64,000 bases of DNA from Sipunculus nudus (lineage: Eukaryota; Annelida; Sipuncula; Golfingiida; Sipunculidae), in assembly GCA_026874595.1 (NCBI GenBank), contig CM049320.1, positions 12,177,964 to 12,241,963 of the forward strand, in the 5' to 3' direction. The position numbers and the translations under genes are program-made. Shown here piece after piece: positions 1 to 64,000 of the stretch. Each line of letters opens with the position of its first letter. The stretch's first letter is position 1. The notes below the pieces were generated by a model that saw only the letters and a list, made by a program, of their open reading frames with translations, made no database searches and was not told the DNA's origin.

Positions 1-853
1 GTAAAGTTTGAAATTGACTACATCATGTATTGCTTTGGTGTAACACTCCCTCCTGTCCCACATGATTTTGATGTATTGTTTTATTTTCCAGATCATGTTC
101 TGCATGATTTTAAGGTATTGTTTTATTTTCCATATCATTTCACTGTACATCTTCCAAATGTCTTTTTATTTCCCAAACAGACAGTGCTACTGTTATTTTT
201 CTGAAATATTTAAGGGCGTTCAATAATCAAGAATGTTAAAATCTGAAAAGTTTACCATTCCTTTGAGATCTTATTAAATTCCGGAGCATCCATTTATCAG
301 CCAGAGGGGAATCTTGGTAAAGTTTTATTTCATTGATGCCAACAGGAGGAAAGCAAGCATTGAAAGAAGAAATTTATCACAGTTAAAAAAATAGAGAAAT
401 ATACTTTGCTGTATTTAGAAAATATTTTGTAAATAAGAATTGTCTGCTTTTTATAAGGATGTACATCTCAAATATGGTACCCCAGTCCATTTTTTTACAT
501 GGTCACTAAATCAATAAACTTTTGTGGATAGTAATTTTTTCCTTTATTGCTAATCATAATTAGATAAATTTGTTAAGGTAATAACAAAATATTGAAAGTA
601 TTCCAATTGAAAATTTATAAATGAAAACCCATTTCACTTTTTGTGTTATTTCAGTGTTTGCATCGCTAAAAATGATATATTTACATTAGTTGTAGTGTTA
701 TCCTAAGAATGTGTTGAACTAATCATACATCAAAGTTTGTCCTCTATAGTTTTAAAACAGTATATAACTAGCATTGACCACGTTAGGGAAATGTTAGTGA
801 CAAGTAGACGGTGCCCTGTAATGAAAAGTGTAGATTATGACAGCATTTATGAA
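1..853. other. AT-rich non-coding DNA with a 42-bp duplication
   Basis: No gene is recognisable. A 42-bp unit beginning CATGATTTT is present twice in tandem (61-102 and 103-144) with a few substitutions. The 8 bases ending at 853 (TTTATGAA) are the left target duplication of the hAT element that follows. Confidence 0.6.
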
Positions 854-2404
854 CAGGGTTGGGTTTTAGGCTGCCCAAAACCTGTTTTTGGCAGGGCAGG
901 GCCTAAAACCTGCCTTTAACTGCCTAAAATAAGTTATAACCTGCCTAAAACTGCCTTTAACTGCCTAAAACCTTACATACCCTCACCTATGACTTGTAAT
1001 TTAACTATGTTTTATTGCTACACAACTAAATGCATTAAAGAAATATGCTCAACAAATTATTTTATTTAAACTAAATAAATTAAACCATGATACAAAAAAA
1101 AGCATCAAATGAATACAACACTACTTCATGTTTTCCTTATGTTCTCTGACAGTTTTAGTTTGTATCCCCAAATTATGGTCTGAGGTCTCCCACCTTCATT
1201 ACTGCCAATTTATAAAAGAATGCTCATACTGTAAGCTTACAACCAGATAGTTTGATGGGCTTTATGATTACAAGGGATTAAATATTGTTATATATGCGAA
1301 AGAATGTTTCCTAAATTAAGTTGTTCCATTTACACTGATGAATATAGCCCTGTATACTGTAGTCTCACTAATATATCATGTATGTTTTGTATGCCTGTAG
1401 CTTCAAATGGCACAAAGCAAAAGATTGATGTTTTAAAAAATATCAGATCTTTTATGCTAGCTATCAACTAAAAATATGATATTTTTTACATTATCTGATA
1501 ATGAACAAGGATGTTTATTCCCTTAGCTAGGTCATGCTTTGTCAAATTTTAAGATTTTGTGCACATTCTTATTGTCTATATAATGATGGATATGCTCTGT
1601 TAACTGTATGATGAGATTGTGAAAGGTTTACCTTATGAAAATGGAACCCTCATGAAACACAATAATTAGTATAAAACTGAAAAATGTGAAAATATATTGT
1701 AGTGAATATGTTGCAAACCACATAATATTCATAATCACTTTTGGACCGTGTTCAGTCTAAAGGCCTGAGAAACTTACAAGTCAGAGGCCCTGACTGCATC
1801 ACCCAGTAAAAGGTTTGACTCAAGAACAGTTTTCAGTGCAAGGGCTTTGATTACATCATCCTAGTCTGTCATGTATGAAAGTTCACATGAACATCTACAA
1901 GGACACTGCAGTGAGACTTCTGACCATTGCGTCTTATGACCCCATTACCCTGATAAATAGTTATTTACTGGTCTAATCAAGCATGGCCTCCCTTTCTGAT
2001 ACTGGAGGCTCTGTTACATCATTCCTGGTAGTAGGGCACTCATCAGCAAACCCAAAGGGTCCTGATAATGATATTACCTTGGCCAATGAAACCATGTGCC
2101 ACACAAACATGGTTTTATGCTCAAGTAACCTATACAGGCTCTTTGAAGACTGCATGATACCAGCCAACAGGAAATCATGCATTCCTAATACCTGAAACCT
2201 TCCAGAAGCCAAACAAAGCTTTGTGACTGCATCACTCTAGCCAGTTTGTTAGGTTTATAGATCTTTAAGTCAAAATTTAAACAAATACAGGTTTTAGGCA
2301 CTTTTGGTGCCCAAAACCTGCCTAAAACCTGTTTTAGGCGGGGCAGTTTTAACCAGGTTATAACCTATGGTTAAAACCTTCCTGCCTAAAACTTGCCAAC
2401 CCTG
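854..2404. mobile_element. Non-autonomous hAT element with TTTTAGGC subterminal repeats
   Basis: The left end reads CAGGGTTGGGTTTTAGGC and the reverse complement of the right end reads CAGGGTTGGCAAGTTTTAGG. The element is flanked by a perfect 8-bp duplication, TTTATGAA, at 846-853 and 2405-2412, the target-site length known for hAT elements. Just inside both ends are clustered CCTGCCTAAAAC / GTTTTAGGCAGG motifs (about 865-975 and 2290-2395), which would be the subterminal transposase-binding repeats. The interior (1765-2250) holds a degenerate repeat with phrases such as CTGCATCA and TACATCAT. No transposase reading frame is visible, so it depends on a transposase made elsewhere. The two short frames near 1973-2212 on opposite strands look like chance frames. 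Confidence 0.85.
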
Positions 2405-3368
2405 TTTATGAATAGACCCCTGGAACTTTGAATATAAAAGATAATGTTTAGTGACGTGAAGAGATGTGAGAGCTCACTCAAGCATCCCTCATTATCCAGG
2501 AGGCTGGTGATTAGGGATACAACAGCTGTGGTACCTGTCTGAGTTCTCCATCTGCCTCATATTTCTCCCCAGTCTCAGCAAGTGCCACCTCATGTAACCA
2601 TAGTAATAGCTTCACTTAAGTATCATTAAGTTGGGTTAATTGCCTCTGAAACACACTGACCCAATTTATCTTGAGCATAAATCCAAAAACCATGACAATA
2701 TTTACCTGCATGTTGTACTACTGGTAGGCTAATTCCTTCTGTGCCGTCTGACTCACATTTAATGATACTATTGACATGCACTGTGGGTACAGCAGTATAA
2801 CAATAAAGGAAATATGTGTGTATATATATATATATCAGGGAGCTTCAAATAGTTGGCATTAGCACTAGGATTGCGGATCACGTCCAATGTTGCCTGCATT
2901 CTTGATAAGAAACCTCACAATTGGGTGTAAAAGCTCTTTGATCTGGCTACAGACGCTTGCCTATTGCGCTAGGATTATCACTGATGCATTGCAGAAGATA
3001 CCACAGAATCACTTGGCAAGGAAGCTCACTCATCAGTCCCATACTGGATAAATATATTCTTTTCAGATGTAATGAATTTATAAGATATGAATTTTAGTTA
3101 ACACTGTAATATTGTGGGTTACTTCATATTGAACTATATTATACAAGGGATTTGCTTGCTTAAAAAAATATCTGCAAAAATTATTTTATTGTACAGGAAT
3201 GTCTGCTTATTTCTTGGCTTGAACAGACCAGTCTTTAGGAATGGCTGACTTTGTTCACCAATAAGTTATAGGGGGAGAAATTACATTAATGGCAAGCAGA
3301 CAAACTTAACTTATCAGGAAAAACAAAAATAATAGTGTAACTGTTGGTAAAGTCAGATACAATTAAAA
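2405..3368. other. AT-rich non-coding DNA
   Basis: Starts with the right 8-bp target duplication of the hAT element. There is a short (TA)n run near 2820-2834. I see no gene or further repeat structure. Confidence 0.5.
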
Positions 3369-4365
3369 CAAGGGACCCATGGGTCACGGCGCTCAGCTGA
3401 TCGTGATTGGACTATAAATGTTTCTCCACTGTGATACTATATCGAGTCAATAAAGCTTATGAATATCATGGACATGTTGGGCTATTATAAAGGAATGTAA
3501 TGTAATATGTGAGTAAATGATAAATGAAATTACCTGACTGATGGATTAATAGAGTCAAATATAGTGGTTTATTTTTTATTTATTTAGGAGGGGTTGAAAA
3601 TTGTGATATATTTGAGGAAATATGAATGCAATAACAGCAGTAATAAGCAGTAGTAGAATGATGATAAGGCTATTTGTTGAAGGATCTAAAGTGTATGGTA
3701 GTCTGCAAGCATTCAATTTGACAGATATGATGTTATGATTAACTATGCTGATGAAGTGATTTATGAATTTGTGACTGTATGACACAATATCTCTTTAGTC
3801 TTGACAAGGTACATTATTGTGATGCCCACTATGTCTACATATTACACAATATTGACATAATTTCTGGCATGTACATAGGTACCTATGGACGAATAGTTAT
3901 ACAAAATATTAAAGTATGAATATATCTGATTCATCTTGTTCTTGCTCACTGAGGCTGACTTTGGGATAGGGATCGGAGACGGGAAAAGTGAGGGCAGCAC
4001 AAAGGTGGATGTAGAAATATTCTATTGTAATGTTTTTCATTTATATAAGAATATGAAAAGCTAAGAGGAAAGGGGCCCTCCTACATGGTTATAGTAAAGT
4101 TCTAAATATATGATTGCAAACTAATACTCTGACAAGACTGTCATGAAGAAAAACAGTAAAAGTTTTGAGATACTGTGATGCATATGAAAATTTACATATG
4201 GACAGGCAAGTGGACAGAATGGACTAATACATTTATTTCACTTTCAAGGGAATAATGCATTTAAGTTTATATATAATCCTATTTTTTTAAGCATATCCAC
4301 TTTTTCCATTAAGAAGTTTTTATCTGAATCATTTTTTTATTTACAGGTTTTATAAATTTTTAATA

Positions 4366-4494
4366 AAAAAACTGACAATATAAGTTAAAATATTAGAATT
4401 GTTGCAAAAGTTTCAATCTTTATATATACAGATTAAAAAACTGAAACTATAAGTTAAAATATTAGAATTGTTGCAAAAGTTGCAATCATCATAT
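4366..4494. repeat. Two-copy tandem duplication, about 69-bp unit
   Basis: The phrase TAAGTTAAAATATTAGAATT is followed by GTTGCAAAAGTT twice, at 4381 and again at 4450, each preceded by AAAAAACTGA. It lies inside the minus-strand host element. Confidence 0.7.
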
Positions 4495-5377
4495 ATCCAG
4501 AGTGTAGCTCATATTGGGTCATATTATGCATACACATATATTTTATTAATTTTTAAATCATAAATGTTTAAACTGAATTTAAAAGAAAATAATGCCACAA
4601 TAGGCATCTACAAGAATATTCCTTGAATCACTATTAAAAAGTTTTGCACATTGGAGTTTTCAGTACATGCTTAATTTTATTCACCAAAATAAAATAAAAG
4701 ATTCAGTAAATTTGATAAAATAAAACATCTTTTCAAATAAAGTATACACACTGTTGGTTGAATGAGGGACAAACAATATCATAATTACTATCCCAGTTTT
4801 AATTTATTACTGGAATTAATAGTCAATTTCACACCTGGTGAAGTTTTTACTCTTCTGAAGTAAGGAATTACTTATCTCATGAACATCCACACTTTCATAG
4901 CAATACAATACTTTGTGGACACAATTAAATGTACACTTTAATTATTGTAACCCTGGTGGTACAATACAAAATCTAAAATGTAGCATAGCCTAGAATAAGA
5001 ATGAATCAAATACAGAAAATGATAATATTCATCTAGTTTATGCACCATCTGGGGGGGGGGGGGGGAGTGCAGGGCAGATTGCTGGTAGTGGCCAAGCTGA
5101 CCCAAGGCAAGATGCCTGGGGTGGGTTACATAATGCAAGTGAAGGCTGTACTACTAGGTGGCTAGATGTAAACAACACTTGACATGGTGTATGAAAACAT
5201 GAATAAAAGCTATTCTTTCCAATCAATTTCTTTGAAATTTCAGATTTTAAAAGATTAAATCCTTATGTATATATGCTGTGAAAATTAAATCAACAGTGCC
5301 AAAGTTGGACAAAATTTAAGGTATTGATTTTTTAGCTCAGCTGACTGAAAGTCATCTGAGCTATAGCGATCACTCTT

Positions 5378-5435
5378 TGTCCGTCGTCCGTCTGTCTGTC
5401 TGTCTGTCTGTCCGTCTGTCCGTCTGTCCGTCCGT
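5378..5435 (+). repeat. TCTG/TCCG tetranucleotide tract at the 5' end of A1
   Basis: Imperfect CCGTCTGTCTGTCTGTC run just inside the 5' hairpin. Similar TCCG-rich tracts sit at the same place in the copies at 5785-5825, 25390-25420, 46445-46465, 47845-47895 and 51485-51535, and on the minus strand at 12590-12640. On the minus strand it translates as a TDGQTDRQTD repeat, which is an artefact and not a protein. Confidence 0.85.
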
Positions 5436-5732
5436 TAACCAGGCACAAATCGTAACCGCTGGACCTAGAACCTTGTAACTTGGGATTCTGAGAGGTCCAT
5501 AAAAAATCTCCTTGGAAACCAGAAATTAGGTCTCTGTTACCCATATCCTTCGAGCTATATGGCCCCAAAGTACCCCCCAGAAAAGTCAAAAATTTCATAC
5601 AAAAACTTCAATATCTCATTAACTACTTGACTGATGGTCATGATTTTTGGCATACATATTGATCATGAGATGTTACATCACTTCCTGCAGACTGGTGGCG
5701 CCACCTGTTTTTTTTGATTTTTTACGAATTTT

Positions 5733-8362
5733 TTAGCTCAGCTGACTATAAGTCATCTGAGCTATAGTCGTGGTCCATTGTCCGTCGTCCGTCCGTCTGT
5801 CCGTCCGTCCGTCCGTCCGTCCGTAGATGTGGCACGTTTGAAACCGTAAGACCTAGGAATCCAAAATTCGGCATAATGTTAGATGTCCCCAAGATCTCCT
5901 ACCAAGCCGAAAACTGGGTCTTTGCAACTTCTTTTCTTTGAGAAATTAGGGAAAAACCTCAATTTTTTATTAAAAACCTATTTTCACACTTCAGGACTGC
6001 CTGATATCAAAACCACTCATCTGTTTTTCCTCATATTTACCATAAATATTCCTCTATATAGTTCCTATGTACATGCCAGAAATTATGTCTGTATTATTTA
6101 ATTTAAAAAAGTTATGGGCCCAAACATTATGCATTTTGTAAAAAATCAGGAAAGATATTTGATCACTTAACACAAAAAATGTTAAAGCTATCGACCTTTT
6201 TTCCAGTAATATAACTTTAATTAATCAAAATTAAATTGTATACCCAAAATTAGATGAAAATCTTTTAAATTTTCTAAAATATTAATAAAAATAAAAAATT
6301 GGTACCTTAAATTTTGCCCAACTTTGACCATGGCACGTTTTTTTCCTGTAAGTACTGTGGATTTAATTTTCACAGCATGTTTTTGTTAGCATTTCAACTG
6401 TTAACACCAAAAATTTGAAACCAGTTGATCAAAAACTGTAGATTTTAATAAGTTTTCAAGTACCATGTGACATATTGTTTACATCAAGCTAGTGTTATGC
6501 AGTTTGCAAGAGCTCAGCTCCCCAGCATCAGCTCTTAGTTCCTTAAATTCGGCATACAGTTAGATGTCTCCAAAATCCCCTACCATGCCAAGAATTTGGT
6601 CACTAGGACTTAATACCTTCAAGATATTAATGAAAAACTTCATTTTTCCATTAAAAACCCATTGTTACACTTCAAGACTGCCTTATATCAAAACCACTGA
6701 TCTGACTTTAATCATAAATAATATACATATTTTTCATTCTCTATGCACATGCCAGAATGATGTCAGTATTGCGTAATTGTTTTAAGTTATGGGCCCAAAC
6801 ATAATGCACTTTTTAAAAAATCAAGAAATATATTTACTCCCTTAACAAGGGCATTGCTGAAGCTAGAGATTTTTTTGTCAGGGATGTAACATTATTTAAT
6901 CAAGATTCAATTGAATACCCAAAATTAGTTCTGAATTTTTCAAATTTTATAAGTTATTAGTATAAATATAAAATTAGTACCTTAAATTTTGCCCAACTCT
7001 GACCATGGCACGTTTGTGTCCTGTGAGCACTGTTGATATAATTTTCGTATCATGCACACATAAGGATTTCAGCTTTTTAGTTTAGAAAGCTGAAAGAAAT
7101 TTGCCAAAAATTGTAGCTTTTATTAATGTTTTTTATGAGACCCTGTCAGACTTTGGCTCTCTCCAGCCCCTCTTGAGTCACCTGTATGTTGACCTTGTTG
7201 ACCTTTCATCAAATTATGCATGCTTGAGGCGAGGCATACAGGAATCCAGGCAGCTTATGGCCAGCCACAGTTGATCCAGGTGTCCAACCCAACTCATCTA
7301 GTAGTTTTAACCAATAACATAACAATAAACAATAAATTAATAAATTTTTATTGGTTTTTAATAACAAATTAAAGAAAAATAGAAAAGGAATTTGTTAGTT
7401 TATAATAACAGGAAATTAACTAGCAGTTACTGATGATATAAGAATCTTGTATCGATGGGTAGAATGTCACATATTCCAAATAACACCATGCAGTCACCTA
7501 TGGCATTTTTCAGTTCAATTTTAATGATAAAGAAGTAAATCATATTATTCATTACTAATCACTAGGGATCATATGAAGGAAATTAATGATAGACAAAGAT
7601 GCAGTTGATAATATTAATCTAGATTCCTACTGTGTCTAGTGTGTACATTGATGTGAAATTAGTCCAAAATGAATTTTTTACAGTTATTTTTTAATATAAA
7701 TAAAAGCCATAAAACCAGGTACTTATGATCATTATTTAAATGTGTGAATTTTGTATATTCTGGATTCTCAACATCATTGGTTGGTGAAACTGAATAAATA
7801 CCAGACATGGTGCAAATACTTTGTAATTGTATATAAATACGAATATGATTATGTACTCCATTATAAAATTTCTTGCATAAAGAATAGGAATTCAGGTAAA
7901 AATGAAAGTATATGAATACTCGTGCAAATACTTTCAAAATGTATTCATGAATGCATTCATGAATATATTCTTTAATATTATTTTAATAATCATATCAGTT
8001 ATATTTCATTTAAAAAAATCATATGATTCTCTTATTATTTTTTATAAAAATTATATTTGGGACAATATTTGTAATTTTTGTTAATAAATAGTTAAACTCT
8101 TATATTATATGTTCTGCTTATAAGTTATATGGCCAAGTCAAAATCTGTGTGACAATAGTACTCCATTTGTTAATAAAATAAATGAAATCAATCCTCTTCC
8201 CTGTCTCCAAAGGTACTATCGAAATCATACATAAGCTAAACAACAACAACTCATAATACAGCTTATATTTATTACCACACAAAACCAGCATGTGCCTCAT
8301 TTCTAAATAATATTTTTTTATCATATATAACAGCTGAGCGTCGTGACCCATAGGTCCCTTGT
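5733..8362 (+). mobile_element. Helentron-like element B1 nested in A1
   Basis: Begins T-run/AGCTCAGCTGACTATAAG with the hairpin partner TCATCTGAGC, then TCGTGGTCCATTGTCCGTCG and a (TCCG)n tract. Ends CAGCTGAGCGTCGTGACCC, ATAGGTC, CCTTG|TTT. Two related internal modules (about 5840-6420 and 6545-7080) each carry GGCACGTTT and CCTTAAATTTTGCCCAACT. The insertion splits a module of A1: 6 Ts on the left plus 3 on the right, against 7 Ts at the uninterrupted site near 47444. It is about the same length as 47796-50423 and nearly identical to it along its whole length. Frames inside it are chance frames. Confidence 0.8.
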
Positions 8363-10034
8363 TTCTCTATTTTTGAGACCTTTAAAAATGTGAACATCTG
8401 TTAACAAGGCACAATTCATAAAGACTGGACTTAGAATCTTAATTCTTGACACACTGAGAGGTCCATGAAAAATCTCCTTGGAAACCAGAAATTAGGTCTC
8501 TGTTACCCATATCCTTTGAGCTATGGGGCCCCAAAGTACCCCCCAGAATAATAAAAAATTTCATACAAAAACTTCAATATCTCAATAACTACATCACTGA
8601 TGGTCTTCATTTTTTGCATACATATTGATCATGAGATGTTCGATCAGTTCCTGCAGACTGGTGGCGCCACCTGTACTGTTTGATTTTTTACGATTTTTTT
8701 CCTCTATTTTTAAGACCTTTGAGGATGCTGTCATCTGTTAGCGTGGCACAAATCGTAACGACTGGACCTAGAATCTTCATTTTCGACACACTGAGAGACC
8801 TATGAAAAGTCTCCATGGAAACTAGAAATTAGGTCTCTGTTACCCATATCCTTCGAGCTATGGGGCCCAAAATTACCCCCCAGAATAGTCAAAAATTTCA
8901 TACAAAAACTTCAATATCTCATTAACTACATCACTGATGGTCATGATTTTCGACATACATATTGATCATGAGATGTTTCATCAGTTTGTGCAGACTGGTG
9001 GCGCCACCTGTATTTTTCAATGTTCACGAATTGTTTTCTCCATTTTTGAGACCTTTAAGGATGTAGTGATCTGTCAACAGGGTACAAATCGTAACAACTG
9101 GACCTAGAATCTTCGTTCTTGACACACAGGGAGACCCATGATAAGTCTCCATGGAAACCTGAAATTTGGTCTCTGTTACCCATATCCTTTGAGCTATGGC
9201 ACTCCAAAGTACAGCTCAGAATAATGGAAAATTTGATCAGTATCTGAACAACTAATGCAGAGATAACCATAATTGTTTGCATGGATATTGATCATGGAGT
9301 GTTTCATAAGTTTCTGCAGACTGGTGGCACCACCTGTATTTGTTCGTTTTTTTTTTACAAAATTTTTCTGTATTTTTGAGACCTTTAAAGATATGAACAT
9401 CTGTTAACAGGGCACAAATCATAAAAACTGGACCAAGAATCTTCATTCTTGACACACAGGGAGACCCATGAAAAGTCTCCATGGAAACTTGAAATTAGGT
9501 CTCTGTTACCCATATTCTTTAAGCTGTATGGGTCCAAAATACCCCCCCCCCCCCCCCGAATAATGGAAAATTTGATACAAAAACTGCAGTATTTCAATAA
9601 CTACAACACTGATGGTCATGATTTTCGGCATACATATTGATCATGAGCTGTTCCATCAGTTTCTGCAGACTGGGTGTGCCACCTCTATTTTTTTTTCAAA
9701 TTTTTACGAATTTTTTTCTTTTTTTTTGAGACCTTTAAAGATGTGGTTATCTGTCAACAGGGTACAAATCGCAACAACTGGACCTAGAATCTTCATTCTT
9801 GTCATGCAAGGAGGCCCATGAAAGGTGCCTGTGGAAACTTGAAATTAGGTCTCTGTTACCCATATCCTTCAAGCTATAGGACTCCGAAGTATCCCTCAGA
9901 ATAATGGACAATTTGATACAAAAACTGAAGTATCTGAACAACTAATGCAGAGATCACCATGATTTTTTGCATGGATATTGACCATTAAGTGTTTTTATTA
10001 GTTTCTGCAGACTGGTGGAGCCACCTGTATTTTT
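8363..10034 (+). repeat. Tandem array of five about 330-bp modules (A1)
   Basis: Each unit runs: CTCTATTTTTGAGACCTTTA, a CATCTGTTAACAGGGCACAA-type phrase, ACTGGACCTAGAATCTTC, a GGAAACCTGAAATTAGG-type phrase, TCTCTGTTACCCATATCC, a purine-rich then C-rich tract, CTCATTAACTACATCACTG-like text, TTGATCATGAGATGTT, then CTGCAGACTGGTGGCGCCAC and CTG. Palindromes are intact at 8660 and 8997 and degenerate at 9326 (GGTGGCACCACC) and 10014 (GGTGGAGCCACC). A C homopolymer sits at about 9541-9557. The units diverge moderately from each other, so the array is older than the B insertions. Confidence 0.85.
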
Positions 10035-11205
10035 GTATCCGCCAAAACGAAGTTTTGCGGATACTATGTTTTTGACCGAGTTCCTCCGCCGCGGCGGCGT
10101 TCGTTTCCAGAGAGCTCCTCGGAGTCTAATGGACCGATTTTTCCCAAACTTACACCTATTATCGGGTCACATGTGAACTGGTGCCTAACCAATTTGCATT
10201 GACCTCTGACCTTTCCTCTCTATCCAGTGTCCATTTGTGGGTCTGTTTCCACTCATAAACCCTCATATCTCGGGAACCGTTTGATCGATCAGGAAATAAA
10301 ATTGATACAAATGTAGCCCTTGGATTGCTTTATAACATACTCAAAAAATGGTGGCGCCACCTGTAACCATGTTTGCACAGTGTCCATCTGTTCATATGCC
10401 TTGGGTTAAAATCACTCATATCTCTGCAGTGAATTGACTAATTCACCTGAAATTCGTCATGTGTATACATCCAGGATAGCTTTCTTGATTTTATGACAGG
10501 TGGCGCCACCTACGTTCACGTTCACGCTGATGACATCCAAGCTTATATCTCGGGAACCGTTTGACCGATCAGGAAATAAAATTTATACAAATGTAGCCCT
10601 TTGATAGCTCTGTAACATACACAAAAAATGGTGGCGCCACCTGTAACAATGTTTGCACAGCGTCTGTCTGTTAGTCTGCCGTGGCCTAAAATTACTCATT
10701 TCTCTGTAGTGGTTCGACATAACTGCCTAAAATTTTGCAGGTTTATACATCGTGGACAGCTTTCTTGATTTTATGACAGGTGGCGCCACCTACATCCTAG
10801 TTAACGCTGGACACATCCAAGCTCATATCTCAGGAACCATTTGACCGATTGGGCCAAAATTGTGCATGTGTTTAGATCTCACATAGGTCTTTATCATACA
10901 CAAAACTAGAGGGGTTACCTGCAAAGATTTTTGCACAGTGTTTGTCTGTTTGTCTGCCATGGGCAAAAATCGCTCATATACATGTAGTGGTTTGACTTTT
11001 CTGCCTAAAATTTTGCAGGTGTATACAACTTGGACAGCTTTCTGGATTTGTGGTAGGTGGCACAACCTACATACACATTTAGGCTGCAGACATCCATGCT
11101 AATATGCAACGTACCTCACTCTATTTCCCCTTGCCACTCAATCCATGCCTCACTATCCGATTTTGGCAGATACATGTAGTCACTTGTCGGTTACCCGTAT
11201 TCTAG
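10035..11205 (+). mobile_element. CTAG-ended Helitron-like element C1 nested in A1
   Basis: Opens with GTATCCGCCAAAAC, whose complement GTTTTGCGGATAC follows after GAA (13-bp stem, one bulged C). The 3' end has the degenerate inverted copy GGCAGATAC (GGCGGATAC in the second copy) followed by CCCGTATTCTAG|TTT. The sequence on either side rejoins as TATTTTT / TTTT-AAA-TTTAC-ATTTTTCTCTA, the normal A-module linker, so the insertion is precise, lies in a T-run and shows no obvious target duplication. Inside are tandem modules with CATATCTCGGGAACCGTTTG and palindromes at 10350, 10499, 10630 and 10779. There is no protein-coding capacity. Confidence 0.7.
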
Positions 11206-12690
11206 TTTTAAAAGTTTACACATTTTTCTCTATTTTTGAGATATATAAATACAGACTAAATCTTGGCCTGTTGGTTAATCTGTTTGATGCTTCAGTTGAA
11301 TGGGTATATACTACCATTGTTATGATAAAATTTCCTTTTGTGAATCTCTTCCCAGTCAGCTGAGCGTCATGACCCATGGGTCACTTGTTATTTATTCTAA
11401 TAACTTGAAAAATTTGCAAAATTCAGATCTAATTTTGGGTAAACAATTGAATCTTGATTAAATAAAGTTACATTCCTGAATAAAAGTCTCTAGGTTCAGC
11501 AATTCTCATGTTAGGTGAGTAAATATATTTCCTGATTTTTTTTAAAAATTGCATTATGTTTTGGCCCATAACTTCAAAATAATACCTAATACTGACCTAA
11601 TTTTTGGTATGTTCATAGAAAATGTATGAAAGAATGTGAATACTAAATAAGATCAAAAACAGATCAGTGGTTTTGATATTAGGCAGCCTTGAAGTGTAAC
11701 AATGGCTTTTTTTATGGAAAACTGAGGTTTTTTTTCCTTAATATCTCGAAGGAACGAAGTCCTAATGACTCAATTTTCGGCATGGTAGGAGATTTTGGGG
11801 ACATCTAAAATTATGCCAACAGCCTTGGGAGCATAGTGATGTGCACTGAATGACCTACAGTCATCAAAGTGGACTGCTTGACAATGTAAGGGAATACAAC
11901 AAGAGCCTCCAAAAAAAATTCAATAACTAGCCTAATTTTGCAGCTTTTATTTTCAAATTTCAGATTTTAACAGATTAAATCCTTATGTATACATGCTGTG
12001 AAAATTAAATCCACAGTACTTACAGAAAAAAAACGTGCCGTGGCCAAAGTTAGGCAAAATTTAAGGTACCAATTTTATATTTTTTCCAATATTTAAAATT
12101 TTGAATTTAAATTGAAAAAAATTGAATTTAAAAGAAAATTGAATTTAAAAAATTTTGATCTAATTTTTGGTATACAATTAAATTTTGATTAATTAAAGTT
12201 GTATTACTGGAAAAAAGTCCCTACCTTTAACACTTTTGGTCTTAAGTGACCAAATATCTTCCTGATTTTTTTACAAAGTCCATTATGTTTGGGCCCATAA
12301 CTTTTTTAAATTATATAAGACTGACTTAATATCTGGCATGTACATAGGAACTATATAGAGGAATATTTATGGTAAATATGAAGAAAACCAGATGAGTGGT
12401 TTTGATATTAGGCAGTCCTGAAGTGTGAAAATAGATTTCTAATAAAAAATTGAGGTTTTTCCTTAATATCTTGAAGGAATGAAGTCCTATTGACCCAATT
12501 TTCGGCATGGTAGGAGATTTTGGGGACATCTAACTGTATGCCGAATTTCAGATTCGTAGGTCCAACGGTGTCGAACATGCCAGTCTTACGGATGGACATC
12601 TGGACGGACGGACGGCACGACAGACGAACGGACGACGGACAATGGACCATGACTACAGCTCAGATGACTTATAGTCAGCTGAGCTAAAAA

Positions 12691-13104
12691 TCGTAGTGCT
12701 ATCAAATATCACATATACAATCCACACTGCTTTCCACAGGACAAGCTGAGATTGTAAGGAGCGTGACACCAGAATAATGCAGGGTGGCAACCCGTATATA
12801 AGGATTATGCACTTTGGCTTGCATAAAATTTCATGAATATTCATGTGAATCATCCAGCACACCAATGCTTAGGCTTAGCTGCAGCAAGCAGCATTGGACG
12901 CAGCAATTATAGTCTTACTTTTACAAGGTGATATGAAAATGACCGACCCTGAGTACAATAGGCACTCCCAACGTTAAAGTACAAAAGGCACAGCAATGAA
13001 ACCTAAGAAGCAGCCAAGCATGTCTTTTTGATGATGGACATAGATCCCAGTGCTTACTCCATCTTATTGAATCTCCTTGTGTATATAAAAAAAGCAACTA
13101 TCAT
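12691..13104. other. Non-coding DNA between two repeats
   Basis: AT-rich sequence with no gene or repeat structure I can support. Confidence 0.4.
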
Positions 13105-13512
13105 ACTCTGTAAATACTTGTTTGGTTCTTGACCACTCTGTAAATACCTGTTGAGTGCCTGAGCACTCTGTTTATACCTGTTGAGTCTTTGAGCACCGGA
13201 TCTGTTAATACATGTTGAGTGCTTGAGTACTCTGTAAATACCTATTGAGTGCTTGGGTACTCTTTAAATACCTGTTGAGTGCTTTAGCACTCTTTAAATA
13301 CCTGTTGAGTGTTTGAGCAAGGATCTGTTAATACCAAGTGCTTGAGTGCTTGAGTACTCTGTAAATACCTGTTGAGTGCTTGAGTACTCTGTAAATACCT
13401 GTTGAGTGCTTGAGCACTCTTTAGATACCTGTTGAGCGTTTGAGCACTCAACCTGTAATTACCTGTTGAGTGCTTAAGCATACTGCATACTGTTGAATGC
13501 TTGAGTTCTCTG
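13105..13512. repeat. Minisatellite, about 13 copies of a 30-bp unit
   Basis: The consensus is ACTCTGTAAATACCTGTTGA plus GTGCTTGAGC. The units are mostly 30 bp with a few indels (for example the GGATCTGTTAATAC variants near 13198 and 13322). Because 30 is divisible by 3, the minus strand reads as a 10-residue repeat (ALNRYLQSTQ), which is not evidence for a protein. Copies diverge at the edges and are most alike in the middle (13355-13440). Confidence 0.9.
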
Positions 13513-13690
13513 TTAACTGCTTCTTGGTTATTTATATTTTATACTACTTATATATAGATGGGTTATATCTAGTGAGGAGGTGCATGAAAGATTGTCTAAA
13601 CAAGTAACTGAATGTGCATGAAACTATAATTCCCACATGTTTAAACAGTTTTATGTAGACCTGAATAAATACTGCCAGTCAATACATTTT

Positions 13691-13966
13691 TAGCTCAGCT
13701 GTTTATAGGTTATCTTAATTATAGTATTGGTCTGTTGTTAGTCTGTCCGTTATAATTGCATGTTTTGAAACTGTTGAACCTAAGAATCTGATATTGTTGG
13801 ATGTCCCCACGATCTCCTACCAAATCAAAAACAGTGACAAAGCAGTCATATAAACCAACCATAGCCTATATATTACCTGTTTCTCTCAGATTTTAACTCT
13901 GTTATTATTTTAGTATTTTCCTTCAAGGTCAACTTCAGCTGAGCACTGTGACCCATTGGTCCCTTG
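13691..13966 (+). mobile_element. Short, complete Helentron-like element
   Basis: Both ends are present within about 276 bp: T-run/AGCTCAGCTG at 13692 and TTCAGCTGAGC, ACTGTGACCCATTGGTC, CCTTG at the right. The inner part (TCATATAACCAACCAT and following) matches the 3' part of the nested element at 53217-53340, so it is an internally deleted relative of that copy. The 5' TCCG tract is reduced to TCTGTCCGT. Confidence 0.7.
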
Positions 13967-14062
13967 CAGGTGTTCCTGTTTATGGTAAGAACAATGAAAT
14001 TGTGCAAACAAAATAGACAGAATTTCTAATAAATCTATTGGCACATTTATATCTATAATAAT

Positions 14063-14460
14063 TAGAGCTAGGAATCAGCTCCAAACTTTGTAATCGATTA
14101 GTCAGAACTTGTGGCAACAGATAATCCATTGATAATCGATTTTATTTCATGACCGTTTGACAGTATGGGGATTGCTTACACTCACAGTGCTGCCACCTTG
14201 GAAGTGAAGAATGAACTACAATTTAATATTTTTTACCTTGTGAATTCTAGAATCTGCATTCTAGATCATCTTATTGCAAAACTAAGATACTGAGAGACCA
14301 GCCTTGAATATAATTTTCATGTGGAAATGGGCAATATTCCGGCAGAAATCAATGAAATTTGGTGGACAATTCTCAATGATAAAAACAGATAATCGAGAAT
14401 CACAGATTTTCAAAACATTGATTCAATTAATCAATAATCAGTGATAATCGCAGAGCTCTA
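14063..14460. mobile_element. hAT-like MITE with AATCGATT motifs
   Basis: The left end is TAGAGCTAGGAATCAG and the right end, in reverse complement, is TAGAGCTCTGCGATTATC. The flanks are ATAATAAT (14055-14062) and ATGATAAT (14461-14468), an 8-bp duplication with one mismatch. Subterminal copies of ATCGATT, TAATCGA and GATAATCG recur at both ends. No coding sequence is visible. Confidence 0.7.
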
Positions 14461-14468
14461 ATGATAAT

Positions 14469-16244
14469 GCTTAAAATGTAATTACAGCATACTTTATTAC
14501 TCCAAAGGTAAATATAATCAGATTATTAACTCAAAATTTCACTGATGGACATAACTCTGGTAAAACTGAACTTACTGAATCAATCCTAGCCAACCCTAAC
14601 TGTGCTTGAACATTGTTAAATAGGCTTATATTAATCAGATTATAAACTGAGTTAATCTCAGCTGATCCCAGCAGTACTTTAACATTCTTTTAGGTACTTA
14701 ACTTTGATTAATCTGAACTGTTAATTAATCCAAACCAATCCTGGCTGTACTTGAACATTTAGTCTGGTTAAACTGATCTTAAAAAGAGTTAATATCAGGT
14801 AATCTTAGGTGTGCTTGAACATTTGATCATAAGCTTTAATTAATTCAATCCAGTTGTTTCTTCAAAATCTAGCTTGTGTAAACTTCATTTTCTGGCCTGG
14901 TGCATAATAATTACAAGTTAACTTTCACCAAGGTAATACCTTGATGATTTTATGAGTTTTCTTCCATTCACCTGGTTCTCTTGGATAACAAGCAAGTGAC
15001 CTGATACTAAGCCATCTGATTAACTGTTAGTTTTAAAAAACTACTGTTTGAGGAAGGGCATGTGCAAGGTTTTCTTTTCACTAGAACAGGGCTGTTTTAG
15101 GTTGGTCTCAAAATCATCCGAAGTCAATTGCTATACCTCATACTAAAACCCAGCGTTTGTTATGTCTGGTGTATATTCATAAGCAGGGTTGGTAAAAGTT
15201 GATCGTGGTTGTTTTGGCTGATGTACATGAGTAGACAGGAAAGCACAGGTGTGGCAACTGAGCGTAATTGACAGCTGTTTGCTGTGGGTGATTTGCAATA
15301 GTGGTATGTTATTACCTGCTTCCTCTGTGATATAACGAGGCATGCAACATCTGGGAGACCTGTTTATTGCAACCCAGTGGGAGTATTTAAAAATAAATAA
15401 TGAGACCTATTGATGGTCACTGAGAAATACTGTTCAGATCAGTATGGGGCTGTTTGAATTGATAAAATTGACCCTAGGGCCAAGTGACTGGACAAAGGAC
15501 ACAGTTGATGAGTTTCTCATAAAATGCAAGATTTAAGTTTTACTCAGGACTTTTAAGACAAAAGTTTATTTCCGGTCCTGCTCATGGAATATTTTTTCAG
15601 AGAATCAATATGTTGATAGTGTAGGAACAGCTGAAAATTTTGTTATGTTCCACACTACGAGTTAAAAAAAGAAAATGTAAAAATTATCACTAAAAAGGCC
15701 CGAGGCCTTGATTCAGAGTAACAAACTGTGGTCTGCCTCGATACACAATCATAGTTGCCAACAGATGGTGCTGCAATACCTCTGATAAAAAATAATTTGA
15801 AAAAAAATCCCGTTTATGGAGAAATAAGAGAACTACCCCTCTTAGGACACATTTTGCATCATTCCATACGGTTCAAGACCAATAATGTCCATATATCCAT
15901 GGTAGGTCCAAATAGAAGTTCCTTGACAAAAATCTTGTGCAACGACCATCACAAATATTATAGATGTTAAATGACAGGAGATATTATTAGAATAGTTATC
16001 AATTTGACCACCAGAGGGCAGCAGTATAGCTAGTTGTGAACATTCTCACTCTTTGTCATGGAGCCATACCTGCCTGCCAGTGGTGGGTTCTGCCCCTCAT
16101 CAAAAGGGATCAAATCTGTCAGAGATGTTTTGACTTTTTAGTGTATCGATACAGTTTGCTTTAGACTTGAGCTCATACATGCAAGGACAGAACAGAATAT
16201 ATGAATAATAAAATTATTGTCTGTTGGTGTCTTTTATGATGGTG
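14469..16244. other. AT-rich non-coding DNA
   Basis: No gene recognised. The short frame at 15755-15970 has no recognisable domain or splice context. A CTCF-like site lies near the right end. Confidence 0.45.
16008..16021 (+). promoter_or_regulatory. CTCF-like motif
   Basis: CCACCAGAGGGCAG fits the animal CTCF core CCASYAGRKGGCRS at all 14 positions and lies in apparently single-copy DNA. The same 14 bases in the same orientation occur at 59490. Binding is an inference. Confidence 0.4.
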
Positions 16245-16252
16245 CTGTCTAA

Positions 16253-17313
16253 CAGGGTTGGGTTCAAATGCAACTCGGCGCATTTAAATGCAAATGCAAA
16301 TGTTATGTTGTTTCCCAAAATGCAAATGCAAATGCAAATGCCTTACCACTCATTGCATTTAAATGCAAATGCAAATGCAAATGCTTTACCAGTCATTGCA
16401 TTTAAATGCAAATGCAAATGCATTCAGATTTTTTCAAATGCAAATGCAAATGCTTTTATGTGCTTTTAAATGCAAATGTCTATATATATACTACAGCATA
16501 TAAAATATACTTTTTTCTCGGTAGAAAATAATAAACAACAACCTTTTTGGATCATTTTTTATTATGAAATAACAACATCAAATTGATTCACTATATTACA
16601 GTCTCTTTCTGTAATTGATTTATGTTATCAAATCAGTGACTCTGTGACAGAGGTATGACCATATGTACATATATAGGTTGCTAGTAAACATGGAACATGG
16701 GTTATTGTTGACAAACAGGAAACAGTGTCACTGAAATCTCATTAAATGTTGTGTATATATAGAGTTCACAAATGTGCATTGCACTTGACAAACATCAGTG
16801 ATTCAAACAAGTTGTCTGCCAGGCTGTTACGCTCTGGCCGGAAGATTTTTCCAGCGGTGGAGAAAATCCTTTCTACTGGTGCTGATGATGCTGGGGTACA
16901 TAGATACCTTTGACTCTGTATGGCTAGGCCAGGCATGCGGTGGGCATTTTCCTTCCAATAAGTCAGAGGGTTGCAGCTCATGTCAACTGTCTTCTCTGAC
17001 AGATAAAGATCCAGCTCCGTGGTGTCCTTGGGAGTGTCCAGCCTCCAACAAGAATTGTATACAACTACATATTTTTGCTGCATGCAAAATGACAAAATAT
17101 TAAGAATTTGCATTTGACATTTGATCCACATTTCAAATGCAAATGCAAATGCGTAGCATTTTTTCAAATGCAAATGCAAATGAATTACATCAGTCTGACA
17201 TTTAAATGCAAATGCAAATGCAAATGCGGGCTTTTCAAAATTTTTGCATTTAAATGCAAATGCAATTGTGCAACATTTAAAAGCAAATGCATTTGCATTT
17301 GGACCCAACTCTG
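16253..17313 (-). mobile_element. Internally deleted hAT element with AAATGC subterminal arrays
   Basis: The left terminus is CAGGGTTGGGTTCAAATGC; the right terminus in reverse complement is CAGAGTTGGGTCCAAATGC. The element is flanked by a perfect 8-bp duplication, CTGTCTAA (16245-16252 and 17314-17321). Both subterminal regions (16262-16475 and 17110-17312) are dense arrays of ATGCAAATGC, interrupted by short spacers. These would be transposase-binding repeats. Between them lies the terminal exon of a hAT transposase on the minus strand. At 1,061 bp the element is much shorter than an autonomous hAT, so most of the transposase has been lost. Confidence 0.92.
16766..17077 (-). pseudogene. hAT transposase C-terminal (dimerisation) exon, remnant
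   Basis: The transposase catalyses cut-and-paste movement of hAT elements and dimerises through its C-terminal domain. This exon encodes that domain: LDLYLSEK, then NPLTYWKEN, then YLCTPASSAPVERIFSTAG, then the final helix LFESLMFVKCN before a TGA stop. NPLxYWK, PASSAPVER and FSTAG are hallmarks of the hAT dimerisation family. I place the 5' edge at a splice acceptor (minus-strand TTTTGCATGCAG) next to the start of conserved sequence. Upstream, the frame runs on through the subterminal ATGCAAATGC array and gives a meaningless FAFKC/NANA repeat. The zinc-finger and catalytic parts are absent, so it cannot be an active transposase on its own. The exon has no internal stop, so the loss of the rest may be fairly recent. 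Confidence 0.9.
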
Positions 17314-17321
17314 CTGTCTAA

Positions 17322-18670
17322 AGGGACCTATTAACCTATAATGTCTAAAGAACTTACATTTTTTCTGGCATACTTACTATACATGTTAATGAACACAAGG
17401 TATTTCCTTTTCTGAAAAGTTCTTAAAATGCCTCTGTGCTGGATGTATTAGCCTGTTTTTCTACAGGTTGTTAGTAAACACATCAATGTTGTCAAAAGGA
17501 AAAAAAAAAACATGTAACCTGAGGTGGTAGGTTGCATATGAATGGATGTTGAAAGGCCACTTGTTGCAAAATGTCCTTTGCAAAACTTGTACGTCTTACT
17601 TGCTGGTAGGAGTCCCTGTTGAATGTCAGGATGTGTTTGGATTATTTTGGTGGGTACCCCACATGTTATAAACGAGTGGATATACACAAAATGAACTGTG
17701 TGTTTTGGAAATAGCATTTTCTGGCTTATATTTATAGAAGGTTTAAAGGATAATCTTAAATTAATAGATGTCAGATATATCAGAATATGCCCCCTCATGT
17801 CCATGCACACACCATCCTGCCAGATAAGTACAAATTGAGATAAACCAGACCAGGAGGTGATGCAGAACCAAGTGATGAAAGACTCTCAGGAGGACTCTTG
17901 AAGGAGTCCAGTCATATGGAGGTCCAGCGGGGAAGAAGACTCATCCAAAATGCCTGGAATATGTTCATCTGGTTTTTTTTTTTGGTTTTTTTTTTTACAA
18001 TGAAGCAGGGTTAAATCACGTTTAATTGTACGGATGTGGATGGAGCTGAAAACCTGCACAAAGTAATGAGGTTTGTGTCCATATGTGCAGTGCAGAGTGT
18101 GGTCCATGGTGCGGCTGTAGATAGGTTTTAGCTGACTGGGTCATGTTTTGGGAGGTATGGAAATATGGAAAACTGCACTGACATATATATATGGAAATAC
18201 ACAAAAATAGTTCTTTACATTCATATCTGCACCACACCAGCACCATGTCCATACAAGTGGGATTTTACTTAATAGATTCACTGTTTTTCTGATGCAAGGA
18301 TGATAGTTGTAATGGCTTACCCACTTGGCTGATATGACTTACTTTTGGGTTGATCCAGCTTACTGCATGATACTGCATAATATGGACCTTCCTCTAAACT
18401 CAGTGTAATTATGTCACAGGACAAACTCTTATTCAGTCGCATGGTAGATAATGCTTAGACCAAGTCCATCTGCAGTTTGTTCTACCTGGGAAAAATTCAG
18501 CTTGGTTTAACTTTTTGCTACTAAGGATTGCTACTTTTAGTGAAAAATATTTAAAAAATAAATATTAAATATCAAGTTATCATCTTTGGAAAAAGTTTTA
18601 GATGTGCATGTGTAAATCATGTGCTGATATATAGGGTACAATTAAAATTATTGTCAGTGAGCCAGGTCAG
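17322..18670. other. Non-coding DNA
   Basis: No gene recognised. A frame at 17448-17810 (minus, 120 codons) has no domain I know and crosses an A-rich homopolymer, so I treat it as chance. Confidence 0.45.
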
Positions 18671-18678
18671 CATCCAGT

Positions 18679-19230
18679 CAGGGTTGGGGTAATTGTAATT
18701 GTAATGATTACAAGGGTAATAGATGTAATTTCAATTACTTTTTTATCACTTCCCAATTACTTTCCAAATTCTGACAAAAATCATTCCTTTGCACAGTTTA
18801 TCAAAACACTTTTGGGTAAAGATTGAAAAAGCCTGATATCATAAACAATACACGCATTCTTCATATATGATGATGACAGCCAGTTTTGCCTTTCCATGAG
18901 AGAAAAGTGTAAATTTGATCATTATGAAATCATTAGTATAGCTATTGTGTACTTTAATAGATGACAACTTGATATGTTGTTTGCAGTTTTTCCGTTTATA
19001 AATTATATCAGTTGGCCTTTCTACCATGAATGATACTTTACATGAACTGTGCCTCTGTTTATTATAATTTTTTTACAAAGAAATTGATAGTAATTACTTT
19101 TCAAAAGTAATTGTAATTTAATCATTACTTTGTAAAATTTAAGTAATTTGTAATTGTAATTGTAATTGGGACTTTTAGAAGTAATTGTAATTGTAATGAA
19201 TACTTCTCAATGTAATTGGCCCCAACCCTG
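18679..19230. mobile_element. hAT MITE with GTAATT subterminal repeats
   Basis: The left end is CAGGGTTGGGGTAATTGTAA and the right end in reverse complement is CAGGGTTGGGGCCAATTACA. The flanks are a perfect 8-bp duplication, CATCCAGT (18671-18678 and 19231-19238). AATTGTAATTGTAAT motifs cluster inside both ends (18690-18760 and 19088-19216). There is no transposase. A chance frame lies inside at 18839-19027. Confidence 0.92.
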
Positions 19231-19238
19231 CATCCAGT

Positions 19239-22200
19239 CAATGAGTTGCTGCCACCTTCTGGAAGAAACAGGCAATATTGTCACCTCTATATCCTGTGAT
19301 TTAAAACATTAGAAAGATGTTTAATTATATTATTTTTAGAAATCAGAAATTTTAAATGAATGAAAACACAGAAGTAGATCCCCAAGTGTAATTTCATAAG
19401 ACAGTTATAAAAACCTTTAATAAAAGCGTTATAGAGACCAACTTTTAATAGAGACCAGAACATGCTGCCATCTATTAGGATTTAATGAAACTAAATCTCC
19501 AAGCAGACTGCCACCTGACTGTTCAAATGAAGCAATGGGAGAAGGAGTATCGGTAATTAATAAGCTGCAACATATTAGAATGATAGTTTTCTCTGCCGGG
19601 TATTTTCAATATTTTTTTTAGAAAGTTTTGTCTAGAATTTTTAAAATATGTCTCTCTGGTAATTTATTTTCAATTTCAAGTGGAAATAAACATAATGAAA
19701 AGCTACATGTTGCACAAATAAAGAAGAATGGTAGTCCTACACTTTTTTTTAAACTTTTACAAGATTCTTCATTTAATCCACACTGAAACTGTGTAAGATG
19801 TTTTACTTTTTAAAACACTTCTGGCATTGATGAAAGCAGAAATTGGCTTCATTAATCATCTTTTTTTACAAATGAAAAAATGTAGAACGTGTGCTTATTT
19901 CTAAATTGAATATGATAATTTAGAATGTCCTTTGGGAAATTTTTCTTGTAACAGTGATGGTTATAATAATTTTGTATTTGCATATATTTGAATTAATATG
20001 ATACTGCTAAATCCTATGGCAATTCATATTTGCCATGTATTCCTTGGCCTGTGAATTGTTGGGGAATTAAGAATTGATTATTAATAGACTCTTTACCTTA
20101 GACTCAATTCTCGATGCAATTCTTACTTAAGAAGTAAATTTCAGACTTTTTTAAAAATAAAAGCATTTTAACCAAAATGAATGTCAGTAATTTCAGCAAA
20201 TAAAAGAAAAAATGTAGCTCTCATTTGCCATACATGTCACTATGCAAGTGGAGTTGTCCAACAGCTAACATTTAAAGTATATTTAGGGCACCTACAAGAT
20301 AAAGAGCTCCGATGTGGCAATATACTCCATCAAATTTAAGAGCTCACAGTGGACTTCAGGTGGTACATGCAAAAAAATAATAATGAATCGAAATGGATCA
20401 ATTCAGAAGTTAATAATTGATTACAAATTAATCAAGGGCTTGCAATTCAATGCGTTGATTTATCATTGCATTGTTACACCCTTAGTCATTCCATCGTGTT
20501 CTTTGCTCGTATGAGTCCTATACTTCGACTGCAGATAGAACTATCCTCAACATATATCTACATCTTTTTTACCTAACTTTATAAAAAGCTAATTAATTCC
20601 CTACAAGCATTGCTGAGGCCTCCATTGTTTGTTTCATACATACTAACTGCTACCTGCAAGTTTGACACCAGAGGGGTAAATATTCAACACTAAATTTCCA
20701 ACAATATCATTCAGTTTCACTGAAATAAAGGTTGGCTTTGTAGTTCACATCAAAATTGTTTAAAAAACATCCAGTGTGAAATTTATTGGAAGTTTTAAGT
20801 TGTTGATTTTAAGTCCATCAAGTCCATTTAATGTTTTGTTATGGTACTGTGTGTAAGTATCTATCTTTGAGTATCTGTTTACTATTACAAGACTGCATGA
20901 CTCAAGTACCGATCATGAGCAACAACTTCCAAACAGAGAGAAATAACATGAAAGAGGAAACACAGATATAAAAGCCAGTTGGAAGCTAGAAAAAATTGAA
21001 TGGTGACATTGTGCTTTACTTTAATTATGTTTATATTTTGCACCACTGGTCACGAATGGTGTAAGCTTGTTTTTCACTCGTGTACAAGAGAAGGATATGA
21101 TTTTAGAAGATATCATAATATTCTAAAGAGAAAACACTATAATGTATGTATATTTAACATACCTAGTATGTGAATAGGCCCCTTTAAGAATATTGATGTG
21201 GAGCACTTGAGGAGCTTTTATCCATTAAAATTAAAGGTATCTGTGAAAAATTTAAATATTCCAAAATACAAGCATGCAACATAAATGTAGATTGGTTAAA
21301 TACATGTGTTTACCTGTCAGTAATTGGATTGCTTTGACCATTATTATATATGATTATAAGTAATATGTTGCCAAATCATGTGTCAGAATATGAGACTGAT
21401 GCTGCAGTAAGCTGGTATATCTAATGCAGGATACAGTGATGCAAATTAAGTGTCTGTGTAACAGCTAGATGATTGTTTCACACAGAAGTCTATCATATGA
21501 TTGCATTGCACATAAATGACATAAAGTGTGATGTGAAATAATATTTTAATGTGTTAAAGACTGGAACAAAGTGTTTGTGATTGCCAGGTTACCGCATTGG
21601 AAGGGTGGTCACCCAGGTTCAACTGCACATACACGTGTTGTCACATTTTACATAACAACTATCCCTCCATGGAACTTGGTAGCGGTTTTGTTCTCAAAGG
21701 GATGTTAAGATAAATCACTTTATTCAGGGTTCACTCGTGTTACATTTATCAACCAAAGTCTCCGCCTGGCATTCTTGGCTTCCTGGAGTGGAAACATTAA
21801 ATCATCACAGGAATTCTCAGGGGTGGTCTGTGACAGAACAACCCATCTGGAAGCCATGTTCCGCTGTAGATATAGGTGGTCCTCTAATTATTTTAAGATA
21901 CCACCTCTGAGCTTGTTTCAATAACTCATTACTTTTCACCTCATGAGTTTTCCTGTAATGTTGGCCCTGTTTTGCTGGGTACAGGTCAATTCAGTGCATG
22001 TCAGTCCATTTTAAAAGACCTGTAAATAATGGTGCCTGCATGAGTGTACATACATACATATTGTTTTTATGAAAGGAAACATGTCTTTCTTTGCTTAAAG
22101 TTAAGGAAACATAGAGATGTATAATATGCATTCAGTAATTAATGAATAATTGTAGAATAAATCAGTATTACAGTGGAACCTTTTGACTTTGTAAATCTTT

Positions 22201-22322
22201 TTAAAAAAAATCATTATTTCAAATGTAAAATATTCTTTTAAAATGAACTATAAATGATTGTAAATGCTTCTCAACACTTAGAATAAAAATCAGATGAAAG
22301 AACAATTGATCTGATGAGCTAC

Positions 22323-22325
<3 letters not shown>
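19239..22325. other. AT-rich, mostly single-copy-looking DNA
   Basis: About 3 kb with no gene, tandem array or transposon end that I can support. CTCF-half-like text (CTGCCACCTTCTGG) occurs near 19249. Confidence 0.45.

Positions 22326-22381
<56 letters not shown>
22326..22381. repeat. (TA)n microsatellite
   Basis: About 28 uninterrupted TA units. It generates a meaningless IYIYIY frame on the minus strand. Confidence 0.95.
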
Positions 22382-22384
<3 letters not shown>

Positions 22385-22424
22385 TAACTGGCAGGATTAG
22401 CATAAAGTATCCAACTTATATGTA

Positions 22425-22635
22425 CTGGGGCCAATCAAGAATTTTGGAAAGGGTAGGTTCTTACTCATAAACACTAAGAGAAAACCTAAAAAAAGTTCCT
22501 CTGGTCTGGGAAGGAGGTCGAGGTCCAGGTCACAAAATTTGGTTTGAACCCCTTAAAAAAATTAATGTTCTTTCAGCTCAAAAACAGGGTGGAGGGGGTC
22601 CTGACCCCCCGGACCCCCCTCTGGATCTGCCACTG
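22425..22635. mobile_element. Degenerate hAT-like MITE
   Basis: The right end in reverse complement reads CAGTGGCAGATCCAGAGGGG and the left end reads CTGGGGCCAATCAAGAATTT; aligned to the usual CAGTGGCGGATCCAG terminus of this element type, the left end keeps 10 of 15 bases. The right end is preceded by the typical GGTCCTGACCCCCCGGACCC palindromic tract. I could not find a matching 8-bp duplication, so the copy is old or the left boundary is wrong. Confidence 0.5.
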
Positions 22636-24055
22636 AAATACTGGTGGTATATATATACATACAGGAAAATGTTTGAAATTGCATTTCCATAACTTCAGTT
22701 ATCCAAATATACATATACCTCCTTTTTTAACTTTGGTTAAAAATAAAAGTAACTTAACTAGGAAGGAGGCAGCACCTGCTGACAGTTGATCACATCAGTA
22801 GACATTGAGTGATAGCAGTCAGGAATAAACGATATAGATCAATATTTTTCTGGAGTCATTTCTGGAGTCCATTTAAATGAAGAAATACTAGGTCCATTAG
22901 TGATATTACTTTTCTGGCATAAATAACCCATGTTTGGAGAAATTACACTTCTTTCTCCACACTATTTTATGAAATCTTTAATATAAGCCATGATGTATAA
23001 TAAATGGTCCATCTTTTCCCGATGTGTCACAGTGTCAGAGATGCAGGGAGGTTGTTTCACATAGTGTCTGCTCATATTGACTACCTGCCAAGGTTGATTA
23101 ACTGTAAAATATTGTGGAGGGAAAAAAATCAGCTACTAATACTTATTTAATCAATCAATCAACGGTGACAAACGCAGTTAATAATACAGACACTCGCAGT
23201 CAAGGGTAGCTAGGTGAGACTTAATTAAATGTCATCCTTTTCCACTGTATCAATCAAATAAAAAGCCTAGAGCCCTCGATATCAAGATACCGGATAGATC
23301 TCTGCACATATCATATCAACATATATCTAATCCTTCTTTTTAGGATTGCCCAGACACTTTTTAAGAAACTACAGTTCTGATAATCAATATTTGTGCATAA
23401 CTAAATGATTTAATGTGCTGTTGGCTGAGATGGCATATTAATATAGCAACACCAAGCCATCTAGATATAGTATGATACATCAGCAGTATATTCATAATTC
23501 CTTTACCGTAAGTGCCTGTTGATATTCTCTATAAATACTATATATATATAGGGTTAATACAGGCTAGGTTAGTTTATTATTACCAAAAAATCCTTTTACC
23601 TGATTATCAGTTTGAAATAGCAAATTAGGGTATATTACATTTTAATTAATATTTTGGGTAGTATGAAGTAAGTAACTATGGATGATCATACATATTTTAT
23701 AAGTTGTTGGTTTTACTTATTGGAGGATACTGGTACTGCATATTCACTACTAATGCAGTATCAGATGAAATACCTAAACTTTTTCAGAGTCAGAGTCAGA
23801 GTCTTTTTAAAGTCAGAGCCAAGAATTTGGTTTAAAATGTAAGCTATATACTTTTTTTGTACAAAAAGTGCTTAGAATTTTTATGCATATTTTACAGCTA
23901 ACATAATAAGATCTTTGAAGGCATAATAATAACATAGCCACCTGAATGAAACAATTTCATTAACCTGCACTTCATTCTGTATATGTGTGTGTCTGCATGA
24001 TAATTGAAGAACAGTATCTTGGATGTTATTGAAATTTATCATGTTAGAAGTTTAA
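22636..24055. other. AT-rich non-coding DNA
   Basis: No gene recognised. There are small simple-sequence patches: TATATATATA near 23538 and a (TCAGAG)n run near 23787. Confidence 0.45.
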
Positions 24056-25288
24056 TCTAATACTTAAAAAAGGAATTCTGTTCATGTCTGTTCGCAATGT
24101 TCTCTAAAACCGCGTTGTGTATAATAGTGTGCCTTATATCATTTTAAAGGTTATTGTGCCAGCAGTGACATAGGCGATATGAAAATAAATAATTTTTAAA
24201 TTACATATAATTTTGAGTGATTTTTCCATTTTTACTGACTTGCACAGAGGTATGACCGAGCACAGCCGAACTGCCTTCGGCAATGCCCGGAACGCATGCA
24301 TTGTGGTGTTTCAACCTCAAACACTACTATTGTTCATATGAATAACACTTGCTTTCAGAGAGGGATTTGAGCCTGTCGGCCCTTTCATTTGAACGAGGCT
24401 CTCACCAACTTGCGTGGTCAGTAAAAGAGAAAAACACGTTTCTCAATTTATGAAATGGAGAGCTAAACCCAGGAGGAATAATGACAAAACCTAATTCAAG
24501 GTCCCAATATCACGTACAGGCGTGTGGTGGGGTGGGGTGGAGTGGTGTCTGGGGTTTCAGGCCTCAAAATCTGTCTGATATGATGAAAAAGCTTGCGGCG
24601 GTTGAAAATGAATACGGACCCTCTGCATGGAGTCCCGTTGGGTCCGCTTCTGCTACTTAGAGATATATGCATATTCCTGTTTCTTTCTTCAGGAACAGTT
24701 TCCTTGCAACGCACATTTAATAAATATTTCATGTGTTCCTCACATCAACCTAATCTTTATACGTCTAACGATAGAATCCAGTCAAATATAATAAAAAACC
24801 TGAATGCCCCCGTGTCTCAATCCGCTTCGCAATGTAAACACCATCACTGACCAGGTCTTCAAGGTAAACATACCGGTATAAATTTCTTGCCACGTGGACA
24901 GCCCCGCAAAATAAATGTTTAAAATATTTGACCGACTGCAGGATCACTCACGCACTGTCTCCATGAACCAAGTTATGAGTTTATACGGACAGATGGTATG
25001 ATGTCTAGGATTCATGTAATTTAAAAGTAAGTGGCAAAATTAAGATACAAGCAGCTGGACATAGAAACGTTTTTCTGTTCACAAATGTGTTGTGCCTCAG
25101 AGAGGAGCGCGAGTTATTCTGCAGTCATGCCAAAATGTTTATACATATCTTATGGAGACAGTTTCCCATTGAAAACCTATATTTTCTGTTAACTTTTAGA
25201 ATAAAAAAATGAGCCAACATTTCACATCTCAGTAAATAAATCTCCCCATCCCTGTTAATAAGCCCGGTATACCGGGTCTATCAGCTAG
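24056..25288 (+). mobile_element. Non-autonomous Helitron
   Basis: The 5' end is A|TCTAATACTTAAAAAAGG, with a TGTTCATGTCTGTTCGC phrase shortly inside. The 3' end has the perfect 14-bp palindrome CCCGGTATACCGGG (25263-25276), then eight bases, then CTAG|T (25285-25288). TC at the 5' end, a hairpin about 10 bases before CTRR and insertion between A and T are the defining Helitron features. It has no Rep/helicase coding sequence. The frames at 24496-24850 on both strands have no recognisable domain. The 1,233-bp body is GC-richer than its surroundings, which fits a mobile origin. The 5' boundary is less certain than the 3' boundary. Confidence 0.75.
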
Positions 25289-25340
25289 TTTTGGTATAAA
25301 TCCAAGGGTACATAAGCCCAGAATGAATGTTTTATGGTTT

Positions 25341-27203
25341 TTAGCTCAGCTGACTATAAGTCATCTGAGCTATAGTTGTGGTCCTTTGTCCGTCATCCGT
25401 CCGTCCGGCCGTCCGGCTGTCCGTTAACAGCTAGGGCACGTTTTTAAACCGTTGGACCTACGAATCCAAAATCCTGCATACCATTAGATGTTTCCAAAAT
25501 CTCCTTCCATATGGAAAATTGGGTCATTAGGACTTCGTTCCTTCGAAATTTTAAGGAAAAACCTCCGTTTTCCATAAAAAAAGCCATTGTTACATTTCAA
25601 GGCTGCCTAATATCAAAACCACTGATCTGTTTTTGATCATATTTAGTATTCATATTCTTCCATTCATTTTCTGTGCACATATTGAAAATTAGGTCAGTAT
25701 TGGGTATTATTTTTAAGTTATGGGCCCAAATATAATGCAAGTTTTAAAAAATCAGGAAATATATTTGCTCACTTAACATGAGAATTGCTGAAGCTGGAGA
25801 CTTTTTTTATCAGGAATATAACTTTATTTAATCAAGATTCAATTGTTTATCCAAAATTAGATCTGAATTTTGCAAATTTTTCAAATTATTAGCATAAATA
25901 AAAAATCAGTACCTTAAATTTTGTCCAACTTTGGCAATGGCACGTTTTTTTTCCTGTAAGCACTGTTGATTTAATTTTCAAAGCATATATACATAAGAAT
26001 TTAATCTTTTAAAATCTGAAATTTCAAAAGAATTGATTGAAAAGAGTAGCTTTTATTCAAGTTTTCATACACCATGTAAAGTGTTGTTTACATCTAACCC
26101 ACCTAGTAGTACAGCCTTCACTGGCATTATGTAACCCACCCAAGGCAGCTTGTCTTGGCTCAGCTTGGCCACTACTAGCAGGCTTCCCCTCTGCCCTGCA
26201 CTCCCCCCCCCCCCCCAGCTGGTGCATAAACTAGATGAATGTTATAATTTTCTGTATTTTATTTTATTCTTGGCTATGCTACATTTTAGATTTTGTATTG
26301 TACCACCAGGGTTACAATGATTAAAGTGCACATTTAATTGTGTCCACAAAGTGATGTATTGCTATGTGTGCAAGTGTGGATGTTCATCAGATAAGTAATT
26401 CTTTACTACAGAAAAGTAAAACTTCACCAGGTGTGAAATTAACTATTAATTCCAGTAATAAATTATAGCTGAGATTGTAATTAGCATAATGATATTGTTT
26501 GTCCCTCATCCAACCAACAGTGTGTATACTTAATTTGAAAAGATGTTTTTATTTTATCAAATTTACTGAATCTTTTATTTTATTTTGGTGAATAAAATTA
26601 AGCATGTACTGAAAACTCCAATGTGCAAAACTTTTTAATAGGGATTCAAGGAATAATCTTGTAGATGCCATGTTGTGGCATTATTTTCTTTTAATTATGC
26701 ATTATATGACCCAATATGAGCTACACTCTGGATATATAATGATTGCAACTTAGAATTCTAATATATTAACTTATATTTTCAGTTTTTTTATTACAAATTT
26801 ATAAAACTTGTAAATAAAAAAAATGAATGAGATAAAAACTATTAATGGAAAAAGTGGATATGCCAAAAAAATAGGCTTATATATAAACTTAAATGCATTA
26901 TTCCCTTGAAAGTGAAATAAAGGTATTAGTCCATTCTGTCCACTTGCCTGTCCATCTGTAAATTTTTCATATGCATCATAGTATCTCAAAACTTTTACTG
27001 TTTTTCTTCATGACAGTCTTGTCAGAGTATTAGTTTGCAATCATATATTTAGAACTTTACTATAACCAAGTAGGAGGGCCCCTTTTCTCTTAGCTTCTCA
27101 TATGCTTATATAAATGAAAAACATTACAATAGAATATTTTTATATTTTGCATTTGCAAAAATTTCAAACTTAAGCTGGGCGCCGTGACCCATGGGTCCTT
27201 TGT
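25341..27203 (+). mobile_element. Helentron-like element D (uninterrupted relative of the minus-strand host)
   Basis: 5': T-run/AGCTCAGCTGACTATAAG, hairpin, then CCGTCCGTCCGGCCGTCC. 3': AAGCTGGGCGCCGTGACCC, palindrome GACCCATGGGTC, CTTTG|TTT. One internal module (about 25430-25990) precedes a unique part (26040-27130) that matches the host at 3369-5330 in reverse orientation, including a homopolymer (C at 26206-26217 here, the same tract as the G run at 5051-5066). It supplies the empty site for the A1 insertion (GATTTTTTATTTATGC in reverse). Confidence 0.75.
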
Positions 27204-27807
27204 TTATATTTTGGATTCTCAACATCATTGTTTGGCTAGAACTGAATAAATACCAGACATGGTGCTAATACTTTGCGAATGTATTTGAATATGAATATGA
27301 ATATGTACTCCATTATAAAATTTCTTGCATAAGAATGGGAATTCAGGTAAAAATGAAATTTATGAATACCAGTGCAAATACTTTCAAAATGTATTCATGA
27401 ATGCATTCATGAATATATTCTATAATATTATTATAATAATCATTTCAGTTATATTAAAATAAAAAAAAACATATGATTCTCTTATTATTTTTAATAAAAA
27501 TTATATTTGGCACAATATTTGTTATTAAATTTTAATAAATAGTTTAACTCTTATCTTATATGTGCTGCTTATCAGTTATATGGCCAAGTCAAAATCTGTA
27601 TGACAATAGCATTCCATTTGTTTATAGAATAAATGAAATCAATCTCTTCTCTGTCTCCAAAGAAACTATCAAAATTATACATAAGCTAAACACTAACAAC
27701 TCATAATACAGCTTATATTTATCACCACACAAAACCAGCATGTGCCTCATTTCAAAATCATATTTTTATCATATAACAGCTGAGCGCCGTGACCCATGGG
27801 TCCCTTG
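27204..27807 (+). mobile_element. 3' fragment of a B-type Helentron-like element
   Basis: The sequence from GGATTCTCAACATCATTG to CAGCTGAGCGCCGTGACCC, GACCCATGGGTC, CCTTG|TTT matches the last 600 bp of the elements at 5733-8362 and 47796-50423. Its 5' part is missing, and it directly follows the 3' end of element D. This gives two complete 3' ends in series, 604 bp apart. Confidence 0.75.
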
Positions 27808-28354
27808 TTTAATGCACATATGTTTGCACTAGGACCAAGTATATGACAATATGGCCAACTGTGGCGCGCCATTCATGACATTACAGAGGAAAATGACGTC
27901 ACTCCATCTGCAGTTTCCCTGAAAGGTGTCAGTGAACCAATGTGCATCATGGGGGTGGGGGGGGGGGGGGGTGGTTGTTCTTCTTTGGGTCGAGGACAAC
28001 AATACCACAAATTTTGTTTTTGTCTTTAAATATATTTTCAATTAAGAGGTTCCCAGGAATAACTCCTGTTTTATTAACATTCCAAGGCACCAAATTTGAA
28101 CACCATCTTCAGCCCAGGGTTTGTGTCTTCATATTTGGACGCCTTTTTTTAATTTTCTTTGTGATGAATAAATCTGTTGGATGCACATACACAGTCCCTG
28201 CAGGTTTGGTGGGACCCTGAGGGTGGTGACTGAAACTAAATAGTAGTAGAAGTAATCAGTGTTAAAATCATATTGAAAGATAGAAAACGACAGATGATCC
28301 ATTATTAATCGCTTATTATATGTACTATCTATCCTACTGTAAAATGTGCAGTAT
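27808..28354. other. Non-coding DNA with a G homopolymer
   Basis: A run of G interrupted once by T lies at about 27951-27971. Frames through it (glycine or proline runs) are artefacts. Confidence 0.5.
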
Positions 28355-28478
28355 CAGATGAGGATCCAAGGGGGGTAGGGGGTTGAGACACCTCCCCCCC
28401 CCCTCCCTGCTCTCTACCATCAACCTTTTTTGTAGACCTGTTGACCCCTCCCTGCAAAAAACCCTGGATCCATGCCTG
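28355..28478. mobile_element. Small MITE with GGATCCA termini
   Basis: The left end CAGATGAGGATCCAAGGGG and the right end in reverse complement, CAGGCATGGATCCAGGG, form imperfect terminal repeats; C-rich and G-rich tracts between them could fold back. No exact target duplication was found. Confidence 0.45.
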
Positions 28479-31400
28479 TGTATAGAATTAAACCAAAAAT
28501 ATTGATTGAGTGAACTTAGTGTTACTAATATATAGTACATCACGCTGAAAGGTTTAAGTAATGGCTGGGTTGTTAATTGACACTTATTTGTTTTACAGGG
28601 TCAAGTTTTTCTTTTGTTTTTGTTTTTCACAAGTGAAGGCTTTAATGCTGTTTTGTGCCCCGTCTTTCTTATATCTCTGGCAGAATAAGAATATTTTATC
28701 GGTAATATAGAACTCCTTTGCATGTGCATACATAGTCTTTTGTGATTGATTATGCAAACTTGCAATCAGTTAAATCAATTTTGAAAAAAAGACCAATCAT
28801 TGATATAATCAATAAATTTGCACACTAATATGAAAAAATATGTTTACACATGTTCTCAAAAAGGTATGATTTATTTACGGTTTAATTTTAATATCTTTGA
28901 AAAAGTACTTCCAAATCAATCATTCAGCCGAAGACAATTGAAGATAATTAAAAAATAAAAATAAAGATATATAAGATAGGCATAAATATGAAAATATCCT
29001 TGAAAAATGATTAGAACTCCCTACTGCATCAGATTACTGAAAAAGTTTTTCTCAACCATATTCAAACATATAGTCATTAAGTGAGTTTGAAACTAGTGGC
29101 CTTGACTTTTATCCTGCAGGTCAAACCCACCAAAATGTAGCATTTTTATAAACCCAATAATTTTTGAAGTAATGCTTATTTATTGCTAAAATTTTGGGAT
29201 TGAGGCCTATTGGGGCTAGATATTTATCTGTTTTTTTGGACTGCAAAAACAAAGCTTATCTGGTTATGTACTTCATTTGTCTGCCAATCATCCACAATTT
29301 GTGAAGTTATTTGTGTACATGTAAAGCAAGCCATGGGTCACTTTGCATTTGCTGTAATTTTTTGCTCTCTCAGAAAAATGGCAAAGGTTAATTTAGTGCC
29401 ATCAGGCTGAAGTTTTCCTTTTGTACTTTGGCTCTGTATACTGTATCTTACATTAAGCTAGCTGGCATGTTAGAATAGTTCATTCTTTGTGCAAATATTT
29501 GACTACCTGCCATACAGTCATGTCTGCTCAATACATTAAATGTCCAGGAACAGTTCGGTCCCCAACAGGAACATATGTACATAATTAGAACTCCTGCTTT
29601 TTTCAGGCCACCTATCAACAAGTGGAAGGTAAAAGCTTTTAGAGTGGTGTGCAATTAGAGGGCATACAGTGTAACGATCTGGCGAGGGAACCCTGCTGTA
29701 TACTAGAAAGCTTGCCAACAAGGCATTCATTACAATCTCAGACCCCTGCTATGGTGAAATTAGCGTTCGCTCAAAGATGGTCAGGAAATAGTATATGTTC
29801 TTGTTGGTTTCCATCTGCCAAACATACGACAGTGCCATGTACCATGTTTCTGATATTGATCTAAGTAGACTTTTCATAATATTAATATTATATTGTCAAT
29901 TGAGTACAAATAACAGCTGTGTTATAAATTTGTCTTTCAACAAAATTTGTTTGAAGAATACAATAAGAACTCATTAATTGGGCCAGACAGGAATTAATTT
30001 ATAAATGGTTATTTATACCCGGTGCATGGTTGATTCTCTGATATTTGCATATATCCATAAGTTGAAGGCAATATAATGTTAAAACTTCCCAAGTTAATAA
30101 ACTTTTGTTGTAAACATGAGCAGTATTAGAGTGTTTACCCCATGTGTGGCACAAATGGATATGAATACTTTACCTAACAGAAAAAGACCTCTCCCGAGAG
30201 CATGTGCACTGCATGTGTTTGAGCAGGGTTCAGGTCTGCAGGGTTCAGGTCAGCTGACCTCTGCATGTAAACAGATAGGTAAAACAATGGTAACAAGTAT
30301 TCTGGAAATTAATATTAATAAAGAGGAGGTGAGAGTGCAACTATGTTACAGCTAAGATACTGTATATTTCTGTAATAGGACCACAGATAAAAGAATCAGC
30401 ATTTCCATTGTATTAACTTACACAGCTCATGGATTGTCAGATGTATACTTTCAAAACTTAGCTTTTCAAGAAGAAACCTGTTTCAATGAGGTTCCCTGTT
30501 GACAATGACGCTGCAAACTATGTTAAAGCAACCGGGCCAAAACATTCACTGTCATACATGTGTAGGATACTATCCCCGAATCAGACATGTCAGATATTGC
30601 CAATAGGTGCTGCTTGTTAAATGGAAAAGGTTATTTAACCCTCTCTTGAGTGACAAAACCATAAAAGTAAACACAATCCAGACGTTTTCTGGGATGCAAA
30701 CATTTACTCTGAAAGTTACCATGCAACCAAGAAGAAAATTGCATCAGGCCTTGAGGACATTGATTTTGGTTGTTTGTGCTTTTAACTGTGTAATTATTTG
30801 GAAGGTGATGCTGCAGAGGAACTTTAAAGTAATTTGGTCACTTAAAGATGGTAATTAAACACCCAGGCTTGGTTTGTTGAGCTCCCACAGGACAGCGCTA
30901 TTCGCACTCAGCTGCCAGATTAGGCTTCTAAGGAAGCAGGTTTAATTATTGATGTATTGTGTTTCGTGAACGACGAAAAGTTCAAGAAACAGAATATTAA
31001 TGATCTTTAGGGATGTAATACTGTTACCACCCAATTTACACTGCATAGTAATTTCATAAGTCATGAATTACTCCATGTTGTTTGTTCATTTATATAGTTT
31101 TATACAGTGATGGTATAACAGCAGATTTTCTGCCTTCTTGGTCTTTTAGGCCAGTTCCTCCTTGTAGCTTTTCATGGCTCCTTGGGGAGCATACAAAAAA
31201 GCAGCCAAACAAGGGCTATAAGTTTGATATCTCAATCACATGGGCGGAGCAAAAGAGAAAACCAGACATAAATGGCACCATGTTTCTTGTTCATACTAAA
31301 CTTGTGACATCACTTCTGGTCACTCTCTGGCCATAAATATATTCATTAAAGAAGTTCTCCCTGCATATACCTGTTTTCTCTTAGTGGCTCAAGTATGTTA

Positions 31401-31495
31401 GTATTTGTGGGTGTAAATGTGTGTATGCCTGTTTATGTTAACTGTATTCTGGACAAAAGTTACATTATACCACAATAAGGTGTTCATTCTACATT
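28479..31495. other. AT-rich non-coding DNA
   Basis: About 3 kb without a supportable gene. A short direct repeat, CAGGGTTCAGGTC, occurs at 30225 and 30239. The 84-codon frame at 31082-31336 has no known domain and no convincing splice sites. Confidence 0.45.
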
Positions 31496-31499
31496 TGCC

Positions 31500-31672
31500 T
31501 GTTGCCCATGACCAGTACCCATCACTCTTGGGTCAAGAGAGCCCATCCTTGTGGTAAAGACCTTGGCTGGGAGTCTTAGGAGTCTCAAGGCAGATGATGG
31601 CTAGAACAGGATATGAACCAACAACCTTGCCGTCACAAGTCCAGCACCCTAACCATTACGCCACCACATTCC
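31500..31672 (-). mobile_element. tRNA-derived SINE
   Basis: On the minus strand an A box, TGGCGTAATGGTTAGGGTGC (31663-31644), is followed after 24 bases by a B box, GGTTCATATCC (31619-31609). These are the internal RNA polymerase III promoter elements of a tRNA gene. The cloverleaf is degenerate and the sequence runs on into a non-tRNA body (GATGGGCTCTCTTGACCC and following), which is the SINE layout. It is the only copy I found in this window. The 3' limit is uncertain. Confidence 0.75.
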
Positions 31673-31879
31673 ACACATGCTCTAAATATATATAGTTATG
31701 TAGTCTAATTAGAATAAAGATATAACAATGTAATACAAGTGTCTTTGTGTGATTGTCTTGTGCAAAAGATTTCTCATGAGAACTTTCTATAAATTCAGCT
31801 CTTGTTAATGCATGGTATATATACCCTGGTTTTCATTGATGCACATTGTATGTATAGATTTTCAAACATTGTTAGTACG

Positions 31880-32400
31880 TAGTCTATTATGTGGTGATGG
31901 AGATAACATAACCTTAATGATAAGCTCCTCTTCCTTTGTTTGGTGAGATAACATTTACAAGCACCACTTGTAAATGATAAATTCAAGGAAGGACCTCTTC
32001 CATTCTGTGAAATGGTGAGATAATGTTTATTTGTAGATGAGTTTTAAATTACTCCCTTAATATTTTATGTGAGAAAACATTGAAGGAAAAAAGTCCTTTT
32101 ATCTCTTCCTTGATATGGTGAGATAACATTTTTCAAAGAAAGATAAGCACTTTACCTCTTCTTTTTCTCTAATGAGATAATATTGAAGGACAGAGAGAAA
32201 CACATATTCAGTTCCTTCAACTTCTTTGACATTAATTTAGAGATAACTGGTATAATGAGATACCATTAGAAAAATAATAATACCTCTGCTTTGACATGGT
32301 GAGATATTTAATCCAAGAGAAGCAGCCTGTTTCATCCTTGATATGGTGAGATAAAATTTTTGATAAGAGATACACCAGTTTTCTTCCTCAAACTTTTTAT
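31880..32400. repeat. Diverged tandem repeat with a GGTGAGATAA core
   Basis: The phrase (A)TGGTGAGATAACATTT recurs with variation at about 31940, 32014, 32116, 32168, 32256, 32297 and 32345, often preceded by CCTTGATA or CTTCC. Spacing is irregular (40-100 bp). This suggests an old minisatellite with a unit of roughly 60-70 bp. Confidence 0.6.
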
Positions 32401-33871
32401 TTTTTCCTTGAATCAGAGCTCGGCCAGTCTTTTTCAGAGACTATAGCAAACATTCTCATATTGAAGGCCAGGTCTATACCCATATAATACTAGATTCAGA
32501 AAATTAAGTGTCATTGCTTCTATGTTTTTGTTCTTAAAGTGATGTTACATCTTGATTTAATAAGCAAAATTTTCATGACACATATGTGATTAACTGCTGG
32601 TAAGGCATATTTTTTGTTCATATAATGAAAAAACAGTAAGTACGACTGGTATATATTTTGTTTGGACCTGAAAGTCCTGCAGGGTACAACATGCAATAAG
32701 GATACAATTTCTGCAAGGAATTTCATGGTACTTCTGGTTTATATTGTGTTTGCACCAAATGCAAATGGGAGGACATATTTTGATTAAATAGAAATATAAT
32801 AATACACAGGAGGTGTTAGTTTTATATTGCAGTGCTATTAATTTACAAATTAACTTGTTTCTTTATGAAGAGCCAAACATTTTCAATCATTGAAATAATA
32901 TTTAAATGAAGAACACGTTTTCTGGGGTTGATCCCTGTTGTCAGAACTTATCACTTTAAAAAAACTTGAATACTTCAGAAATTGATATGCTCATATTCTG
33001 TAACGAGATTATAAAAGTTTTTCTATTTTCTTTCATTTTCTTCTTTTTGTTAACTTAAAAAACAGGCCTGATAAGATTTTTATGGTTTTGGAAAGTTTCA
33101 AAGAATTTTTACGAAGTTCTTTGTATTACATACTGGTTGCTCATTTCTTTTTCCCCTCACCCTGATTCCAATTACAGCAGCCTTGGCATAACTGAATTGC
33201 AGGTGGCCTTGACCTTTTGAAATTACCCATAATGCCACCTACCTATTGTGTCTGAGCACATACATTTTTTTGGGCAGTACTGAATGGGTTGTATCTCATT
33301 TCAAAGGGAGCTGACAGTTTTGAGAAAATGGTTCCAAATTGAAGATGCCTTTATGACACTATACTGAGATGTGTAATATGAGAATATTACAATATAGCCT
33401 CTGATGTGAATCATATAACAAAATTTTTATAAATTTTTTCTTACTGCATGTAATCACAAATCTCTACTACAGTCTGTACCACAGCAGGATGCATATTGAA
33501 CTTTGGTAATATTTTCATAAATCAGCTGGTCAGTTCCAATAGTAAACTGTGAGGAAGGAATGAGGCATATATAGACCTAACTAACTGGAATAAAACCAAA
33601 AACATACCTCACAAACTATTTTAGTAATGCAATAGAATCAATATGTGAGAAAACAGTTTATTTTTTATATCTCAAACCCATTGATGAAGGCAAGGTCACT
33701 ACTCAAACAAAACAAAAACATTTAAAAGTTTCAGATTATATGTTTAGTGTCATAATTATTTTATAAAATGCAACTATTAAAGCAAGGCTGGCAACTCATG
33801 AAAGATACCATGTCACCTGGTCACAAAATTTAGAAGAACCAGAGGACTAAAAAGTGAAAATTTATGTTGGA
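32401..33871. other. AT-rich non-coding DNA
   Basis: No gene or repeat end recognised. Confidence 0.45.
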
Positions 33872-33945
33872 TTTTTAGCTCAGCTAAGTCATCTGAGCTA
33901 TAGCAATCACTCTTTGCCCCCAGAATAATTACAAATGTGATTTTT
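33872..33945 (+). mobile_element. 5' fragment of an A-type Helentron-like element
   Basis: T-run/AGCTCAGCT, AAGTCATCTGAGCTATAG, then CAATCACTCTTTG, joined directly to CCCCCAGAATAATTA, which in intact copies lies about 170 bp further on. It is therefore internally deleted and has no 3' end. Confidence 0.75.
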
Positions 33946-34039
33946 TAGACTGTCAACTGAAGCAGTAGTAGAAGTTTCTCATCTGAGTTTAAATCAAGTG
34001 TCCTGAAACCTTGTAAATATATATATACATACATATTCA

Positions 34040-34150
34040 TGTTGGGGGAAGAATGAGAATCTTGGAAGATCTAGAGAGACAGGAATTCAGTTTTGAAATT
34101 CAAACTTGAGGAAAAATGAGAATTCTCATTTATCCCGGATAGAATAGGAA
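34040..34150. repeat. GAGAATTCTCATT-type dispersed repeat, copy 1
   Basis: GGAAGAATGAGAATCTTGGA near the left and AAAAATGAGAATTCTCATTT near the right. The same phrases return at 35420-35590, 35757-35880 and 36190-36300. The core GAGAATTCTC is a perfect palindrome. Confidence 0.6.
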
Positions 34151-35419
34151 TCATTTATTGCTACTTTAAACTTTTTTACTTTTTTTTATATTTTTTATCT
34201 TACTTTTGTTTCAGAAAGGAACTTTGATTATATTTCTTCCAAATTAATTCTGCATTGTTCAAGTAGTTTAAAGAATAAATATACACTGGCATAAAATAGA
34301 ATTATGTAAATACTGTAGATTATAAAAATATTGTGGGTTTAGAATTTCATGATTTTGACCTTGAGCACTATTTGTTGGGTTAAATCTTTTGTGGACTAAT
34401 TGTTCCTGGTTATGCATTTTATTAAAATTCATTAGTGAACAGACCTGGAAATAAGCTAAAGATTGGTGATTGTTATTAAAAAATGCACTGTAAAAATCTA
34501 ATGTCAGATCCATGCAGTCCCCATGCAAGCAGTGTTGGCTCAATGACACAACAACTAAAATATTGTTTGACTTATCTGAATTGTTGGTGATAATTTTAGA
34601 TAAATCTCTATACATTTCTCAGGGATAATTCCACCTCAGTCCATCAAATGAAATCATGCATTACTAGGTTAATGATAGATTGATATTCCGTTCGTTCAGA
34701 AGAAACCCCGTTTCCACTCCAGTTGGGACCAGTGCACCTCAGGAACGAGGCTGCAATTAACTGGGCCCCCGCTCAAAATTGTGCTCAGCTGACCTTGACT
34801 CATCACTCAACCAGGGGACTAACTAAATTAACTCTGCCGCACTGTTTAGCTCTTATTGTTTGGCCAGTCATTTACAGGATAAAGCTATAGGGTGGTGTTG
34901 CCTTGTTTACAGGGTGCAGTTATATGTTTGTTCCCGATATCACATGGTACTTGCGCCAGAAACTATGCAGAGGGACCATCTCTCGGCTGCATCAGCTGCA
35001 AGTCAGCTTAGCCTGTCATTACTGGCTTCCAACATGATTAATAATTAAGATCAGTGTCTGTTTTAGTTTATTCAATAAAAAAAATAACATTACTCTAACA
35101 AACAATTAAATAAGAAGAGCAGTGCAAAAAGACCTTTATAACTACAACGTTTAGCGAGATAATATGAGAGAGAGAGGGAGAGAGAGCAAGTCCACACCCA
35201 CCAATGTAACTGTCACTGGTACAAGTTGTACAAGTCTGACACTGCTGAAATCTTGATGTTTAACTCAACCCAAGGAAAAAATAAATATCTTTCCTAACAA
35301 AATAAAAATAAACAAATGAACAGTTCTAAATCCACAGTATAATATAAAGCCTACAATTTCAAGTTGTGATAAGTGATACATTATAAACAAGTTTCCTAAA
35401 TTTTTGTATTATTACAGCT

Positions 35420-36300
35420 TTTTAGAAGAAGCTGGGAAATATGAGAATTCCCATTCTTCCCAGGAAAACCAGAATTCTCAATTGTCCCAGGTAAAATGAG
35501 AATCAAGTGATGTATGAAATGAATCCATTTCTTCCTGGGGAAAAACAAGATTCCTGGAAATTCTTGATCTTCCCAGATTCTCATTCTTATCTCAACATAT
35601 ATATGTCAAGGCTCAGATAATGATCACGACAGATCTTAGATCTGGCCAGCCTGGATTGTGATCACAGTTTAGGCCAGCCTGAACTGCGATCACGATTTGG
35701 GCTGAACAGATCTAAGGTCCGTCAAGATCACAGTCTGGCCCTTTACATATATATGTAGAGGGAAGAATCAAGAATTTTCCAAGAAGAATAAGAATTCTTA
35801 ATTTTCCTGGGAAGAATGGGAATCAATTCATACTATCACTTGATTCTAATTTTTCCAGGGACAATCAAGATTTCTGATTTTTTCTGCTCATTATTTTCTG
35901 ACAGCTTGATTATCAAGATTCTGTCTTAGCTATTGTTATAATAATTAAACCAAAAAAAGAAACTTTTAATGCATATATATCACATATCTTAACTTGAAAT
36001 TGTAAGCTTCAGTCCTATTTTATTCACATATTAATTCATTTTATGCAATTGTATACTTGTTATTTTAACTACTTGAACAGTTCAGAATCAATGTGAATAA
36101 AAGAAATAAAATCAAAGATTTTTTTCTTAAAAAGAAGAAAGAAAACATAAAAAAAATTTTGAAAAGTAAAGGGTTTAAAGTTGCCATAAATGATTCCTGA
36201 TTTTCGTTGGGGAAAATGAGAATGCTCAATTTTCCAGGGACAGACTGGAATTCTCATTTTTCCTGGGAAGATTCTGGATCTTCCAAGATTCTCATTCATA
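35420..36300. repeat. Cluster of GAGAATTCTCATT-type repeats
   Basis: At least three further copies (35420-35590, 35757-35880, 36190-36300) of sequence rich in TCCCAGG, AGAATTCTCA and CAAGATTC, in both orientations. The first two flank a distinct 150-bp insert. TATATATATGT/ACATATATAT strings lie at copy boundaries. Confidence 0.6.
35595..35756. mobile_element. Possible insert bounded by ACATATATATGT
   Basis: The 12-base palindrome ACATATATATGT occurs at 35595-35606 and 35745-35756. It brackets sequence unlike its flanks that has repeated TGATCACGA / GATCACAG motifs and the inverted pair AGATCTTAGATCTGGCC / GATCTAAGG. The flanking DNA on each side is the same GAGAATTCTC repeat family. The layout fits an insertion with a TA-rich target, but the class is unknown. 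Confidence 0.4.
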
Positions 36301-36317
36301 TATATACATATATATAT

Positions 36318-36385
36318 ATTGATCATGACAAGTTTTAGCATTTGCTGAAGACTGGTGGCTCCACCCGTAATTTTGTGGTTTTTCC
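36318..36385 (+). repeat. Fragment of an A-type module
   Basis: TTGATCATGACAAGTTTTAG, then CTGAAGACTGGTGGCTCCAC and CCGTAATTTT correspond to the last 70 bp of the A module. The palindrome is degenerate (GGTGGCTCCACC). Confidence 0.65.
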
Positions 36386-36469
36386 TCAGTTTTCGAAACT
36401 GACAAAAGTATAGTGTCCTAAAATCTGGTGCCGTTGTTAATCATGTATTGTTTCATCAGTTCAGAAGAC

Positions 36470-38881
36470 TTGCCCCTCTGTTCTTGAGACTAGCTGTCTG
36501 AGCAATCATATCAGTTTCTCAGCTGTGTTTTCATCTAGTGTCCCCTGTGGATTACAAACCTATCACTAACTTACCATCCAGGGATATCCACATATTCTGT
36601 TACCAATTATGTGTTTACTTTATCTTTTGTCTTTTCGCTGCAGATTAGGCTAATTTGGTTTAGATTGCATTTAAATAAATCTTGAAGGAAAGGGCCAGTT
36701 TGTATAGTCTCTTCATGAAACTTTCTGCTGCTTAAAACATGTTTAATAAATAACATTTGTCTATAAGAGTTGTGATTAAAATTTTCTCCTAACTGCATGG
36801 ACCTGAAGAGCATAAATGAAATGTCTTGATCATTTAATTTCAATTCTTTTAATTTCCAGTGCAGCAAAGTTTTCAAGATTCTACAGAGCCCCTAATTAAC
36901 TTTTGTGATTTCATAACATATAGTTCTCCCACTGCCAGTTTATAGCCTCAAAATCAGCAAACCCTTTGCAGTGCCTCCTTGTGGCAACACACATTAACTG
37001 AGCACCTAACGGACTCAGGCTAAACTGCAGGGGACTCAGAGGTGTGGTGGGACCCAAGATATGCAGCATTCAATTCCCAATAACATGTTAACATCAACTG
37101 GTGACCACAGACCAGACCTCCAGCTATGGAACACACAGCTCCATTGTCTTGTGGACATCATAGGAGGGAAGAAGGTTAAGGGAGTAAACCCCAGTAGAAA
37201 ATCTTGCTTGGAGCCCTTAGGGCAGAGACCGTCATCCTGGGAAATGCTGGCAGCTCCTCCATCCAGGCCCATCACCAGCCGTCCTGACCTTGGATTACCA
37301 TTGGATTGGATGTGCCAGGATGAGAGAGTGAGGCTGACTCGGAACAAATCTCTTTCACTCTAATCCATGTCACGCTCAAGTCATGACATCGTCTCTCATT
37401 AAACCTAACAAGAAACACAGGATGCAAAAAAGCCAGAGCTACCAGCACCCTGACGGGGCCTTGATAAAATTTCATCCAAATCTGTTCAGAACTTTTTGTG
37501 TAAAATTGTGTAGAGACAGACCAAATAACCAAGGATAACACATGATATTTCTCATTATTTTGCAGTGGTTTATAACTATAGATTCCTGTTCATGTTTCTT
37601 ATTCTTACATTCATAAGACCACATGTATTTTGTAGATCCATTCATGAATACAAAATCCTCAGCTAAATGTCATGACCCTTGGGTCAATCCATATTTGTTC
37701 TAGAAAATGAAATATGTTTTCATGATCTTGTATTATGCAGTACTTCACTTAAGTATTTGCATTGGGTGATTTTTCCATAAAAAAAATTCCATGTACAGTC
37801 TCAAGCATTAACTGTCTCAAGTCCAAACCATGAAGAGAAAATGGTATGATTAAAGGATGTAAAGTCCTTGTAGGACTGGTAGCTTTTGTCTGCTTGGCAG
37901 TGTAGTGACACGCCAGTTGTTATAGTGCTTGCATAGATAACACAATAGGAAACTGGTTGTCATTCTTGGCAGCTTTAATGTGCTCCTTTCATGCCTCTTT
38001 GTCATATGGTAAAGAGGACATCTACTCTGGTCATGTGTGTTTCAGATAAAAACAGTAAGGATAGGTGAAAATGATGCTGGAGAACTCGGCCAACATGGCA
38101 GTCAGTGGCCGAACATGCAATCTGACAACAAAACCTCATGAAGAATTCATTTGATTATTGCAAAAATGCAGGCAAATTTGGCATAGAAGAATTCAGCTTT
38201 CGTGTTTCATGCCAAAAGTGCCATCCAGAAAATATTGGCTGCAAAGCCATGTTTTCATGGCATGCAAGAGAGTTTCACCAGAGGCTGCCATAGAAACTCA
38301 GCCGGAAATAAACAGTACTGCTTGTGTTGCCAAAATAGCAAGAATGGAGTCGATATTGTCATTCGCATGTGAGAATTCAAATGATGCAAGACAACCAGTA
38401 AGACTATAGCGTGTGGGTAACCTTCCCTGTAATCTCGTCATGTTCGGGATATTGATCCATTTAATGGAGTCACTCGTGCAGACGTGGGATTGTTATGTCA
38501 TCATCAACTTTAAGCCAGTTATCAATAATCACTCTCTGAAATGCCATCTGCTGTTTGATGTAAAAAGTTTTGTGTAGAGTTTGGAACTTTAAATGTAAAC
38601 CGTTTTTCATCCTCCTAAACAGAACTTGAGTCATGTGATTTAGCGGTGATTTAAATAAGACTGGTTTCAGACAGGTTCTGAGTGCTTTGCCATAATCTTG
38701 TCTGCCTGACTTTGAGTGGGATTACTGAAAATCAACACCAGGGGGCCCTGGGCTCTTGAAAGATATATATGACATATCAATATTTGTTATTTTATCAGAC
38801 GCTAAACTCTCCAACCCATTAAAATATTAAAAATTGCTTTTATTATCATTATTGCAAGTATTATTCTTCAGTTAAAAATTT
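36470..38881. other. Non-coding DNA with a repeat remnant
   Basis: At 37659-37686 a decayed 3' end, TCAGCTAAATGTCATGACCC, TTGGGTCAA, matches the Helentron-like terminus. The stretch 37030-37380 is GC-richer and open on both strands for about 100 codons, but neither frame has a recognisable domain. Confidence 0.45.
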
Positions 38882-39935
38882 GTTTTCAGCCGGACGCCGC
38901 CGCAGCGTAGGTGTCCTGAGAACTCCTCCGTAACCGCTGGGCGGAATTTTATGAAACCCAAGATTATGTTCGGGTCACATGTGAATTGCTGTGCCCCAAT
39001 TTTGTTTTGACCTCTGATCTTTCCTCTGTGCTCTGCGTCCATCTGTGCGTCTGTTTTGACACATTAACCCACATATCTCGGGAACCGTTTGACAGATCCG
39101 GAAAAAAATTTTGCACAAATGTAACCCTTGGATAGCTTTATAACATATATCAAAAATGGTGGCGCCACCTGCAACCATTTTTGCACGGTGTCCATCTGTT
39201 TATCTGCCTTGGGATAAAAATCACTCGTATCTCTGCATTGGTTTGACTTATCCACCTGAAATTTGCATGTGTATACATCCTGGACAGCTTTCTTGATTTT
39301 ATGATAGGTGGCGCCACCTACATTCAGGTTTACGCTGCAGACATCCAAGCTCATATGTCGGGAACTGTTTGACCTTTTGGGCCAAAATTTTGCATGGGTA
39401 TAGATCTCACATAGCTCTTTATCATACACAAAACTGGTGGCGCCACCTGCAACCATTTTTGCACAGCGTCCGTCTGTTTGTCTGATGTGGGATAAAATCA
39501 CAATTTTGCAGGTTTATACATCTTGGATAGCTTTCTTGATTTTATTACAGGTGGCTCCACTTACCTTCACATTTACCCTGCAGACATCCAAGCTCATATC
39601 TCTGGAACCGTTTGGCCGATTGGGCCAAAATTTTGCAAGTGTATAGATCTCACATTGCTCTTTATTATATGGGTCCATCTGTTTGTTTGCCGTGGGATAA
39701 AATTACTCATATCTTGACAGTGGTTTGACTTTTTTGCATTTGTATACAATTTGATAGCTTTCTGGATTTTGTGGTAGGTGGCACAACCTACATACACATT
39801 TCGGCTGCAGACATCCATGCTAATATGCAACACACCTCACTCTATTTCCCCTTGTTACTCAATCCATGCCTCACTTCACCCGTCCCACTCTGATTTCGGC
39901 GGATACACGTAGCTTGTCGACTACCCGTATTCTAG
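38882..39935 (+). mobile_element. CTAG-ended Helitron-like element C2
   Basis: Ends GGCGGATACACGTAGC, then CTACCCGTATTCTAG|TTT, as in C1. Internal modules share CATATCTCGGGAACCGTTTG, CCAAAATTTTGCA and intact palindromes at 39159, 39307 and 39436, with a degenerate one at 39549. The 5' hairpin GTATCCGCC...GGCGGATAC start is missing; the copy begins around CAGCCGGACGCCGCCG, so it is 5'-truncated. Confidence 0.7.
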
Positions 39936-40608
39936 TTTAAGCTTTATTAAACAGGCCAAGTTCAATGTGTCCTAACTTGACAGTGCAGCGTGCTCTCAAT
40001 TGTCTCTTGGTCCAGCACAGTGTGAACGCGAGTTACAATGTAGCCCGCTCCAAAGATTTACCATCGGTAAAAGTCCGTTCTACATTTGTGCTTCCAACAT
40101 GTGTAAACAGAATTGGAGTGCGCTATATAGATATAGTTAACAGCTCATAGATAAACAAGCTTGTGCCTATATCACAGAGGCATTATCAGAAATTTTCCTA
40201 ACAAGAATAACCTTGAGTACATAAATATGTACACTGGGTAAGCTGGAAATCTCACTCATTTTATAGAAAAGGTAATGAAATAGCTAGACTTAAGTCAAAC
40301 TTAAGGAACTGACGCAATTATAGCAGTATGAATCCTGATCATGAACAGAGTCACCTCTAGTTTGTTGTATATCATCTTCCTATAAAAAAAACTGGAACTA
40401 GGGCTGCCATCTAGTTGGGCAATTTCCAAGTTCAAGACAACAAGGTGAGGCAGAGATTAAATGCAAGATTCATTAAAATTTCCAGAGGAACCAGGTAAAA
40501 TTTTGCATGGGCTGATGGTCCATGCTCTCTGAGTGGTTTAGTTGTGGGTTGGTCAGAATATTTGCTTGATCAGTTTGCAATAAATTTCCATAGTTTATTG
40601 TACCAGTT
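39936..40608. other. Non-coding DNA
   Basis: The 61-codon frame at 39965-40150 has no recognisable domain. Nothing else is supportable. Confidence 0.4.
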
Positions 40609-40914
40609 GCTAGAATTGACATACATCTCAGGTAGATAGGAAGCTAGAATTGACATACATCTCAGGTAGATAGGAAGCTAGAATTGACATACATCTTAGG
40701 TAGATAGGAAGCGAGAATTGACATACATCTTAGGTAGATAGGAAGCTAGAATTGACATACATCTCAGGTAGATAGGAAGCTAGAATTGACATACATCTCA
40801 GGTAGATAGGAAGCTAGAATTGACATACATCTCAGGTAGATAGGAAGCTAGAATTGACATACATCTCAGGTAGATAGGAAGCTAGAATTGACATACATCT
40901 CAGGTAGATAGGAA
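40609..40914. repeat. Minisatellite, exactly 9 x 34 bp
   Basis: The unit begins GCTAGAATTGACATACATCT and continues CAGGTAGATAGGAA. Nine complete units fill 306 bp. Units 3 and 4 share a CTCAGG to CTTAGG change and unit 4 also has GCGAGA; the other seven are identical by eye. This homogeneity points to recent expansion. There are no unique spacers. Confidence 0.97.
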
Positions 40915-42020
40915 GGTTTAATAATATGTCCACCTTGCATGTGTGTCTGGCCAATTATCATGATTAATTGATCAATATGTTACTGAATATTTAGCAGGAA
41001 TAACAGAAGAAAAAAGCAGACTGGTGATGAATGTTTCAATTCAGATGTTAGGGCTGATAGCTGCCTCGGTTAATCGGTTAATCCATTGTCCTTTTCATGA
41101 TGGGCAGATGAGAAAGTAAAAAAAAATAACATTGCTTTTATTGACTTTCCTGCCCTTTGTAAATTTCCTACACTGTATTTTTTTCTGCGGTACTTCTGAT
41201 GAATTAGAGATTCATATCTTGGAAATCCTCAATTGCCAATACACTGAAAATTCTACAGTTATCTAAAAGTCTTTGAAAATACTAAAAAATCATGCAGAAT
41301 TAATGATGTTCTTGCCAGTGCTGTGTAAAGAACTTAATTAGGTTCTGGTTGCTGGATCTGAAATCTTTACTACCTTGGATATACCTTTGTTAAAAGTATA
41401 TTATACATGCAAACACTCTTAGCTCCCATCCCATTCGAGAAACTTAATTGCATGAGCAATAATGGCCTCATGAGCTATAACTTCCACACAAATTCAGACA
41501 TTGAACCCTAGTTAGAGACACTTACTTTGTTGGGGGTGTCTCGACCTCTGAGGGATATGACTTGGACTTCATACGGACGTGACCAAACTACAACACTGAT
41601 ATATAATTTTGGAAATTAAGCACATGATATTTAGATCACATCAATTCTTTACCAGGTAAAATCAACACGTGTTGAATCTTCGGTACATGTGATGAATTTA
41701 ATCCTGTTGACTGCTTCCCCTCTCACTCAAGGTTTTACTCATTCTTTACTCATACATTTTCCTGAAAGAAAAGCAAAGTACTCTTTTGATTATTTATTCT
41801 AGCTCTCAGTTGCTGCTGTGGCAGTTTTCAGTGTACATCTGTATGACGATTAATACCATAAGAAGAGCTTATGTTAAAAAAAAAGAATACAAATCTCATG
41901 TGCTATTCAATAAATACTCAGAAAGAAGACACCTTGATGTAATAAATATATGCAGTCAGAATTTAAGCAATGTATCAGCTGGGGACTTGTGTATTAATGA
42001 GCAGTCATTCTACTACATTA
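40915..42020. other. Non-coding DNA
   Basis: A possible single hAT-type end (TAGGGCTGATAGCTGCC followed by GGTTAATCGGTTAATCC) lies at about 41049, but no partner end was found. Otherwise there is no feature. Confidence 0.4.
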
Positions 42021-42562
42021 TAGCAAATCTGTGAGCTTATGTGATGGCGCTGCGTCGGCCGTCTGCTGTCCAGGGCTGGCCTGTCCACCATCCATGGCTG
42101 TAAGTCAGAAACCGTCAGAGATAGCAGCTGCAAATTATATGTAAGAATTAGTCATATGTAAAACTTGGTGCCCTAGAGCTTATTATTGGGTATTTGCATT
42201 AATTTGGATTTTATGGAGAAAAAGCTTAAAAACCTTTAAAAATCTTCTTCTCCTAAATAGTCCAGCCAAATTGTCCAATATTTCACAGAAATGTTCCCTG
42301 GAACAATCTCTCTCAAGTTTCTGTGAATGGTTTCAGTTCAGTGATTTTTGGCTGAGTTACAGGAATAACTTGGTCATCTGCCAAGAGGTCACTCAGTACA
42401 ACCAAGTGGGGTCCAGAAATCACCATGGCAACTGACCTGGCTCTGTCTGGTGTCTAGACAAGGTGTCTAGACTTCTAGACACATTGTCTAGACGCAGAAT
42501 GCCTAGATAAGAACTATTGGAAAAATATCTTTCAACTGTTTGAAAAAAAACCCGGGTTTGCA
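42021..42562 (+). mobile_element. F-type repeat (TAGCRAAYCTGTGAGCTTAT), copy 1
   Basis: Begins TAGCAAATCTGTGAGCTTAT, then GATGGCGCTGCGTCGGCCG and GTCCATGGCTGTAAGTCAG-like text. This matches 63882-64000 and, more distantly, 42563. The layout (T-run/TAGC, GAGCTTAT, GTCCGTC-rich) parallels the 5' ends of the A/B elements. The 3' end is not identified; it is abutted by copy 2. Confidence 0.6.
42451..42493. repeat. Clustered TGTCTAGAC motifs
   Basis: TGTCTAGAC occurs at 42451, 42464 and 42485, with TTCTAGAC at 42473. GTCTAGAC is a perfect 8-bp palindrome. Confidence 0.7.
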
Positions 42563-42800
42563 TTTTTAGCGAATCTGTGAGCTTATGCAATATTGTGGCT
42601 TTGTCTGTCTTCCGTCGTCTGTGGTGCGTCATAGCTATCTCAAAATGGGCAGGAGCTAGCATCACAGAATTTTTGGCAAAAATTTGTCTTCTAAAAAAAT
42701 TCTGTCGGATTTTGCTTATTTCTAGGCTAACTGCATTTTCTTAGATTTTATAGGGAAGAAGCTAAAAAAACATTAAAAAATGTTCTTCTCCAAAACCACA
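42563..42800 (+). mobile_element. F-type repeat, copy 2
   Basis: TTTTTAGCGAATCTGTGAGC, then CTTATGCAATATTGTGGC and TCTTCCGTCGTCTG. Its end (AAGCTAAAAAAACATTAAAA then TGTTCTTCTCC) resembles the end of copy 1 near 42224-42252, so the two are tandem members of one family. Confidence 0.6.
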
Positions 42801-43234
42801 CTGCCAATTGTCCGTTCATCTTTCCAAATAATCCACCTTGGCAAAAAAGAACGTTTCCAAAATATCCTGACATACATCCTAATTTTCATAATGTCCTAGT
42901 CCAAAACTTGCAGGTCTGAAACGTCCATTTCGTTGGAATATTAAAGAGTAAGGTAGATTTGCAGGACATAAGAGGATCAATATTAAATTTTAAAAAATAA
43001 ACCTCCATTTACTCGCAAAATTTGCAAAGGTTTGCATTAGGCCTGTAGGATTTATTGAAAGTTTTGTAAGGTATCCCTGTATTGCTCTCAAATGGTGAGT
43101 TATATGAAATAACCAGAAATAAAGGCCTGGTGGCTTTGCCTCTGATATATTTAAGCCATTATATATACTCTGGTGTTGTCATGTTGTCTGTAACACATAT
43201 AGTTAGCCAAAATGGAACTGATTTATAACATGGT
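42801..43234. other. Non-coding DNA
   Basis: No feature recognised. Confidence 0.4.
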
Positions 43235-43573
43235 AATGGGGTACTTTTGAACAGGATTATTGTTACTTAAGGTAATTCCTGTATTTGCTTATCAGCGCCA
43301 TCTACTATTCAAACTTTGAACGATTTAGAAGTTTAAGGTATCTATCTTTTCGATTAAACATTAACATTAATCATATTGCAATGCAACCTAGTGAAGTTTT
43401 ATGTATTCCTGTTGGCTATCCACTCATATGTATAAGAATATACAAAGAAATTAAACAGTTTTAATGCCTTACTCAAACGTTATGTGTTTCACTAAATGTA
43501 CACAAGATGGCGCTGATAAGCAAAAGCGGGAGTTACCATAAATAACAATAACCTTGTTCAAAAGTACCCCATT
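43235..43573. mobile_element. Fold-back MITE with 69-bp terminal inverted repeats
   Basis: The left arm 43235-43303 (AATGGGGTACTTTTGAACA ... GCTTATCAGCGCCATCT) pairs with the reverse complement of 43505-43573. By eye 61 of 69 positions match, with no gaps. The innermost 20 bases of the arms (TTTGCTTATCAGCGCCATCT) are identical. The 200-bp centre has no coding sequence. A second AAAAGTACCCCAAAAG lies just outside the right end. I could not define a target duplication, so the superfamily is unassigned. Confidence 0.85.
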
Positions 43574-43821
43574 CCAAAAGTACCCCAAAAGAGGATTGTT
43601 TTTTCAGTTTTGTTTGTCTGTCACTGAGGTGAATATCAAAATGTTTAGCTTCACATATCCTAAATATTCCAATATTCTGTGTTTTATTATTCTTTTTTTC
43701 TTTTTTTTTCAGGTAAGTGCCCGAAGTTGATGTGTCATCCCTCTTTTAGGCTGTGGCCATTCTACATTATTTGTGTCTGGAAGTGAAAATCCACACAAGA
43801 GAGTGATCAGTATGGACTCTA

Positions 43822-44035
43822 GAAGAGTATGATGTGGCAGACAGGATAAAGTGATGTGGCAGACAGGAAAATGTGTTGTGGCACACAGGAGTGTGTGATG
43901 TGGCACACAGAGAGTGTGTGATGTGGCACACAGAAAAGTGTTATGTGGCACACAGTAGAATGTGATTTGGCACACAGGAATGTGTGATGTGGCACACAGG
44001 AGTATGTGATGTGGTACACAGAAAAGTGTGACTGT
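43822..44035. repeat. Minisatellite of GTGTGATGTGGCACACAG units
   Basis: About ten units of 20-24 bp around GATGTGGCACACAGGA. The first two carry GGCAGACAGGA instead. GTGTG and CACAC within a unit are complementary, so each could form a small hairpin. Minus-strand frames (VPHHTLLCATSH) are translations of the repeat. Confidence 0.85.
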
Positions 44036-45539
44036 GCAAAATTGATGTCATCATAAGATCTCTGTATGACTCAAAACTTTTGTCCAGCAGGCTTAGTTAA
44101 GACATGAAATCGCCCCTAAAATTGTCAAGAATTCTTCCACTAAAAAGAGACTGTGCTCAGTACTTTTTCTGATGGTATTATCTGTCTGGATTCTGCAGAC
44201 CAAGTTTTCAAGGGACAATTTTAGTCAGTGTTCCTACAGGCCTCATTATTCATAAATCTGTAATATTCATGAAAATAGACTGGATCCTGTCACTATAAAT
44301 AAAACAACAAACTTTGATTCTATACATATGTATATTCATCCCTGAAAATAAATCAAACTCCTTTTCTTAAATTCTGTCGGTTGTGATATCTTTTTTGAGT
44401 GAATTCAAAGTTTCCTTTGCAAATCTGAGATGAGAGTTCCCCATATTCTTTGACTTTTTCCACTTTGTGACTTATTTCTTGACGTTCCTGTGGTGGAGAG
44501 AACTAAGTATCCAGTAGAGGTGACAGAAGAACACAGGTAGGTTGCTGAGGAATCCAGGTAAGGTTTGTTATACATGTTTTGTCCAAGATCTACGCTCTGA
44601 ACACAGAGCTTGACCTCCCAGCCGAGTGACCTTCTACTCACACGCTGTGAGAAATAGCAGGATTCTTCAGGTTTGGCAACACCCAGTCAGTTTGCACTGG
44701 ATAAAGTAAAACCTTATTGGCTCTGCGTATAAAAAAATCTGCAGAACTGGTAGAAGAATCTGATTGGCTTAGAGGGCGTGTAAACAAACACGGCTATGAG
44801 GGGCAAGCTCGTGCGGCACACAGTACAGGAAATATGCAGACAGTGGGGTATAACTGTCCTCAGGCAAGTCAGTATACAGGCTGTGTTGATAGCTGATGAT
44901 TGCATCGTTTGCATTCCAGTTTGGTGAAAAAGTGTAAAGTGACCGGTACATCAAAGAACATCCTTTTGTGCTGGTGATACTTGCAATGTGTTTGGTTAAA
45001 TATTATGCAGGGGGAATTCCACAGAGACAGCACCGCCTAGTGGCAAAACCTGAGCAGCAACTGCATTTTAATGCAACAGTTAGTGTAGCGAATATTTGAG
45101 TGTAGCATAGCCGCTGCTTACGGAGCGTATCCAAGATCATGATCAGGAAAAATCTATATGGTCTGTCATGGATATGGCAGCAGGTAAAGATTTCTCAGAA
45201 CCAAAGTCTTTGACTACAGTGAAGATTATACAGCAAGAGAATGGGTTTATATGGGTACAATTATTAGGTAAGTTTGAATCAGTGTGATCTACAACTGTGA
45301 CAATTCTCTCTAATTGAGGGAACCATGAAGAATACATTTGCCTGGGTAACGTGAAGATAGTAAGTAGACCTAGTCTGTAAGTCAGGACTTTAATTCAGGC
45401 TTCAGTTTATTTCACAAAGAGTCAAGCTAATAAAAGCCTCCACAGGTATTTCTTGAAGATGAACAGAGTCACCAGTGGTAGCCACAAAGGTTTCATTAAG
45501 GACCAAAGTGTGAGATCATTGGGGATGGGATCCTTTATC
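44036..45539. other. Non-coding DNA
   Basis: No supportable gene. Short frames at 44405-45337 lack recognisable domains. Confidence 0.4.
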
Positions 45540-46010
45540 ATAGCCTCTGTCAGGACCACTATCAGAACCACTGTCAGAACCTGTCTGAACCTCAGTGAGA
45601 GCTTCTGCCAGAACATCAATCAGTCAAAGCCTGATTCAAGGCCTCAGTGAGGACCACAGTGAAAGCCACAAACATTTAAAAAAAGGCCTCAGTCAGGACC
45701 ACAATCAGAGAGCCATAATCAGGGCATTATTAAGGACCACAGCAACGGCCTCCACACTCAGAGCAATATTATCAATACATTATTCAGAACCACAGCAAGG
45801 GCCTCATTCAGTACCGCAATGAGAGCCTCAATTAGGACCCCAGTCAGGACCACACCCTGAGCCATATAATTAGGGCACCATTCAGAACCACAGCAAGAGC
45901 CTCATTCAGAACTACAGTGAGAGCCACAATTAGGACCTCAGTCAGGCAGGACAACACTCAGAGCCATAATCAGGACATCATTCAGGAACACAGCAAGGCC
46001 CCAGACAAAG
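45540..46010. repeat. Degenerate tandem repeat (TCAGGACCACAGTGAGAGCC)
   Basis: Units of about 20-26 bp with the words AGGACCAC, AGAGCC(T/A) and CATTCAG recur some 18 times with heavy divergence. Frames through it (RTTIRTTVRT) are artefacts. Similar words appear at 55150-55235. Confidence 0.7.
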
Positions 46011-46011
46011 T

Positions 46012-46397
46012 CCGGTTTTCATGACAGTTTTGCCGCCGCATATAAATCCTGTTGGCGCTAAAACTCAAAAAATAGTTCACGGATCTTTACCAAACTTGGT
46101 ATATGTATAGATATGGGTGAGAGGACAATGCCTTTTAAAATGAGGTCATGACCTTTACTAGGAGAGTGTCTTTGACCTTGAATAGGTCAAATCACAAAAA
46201 TTCTTTAAATATCTCAAGTGATCTTGCATGGATTGATCCAAAAATTATTTGATTGAAAGGTTGTCATGTTCTAGAAACTGGTGGCGCCACCTATTATTCT
46301 TTCCTTGTTTTCGTGCCTTTTAAAACCCCCTAAATTGCCACTTGACATCTTATCAAGGGCTAGGCCAAGTTTGAATATGGATGACCTTGATGCGTTT
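46012..46397 (+). mobile_element. E-type repeat, left part (host of A2)
   Basis: Starts near CCGGTTTTCATGACAG and CCGCCGCATATAAATCC, followed by GGTCATGACCTTTACTAG, TTAAATATCTCAAGTGATC and an intact palindrome at 46280. It is interrupted at GATGACCTTGATGCG|TTTTT by A2 and resumes at 54516. Confidence 0.6.
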
Positions 46398-47795
46398 TTA
46401 GCTCAGCTGACTTTCAGTCATGCTGAGCTATAGCGATCACTCTTTGTCCGTCGTCCGTCTGTCCGTTTACTAGGCACAAATCGTAACCGCTGGACCTAGA
46501 ATCTTGTAACTTGACATTCTGAGAGGTCGATAAAAAATCTCCATGGAAACCAGAAATTAGGTCTCTGTTTCCCATATCCTTCAAGCTATGGGGCCCCAAA
46601 GTACCCCCCAGAATAGTCAAAAATTTCATACAAAAACTTCAATATCTCATTAACTACATCACTGATGGTCATGATTTTTTGCATACATATTGATCATGAG
46701 ATGTTTCATCAGTTCCTGCAGACTGGTGGCGCCACCTGTATTTTTCGATTTTTTACGAATAGTTTTCTCTATTTTTGAGACCTTAAAAAATGTGAACATC
46801 TGTTAACAGGGCACAAATCGTAACGACTGGACCTAGAATCTTCATTCTTGACACACAGGGAGACCTATGAAAAGTCTTCATGGAAACCTGAAATTAGGTC
46901 TCTGTTACCCATATCCTATGAGCTATGGGGCCCCAAAGTACCCCCAAGAATAGTCAAAAATTTCATACAAAAACTTAAATATCTCATTAACTACATCACT
47001 GATGGTCATGATTTTTGGCATACATATTGATCATGAGATGTTTCAACAGTTTCTGCAGACTGGTGGCGCCACCTATATTTTTGATTTTTTACGAATAGTT
47101 TTCTCTATTTTTTAGACCTTTAAGAATGTGAACATCTGTTAACAGGGCACAAATCGTATAGACTGGACCTAGAATCTTCTTTTTTTACACAGTGAGAGAC
47201 CTATAAAAAGTCTCCATGGAAACCAGAAATCAGGTCTCTGTTACCCATATCCTTTGAGCTATGGGGCCCCAAAGTACCCCCCCCCCCCCCCCAGAATAGC
47301 AAAAAAATTTCATACAAAAACTTCAATATCTCATTAACTACATCACTGCCGGTCATGATTTTTGGCATACATTTTAATTATGAGATGGTCCATCAGTTCC
47401 TGCAGACTGGTGGCGCCACCTGTATTTTTCGATTTTTTACGAATTTTTTTCTCTATTTTTGAGACCTTAAAAAATGTGAACATCTGTTAACAGGGCACAA
47501 ATCGTAACGACTGGACCTAGAATCTTCATTCTTGACACACAGGGAGACCCATGAAAAGTCTCCATGGAAACCTGAAATTAGGTCTCTGTTACCCATATCC
47601 TATGAGCTATGGGGCCCCAAAGTACCCCCCAGAATAGTCAAAAATTTCATACAAAACTTCAATATCTCATTAACTACATCACTGATGGTCATGATTTTTG
47701 GCATACATATTGATCATGAGTTGTTCCAACAGTTTCTGCAGACTGGTGGCACCACCTATATTTTTTGATTTTTTACGAATAGTTTTCTCTATTTT

Positions 47796-50423
47796 TAGCT
47801 CAGCTGACTATAAGTCATCTGAGCTATAGTCGTGGTCCATTGTCCGTCGTCCGTCCGTCTGTCCGTCCGTCCGTCCGTCAGTCCGTCCGTCCGTAGATGT
47901 GGCACGTTTTGAAACCGTAAGACCTAGGAATCCAAAATTCGGCATAATGTTAGATGTCCCCAAGATCTCCTACCAAGCCGAAAACTGGGTCTTTGCAACT
48001 TCGTTTCTTTGAGAAATTAAGGAAAAACCTCAATTTTTTATTAAAAACCTATTTTCACACTTCAGGACTGCCTAATATCAAAACCACTCATCTGTTTTTC
48101 CTCATATTTACCATAAATATTCCTCTTTATAGTTCCTATGTACATGCCAGAAATTATGTCTGTATTATTTAATTTAAAAAAGTTATGGGCCCAAACATAA
48201 TGCATTTTGTAAAAAATCAGAAAAGATATTTGATCACTTAACACAAAAAATGTTAAAGCTATGGACCTTTTTTCCGGTAATATAACTTTAATTAATCAAA
48301 ATTAAATTGTATACCCAAAATTAGATGAAAATCTTTTAAATTTTTTAAAATATTCACAAAAATAAAAAATTGGTACCTTAAATTTTGCCCAACTTTGACC
48401 ATGGCACGTTTTTTTCCTGTAAGTACTGTGGATTTAATTTTCACAGCATGTTTTTGTTAGCATTTAAACTGTTAACACCAAAAATTTGAAACCAGTTGAT
48501 CAAAAACTGTAGATTTTAATCAAGTTTTCAAGCACCATGTAACATATTGTTTACATCAAGCTAGTGTTATGCAGTTTGCAAGAGCTCAGCTCCCCAGCTT
48601 CAGCTCTAAGTTCCTTAAATTCGGCATACAGTTAGATGTCTCCAAAATCCCCTACCATGCCAAGAATTTGGTCACTAGGACTTAATACCTTTGAGATATT
48701 AATGAAAAACTTCATTTTTCCATTAAAAACCCATTGTTACACTTCAAGACTGCCTAATATCAAAACCACTGATCTGACTTTAATCATAAATAATATACAT
48801 ATTTTTCATTCTCTATGCACATGCCAGAATGATGTCAGTATTGCGTAATTGTTTTAAGTTATGGGCCCAAACATAATGCACTTTGTAAAAAATCAAGAAA
48901 TATATTTACTCCCTTAACAAGGGCATTGCTGAAGCTAGAGATTTTTTTGTCAGGGATGTAACATTATTTAATCAAGATTCAATTGAATACCCAAAATCAG
49001 TTCTGAATTTTTCAAATTTTATAAGTTATTAGTATAAATATAAAATTAGTACCTTAAATTTTGCCCAACTGTGACCATGGCATGTTTGTTTCCCGTGAGC
49101 ACTGTTGATATAATTTTCATATCATGCACACGTAAGCATTTCAGCTTTTTAGTTTAGAAAGCTGAAAGAAATTGGCCAAAAATTGTAGCTTTTATTAATG
49201 TTTATTATGAGACCCTGTCAGACTTTGGCTCTCTCCAGCCCCTCTTGAGTCACCTGTATGTTGACCTTGTTGACCTTTCATCAAATTATGCACGCTTGAG
49301 GCGAGGCATACATGGAATCCAGGCAGCTTATGGCCAGCCACAGTTGATCTAGGTGTCCAACCCAACTCATCTAGTAGTTTTAACCAACAACATAACAATA
49401 AACAAATTAATAAATTTTTATTGTTTTTTAATAACAAATTAAAGAAAAATAGAATAGGAATTTGTTAGTTTATAATAACAGGAAATTAACTTGCAGTTAC
49501 TGATGATATAAGAATCTTGTATCGATGGGTAGAATGTCACATATTCCAAATAACACCATGCAGTCACCTATGGCATTTTTCAGTTCAATTTTAATGATAA
49601 AGAAGTAAATCATATTATTCATTACTAATCATTAGGGATCATATGAAGGAAATTAATGATAGACAAAGATGCAGTTGATAATATTAATCTAGATTCCTAC
49701 TGTGTCTAGTGTGTACATTGATGTGAAATTAGTCCAAAATGAATTTTTTACAGTTATTTTTTAATATAAATAAAAGCCATAAAACCAGGTACTTATGATC
49801 ATTATTTAAATGTGTGAATTTTGTATATTCTGGATTCTCAACATCATTGTTTGGTGAAAACTGAATAAATACCAGACATGGTGCAAATACTTTGTAATTG
49901 TATTTAAATACGAATATGATTATGTACTCCATTATAAAATTTCTTGCATAAAGAATGGGAATTCAGGTAAAAATGAAAGTATATGAATACTCGTGCCAAT
50001 ACTTTCAAAATGTATTCATGAATGCATTCATGAATATATTCTTTAATATTATTTTAATAATCATATCAGTTATATTTCATTTAAAAAAATCATATGATTC
50101 TCCTATTATTTTTAATAAAAATTATATTTGGGACAATATTTGTAATTTTTTTTAATAAATAGTTAAACTCTTATATTATATGTTCTGCTTATAAGTTATA
50201 TGGCCAAGTCAAAATCTGTGTTACAATAGTACTCCATTTGTTAATAAAATAAATGAAATCAATCCTCTTCCCTGTCTCCAAAGGTACTATCAAAATCTTA
50301 CATAAGCTAAACAACTCATAATACAGCTTATAATACCACACAAAACCAGCATGTGCCTCATTTCTAAATAATATTTTTTTATCATATATAACAGCTGAGC
50401 GTCGTGACCCATAGGTCCCTTGT
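47796..50423 (+). mobile_element. Helentron-like element B2 nested in A2
   Basis: Near-identical to 5733-8362 along its whole length (2,628 and 2,630 bp by my boundaries). The ends are T-run/AGCTCAGCTGACTATAAG with a (TCCG)n tract, and CAGCTGAGCGTCGTGACCC, ATAGGTC, CCTTG|TTT. The target was CTCTATTTTTTAGACC: 5 Ts on the left plus 3 on the right, against 6 Ts in uninterrupted modules (47093-47110 and 50753-50770). Near-identity to B1 at a different target implies recent mobility of this family. Confidence 0.85.
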
Positions 50424-51435
50424 TTAGACCTTTAAGAATGTGAACATCTGTTAACAGGGCACAAATCCTATAGACTGGACCTAGAATCTTCATTCTTGAC
50501 ACACATGGAGACCTATGAAAAGTCTCCATGGAAACCTGAAATTAGGTCTCTGTTACCCATATCCTATGAGCTATGGGGCCCCAAAGTACCCCCAATAATA
50601 GTCAAAAATTTCATACAAAAACTTAAATATCTCATTAACTACATCACTGATGGTCATGATTTTTGGCATACATATTGATCATGAGATGTTTCAACAGTTT
50701 CTGCAGACTGGTGGCGCCACCTATATTTTTCGATTTTTTACGAATAGTTTTCTCTATTTTTTAGACCTTTAAGAATGTGAACATCTGTTAACAGGGCACA
50801 AATCGTATAGACTGGACCTAGAATCTTCATTTTTTACACAGTGAGAGACCTATAAAAAGTATCCATGGAAACCAGAAATTAGGTCTCTGTTACCCATATC
50901 CTTTGAGCTATGGGGCCCCAAAGTAACCCCCCCCCCCCAGAATAGCAAAAAAATTTCATACAAAAACTTCAATATCTCATTAACTACATCACTGCCGGTC
51001 ATGATTTTTGGCATACATTTTAATTATGAGATGATCCATCAGTTCCTGCAGACTGGTGGCGCCACCTGTATTTTTCGATTTTTTACGAATTTTTTTCTCT
51101 ATTTTTGAGACCTTAAAAAATGTGAACATCTGTTAACAGGGCACAAATCGTAACGACTGGACCTAGAATCTTCATTCTTGACACACAGGGAGACCCATGA
51201 AAAGTCTCCATGGAAACCTGAAATTAGGTCTCTGTTACCCAAATCCTATGAGCTGTGGGGCTCTTAATTACCCCCCCCCCCCGAATAATGGAAATTTTCA
51301 TACAAAAACTTCAGTATCTCATTAACTACAACACTGATGGTCATGATTTTTTACATACATATTGATCAAGAGGTGTTCCATCAGTTCCTGCAGACTGGTG
51401 GCACCACCTGTATTTTTTCAAATTTTTACAATTTT

Positions 51436-53340
51436 TAGCTCAGCTGACTATAAGTCATCTGAGCTATAGTCGTGGTCCATTGTCCGTCGTCCGTCCGTCT
51501 GTCCGTCGTGCCGTCCGTCCGTCCGTCCGTCCGTAGATGTGGCACGTTTTGAAACCGTAAGACCTAGGAATCCAAAATTCAGCATATTGTTAGATGTCCC
51601 CAAGATCTCCTACCAAGCCGAAAACTGGGTCTTTGCGACTTCGTTCCTTTGAAAAATTAAGGAAAAACCTCAATTTTTTATTAAAATCCTATTTTCACAC
51701 TTCAGGACTGCCTAATATCAAAACCACTCATCTGTTTTTCCTCATATTTACCATAAATATTCTTCTATATAGTTCCTATGTACATGCCAGAAATTAAGTC
51801 TGTTAAGTATAAATTCTTTAAGTTATGGGCCCAAACATAATGGACTTTGTAAAAAATCAGGAAAAATATTTACTTACTTAACATGAAAAATTTTGAAATT
51901 AGAGTCTATTTTCCCAAGTATATAACTATGTTTAATTAAGATTCAATTGTTTACCCAAAATTAGATCTGAATTTTGTAAATTTTTTAAGTAATTAGCATA
52001 AAAATAAAATCAGTACCTTAAATTTTGCCCAACTTTGACCATGGCACGTTTTTTTCCTGTAAGTACCATTGATTTAATTTTCACACCATGTAAACATAAA
52101 TATTTAATTTGTTTAAATCTGAAATTTGGAAGTAAAAGCTTGAAAATTAAGCTAGTTATTTATTTTTTTTCTTGAGGCTCTATTGTAGTCATTTGCTTTG
52201 ATTACAGATTACAGATGCAGGGTCCCACTCCAGGTCACTGGAAGTCAGCTATGCCAGGGTTTCTGATTTGTTACAGTCACTGGGGGAGATCCCCTGCTGT
52301 GACAGGTGTACAGTCATTCTCATATCACCACCCCAATCACCCCCCCCCCCCCCCCCGCAAACCCAACCCACCAAGTGTTATGCAGTATTGTTATTGTTTT
52401 CACTGTATCTCCATAATTGTAATGCTGTTTCCACTCTGATATGCAAAAACTTTCCTTGAAAAAGTAATTCAAGGTGTAATCCAGAAGATGCAATGTTGTG
52501 TAATGTAGCCTTTTTAAGAAATCATTTTTCTTTTAAATGATTTTACCAGTCATAATGGATACCATCAGTATGCTTAAATTATGATAAAATATGAAGCACA
52601 TTATGGATAAATAAAGACACAATTAAAAACTGTGAAATTTAAATCAAGTATTTTTTTTAGATATTTATTGTTTTGCAGATTTAAAAGATATATTTTTGTG
52701 GTAAAAAATAAATAAACATTTGTATGCATGATGTGGTGTTATCTGACAAGATTGAGATTTATGATGATGCAATTGAGAATTATGAATCAACTTTTATATT
52801 CAGATATATATGTTATATTGAAAATGTATAGAAATATAAACTTAAATTAAAAAAAAAATTGATGTGATAAAAAAATGAGGATTTATTACAAACATTTGTT
52901 CATTATTATCCTGCATCAGCAGAATTTGAGATCAGGCTTTGTTTGCCATTTTTTATGTTGTTAATTAGTTATATTTCAACTGTATACATTTCATAAAAAA
53001 ACATATTTAATAATATATATTATACAAAAAAAAGATTTGATTGAACAAATGTGTAAACTACTGAAATGTCAACAGTTAATCGAAAAGCCAACTAATGATC
53101 ATGGTAATTGTACAGATCATTTGTTCACAAACTGCTCACAGTTTCAACATTAGGAAACACATGGTCAGGTCACAAAATATTATTTGCAACAATTTCTTGC
53201 TCATCAATACAAAACAATCATATAACCAACCATGGCCTTTATTACCTCTTCCTCTTACACTTTATCTCCATTTTATATTATTTTAGATTTTTACCTTCAA
53301 GGTTAACATCAGCTGAGCACAGTGACCCATAGGTCCCATG
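51436..53340 (+). mobile_element. Helentron-like element B3 nested in A2
   Basis: 5' end as in B1/B2 up to about 52130 (one module). The rest (52140-53340) is unrelated to B1/B2 except for the 3' end, CATCAGCTGAGC, ACAGTGACCCATAGGTCC, CATG, which matches the short element at 13691-13966. It contains a C homopolymer (52339-52355). It is a chimera of a B-type 5' half and a different 3' half. Confidence 0.7.
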
Positions 53341-54515
53341 TTTTTTCTCTATTTTGGAGACCTTTAAGGATGTAGTTATCTGTCAAAATGGTACAAATCG
53401 TAATGACTGGACCTAGAATCTCCATTTTTGACACATACGGAAACCCATGAAAAGTCTCCATGGAAACCTGAAATTAGGTCTCTGTTACCCATATCCTTTG
53501 AGCTATGGCACTCCAAAGTAAAGCTTTAGAATAATGGAAAATTTGATACAAAACAAGTATCTGAACAACTAATGCAGAGATCACCATAATTGTATGCATG
53601 GATATTGATCATGGAGTGTTTCATCAGTTTCTGCAGACTGGTGGCACCACCTGTATTTGTTCAGCTTTTTTTATGAATTTTTTTCTCTATTTTTGAGTCC
53701 TTTAAAGATATGAACATCTGTAAACAGGGCCCAAATCATAACAACTTGTACTAGAATCTTCATTCTTGACAAACAGGGAGATCCATGAAAAGCCTCCATG
53801 GAAACCTGAAATTAGGTCTCTGTTACCCATATCCTTTAAGCTGTATGGCTTCAAAATACCCCCCATAATAATGAAAAATTGTATACAAAAACTGCAGTAT
53901 CTCAATAACTACAACACTGATGGTCATGATTTTTGGCATACATATTGATCATGAGGTGTTCCATCAGTTTCTGCAGACTGGGTGAGCCACCTCTATTTTT
54001 TTTCAAATTTTTACGAATTTTTTTCTCTATTTTTGAGACCTTTAAAGAATAGGTTATCTGTCAACAGGGTACAAATCGTAACAACTGGACCTAGAATCTT
54101 CATTCTTGTCATGCAAGGAGGCCCATGAAAAGTTTCTGTGGAAACCTGAAATTAGGTCTCTGTTTCCCATATCCTTCAAGCTATAGGACTCAAGCTATAA
54201 GTATCCCTCAGAATAATGGACAATTTGATACAAATGCTGAAGTATCTGAACAACTTATCCTGAGACCACCATGCTTCTTTGCATGGATATTGACCATTAA
54301 GTGTTTTTATTAGTTTCTGCAGACTGGTGGAGCCACCTGTATTTTTTTTTTTTTCTCTATTTTTTATATATATTAATACAGACACAATCTCAGCCTGTTG
54401 GTTAATCTGTTTGATGCTTCAGTTGAATGGGTATATACTACCATTCAGATGATAAAATTTCCTTTTTGCGAATCTTTTCCCATTCAGCTGAGCGTCATGA
54501 CCCATGGGTCACTTG

Positions 54516-54830
54516 TTCAAGGTCACAGAGGAGATAAAGCTGAAATGATGTTAACTTTAATATCTCACTAAGGGATGCTTGGATTTGTCTAAAAATCAAA
54601 TTGACATAAGATCTTTGATAGCATTGTTTTCTGAAGAAGACAGGTGGCGCCACCTTATGTTGTTTTCTTGCTAAAATAATGTTTTCTTTCAAATCATGTG
54701 TATAGACATGGGTTACGGAATGAGATATATTTCAGTTTGGATCATGACCTTTCCTATGAGGTTACAGTTGTTTCGTACCATAATGCATAATAACTCAAGG
54801 AAACTTGCAAATATGAAGTTTATCAATGAC
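54516..54830 (+). mobile_element. E-type repeat, right part
   Basis: Resumes CAAGGTCACAGAGGAG, then AATATCTCACTAAGGGATGC, an intact palindrome at 54643 and ATCATGACCTTTCCTATGAG. It continues the host interrupted at 46397. Confidence 0.6.
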
Positions 54831-56744
54831 TAAAGACCCTGTGTATATTACCCTTTTATCATCCACTATAAGGCAGTTGATTCAAGATCAAATTCTAATG
54901 CAAACCAAGCCGAATGCAGAATTTTATTATGTCTTTTAATGTTCTGTATTAAGGTTTAACGAGGCAAAATGAATATGATGAATAATAAGTATCAGGATGA
55001 TCGGCAATTAAAAACACTATGTCCAGTGCCCACACTGCTGTGTTGAATGAATGGGCTGGTCAGGCTGGACGCTAGGTGGCACTAGTTGTTTGCCTGCAGT
55101 TTTTCAAGCAGGTAAATGACACACACGGGAGTATCAGTTTTAGGGATATCCCGTATCAGGACTACAGTCATAGCATTGGTTAAGCTTCAACAAGAACAAT
55201 TTTAAGGAGGCTCAAGTGAGGACCACAGTGATGGTTTAGCTGTAAGGTTCATGGTGGACCACAAGTTTGATGTCTGGAGAATGTATAAAACTAAATACAA
55301 CCAGTCTGGAATTCTCAAATTGAATATTATCAGAAAAAAATAGTGGATCAGATCAAATGTTAATTGATCATGTGACTTGAGGTGACAACATTTACTTTGG
55401 CAGCCACAGTTTGTCCTTGCTCTTGAACCTCCTTCCAGAAGTACAAGTGCTGCTTCAATCTGAAGGATGTACTCTTGCATTATTCCAATCCATTGCTGAG
55501 GTACCTACCATGCCTCCTTATGTATTACTAACCTGTCAGTCATGTATTTCTTACCTCTCATCATGCTGGGGTAAGGTAGATGAAATGAAAATTTATCAGA
55601 AATCATTCAGAGACTGTTTATTGATAATAATACAGTTGAGAGCTTGGTTGACATGGGTCATGACGAGCTTTATACCTTGGAGAATATTTTTGCTGTTCCA
55701 TTTAGTTATTGATTTAGGCAGTGTTATAGTTTTTGTAACTGTTTAGGTAAAAATATATATCCATGTACCTTGCCCAGAGGCAATAATTCATGATTAAATT
55801 ATGCAAATTAATGGATATTTTCATTTTGTACTTTAAAATATATGAGAGAGTTTCACCAGAAATTCACTCCGTTTGGCATCTTATGGGACAGACGGGCAGG
55901 TTTACATATGCAATAAAACCAGAGTGAATATCGCAAGAAAATAGAATTTCCTTTTCAGGCAGATACCAGACACAAATAACTCATTTCTATTGAGTCTTCA
56001 GTGCTTATGAGGTGATAGTTCATGCTTCCAGTTTCCTGTGAATAATGTGTCTAGATTATTCTGGTTTTGGCTATAGATGGTTAACACTACATTGAATGAT
56101 AAATTGTCACCTTAGGTATATATAGCTAACCTCCAAGCAGTGCTGTAGGTTATATGTTTATTTTACAGTTAAGTGAGTTTCAGTGTTGCTCTGCTGCTTG
56201 AATGAGCAAGATAAAGCCAGCTGAACAGGTTACAGTAATAAAATATCAAAGACCGAAATAACCAGGTGCCTCAGGTGATTTGGCTGAACATGTTTAAAGG
56301 TCAGGAGATTGATCCATAGGCGGCTCTGTCTATCGATTGAAAATAAAGATCAGCATGATGATAGGTAATTCATATTTCAGAGGTATTACAGTTTTCTGTT
56401 TTTCAGGTTCTTTTGACCCTGATTTTAATCAGGACATTTCTCAGGGCTTTCAGTAGCGCTGGGGTTAGCGTCTATGACACTCAAAATCTCTTACCGACAC
56501 TCGGTTCTAAGGGTCCAAGCGTCACATGGGACATGCTAATTTCTGCCTTTTGGACCTTATAGCAGCCAATGACTGTTACCAGCTGCCCCAAACGAACCTG
56601 TCAGTCGTGTGAACACTGATAACTGAGTCTTATATTTGGCTGTAAGCATACATTCACATAATGACAATTTATAATCATATAATGATATGATGATAACATA
56701 AACTACAAACAATCCAAATTTTACATGTCCATAAATAATATTGA
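54831..56744. other. Non-coding DNA
   Basis: A CTCF-like core, TAGGTGGCAC, lies at 55072. The 111-codon frame at 55411-55746 has no recognised domain. No other feature. Confidence 0.4.
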
Positions 56745-57600
56745 CAGAACAAAGCCTATATAAAATGGGGTCATGACCTTTTCTATGAGAGTGACCTTGA
56801 CCTTGGAAAGCTCCATTTTGGGGGAAAATCACACAAATTCTTAAATATCTCTAGAAATATTGCATCAAATGATCCAAAAATCAATTTTACCAAAGATCTT
56901 GAATAGTGTTGCCATGTACTGCAAACTGGTGGTGCCACCATGCTGTTTTATACCCCCCGTCATTGCTACAGGACAAAACAAATCTTTGAGCATTAAGATA
57001 ACTTAACGGGATAACTTAATTAAAATTGGAGTCATGACCTTTCCTATGAGAGTAACAATGACCTTTAATATTGCCATATATGGTGAAAATCATACAAGAT
57101 CATAAATTTTTCAATAAGGGAGGCTTGGATTGGTCCAAAAATCAACCGACCAAAGAAAATGGCTCATATCTGAGGAGTTGTTCATGTGTTGGTCTGAAAT
57201 TTGGCATGTAAATCAACCTTGGAGAGTTTTCTGGTCAACTGGACTGGTGGCGCCACCTACCCTACTGTTTTCATAGTATAAATCAATGCCCTTTTTTCAG
57301 GAATGAAATTGTGCTTGTCCATAGATCTTGGATACCTCCATCTCAAATTCAAGACTGGTGGCGCCATCTACAATAGTGTTCGTGTTGCATTCATAAGTTC
57401 ATTTGCTCAAGTGCTCATATCTGAGGAATTGTTCAATGTGTTGGTCTGCAATTTGGCATGTACATCCTGATTGGAGAGTTTTCAGATCAGGCAACCAGAC
57501 ATGAATGCCACCATCCTTACCATTTCAATAGCATAAATTCATCCCCTTTTCTCAAGAGTGATTCACCATATTGGCCCCCATAATTGGTGAAAAAATATGG
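56745..57600 (+). repeat. E-type repeat array
   Basis: Related units share GGTCATGACCTTTTCTATGA-type text, AAATCACACAAATTC, ATCCAAAAATCAA and a palindrome: degenerate at 56930 (GGTGGTGCCACC), intact at 57246 and degenerate at 57357 (GGTGGCGCCATC). A sub-repeat, CTCATATCTGAGGARTTGTT, is present at 57165 and 57414. Confidence 0.7.
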
Positions 57601-57839
57601 TTTCTCAAGATGCTAGATGGAAGAAACCATGGTTGCTTGCAAAGTGTCAGTATATGCTGCTGAAGATAAGGGCCTATTCTAAGGGCCTAGGGCAGCAAGA
57701 AATGTCTAGCTTGCACTGGATTTGCTCTCCTGGGAGGACAGGGAGGCTGACAGGGGTAACAGTTTTTTGTGGGTGGCCCTTTATAGGTCCCCATGAGTGT
57801 GAAACTCTCATTTAAATAAATATATATTTATGTTTTCTT

Positions 57840-58020
57840 TCCTTATTTTTCCTTTCTTCTGCCATATATCTCCAATACATCTTATTCTGAAAACCTTTAA
57901 CTTTAACACAATAGGAGTCCTAGCTATAGGTCACAGATTTGTACTTGATATTTATTTTTGACCTTGACCTTGTTCTCACGGTTATACACTCCACAGCTGA
58001 TTCCCCTTTGTGGCTCAGTC
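57840..58020 (+). repeat. Diverged dispersed repeat, copy 1
   Basis: TTCTTCTGCCATATATCTCC, AATACATCTT, ATAGGTCACAGATTTG and TTGACCTTGACCTTGTTCTC recur in the same order at 59040-59190. The two copies are about 1.2 kb apart in direct orientation. Confidence 0.6.
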
Positions 58021-59039
58021 TCAGGTCTGAGTGATGTGAGGTTTAGCGCAGGGTTTGGGGGAAAAGGGAAAGTTCAATTGATCACTTAGCGATTGCGATA
58101 ATTCAAAGGAGCTGTGATTGTGCTCTGGATTTGGTCGAAGATGCTCAAAATGAGATTTCATTATTATATAAAACCAAGAATGAATGACTTGTATCCAGAA
58201 CTAATTCCATATCCAGACTGGGCTGATCATATTTTATGATTACCATTATGTGGTGACATTATTATCATATATTACAGAACTGATAATGTGTTTTATATCG
58301 ACCAAGTAATTGTGTGATTACCATGAGTGTTTATTGAGTGGATTTATGCTGATACATATATAAACATAAATCCCATTAGGGCACCTGTTCAGGATGTAAA
58401 ACAGTGCCTCGTGCATAGTAGTGTTTTAAAGAGTTCTTTTGGTACTCCCTGCGTTCACTACTTACGCTGATTACCCAGGGTGGAAAATACCGCCCATGAT
58501 TAATGACCAGAAAACTCCGTGTCCTTGATGATTCAGCTGCTCTGGTGTCTCAGAATATTTATGGTTCCAGCAAATTTCCATGGATATTAGCACATTTTAA
58601 GCTTTGGCTGTTACATCATGCAGAGTATTTTTTTAGTACTAACACTGATATTTTACAGTACGTATTATTTATGGTACTTTCATCATGTTGTGTTTTTAAC
58701 ACCAGCAGAATTTATGTTTATTTCAAGTTAACAGCATGCCCAAAAATACACACAAAAACTGATTACTATTATTTCATACTTGTTTTTGAGAATCCAGTAA
58801 ATTTGTTTCAGTTTTGCTTAATATTGCTGTTGTATATTTAATTTCTGATTATTTCATTCCCAATAAAGAGCATTTCTGAAGTTTCTTGAAGCTTAAGGAA
58901 TCCAATAATGAGGAATTTTTTACTCGATAAATTCTTTTCTCTGTTTTAGTTTTATATGTACACATGGATCGACTTCGTCCTTGTACACTTTAGGCCAGAA
59001 TGTCAAGGTCAGTTAAGCTGTTAACACTACTTTCTGTGT
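58021..59039. other. Non-coding DNA
   Basis: The 112-codon frame at 58503-58841 has no known domain. Nothing else is recognised. Confidence 0.4.
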
Positions 59040-59190
59040 TCTTCTCTGCCATTTTCTGTTTGTGCTAGATCTCCAATACAGTTGTTTTCCAAAGCTCAGT
59101 TTTGGGTATGATATTATTCCTAGGTCACTGATTTGCAGTGTATATTTATGTTTGACCTTGACCTTATCCTCAAGGCCATCCCTTCCAGTG
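59040..59190 (+). repeat. Diverged dispersed repeat, copy 2
   Basis: TTCTCTGCCATTTTCTG, AGATCTCCAATACA, TAGGTCACTGATTTGC and TTGACCTTGACCTTATCCTC parallel the copy at 57840-58020. Confidence 0.6.
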
Positions 59191-59489
59191 ATTGCTCGTT
59201 GATTGCATCATAATTTGAAAAAAAAAAACTTAGTACATAACAGGAAAAATTTTATGTGTGGTAATTAAATTTATAAATAAATGACATATATATATTAGGC
59301 AAGTATGCATTATAACCTGAGAAACTGATGCAGATGTATTGGGTCACTTGCAATTGGTTCAGTGTATTTGTCAGTGTATACTTGCGGAGCATTTTTTTCT
59401 CCAGATTAACAGCTTTTTTTGAGTTACGCATTCAATGCATATATCAGTGACTCAATTTAAGGGAGTTTTTCAGAAGTGACATTTAACAT

Positions 59490-59503
59490 CCACCAGAGGG
59501 CAG
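59490..59503 (+). promoter_or_regulatory. CTCF-like motif
   Basis: CCACCAGAGGGCAG matches CCASYAGRKGGCRS at all positions and is identical to the site at 16008. It is followed by CACTGCC, a usual 3' extension of strong sites. Binding is inferred. Confidence 0.4.
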
Positions 59504-59974
59504 CACTGCCTGATTGCCACATCATTTTTAGCTCTGTGGTACCATTTTACCACATTTGCAGCGTGTCATTATATTTACAGGTTTGAATTTACCAAAAAAA
59601 GAAAAGGCATAAAAGTATCCAACCTTGTTGCTTTGTCAATATGCAGCATAATGATCATTATAATTGAGGATATATATAATATAATATCATTCTGTGGGAG
59701 CAACATCTTGGAGGGATTTGATATACATGTGCAGGGGTTTTGTAAATGAACAAAATATACATTGATACCTGTGTAATACAACCACCTGTGGGACTGGCCA
59801 AAGGTGGGTCTTGATTCACAGGTGGTCTCATAAGAGAGGTGGTCATTCAGACAGGTTCTGTCTAATATAAATTTTACATCTAATTGTGGTACATAACATA
59901 CTCAATGCCAGGACTGAGCTGAAACATTAATTATTACTCACAGATGACCATATGTCATAACTGTTTGTTCCTTA

Positions 59975-59977
<3 letters not shown>

Positions 59978-60035
<58 letters not shown>
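59978..60035. repeat. (TA)n microsatellite, left part
   Basis: About 29 TA units directly abutting the left end of the pogo element. It is probably one array with 61287-61295 and 62065-62143 before the two insertions. Confidence 0.95.
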
Positions 60036-60038
<3 letters not shown>

Positions 60039-61286
60039 TGTAGAATGCCTGCTAATGGCCACGCCTCAATAACGGTCAATACGTCTATAACGGTCAGATT
60101 TTCCGGTCCCGAATTTTAGACCGTTATATTTCATAATCATTTTGTTGTCAATTACGGTCACTCCTCTATTCCGTATTACGGCCAGGTTTCTCGGTCCTGC
60201 AGGCCGGGAAAGCCTCGATTACGGTCAGGGGCAGTGACTCCGTGACATGGGCTCAACAAATCGAGCGGCCACTTCTGACCTCAATATCATTACACAATTA
60301 TCCGCTCTCACATATTCCTGTCTGTTAATGAGTGCCTGGATAAAGGTTACCACTCGACCGTGACTGAGTAGTTGGATACGTAACCAGCGTCGTAATACAC
60401 CCACACAGCCTCATTAGTATGCACAATAGTAAGGCATGTGTTCCCACTTGAGTTTATGTTTGTGAATCAGTCGTGCGAGCCGGATCTTAAACTGGGTGTT
60501 TGTCATTTAATTTTTACGAATGACAACCAGCGGGTCCCGATGATTATGTCATCAAAAAAACGTTAGGCAAACTGTGGATCTTTAAACTTTCTTTAATGTC
60601 CTAACACGTACATCAAACGAAAACAGTGTGGCATACATCGCACAGTTTACTCATACATGAATAAATATGAAGGAAAAATAAACATTGTTACATGTATAAA
60701 ATGTTACGTATATTCCGTCCCCATTTCTTTGACCATTATGCCAAGAAAAGACATGAACTTGCTCTCAAAGAAAAGGTAGATCTGATCAGGGTTAGTGACG
60801 GGAAAAGCAGCCGACAGCTAGCAGATATCTATGGTGTCGGCCGAACTCAAGTTTAAAACACACTTAAGAGGAAGCGAGAGATCATGGAACAGTATAAAGA
60901 AATGCAAATGCCAGTAGATAAAGACAGTGTGTATCTACAGGGATAAACTGAACGATGTCATGTGGCAGTGGTTCAACAAATTTGTACAAATATTATGGAT
61001 ATACAATCTGTTTGTAATTAAATAACAAACACTGTATTTGTATATATTGTTGGTAATTGTTATAAATACGGTTGACGTGATTGTAAATTTTTTTATTTTT
61101 TATTGATAACAATTATACTAATACTCTGTATATACGTTTATTTTGTCGATTGTAATATAGATTTGAACTTGGTTTCGTGTTACATTTTACCCCCTTTTCC
61201 AGGTCAAGTCCTGTATAATGGCCACTCCTGTATTAAGGCCACTTTCATCCAGTCCCGATGGTGACCGTAATACAGGCATTCTACTG
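60036..61286 (+). mobile_element. Pogo/Tigger-type DNA transposon remnant
   Basis: Left end CAGTGTAGAATGCCTGCTAA; right end in reverse complement CAGTAGAATGCCTGTATTAC. The flanks are TA on both sides (60034-60035 and 61287-61288), the target of the Tc1/mariner-pogo superfamily. Several TTACGGTCA / ATAACGGTCA repeats lie in the left 200 bp. It retains the start of a transposase with a pogo-type DNA-binding domain but not the DDE catalytic part, so 1,251 bp is an internally deleted copy. Confidence 0.88.
60740..60946 (+). pseudogene. Pogo/Tigger transposase N-terminus (CENP-B N-type HTH), broken
   Basis: In one frame the sequence reads KKRHELALKEKVDLI, then DGKSSRQLADIYGVGRTQV, an in-frame TAA (60854-60856), then NTLKRKREIMEQYKEM and a second TAA at 60944. 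The pattern EKVxLI, a charged DGKS, RQLAxxYGVxxxQV and LKRKxEI is that of the CENP-B N-terminal / pogo helix-turn-helix that binds transposon ends. The stop falls where relatives have a coding residue, so this is a decayed gene. The likely ATG (60738, MPRK) is in another frame, suggesting a one-base shift too. Catalytic DDE sequence is absent. Confidence 0.85.
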
Positions 61287-61295
61287 TATATATAT
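61287..61295. repeat. Remnant of the (TA)n array between two insertions
   Basis: TATATATAT left between the right end of the pogo element and the start of the solo LTR. Confidence 0.7.
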
Positions 61296-62060
61296 TGTTA
61301 CAGGTGCTCTTTTTATTATGTGACACGGGCATAACTACTGTTGCGGCACTTGTGTCTGGCCGCTTATTACATTTTATGTTTAATCCGTACTGGTTGGACT
61401 CTCGTTGTCATGTGAGCCTTGGGCTTTTACGCTAGGTTATTGGTCACATGATGAGCAATGTTTTCTAGAGAATTCCTGAAACGTGTGTTTACTGTTGAGT
61501 AGGATCTTATAGACTGTTCAAGAAGTGGAAAATTCCCGGCTTGGGGTGTGAAGGTGTATAAAGGGGCTGTTTTTTAGAACCAGAGGGCAGAGAGCAGAGA
61601 TTTTCCAGGGGACATAGAAGCGTGTGTCAGATTCTAAGACCTTATCCGACAAATGCAGTTATTATACATTTTCAAAGACTTTCTCCTGAATTTTATACAT
61701 TTGGAATTCAGTTTACTTTCTGGGTTGTTGCAAGAACTTTCCACAGGACTGTCACTCTCCGAGAGTTTACATTTAAAGGACTTATCGTGGTGACTGTTTT
61801 GATATCCAGGTACTCTACCATTATCTTTCTATGTGATTGTATTGACTTGTTGCTATAACTCTGTTTTACTGTATAATTGTATTGATTTAGTGTATTGTAT
61901 TGTAAGGGTTGTTTTAAGAATTAATTATAGTTATTTGTTAACAAAAAACAACACTTCTTTATTCATTCCCCTAGACATTTCACACTGCCTAGTGTTTCAG
62001 AATCTGATTTGTTTTTTATCTCCATTACAAAATATGTGATCTGTTTATATTAGGTTCTGT

Positions 62061-62064
<4 letters not shown>
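61296..62064 (+). mobile_element. Solo LTR of a retrotransposon
   Basis: Begins TGTTACAG and ends CTGTAACA, a perfect 8-bp inverted pair with the TG...CA ends of LTRs. The flanks are (TA)n, allowing a 4-bp duplication ATAT, although the repeat makes its length ambiguous. A TATA box, TATAAA, at 61557-61562 is followed by GGGGCTG and CCAGAGGGCAGAG, a plausible promoter. No internal gag/pol sequence or second LTR is present, so it arose by LTR-LTR recombination or is one end of an older copy. The orientation follows the TATA box. The superfamily is not assigned. Confidence 0.72.
61557..61562 (+). promoter_or_regulatory. TATA box in the solo LTR
   Basis: TATAAA within GGTGTATAAAGGGGCTG, one-third of the way through the LTR, where the U3/R boundary is expected about 25-30 bases further on. 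Confidence 0.5.

Positions 62065-62143
<79 letters not shown>
62065..62143. repeat. (TA)n microsatellite, right part
   Basis: About 39 AT units directly after the CTGTAACA end of the LTR. Confidence 0.95.
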
Positions 62144-62145
<2 letters not shown>

Positions 62146-62467
62146 CTTGAATAAACAGGAAGCCATAACATAAATAAAAGAAGAAATTGCTATGGAAAAA
62201 AACTTATATTTGAAGGGAAGGAACATATCCAGTGAAAGTGACATATTTCTTTTAATACCATCTCTTTGGTATGGATTTTCCTGAATGAAACACCAGTACA
62301 AAAAAACTGAGAAAGTAAAAGTTATTAAAGCAAAACGTTCTCTCTCTTGTTTGATGCAATCCTGTTAATGGATCACAGGAAAGCCTGCGAAGGTGGCTTG
62401 ATGACTCAGAATGAAATGTTTAAGCTCAGGTATTGTTTCCTGTCTGGGTAAACCCACTTGTCCCCAG

Positions 62468-62605
62468 CGGGAGTTCTGACAATAAGAAAAATGTCAGCTA
62501 CCCCTGAGAACCAATTCATCAGTGTGGACTCCGGCATCTGTCTGTTCTGCTCACACTCAATCTGTGGGGACTTGCAACCAGATTTATCTGCAGCAGTGCA
62601 TGTAG
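62468..62605 (+). CDS. Candidate small coding exon, cysteine-rich
   Basis: This 138-base stretch is GC-richer than its surroundings, follows a pyrimidine-rich acceptor (CCCACTTGTCCCCAG, ending at 62467) and ends at a good donor (TGTAG|GTAAGC at 62606). One frame is open throughout. After an internal ATG at 62491 it reads MSATPENQFISV, DSGICLFCSHSICGDLQ, PDLSAAVHV, with cysteines spaced C-x2-C-x4-C. An in-frame stop at 62449 lies upstream of the acceptor. It could be an internal exon or, starting at the ATG, a first coding exon. I do not recognise the family and found no second exon in the window. A chance open frame of 45 codons between fortuitous splice sites remains quite possible. Confidence 0.3.
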
Positions 62606-63881
62606 GTAAGCCTAAGTACCATCAGCCAGGCTTCTAGTGATACAAAAAGTTTCAGAACATTATAGATTATAGTGATCATTTCAGTGATCCAGGTGTGATT
62701 TTTTTAATTAGTTACAGTAATAAATGTCAGCTAGATATCTCTGCAAAATTTTGTAATTTTGTAAAGCTAATAATTAAATCTGTTTTAATTTAATGTTTTT
62801 TAAATAGTTTGATAGTTTGAAAATTAAATATTTTATATGTTAATGAAGAGGGTCAGTCCTACCAGTTACCATAATCTTGAGATGAAATGATGTCAGTTGA
62901 TCTTCTTCATAATCTGTGTTAATTCTATGTTCTGAAGAAACACTCTATGTTTAAAAAAGTAATAAGGAGTCAAAAGTGTATGTGGTAAAAATTCTGCATG
63001 TGTGAAAAAAAACCAATAAAAACAGGATAATTCTTTCAGGGAAAAAGCCATCACATGAATTTTACTGCATCCTGTGTTTGTGATAAAGTTGTCTGTGGTG
63101 GCTTTTATTGTTTTTTTCTCCCACAACAGTACATAGACTTAAATAAATCTAGGAATACATAAATCAGAGCTTCAAAGTTTTTCTTTTAAAATGTCCCCTT
63201 TTTTCATCATCCAGCACTTGTTCTGGTAAATGTCATTGTGACAAAAGTTATTACCAGGAAATGGAAAAAGTTCATGAATTCCAGCAGGTGGGAACTTGGA
63301 GAGCAAGAAAGATGAATGGACTGTCAATAACTGTCAGAGATGACCAAGCAGAAAAGCAAAAACCAAACAGTGTAAGGTGTTAAAGGTTCAGAGAGGAGGG
63401 AGGATAGACTGTGATGATGCAGAGAGTGATGGCTGACCAGAAAATGAAATAATACACACAACACACCTTTTTGTACGAGCTCCTATTTCAGCTTGCTTTC
63501 TGCATATATAGTTAGGGAGAAAACTTGTTCCTGTATTAAAAATGTTGCATGATTTTATTGATTTATATCAAAAAAAGTTTAAATATGTTAAATAATGCCC
63601 TTGCTCCTTGATTAAACTTTGAAGCCATTGGCAATCCTGTAACAGTAGGAAGTATACCATGATGTTAGTCTGTGTTCATTATCAGCTCAGTTCACTGTAC
63701 TCAGGGTTGTATGAACTGTAGTCTTTTCCACTGTGCTCCTGGCCAGCAAGCTGGTAGGCCATGAACAAAGCACACTTTAAAAAGGTAAAATTTAGTTACA
63801 GGTAGAATACACAAAATGTGACTTGCAGAAATATCTTTGTATAAGTAGAAATAATTTGAAAATCTGCTTGATATAAATAGC
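62606..63881. other. AT-rich non-coding DNA
   Basis: No gene or repeat recognised. The 77-codon minus-strand frame at 62893-63126 has no known domain. Confidence 0.4.
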
Positions 63882-64000
63882 TTTTTAGCGAACCTGTGAG
63901 CTTATGCGATGGCGCAGCGTCGTCCGTCTGCCGTCCAGGGCTGGCTTTCCACCGTCCATGGCTGTAAGTCAGAAACTGTCCGAGCTAGCAGCTCCAAATT
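63882..64000 (+). mobile_element. F-type repeat, copy 3, cut by the window edge
   Basis: TTTTTAGCGAACCTGTGAGC, then TTATGCGATGGCGCAGCGTC and GTCCGTCTGCCGTCCAGGG, matching copy 1 at 42021 through GTCCATGGCTGTAAGTCAG. It runs off the right edge. Confidence 0.75.

What the first reader, a model, noticed from the sequence alone, without database searches (positions are those of the whole stretch)
5694..57257. Perfect palindrome GGTGGCGCCACC repeated 18 times across unrelated module families
Exact copies start at 5694, 8660, 8997, 10350, 10499, 10630, 10779, 39159, 39307, 39436, 46280, 46725, 47062, 47409, 50710, 51055, 54643 and 57246, with about ten one- or two-base variants. A given 12-mer is expected far less than once in 64 kb. 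The flanking module sequences (A, C, E) are otherwise largely unalike, yet each places the palindrome at a similar distance after an ATATCTC phrase. This implies either shared deep ancestry or selection for the palindrome.
Basis: partly seen in the sequence, partly recalled or inferred. Interest (0 to 1): 0.8.

Follow-up and report, generated by a model that had tools for sequence, protein, structure and literature searches.

The report
Two-box module in jumping satellite repeats
A perfect 12-letter palindrome and a second short word about 83 letters upstream are kept together in many otherwise different repeat families carried by jumping DNA in this animal genome, which suggests a protein-binding site that helped those elements spread, although individual copies decay much like the rest of the repeat.

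Summary
Observation confirmed: 18 exact GGTGGCGCCACC and 12 copies with one or two mismatches in the window; 111,729 exact copies in the genome, about 4.5 expected from base composition. They lie in modules, often tandem, inside non-autonomous rolling-circle elements: a HINE-like Helentron type (A, 337-bp units), a Helitron/proto-Helentron-like type (C, 280-bp units), and less resolved families.

Across families the palindrome, a following T and an upstream ATATCTC box keep a spacing near 83 bp. The 61 bp between them is at background identity between groups without gaps, but with gaps 17 of 51 between-group pairs still align at Z 3 or more, so common ancestry is likely.

In A the palindrome varies like its near flanks; in F, E1 and C1 its non-CpG letters vary about half as much, not significant by column (F and E1, p = 0.10), and its CpG decays fast. 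Copy number explains the count; conservation shows between source families.

Best reading: an ancient two-box module kept in source elements, probably a protein-binding site; the protein is unknown. New variant of a known kind.

The parts
5334..11389 (+). HINE-like (Helentron-type) element carrying an A array: 5' T-run + AGCTCAGCTGAC with inverted repeat GTCATCTGAGC, GTCC/GTCT microsatellite, 337-bp units, 3' GTCAGCTGAGC + GACCCATGGGTC + CTTGTT; interrupted by two nested insertions
   Evidence: sequence; end motifs; arrays
5694..5705 (.). exact palindrome (A), box at 5611 (83 bp)
5735..8363 (+). nested HINE-like insertion (2,629 bp) without palindromes, in a T-run of the A array; uninterrupted versions of the junction exist elsewhere
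8362..10034 (+). A array; exact palindromes 8660 and 8997, one-mismatch variants 9323 and 10014
10035..11205 (+). C element nested in the A-bearing element: 5' GTATCCGCCAAAACGAAGTTTTGCGGATAC (first base not fixed), 280-bp units, 3' GGCAGATACA + imperfect hairpin + CCGTATTCTAG
10265..11105 (+). C array: alternating C1 (box to palindrome 85 bp) and C2 (81 bp) modules; exact palindromes 10350, 10499, 10630, 10779, degenerate 11056
36354..36365 (.). isolated one-mismatch palindrome GGTGGCTCCACC without a clear box (best 3 mismatches)
38890..39935 (+). second C element (5' end diverged, start approximate); exact palindromes 39158, 39307, 39436, degenerate 39550 and 39777; 3' CTACCCGTATTCTAG
46209..46291 (+). 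E1 module, palindrome 46280, shorter spacing (71 bp)
46400..54517 (+). second HINE-like A-bearing element with nested insertions at 47797-50424 and 51437-53342 (no palindromes in them)
46473..47796 (+). A array; exact palindromes 46725, 47062, 47409, variant 47745
50426..51436 (+). A array continued; exact palindromes 50710, 51055, variant 51397
53341..54344 (+). A/K units with decayed palindromes (53640, 54326) and boxes (GTATCTG) that keep 83-84 bp spacing
54560..54654 (+). E2 module, palindrome 54643, box 54560 (83 bp)
56845..57368 (+). three further sites: 56928 (one mismatch, box 83 bp upstream), 57246 (exact, one-mismatch box 80 bp upstream), 57357 (one mismatch, box with 2 mismatches)

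Best explanation
The palindrome is one of two conserved boxes of an ancient module, ATATCTC ... about 83 bp ... GGTGGCGCCACCT. The module builds short arrays inside several kinds of non-autonomous rolling-circle elements (HINE-like Helentrons and Helitron/proto-Helentron-like elements) of an animal genome, probably a bivalve mollusc (inferred from the element types, not tested). Shown: the modules, the element ends around A and C arrays, the near-constant spacing, and strong divergence between the boxes. Inferred: the two boxes and their spacing (about eight helical turns) are kept in source elements because a DNA-binding protein, most likely of the host, recognises them and helps the element be copied or expressed. 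Once inserted, copies drift nearly neutrally, and the CpG in the palindrome decays by the pattern expected of methylated cytosine. The high count is the copy number of these families.
For: 111,729 exact copies against about 4.5 expected. The pattern ATCTC-N{62,91}-palindrome has 74,336 matches, so at most 66.5% of palindromes carry that exact box (a site with two boxes would count twice); control 0. Of 40 loci picked only for the palindrome, 27 have a box with at least 6 of 7 letters at 70-95 bp, against 9.6% of 2,000 random window positions; 24 of the 27 lie at 80-85 bp, 15 at 83. Of 40 loci picked only for the box, 27 have the palindrome with at most 2 mismatches, at 82-86 bp. Between groups the inter-box 61 bp is near background identity without gaps. 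The next letter is T in 26 of 27 oriented loci and in all 11 representatives. The majority sequence of the flank-anchored A, C1, F and E1 samples keeps the CpG, although in F, E1 and C1 it decays 2 to 8 times faster than the other palindrome letters. Rolling-circle ends for A and C.
Against: Within A the palindrome is no better kept than its near flanks, and 7 of 40 A copies carry GGGTGTGCCACC, GGGTGCGCCACC or GGATGCGTCACC, so a module can multiply with a broken palindrome; C1 has a repeated GATGGCGCCACC variant. C1b keeps it intact in only 2 of 11. Nine of 40 box-picked loci belong to an array family with no palindrome. With gaps 17 of 51 between-group pairs align at Z 3 or more, and F or G against the others are 0.324 identical without gaps against 0.272, so part of the sharing is plain ancestry. 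All 11 representatives were chosen because they hold the palindrome; A, C1a, C1b, F and G also turned up in the box-picked sample. No binding, expression or mobility data. Eight Helitron Rep-bearing places of 143 were read (five over 10 kb) and hold no palindrome within one mismatch and none of the A or C end motifs.
Confidence: 0.57

Rival explanations
1. Pure shared ancestry and copy number: the modules descend from one repeat and the palindrome is a stretch that happened not to change in the sources; no function.
For: Family copy numbers give the count; near-neutral decay inside A; 17 of 51 between-group pairs align with gaps at Z 3 or more; multiplied copies with broken palindromes.
Against: Between groups the inter-box sequence is near background without gaps while 13 bp, the box and the spacing are kept. 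The palindrome contains a CpG that decays fast in copies yet stands in the majority sequence of the anchored A, C1, F and E1 samples.
Confidence: 0.3
2. The palindrome is a recombination or replication hot spot at which modules of different type are joined, so it persists as a seam and not as a binding site.
For: C1a and J share the right arm (Z 7.4) but hardly the left 22 bp (Z 1.2), while C2 and J share the inter-box arm (Z 7.3) but hardly the right arm (Z 2.2). PMC5139131 (passages) reports junctions of one clam satellite mapping to a palindrome.
Against: A near-constant 83-bp distance to the box is not expected of a seam; few pairs show mosaicism; PMC5139131 (passages) found no statistical support for junctions at the conserved motifs of BIV160/Cg170.
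Confidence: 0.08
3. Exapted host regulatory or architectural sites (for example CTCF-like): many single copies are under selection for the host.
For: The reverse strand reads AGGTGGCGC, which fits the core of the CTCF motif (recalled). Non-CpG palindrome letters in F and E1 vary about half as much as flanks by cell count (p = 0.0008).
Against: With a recalled CTCF matrix 9 family contexts score 6.4-13.6 bits, near the bare palindrome in random flanks (median 5.9, 5-95% range -1.3 to 15.3) and far below the maximum of 31.4; 6 of 9 lie below the 99th percentile (8.7) of other 50-bp windows. Column-level p = 0.10; the CpG is not clearly protected (0.14 in the palindrome, 0.195 in the flank of F).
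Confidence: 0.05

Closest known systems
Cg_HINE elements and Cg170/HindIII satellite of the Pacific oyster (PMC7492417; passages and sections 6 and 8)
   Same: Non-autonomous Helentrons with subTIR, inverted repeat, GTCC-type microsatellite, satellite-like tandem repeats and a 3' palindrome; monomers of dissimilar clusters share two conserved segments.
   Different: Units here are 337 and 280 (131+149) bp; the CL4-like oyster monomer is about 168 bp. The oyster segments are in a figure I could not see, so whether they are the same two boxes is unknown.
BIV160 / Cg170 / CvA satellite family of bivalves (PMC5139131; passages and section 14)
   Same: Divergent monomers that share two well-conserved motifs; related repeats sit inside pearl-type elements.
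   Different: The BIV160 primer sequences printed there have no close match in my loci (best 7 of 25 and 5 of 21 mismatches).
DTC84 (pearl-related) of Donax trunculus (PMC5139131, passage)
DINE-1 / HINE / proto-Helentron (PMC4067079, 12 of 19 passages)
   Same: Terminal build of A (subTIR, inverted repeat, T-rich insertion) and of C (subTIR, hairpin, CTAG).
   Different: No internal two-box module in the passages I saw.

Membership tests
HINE (non-autonomous Helentron): A-bearing element | subterminal inverted repeats of at least 11 bp | tested here: met
   5' AGCTCAGCTGAC against 3' GTCAGCTGAGC at 11355 (11 bp); only 10 bp (TCAGCTGAGC, 54484) in the second element
HINE (non-autonomous Helentron): A-bearing element | inverted repeat and microsatellite on the left, tandem repeats in the centre, 3' palindrome | tested here: met
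   GTCATCTGAGC, GTCC/GTCT repeats, 337-bp units, GACCCATGGGTC
HINE (non-autonomous Helentron): A-bearing element | insertion in a T-run without target duplication (empty site) | tested here: inconclusive
   Uninterrupted junctions found for two nested copies with the same kind of ends (21 and 2 hits), 0 hits for a third; the A-bearing element itself was not tested
HINE (non-autonomous Helentron): A-bearing element | autonomous partner with the same ends | tested here: inconclusive
   Helitron_like_N matched in 143 places; 8 places were read (five over 10 kb) and showed no A or C end motif; a small sample, and element ends may lie outside the pieces
Helitron / proto-Helentron: C element | 3' hairpin followed by CTRR | tested here: met
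   GTAGTCGCTTGTCGACTAC then CCGTATTCTAG in L141 and L145; diverged hairpins with the same CCGTATTCTAG in the 2 window copies
Helitron / proto-Helentron: C element | 5' TC (or TT) and insertion between A and T | tested here: inconclusive
   5' ends share TTGTATCCGCC in 3 copies, so the first base is not fixed; no empty site was sought
BIV160 / Cg170 satellite family | two motifs conserved while the rest diverges | tested here: met
   (same kind of pattern; not shown to be the same motifs)
BIV160 / Cg170 satellite family | sequence match to BIV160 | tested here: not met
   primer sequences from PMC5139131, best 7 of 25 and 5 of 21 mismatches; a weak test
CTCF binding site | match to the full 19-bp motif | tested here: not met
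   recalled matrix; only the core fits
CTCF binding site | protein occupancy | not testable with these tools
   needs ChIP or a binding assay

The most novel reading that the evidence does not exclude
Rolling-circle elements have spread more than a hundred thousand copies of a two-part protein-binding site (ATATCTC box plus GGTGGCGCCACCT at a near-constant 83-bp distance) through a mollusc-like genome, and competition between different element families has kept that site while almost everything around it was replaced: a host chromatin or replication factor that mobile elements must capture to spread.
Probability: 0.2. Interest if true: 0.75.

Novelty: new variant of a known kind. Interest (0 to 1): 0.45.

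Why it matters
Bivalve satellite-like repeats that share two conserved motifs are described, and in the passages I read no function is established for the motifs (PMC5139131, PMC7492417). Here the motif pair is exact enough (13 bp plus a box at near-constant spacing, in families whose intervening sequence is strongly diverged) to be used directly as bait for a binding protein. It could also explain why different rolling-circle families carry look-alike tandem cores.

Tried and rejected
Host-level selection on single copies: not supported in A, weak in F, E1 and C1. CTCF: recalled matrix, not better than the bare palindrome. E2F (TGGCGCCA) and SMAD (GGCGCC) cores were considered from memory only, not scored. 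Structured RNA: no Rfam match at gathering score in the window; one folding call failed on length and was not repeated. A strict need for the dyad: multiplied variants (GGGTGTGCCACC, GATGGCGCCACC) are not symmetric. Viral spread: both IMG/VR contigs with the box-palindrome pattern showed no blastn match to the modules and I take them as chance. Autonomous partners: none recognised in 8 places of 143. Literature: the 12-mer occurs in 1 held paper, on a chitinase (search listing only). Searches on helitron/bivalve/palindrome (20 of 49 listed), helentron/mollusc (16 of 16), BIV160 (11 of 11), CTCF/mollusc/helitron (15 of 89), DTC84 (2 of 2) and Cg170 (10 of 12) showed no title about this palindrome. 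Of papers I saw PMC7492417 (passages, sections 6 and 8), PMC5139131 (passages, section 14), PMC4067079 (passages) and PMC11136912 (passages); the rest as listings. Supplementary files were not open to me.

Rows dropped or not tallied: one search printed 100 A rows cut at 80 letters, of which 40 were fetched and counted; one search printed 100 C rows, of which 20 stretches were fetched, and only modules with enough flank entered (13 C1a, 11 C1b, 16 C2). Of the 100 palindromes printed, 40 stretches were fetched; of the 100 boxes printed, 40 were fetched, thinned by hand. All these lie on the first contig. Searches were tallied in full (100 of 100 each); one search also gives C1 without 36 rows of one subfamily. 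The sorting of the 40 box-picked loci into families (29, 9, 2) and the count of 22 intact A copies were made by reading the outputs. On checking this report against the calls I lowered the best explanation from 0.60 to 0.57 and raised pure ancestry from 0.27 to 0.30, because 17 of 51 between-group pairs align with gaps.
Full report
Observation. GGTGGCGCCACC is present 18 times exactly and 12 more times with one or two mismatches. The shuffle expectation for the 30 sites is 0.34, and the base-composition expectation for exact copies is 0.0002 in the window. The whole genome (G000, 1.43 Gb, 153 contigs) holds 111,729 exact copies; the same word read backwards occurs 14 times (that control word has two CpGs, so it is somewhat too rare to be a fair match). 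With the window's base composition about 4.5 copies are expected in the genome. The window is enriched: 18 copies against about 5 from the genome mean.

Where they lie. A units of about 337 bp stand at 8362-10034, 46473-47796, 50426-51436 and 53341-54344. C units of 280 bp, made of a C1 and a C2 module (palindromes 149 and 131 bp apart), stand at 10265-11105 and again from 39073 to 39788. E-type modules stand alone or in small groups at 46280, 54643 and 56928-57368. A arrays lie between ends typical of HINEs: a T-run, AGCTCAGCTGAC, inverted repeat GTCATCTGAGC and a GTCC-type microsatellite; at the other side GTCAGCTGAGCG, GACCCATGGGTC, CTTGTT. C arrays lie between GTATCCGCCAAAA..TTTTGCGGATAC and TTTNGGCRGATACA followed by a hairpin and CCGTATTCTAG. 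Module-free insertions of 1.9-2.6 kb with HINE ends interrupt the A arrays in runs of T; uninterrupted versions of the junction were found for two of three.

The two boxes. In the window 14 of 18 exact palindromes have exact ATATCTC upstream and the other 4 have it with one mismatch; distances are 83 (10), 85 (3), 81 (2), 80 (2) and 71 (1). Genome-wide the pattern ATCTC-N{62,91}-palindrome has 37,536 + 36,800 matches, control 0; that is at most 66.5% of 111,729, since a site with two boxes would count twice. Of 40 loci fetched only because they hold the palindrome, 27 have at least 6 of 7 box letters within 70-95 bp against 9.6% of 2,000 random window positions; 24 of these 27 lie at 80-85 bp and 15 at 83. 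Of 40 loci fetched only because they hold ATATCTCNNNAAC, I place 29 in module families by eye; 27 of these have the palindrome with at most 2 mismatches at 82-86 bp and 2 have lost it; 9 belong to another array family (spacing about 311-331 bp) without it, and 2 look unrelated.

Between families. Eleven representatives (A, C1a, C1b, C2, E1, E2, F, G, H, J, K), all chosen because they hold the palindrome, were compared. With gaps, 21 of 55 pairs reach Z 3 or more (17 of the 51 pairs between groups), among them A-K 13.1, E1-E2 10.0, C1a-C1b 8.2, C2-J 7.3, C1b-C2 7.1, C1b-J 6.0, E1-K 5.8, C1b-H 5.1 and A-E2 4.3; 26 stay below 2 (100 composition shuffles each, so the values are rough). Without gaps, in register with the palindrome, the 61 bp between the boxes is 0.293 identical between groups against 0.273 (sd 0.014) at other offsets, and 0.570 within groups; without F and G it is 0.275, while F or G against the others is 0.324 against 0.272 (sd 0.020), a small excess. 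C1a and C2 are off register by two bases in that test. So the stretch is at or near background between groups, with some remaining homology. A, C1a, C1b, F and G were also met in the box-picked sample, that is without asking for the palindrome. The letter after the palindrome is T in all 11 representatives and in 26 of 27 oriented loci; A stands three letters before it in 24 of 27.

A: 40 copies anchored outside the palindrome; palindrome 0.063 divergence per column, 0.057 between anchor and palindrome, 0.066 just after, 0.094 left of the anchor; 85 of 242 sliding 12-column windows are less divergent; by reading the rows, 22 of 40 keep the exact palindrome and 7 carry GGGTGTGCCACC (4), GGGTGCGCCACC (2) or GGATGCGTCACC (1). 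F: 100 rows, 61 intact; non-CpG palindrome 0.018 against flank 0.031; CpG 0.14 in the palindrome and 0.195 in the flank. E1: 100 rows, 67 intact; 0.016 against 0.032; palindrome CpG 0.115. C1: 100 rows, 53 intact; non-CpG 0.041 against 0.122 left and 0.071 right; CpG 0.095; without the AACAAAAG subfamily 64 rows, 30 intact, 0.042 against 0.075 and 0.095, CpG 0.141. Smaller sets: C1a 8 of 13 intact, palindrome 0.038 against 0.076-0.109 around it; C1b 2 of 11, 0.076 against 0.061-0.076; C2 8 of 16, 0.104 against 0.047-0.141. Pooled F and E1 cells give Fisher p = 0.0008, but flank columns include subfamily-diagnostic changes, and with columns as units p = 0.10. I read this as near-neutral decay after insertion, with CpG loss of the kind expected from cytosine methylation (inference).

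Interpretation. The count is copy number. The retention of a CpG-containing 12-mer, a following T, a 7-letter box and a near-constant distance, in families whose intervening sequence has largely turned over, points to constraint on source elements, on top of common ancestry. A spacing near 83 bp is about eight turns of B-DNA (general knowledge), which would put the two boxes on one face. I think a sequence-specific binding protein is the likeliest cause; which one is open. The reverse strand holds AGGTGGCGC, the core of the CTCF motif (recalled), but with a recalled matrix the nine family contexts score 6.4-13.6 bits, little above the bare palindrome in random flanks (median 5.9), and 6 of 9 lie below the 99th percentile of other 50-bp windows. 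Eight of 143 places with a Helitron Rep domain were read (nine loci, one inside another; five of 10 kb); none holds the palindrome within one mismatch or the A or C end motifs, so the mobilising partner was not found.

Known work. Oyster Cg_HINE elements have the same build, and monomers of otherwise dissimilar clusters share two conserved segments (PMC7492417; passages and sections 6 and 8). The BIV160/Cg170 family keeps two well-conserved motifs despite divergence, and DTC84 has a conserved palindrome near the repeat junction (PMC5139131; passages and section 14). Ends and insertion habits of Helentrons and Helitrons are from PMC4067079 (passages). I could not see the figures, so I cannot say whether the oyster segments equal the two boxes here. 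BIV160 primer sequences do not match closely. The palindrome as a word was found in one unrelated paper. Hence: new variant of a known kind, with a testable motif pair.

Noticed in passing
G000 C1:307588-326990: A separate array family with about 330-bp spacing and box ATATCTCCAAAAC but no palindrome; same first box, different rest.
   Followed up: partly
L150 (G000 C1:1404000-1411500) and on to about 1419 kb: E1 modules recur every 2.6-2.9 kb at six places between 1405 and 1419 kb, as if a whole element were tandemly amplified; three palindromes lie in L150.
   Followed up: partly
window 25343-27809: Another HINE-like element with the same ends and no palindrome modules, outside any A array.
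   Followed up: no
window 40609-40915: Nine near-perfect copies of a 34-bp unit (98% matches), a young-looking tandem repeat unlike the modules.
   Followed up: no
window 43821-44036: 22-bp repeat TGATGTGGCACACAGGAGAATG, about nine copies.
   Followed up: no
window 16766-17317 (minus): Stop-to-stop frame of 183 aa ending like a hAT transposase dimerisation region (recalled resemblance, not searched).
   Followed up: no
modules C1a, C2 and J: J resembles C2 left of the palindrome and C1a right of it, a possible exchange at the palindrome.
   Followed up: partly
palindrome positions 6-7 in F, E1, C1: The CpG decays, mostly to TG or CA, 2 to 8 times faster than the other palindrome letters, which suggests germline methylation of these elements.
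   Followed up: partly
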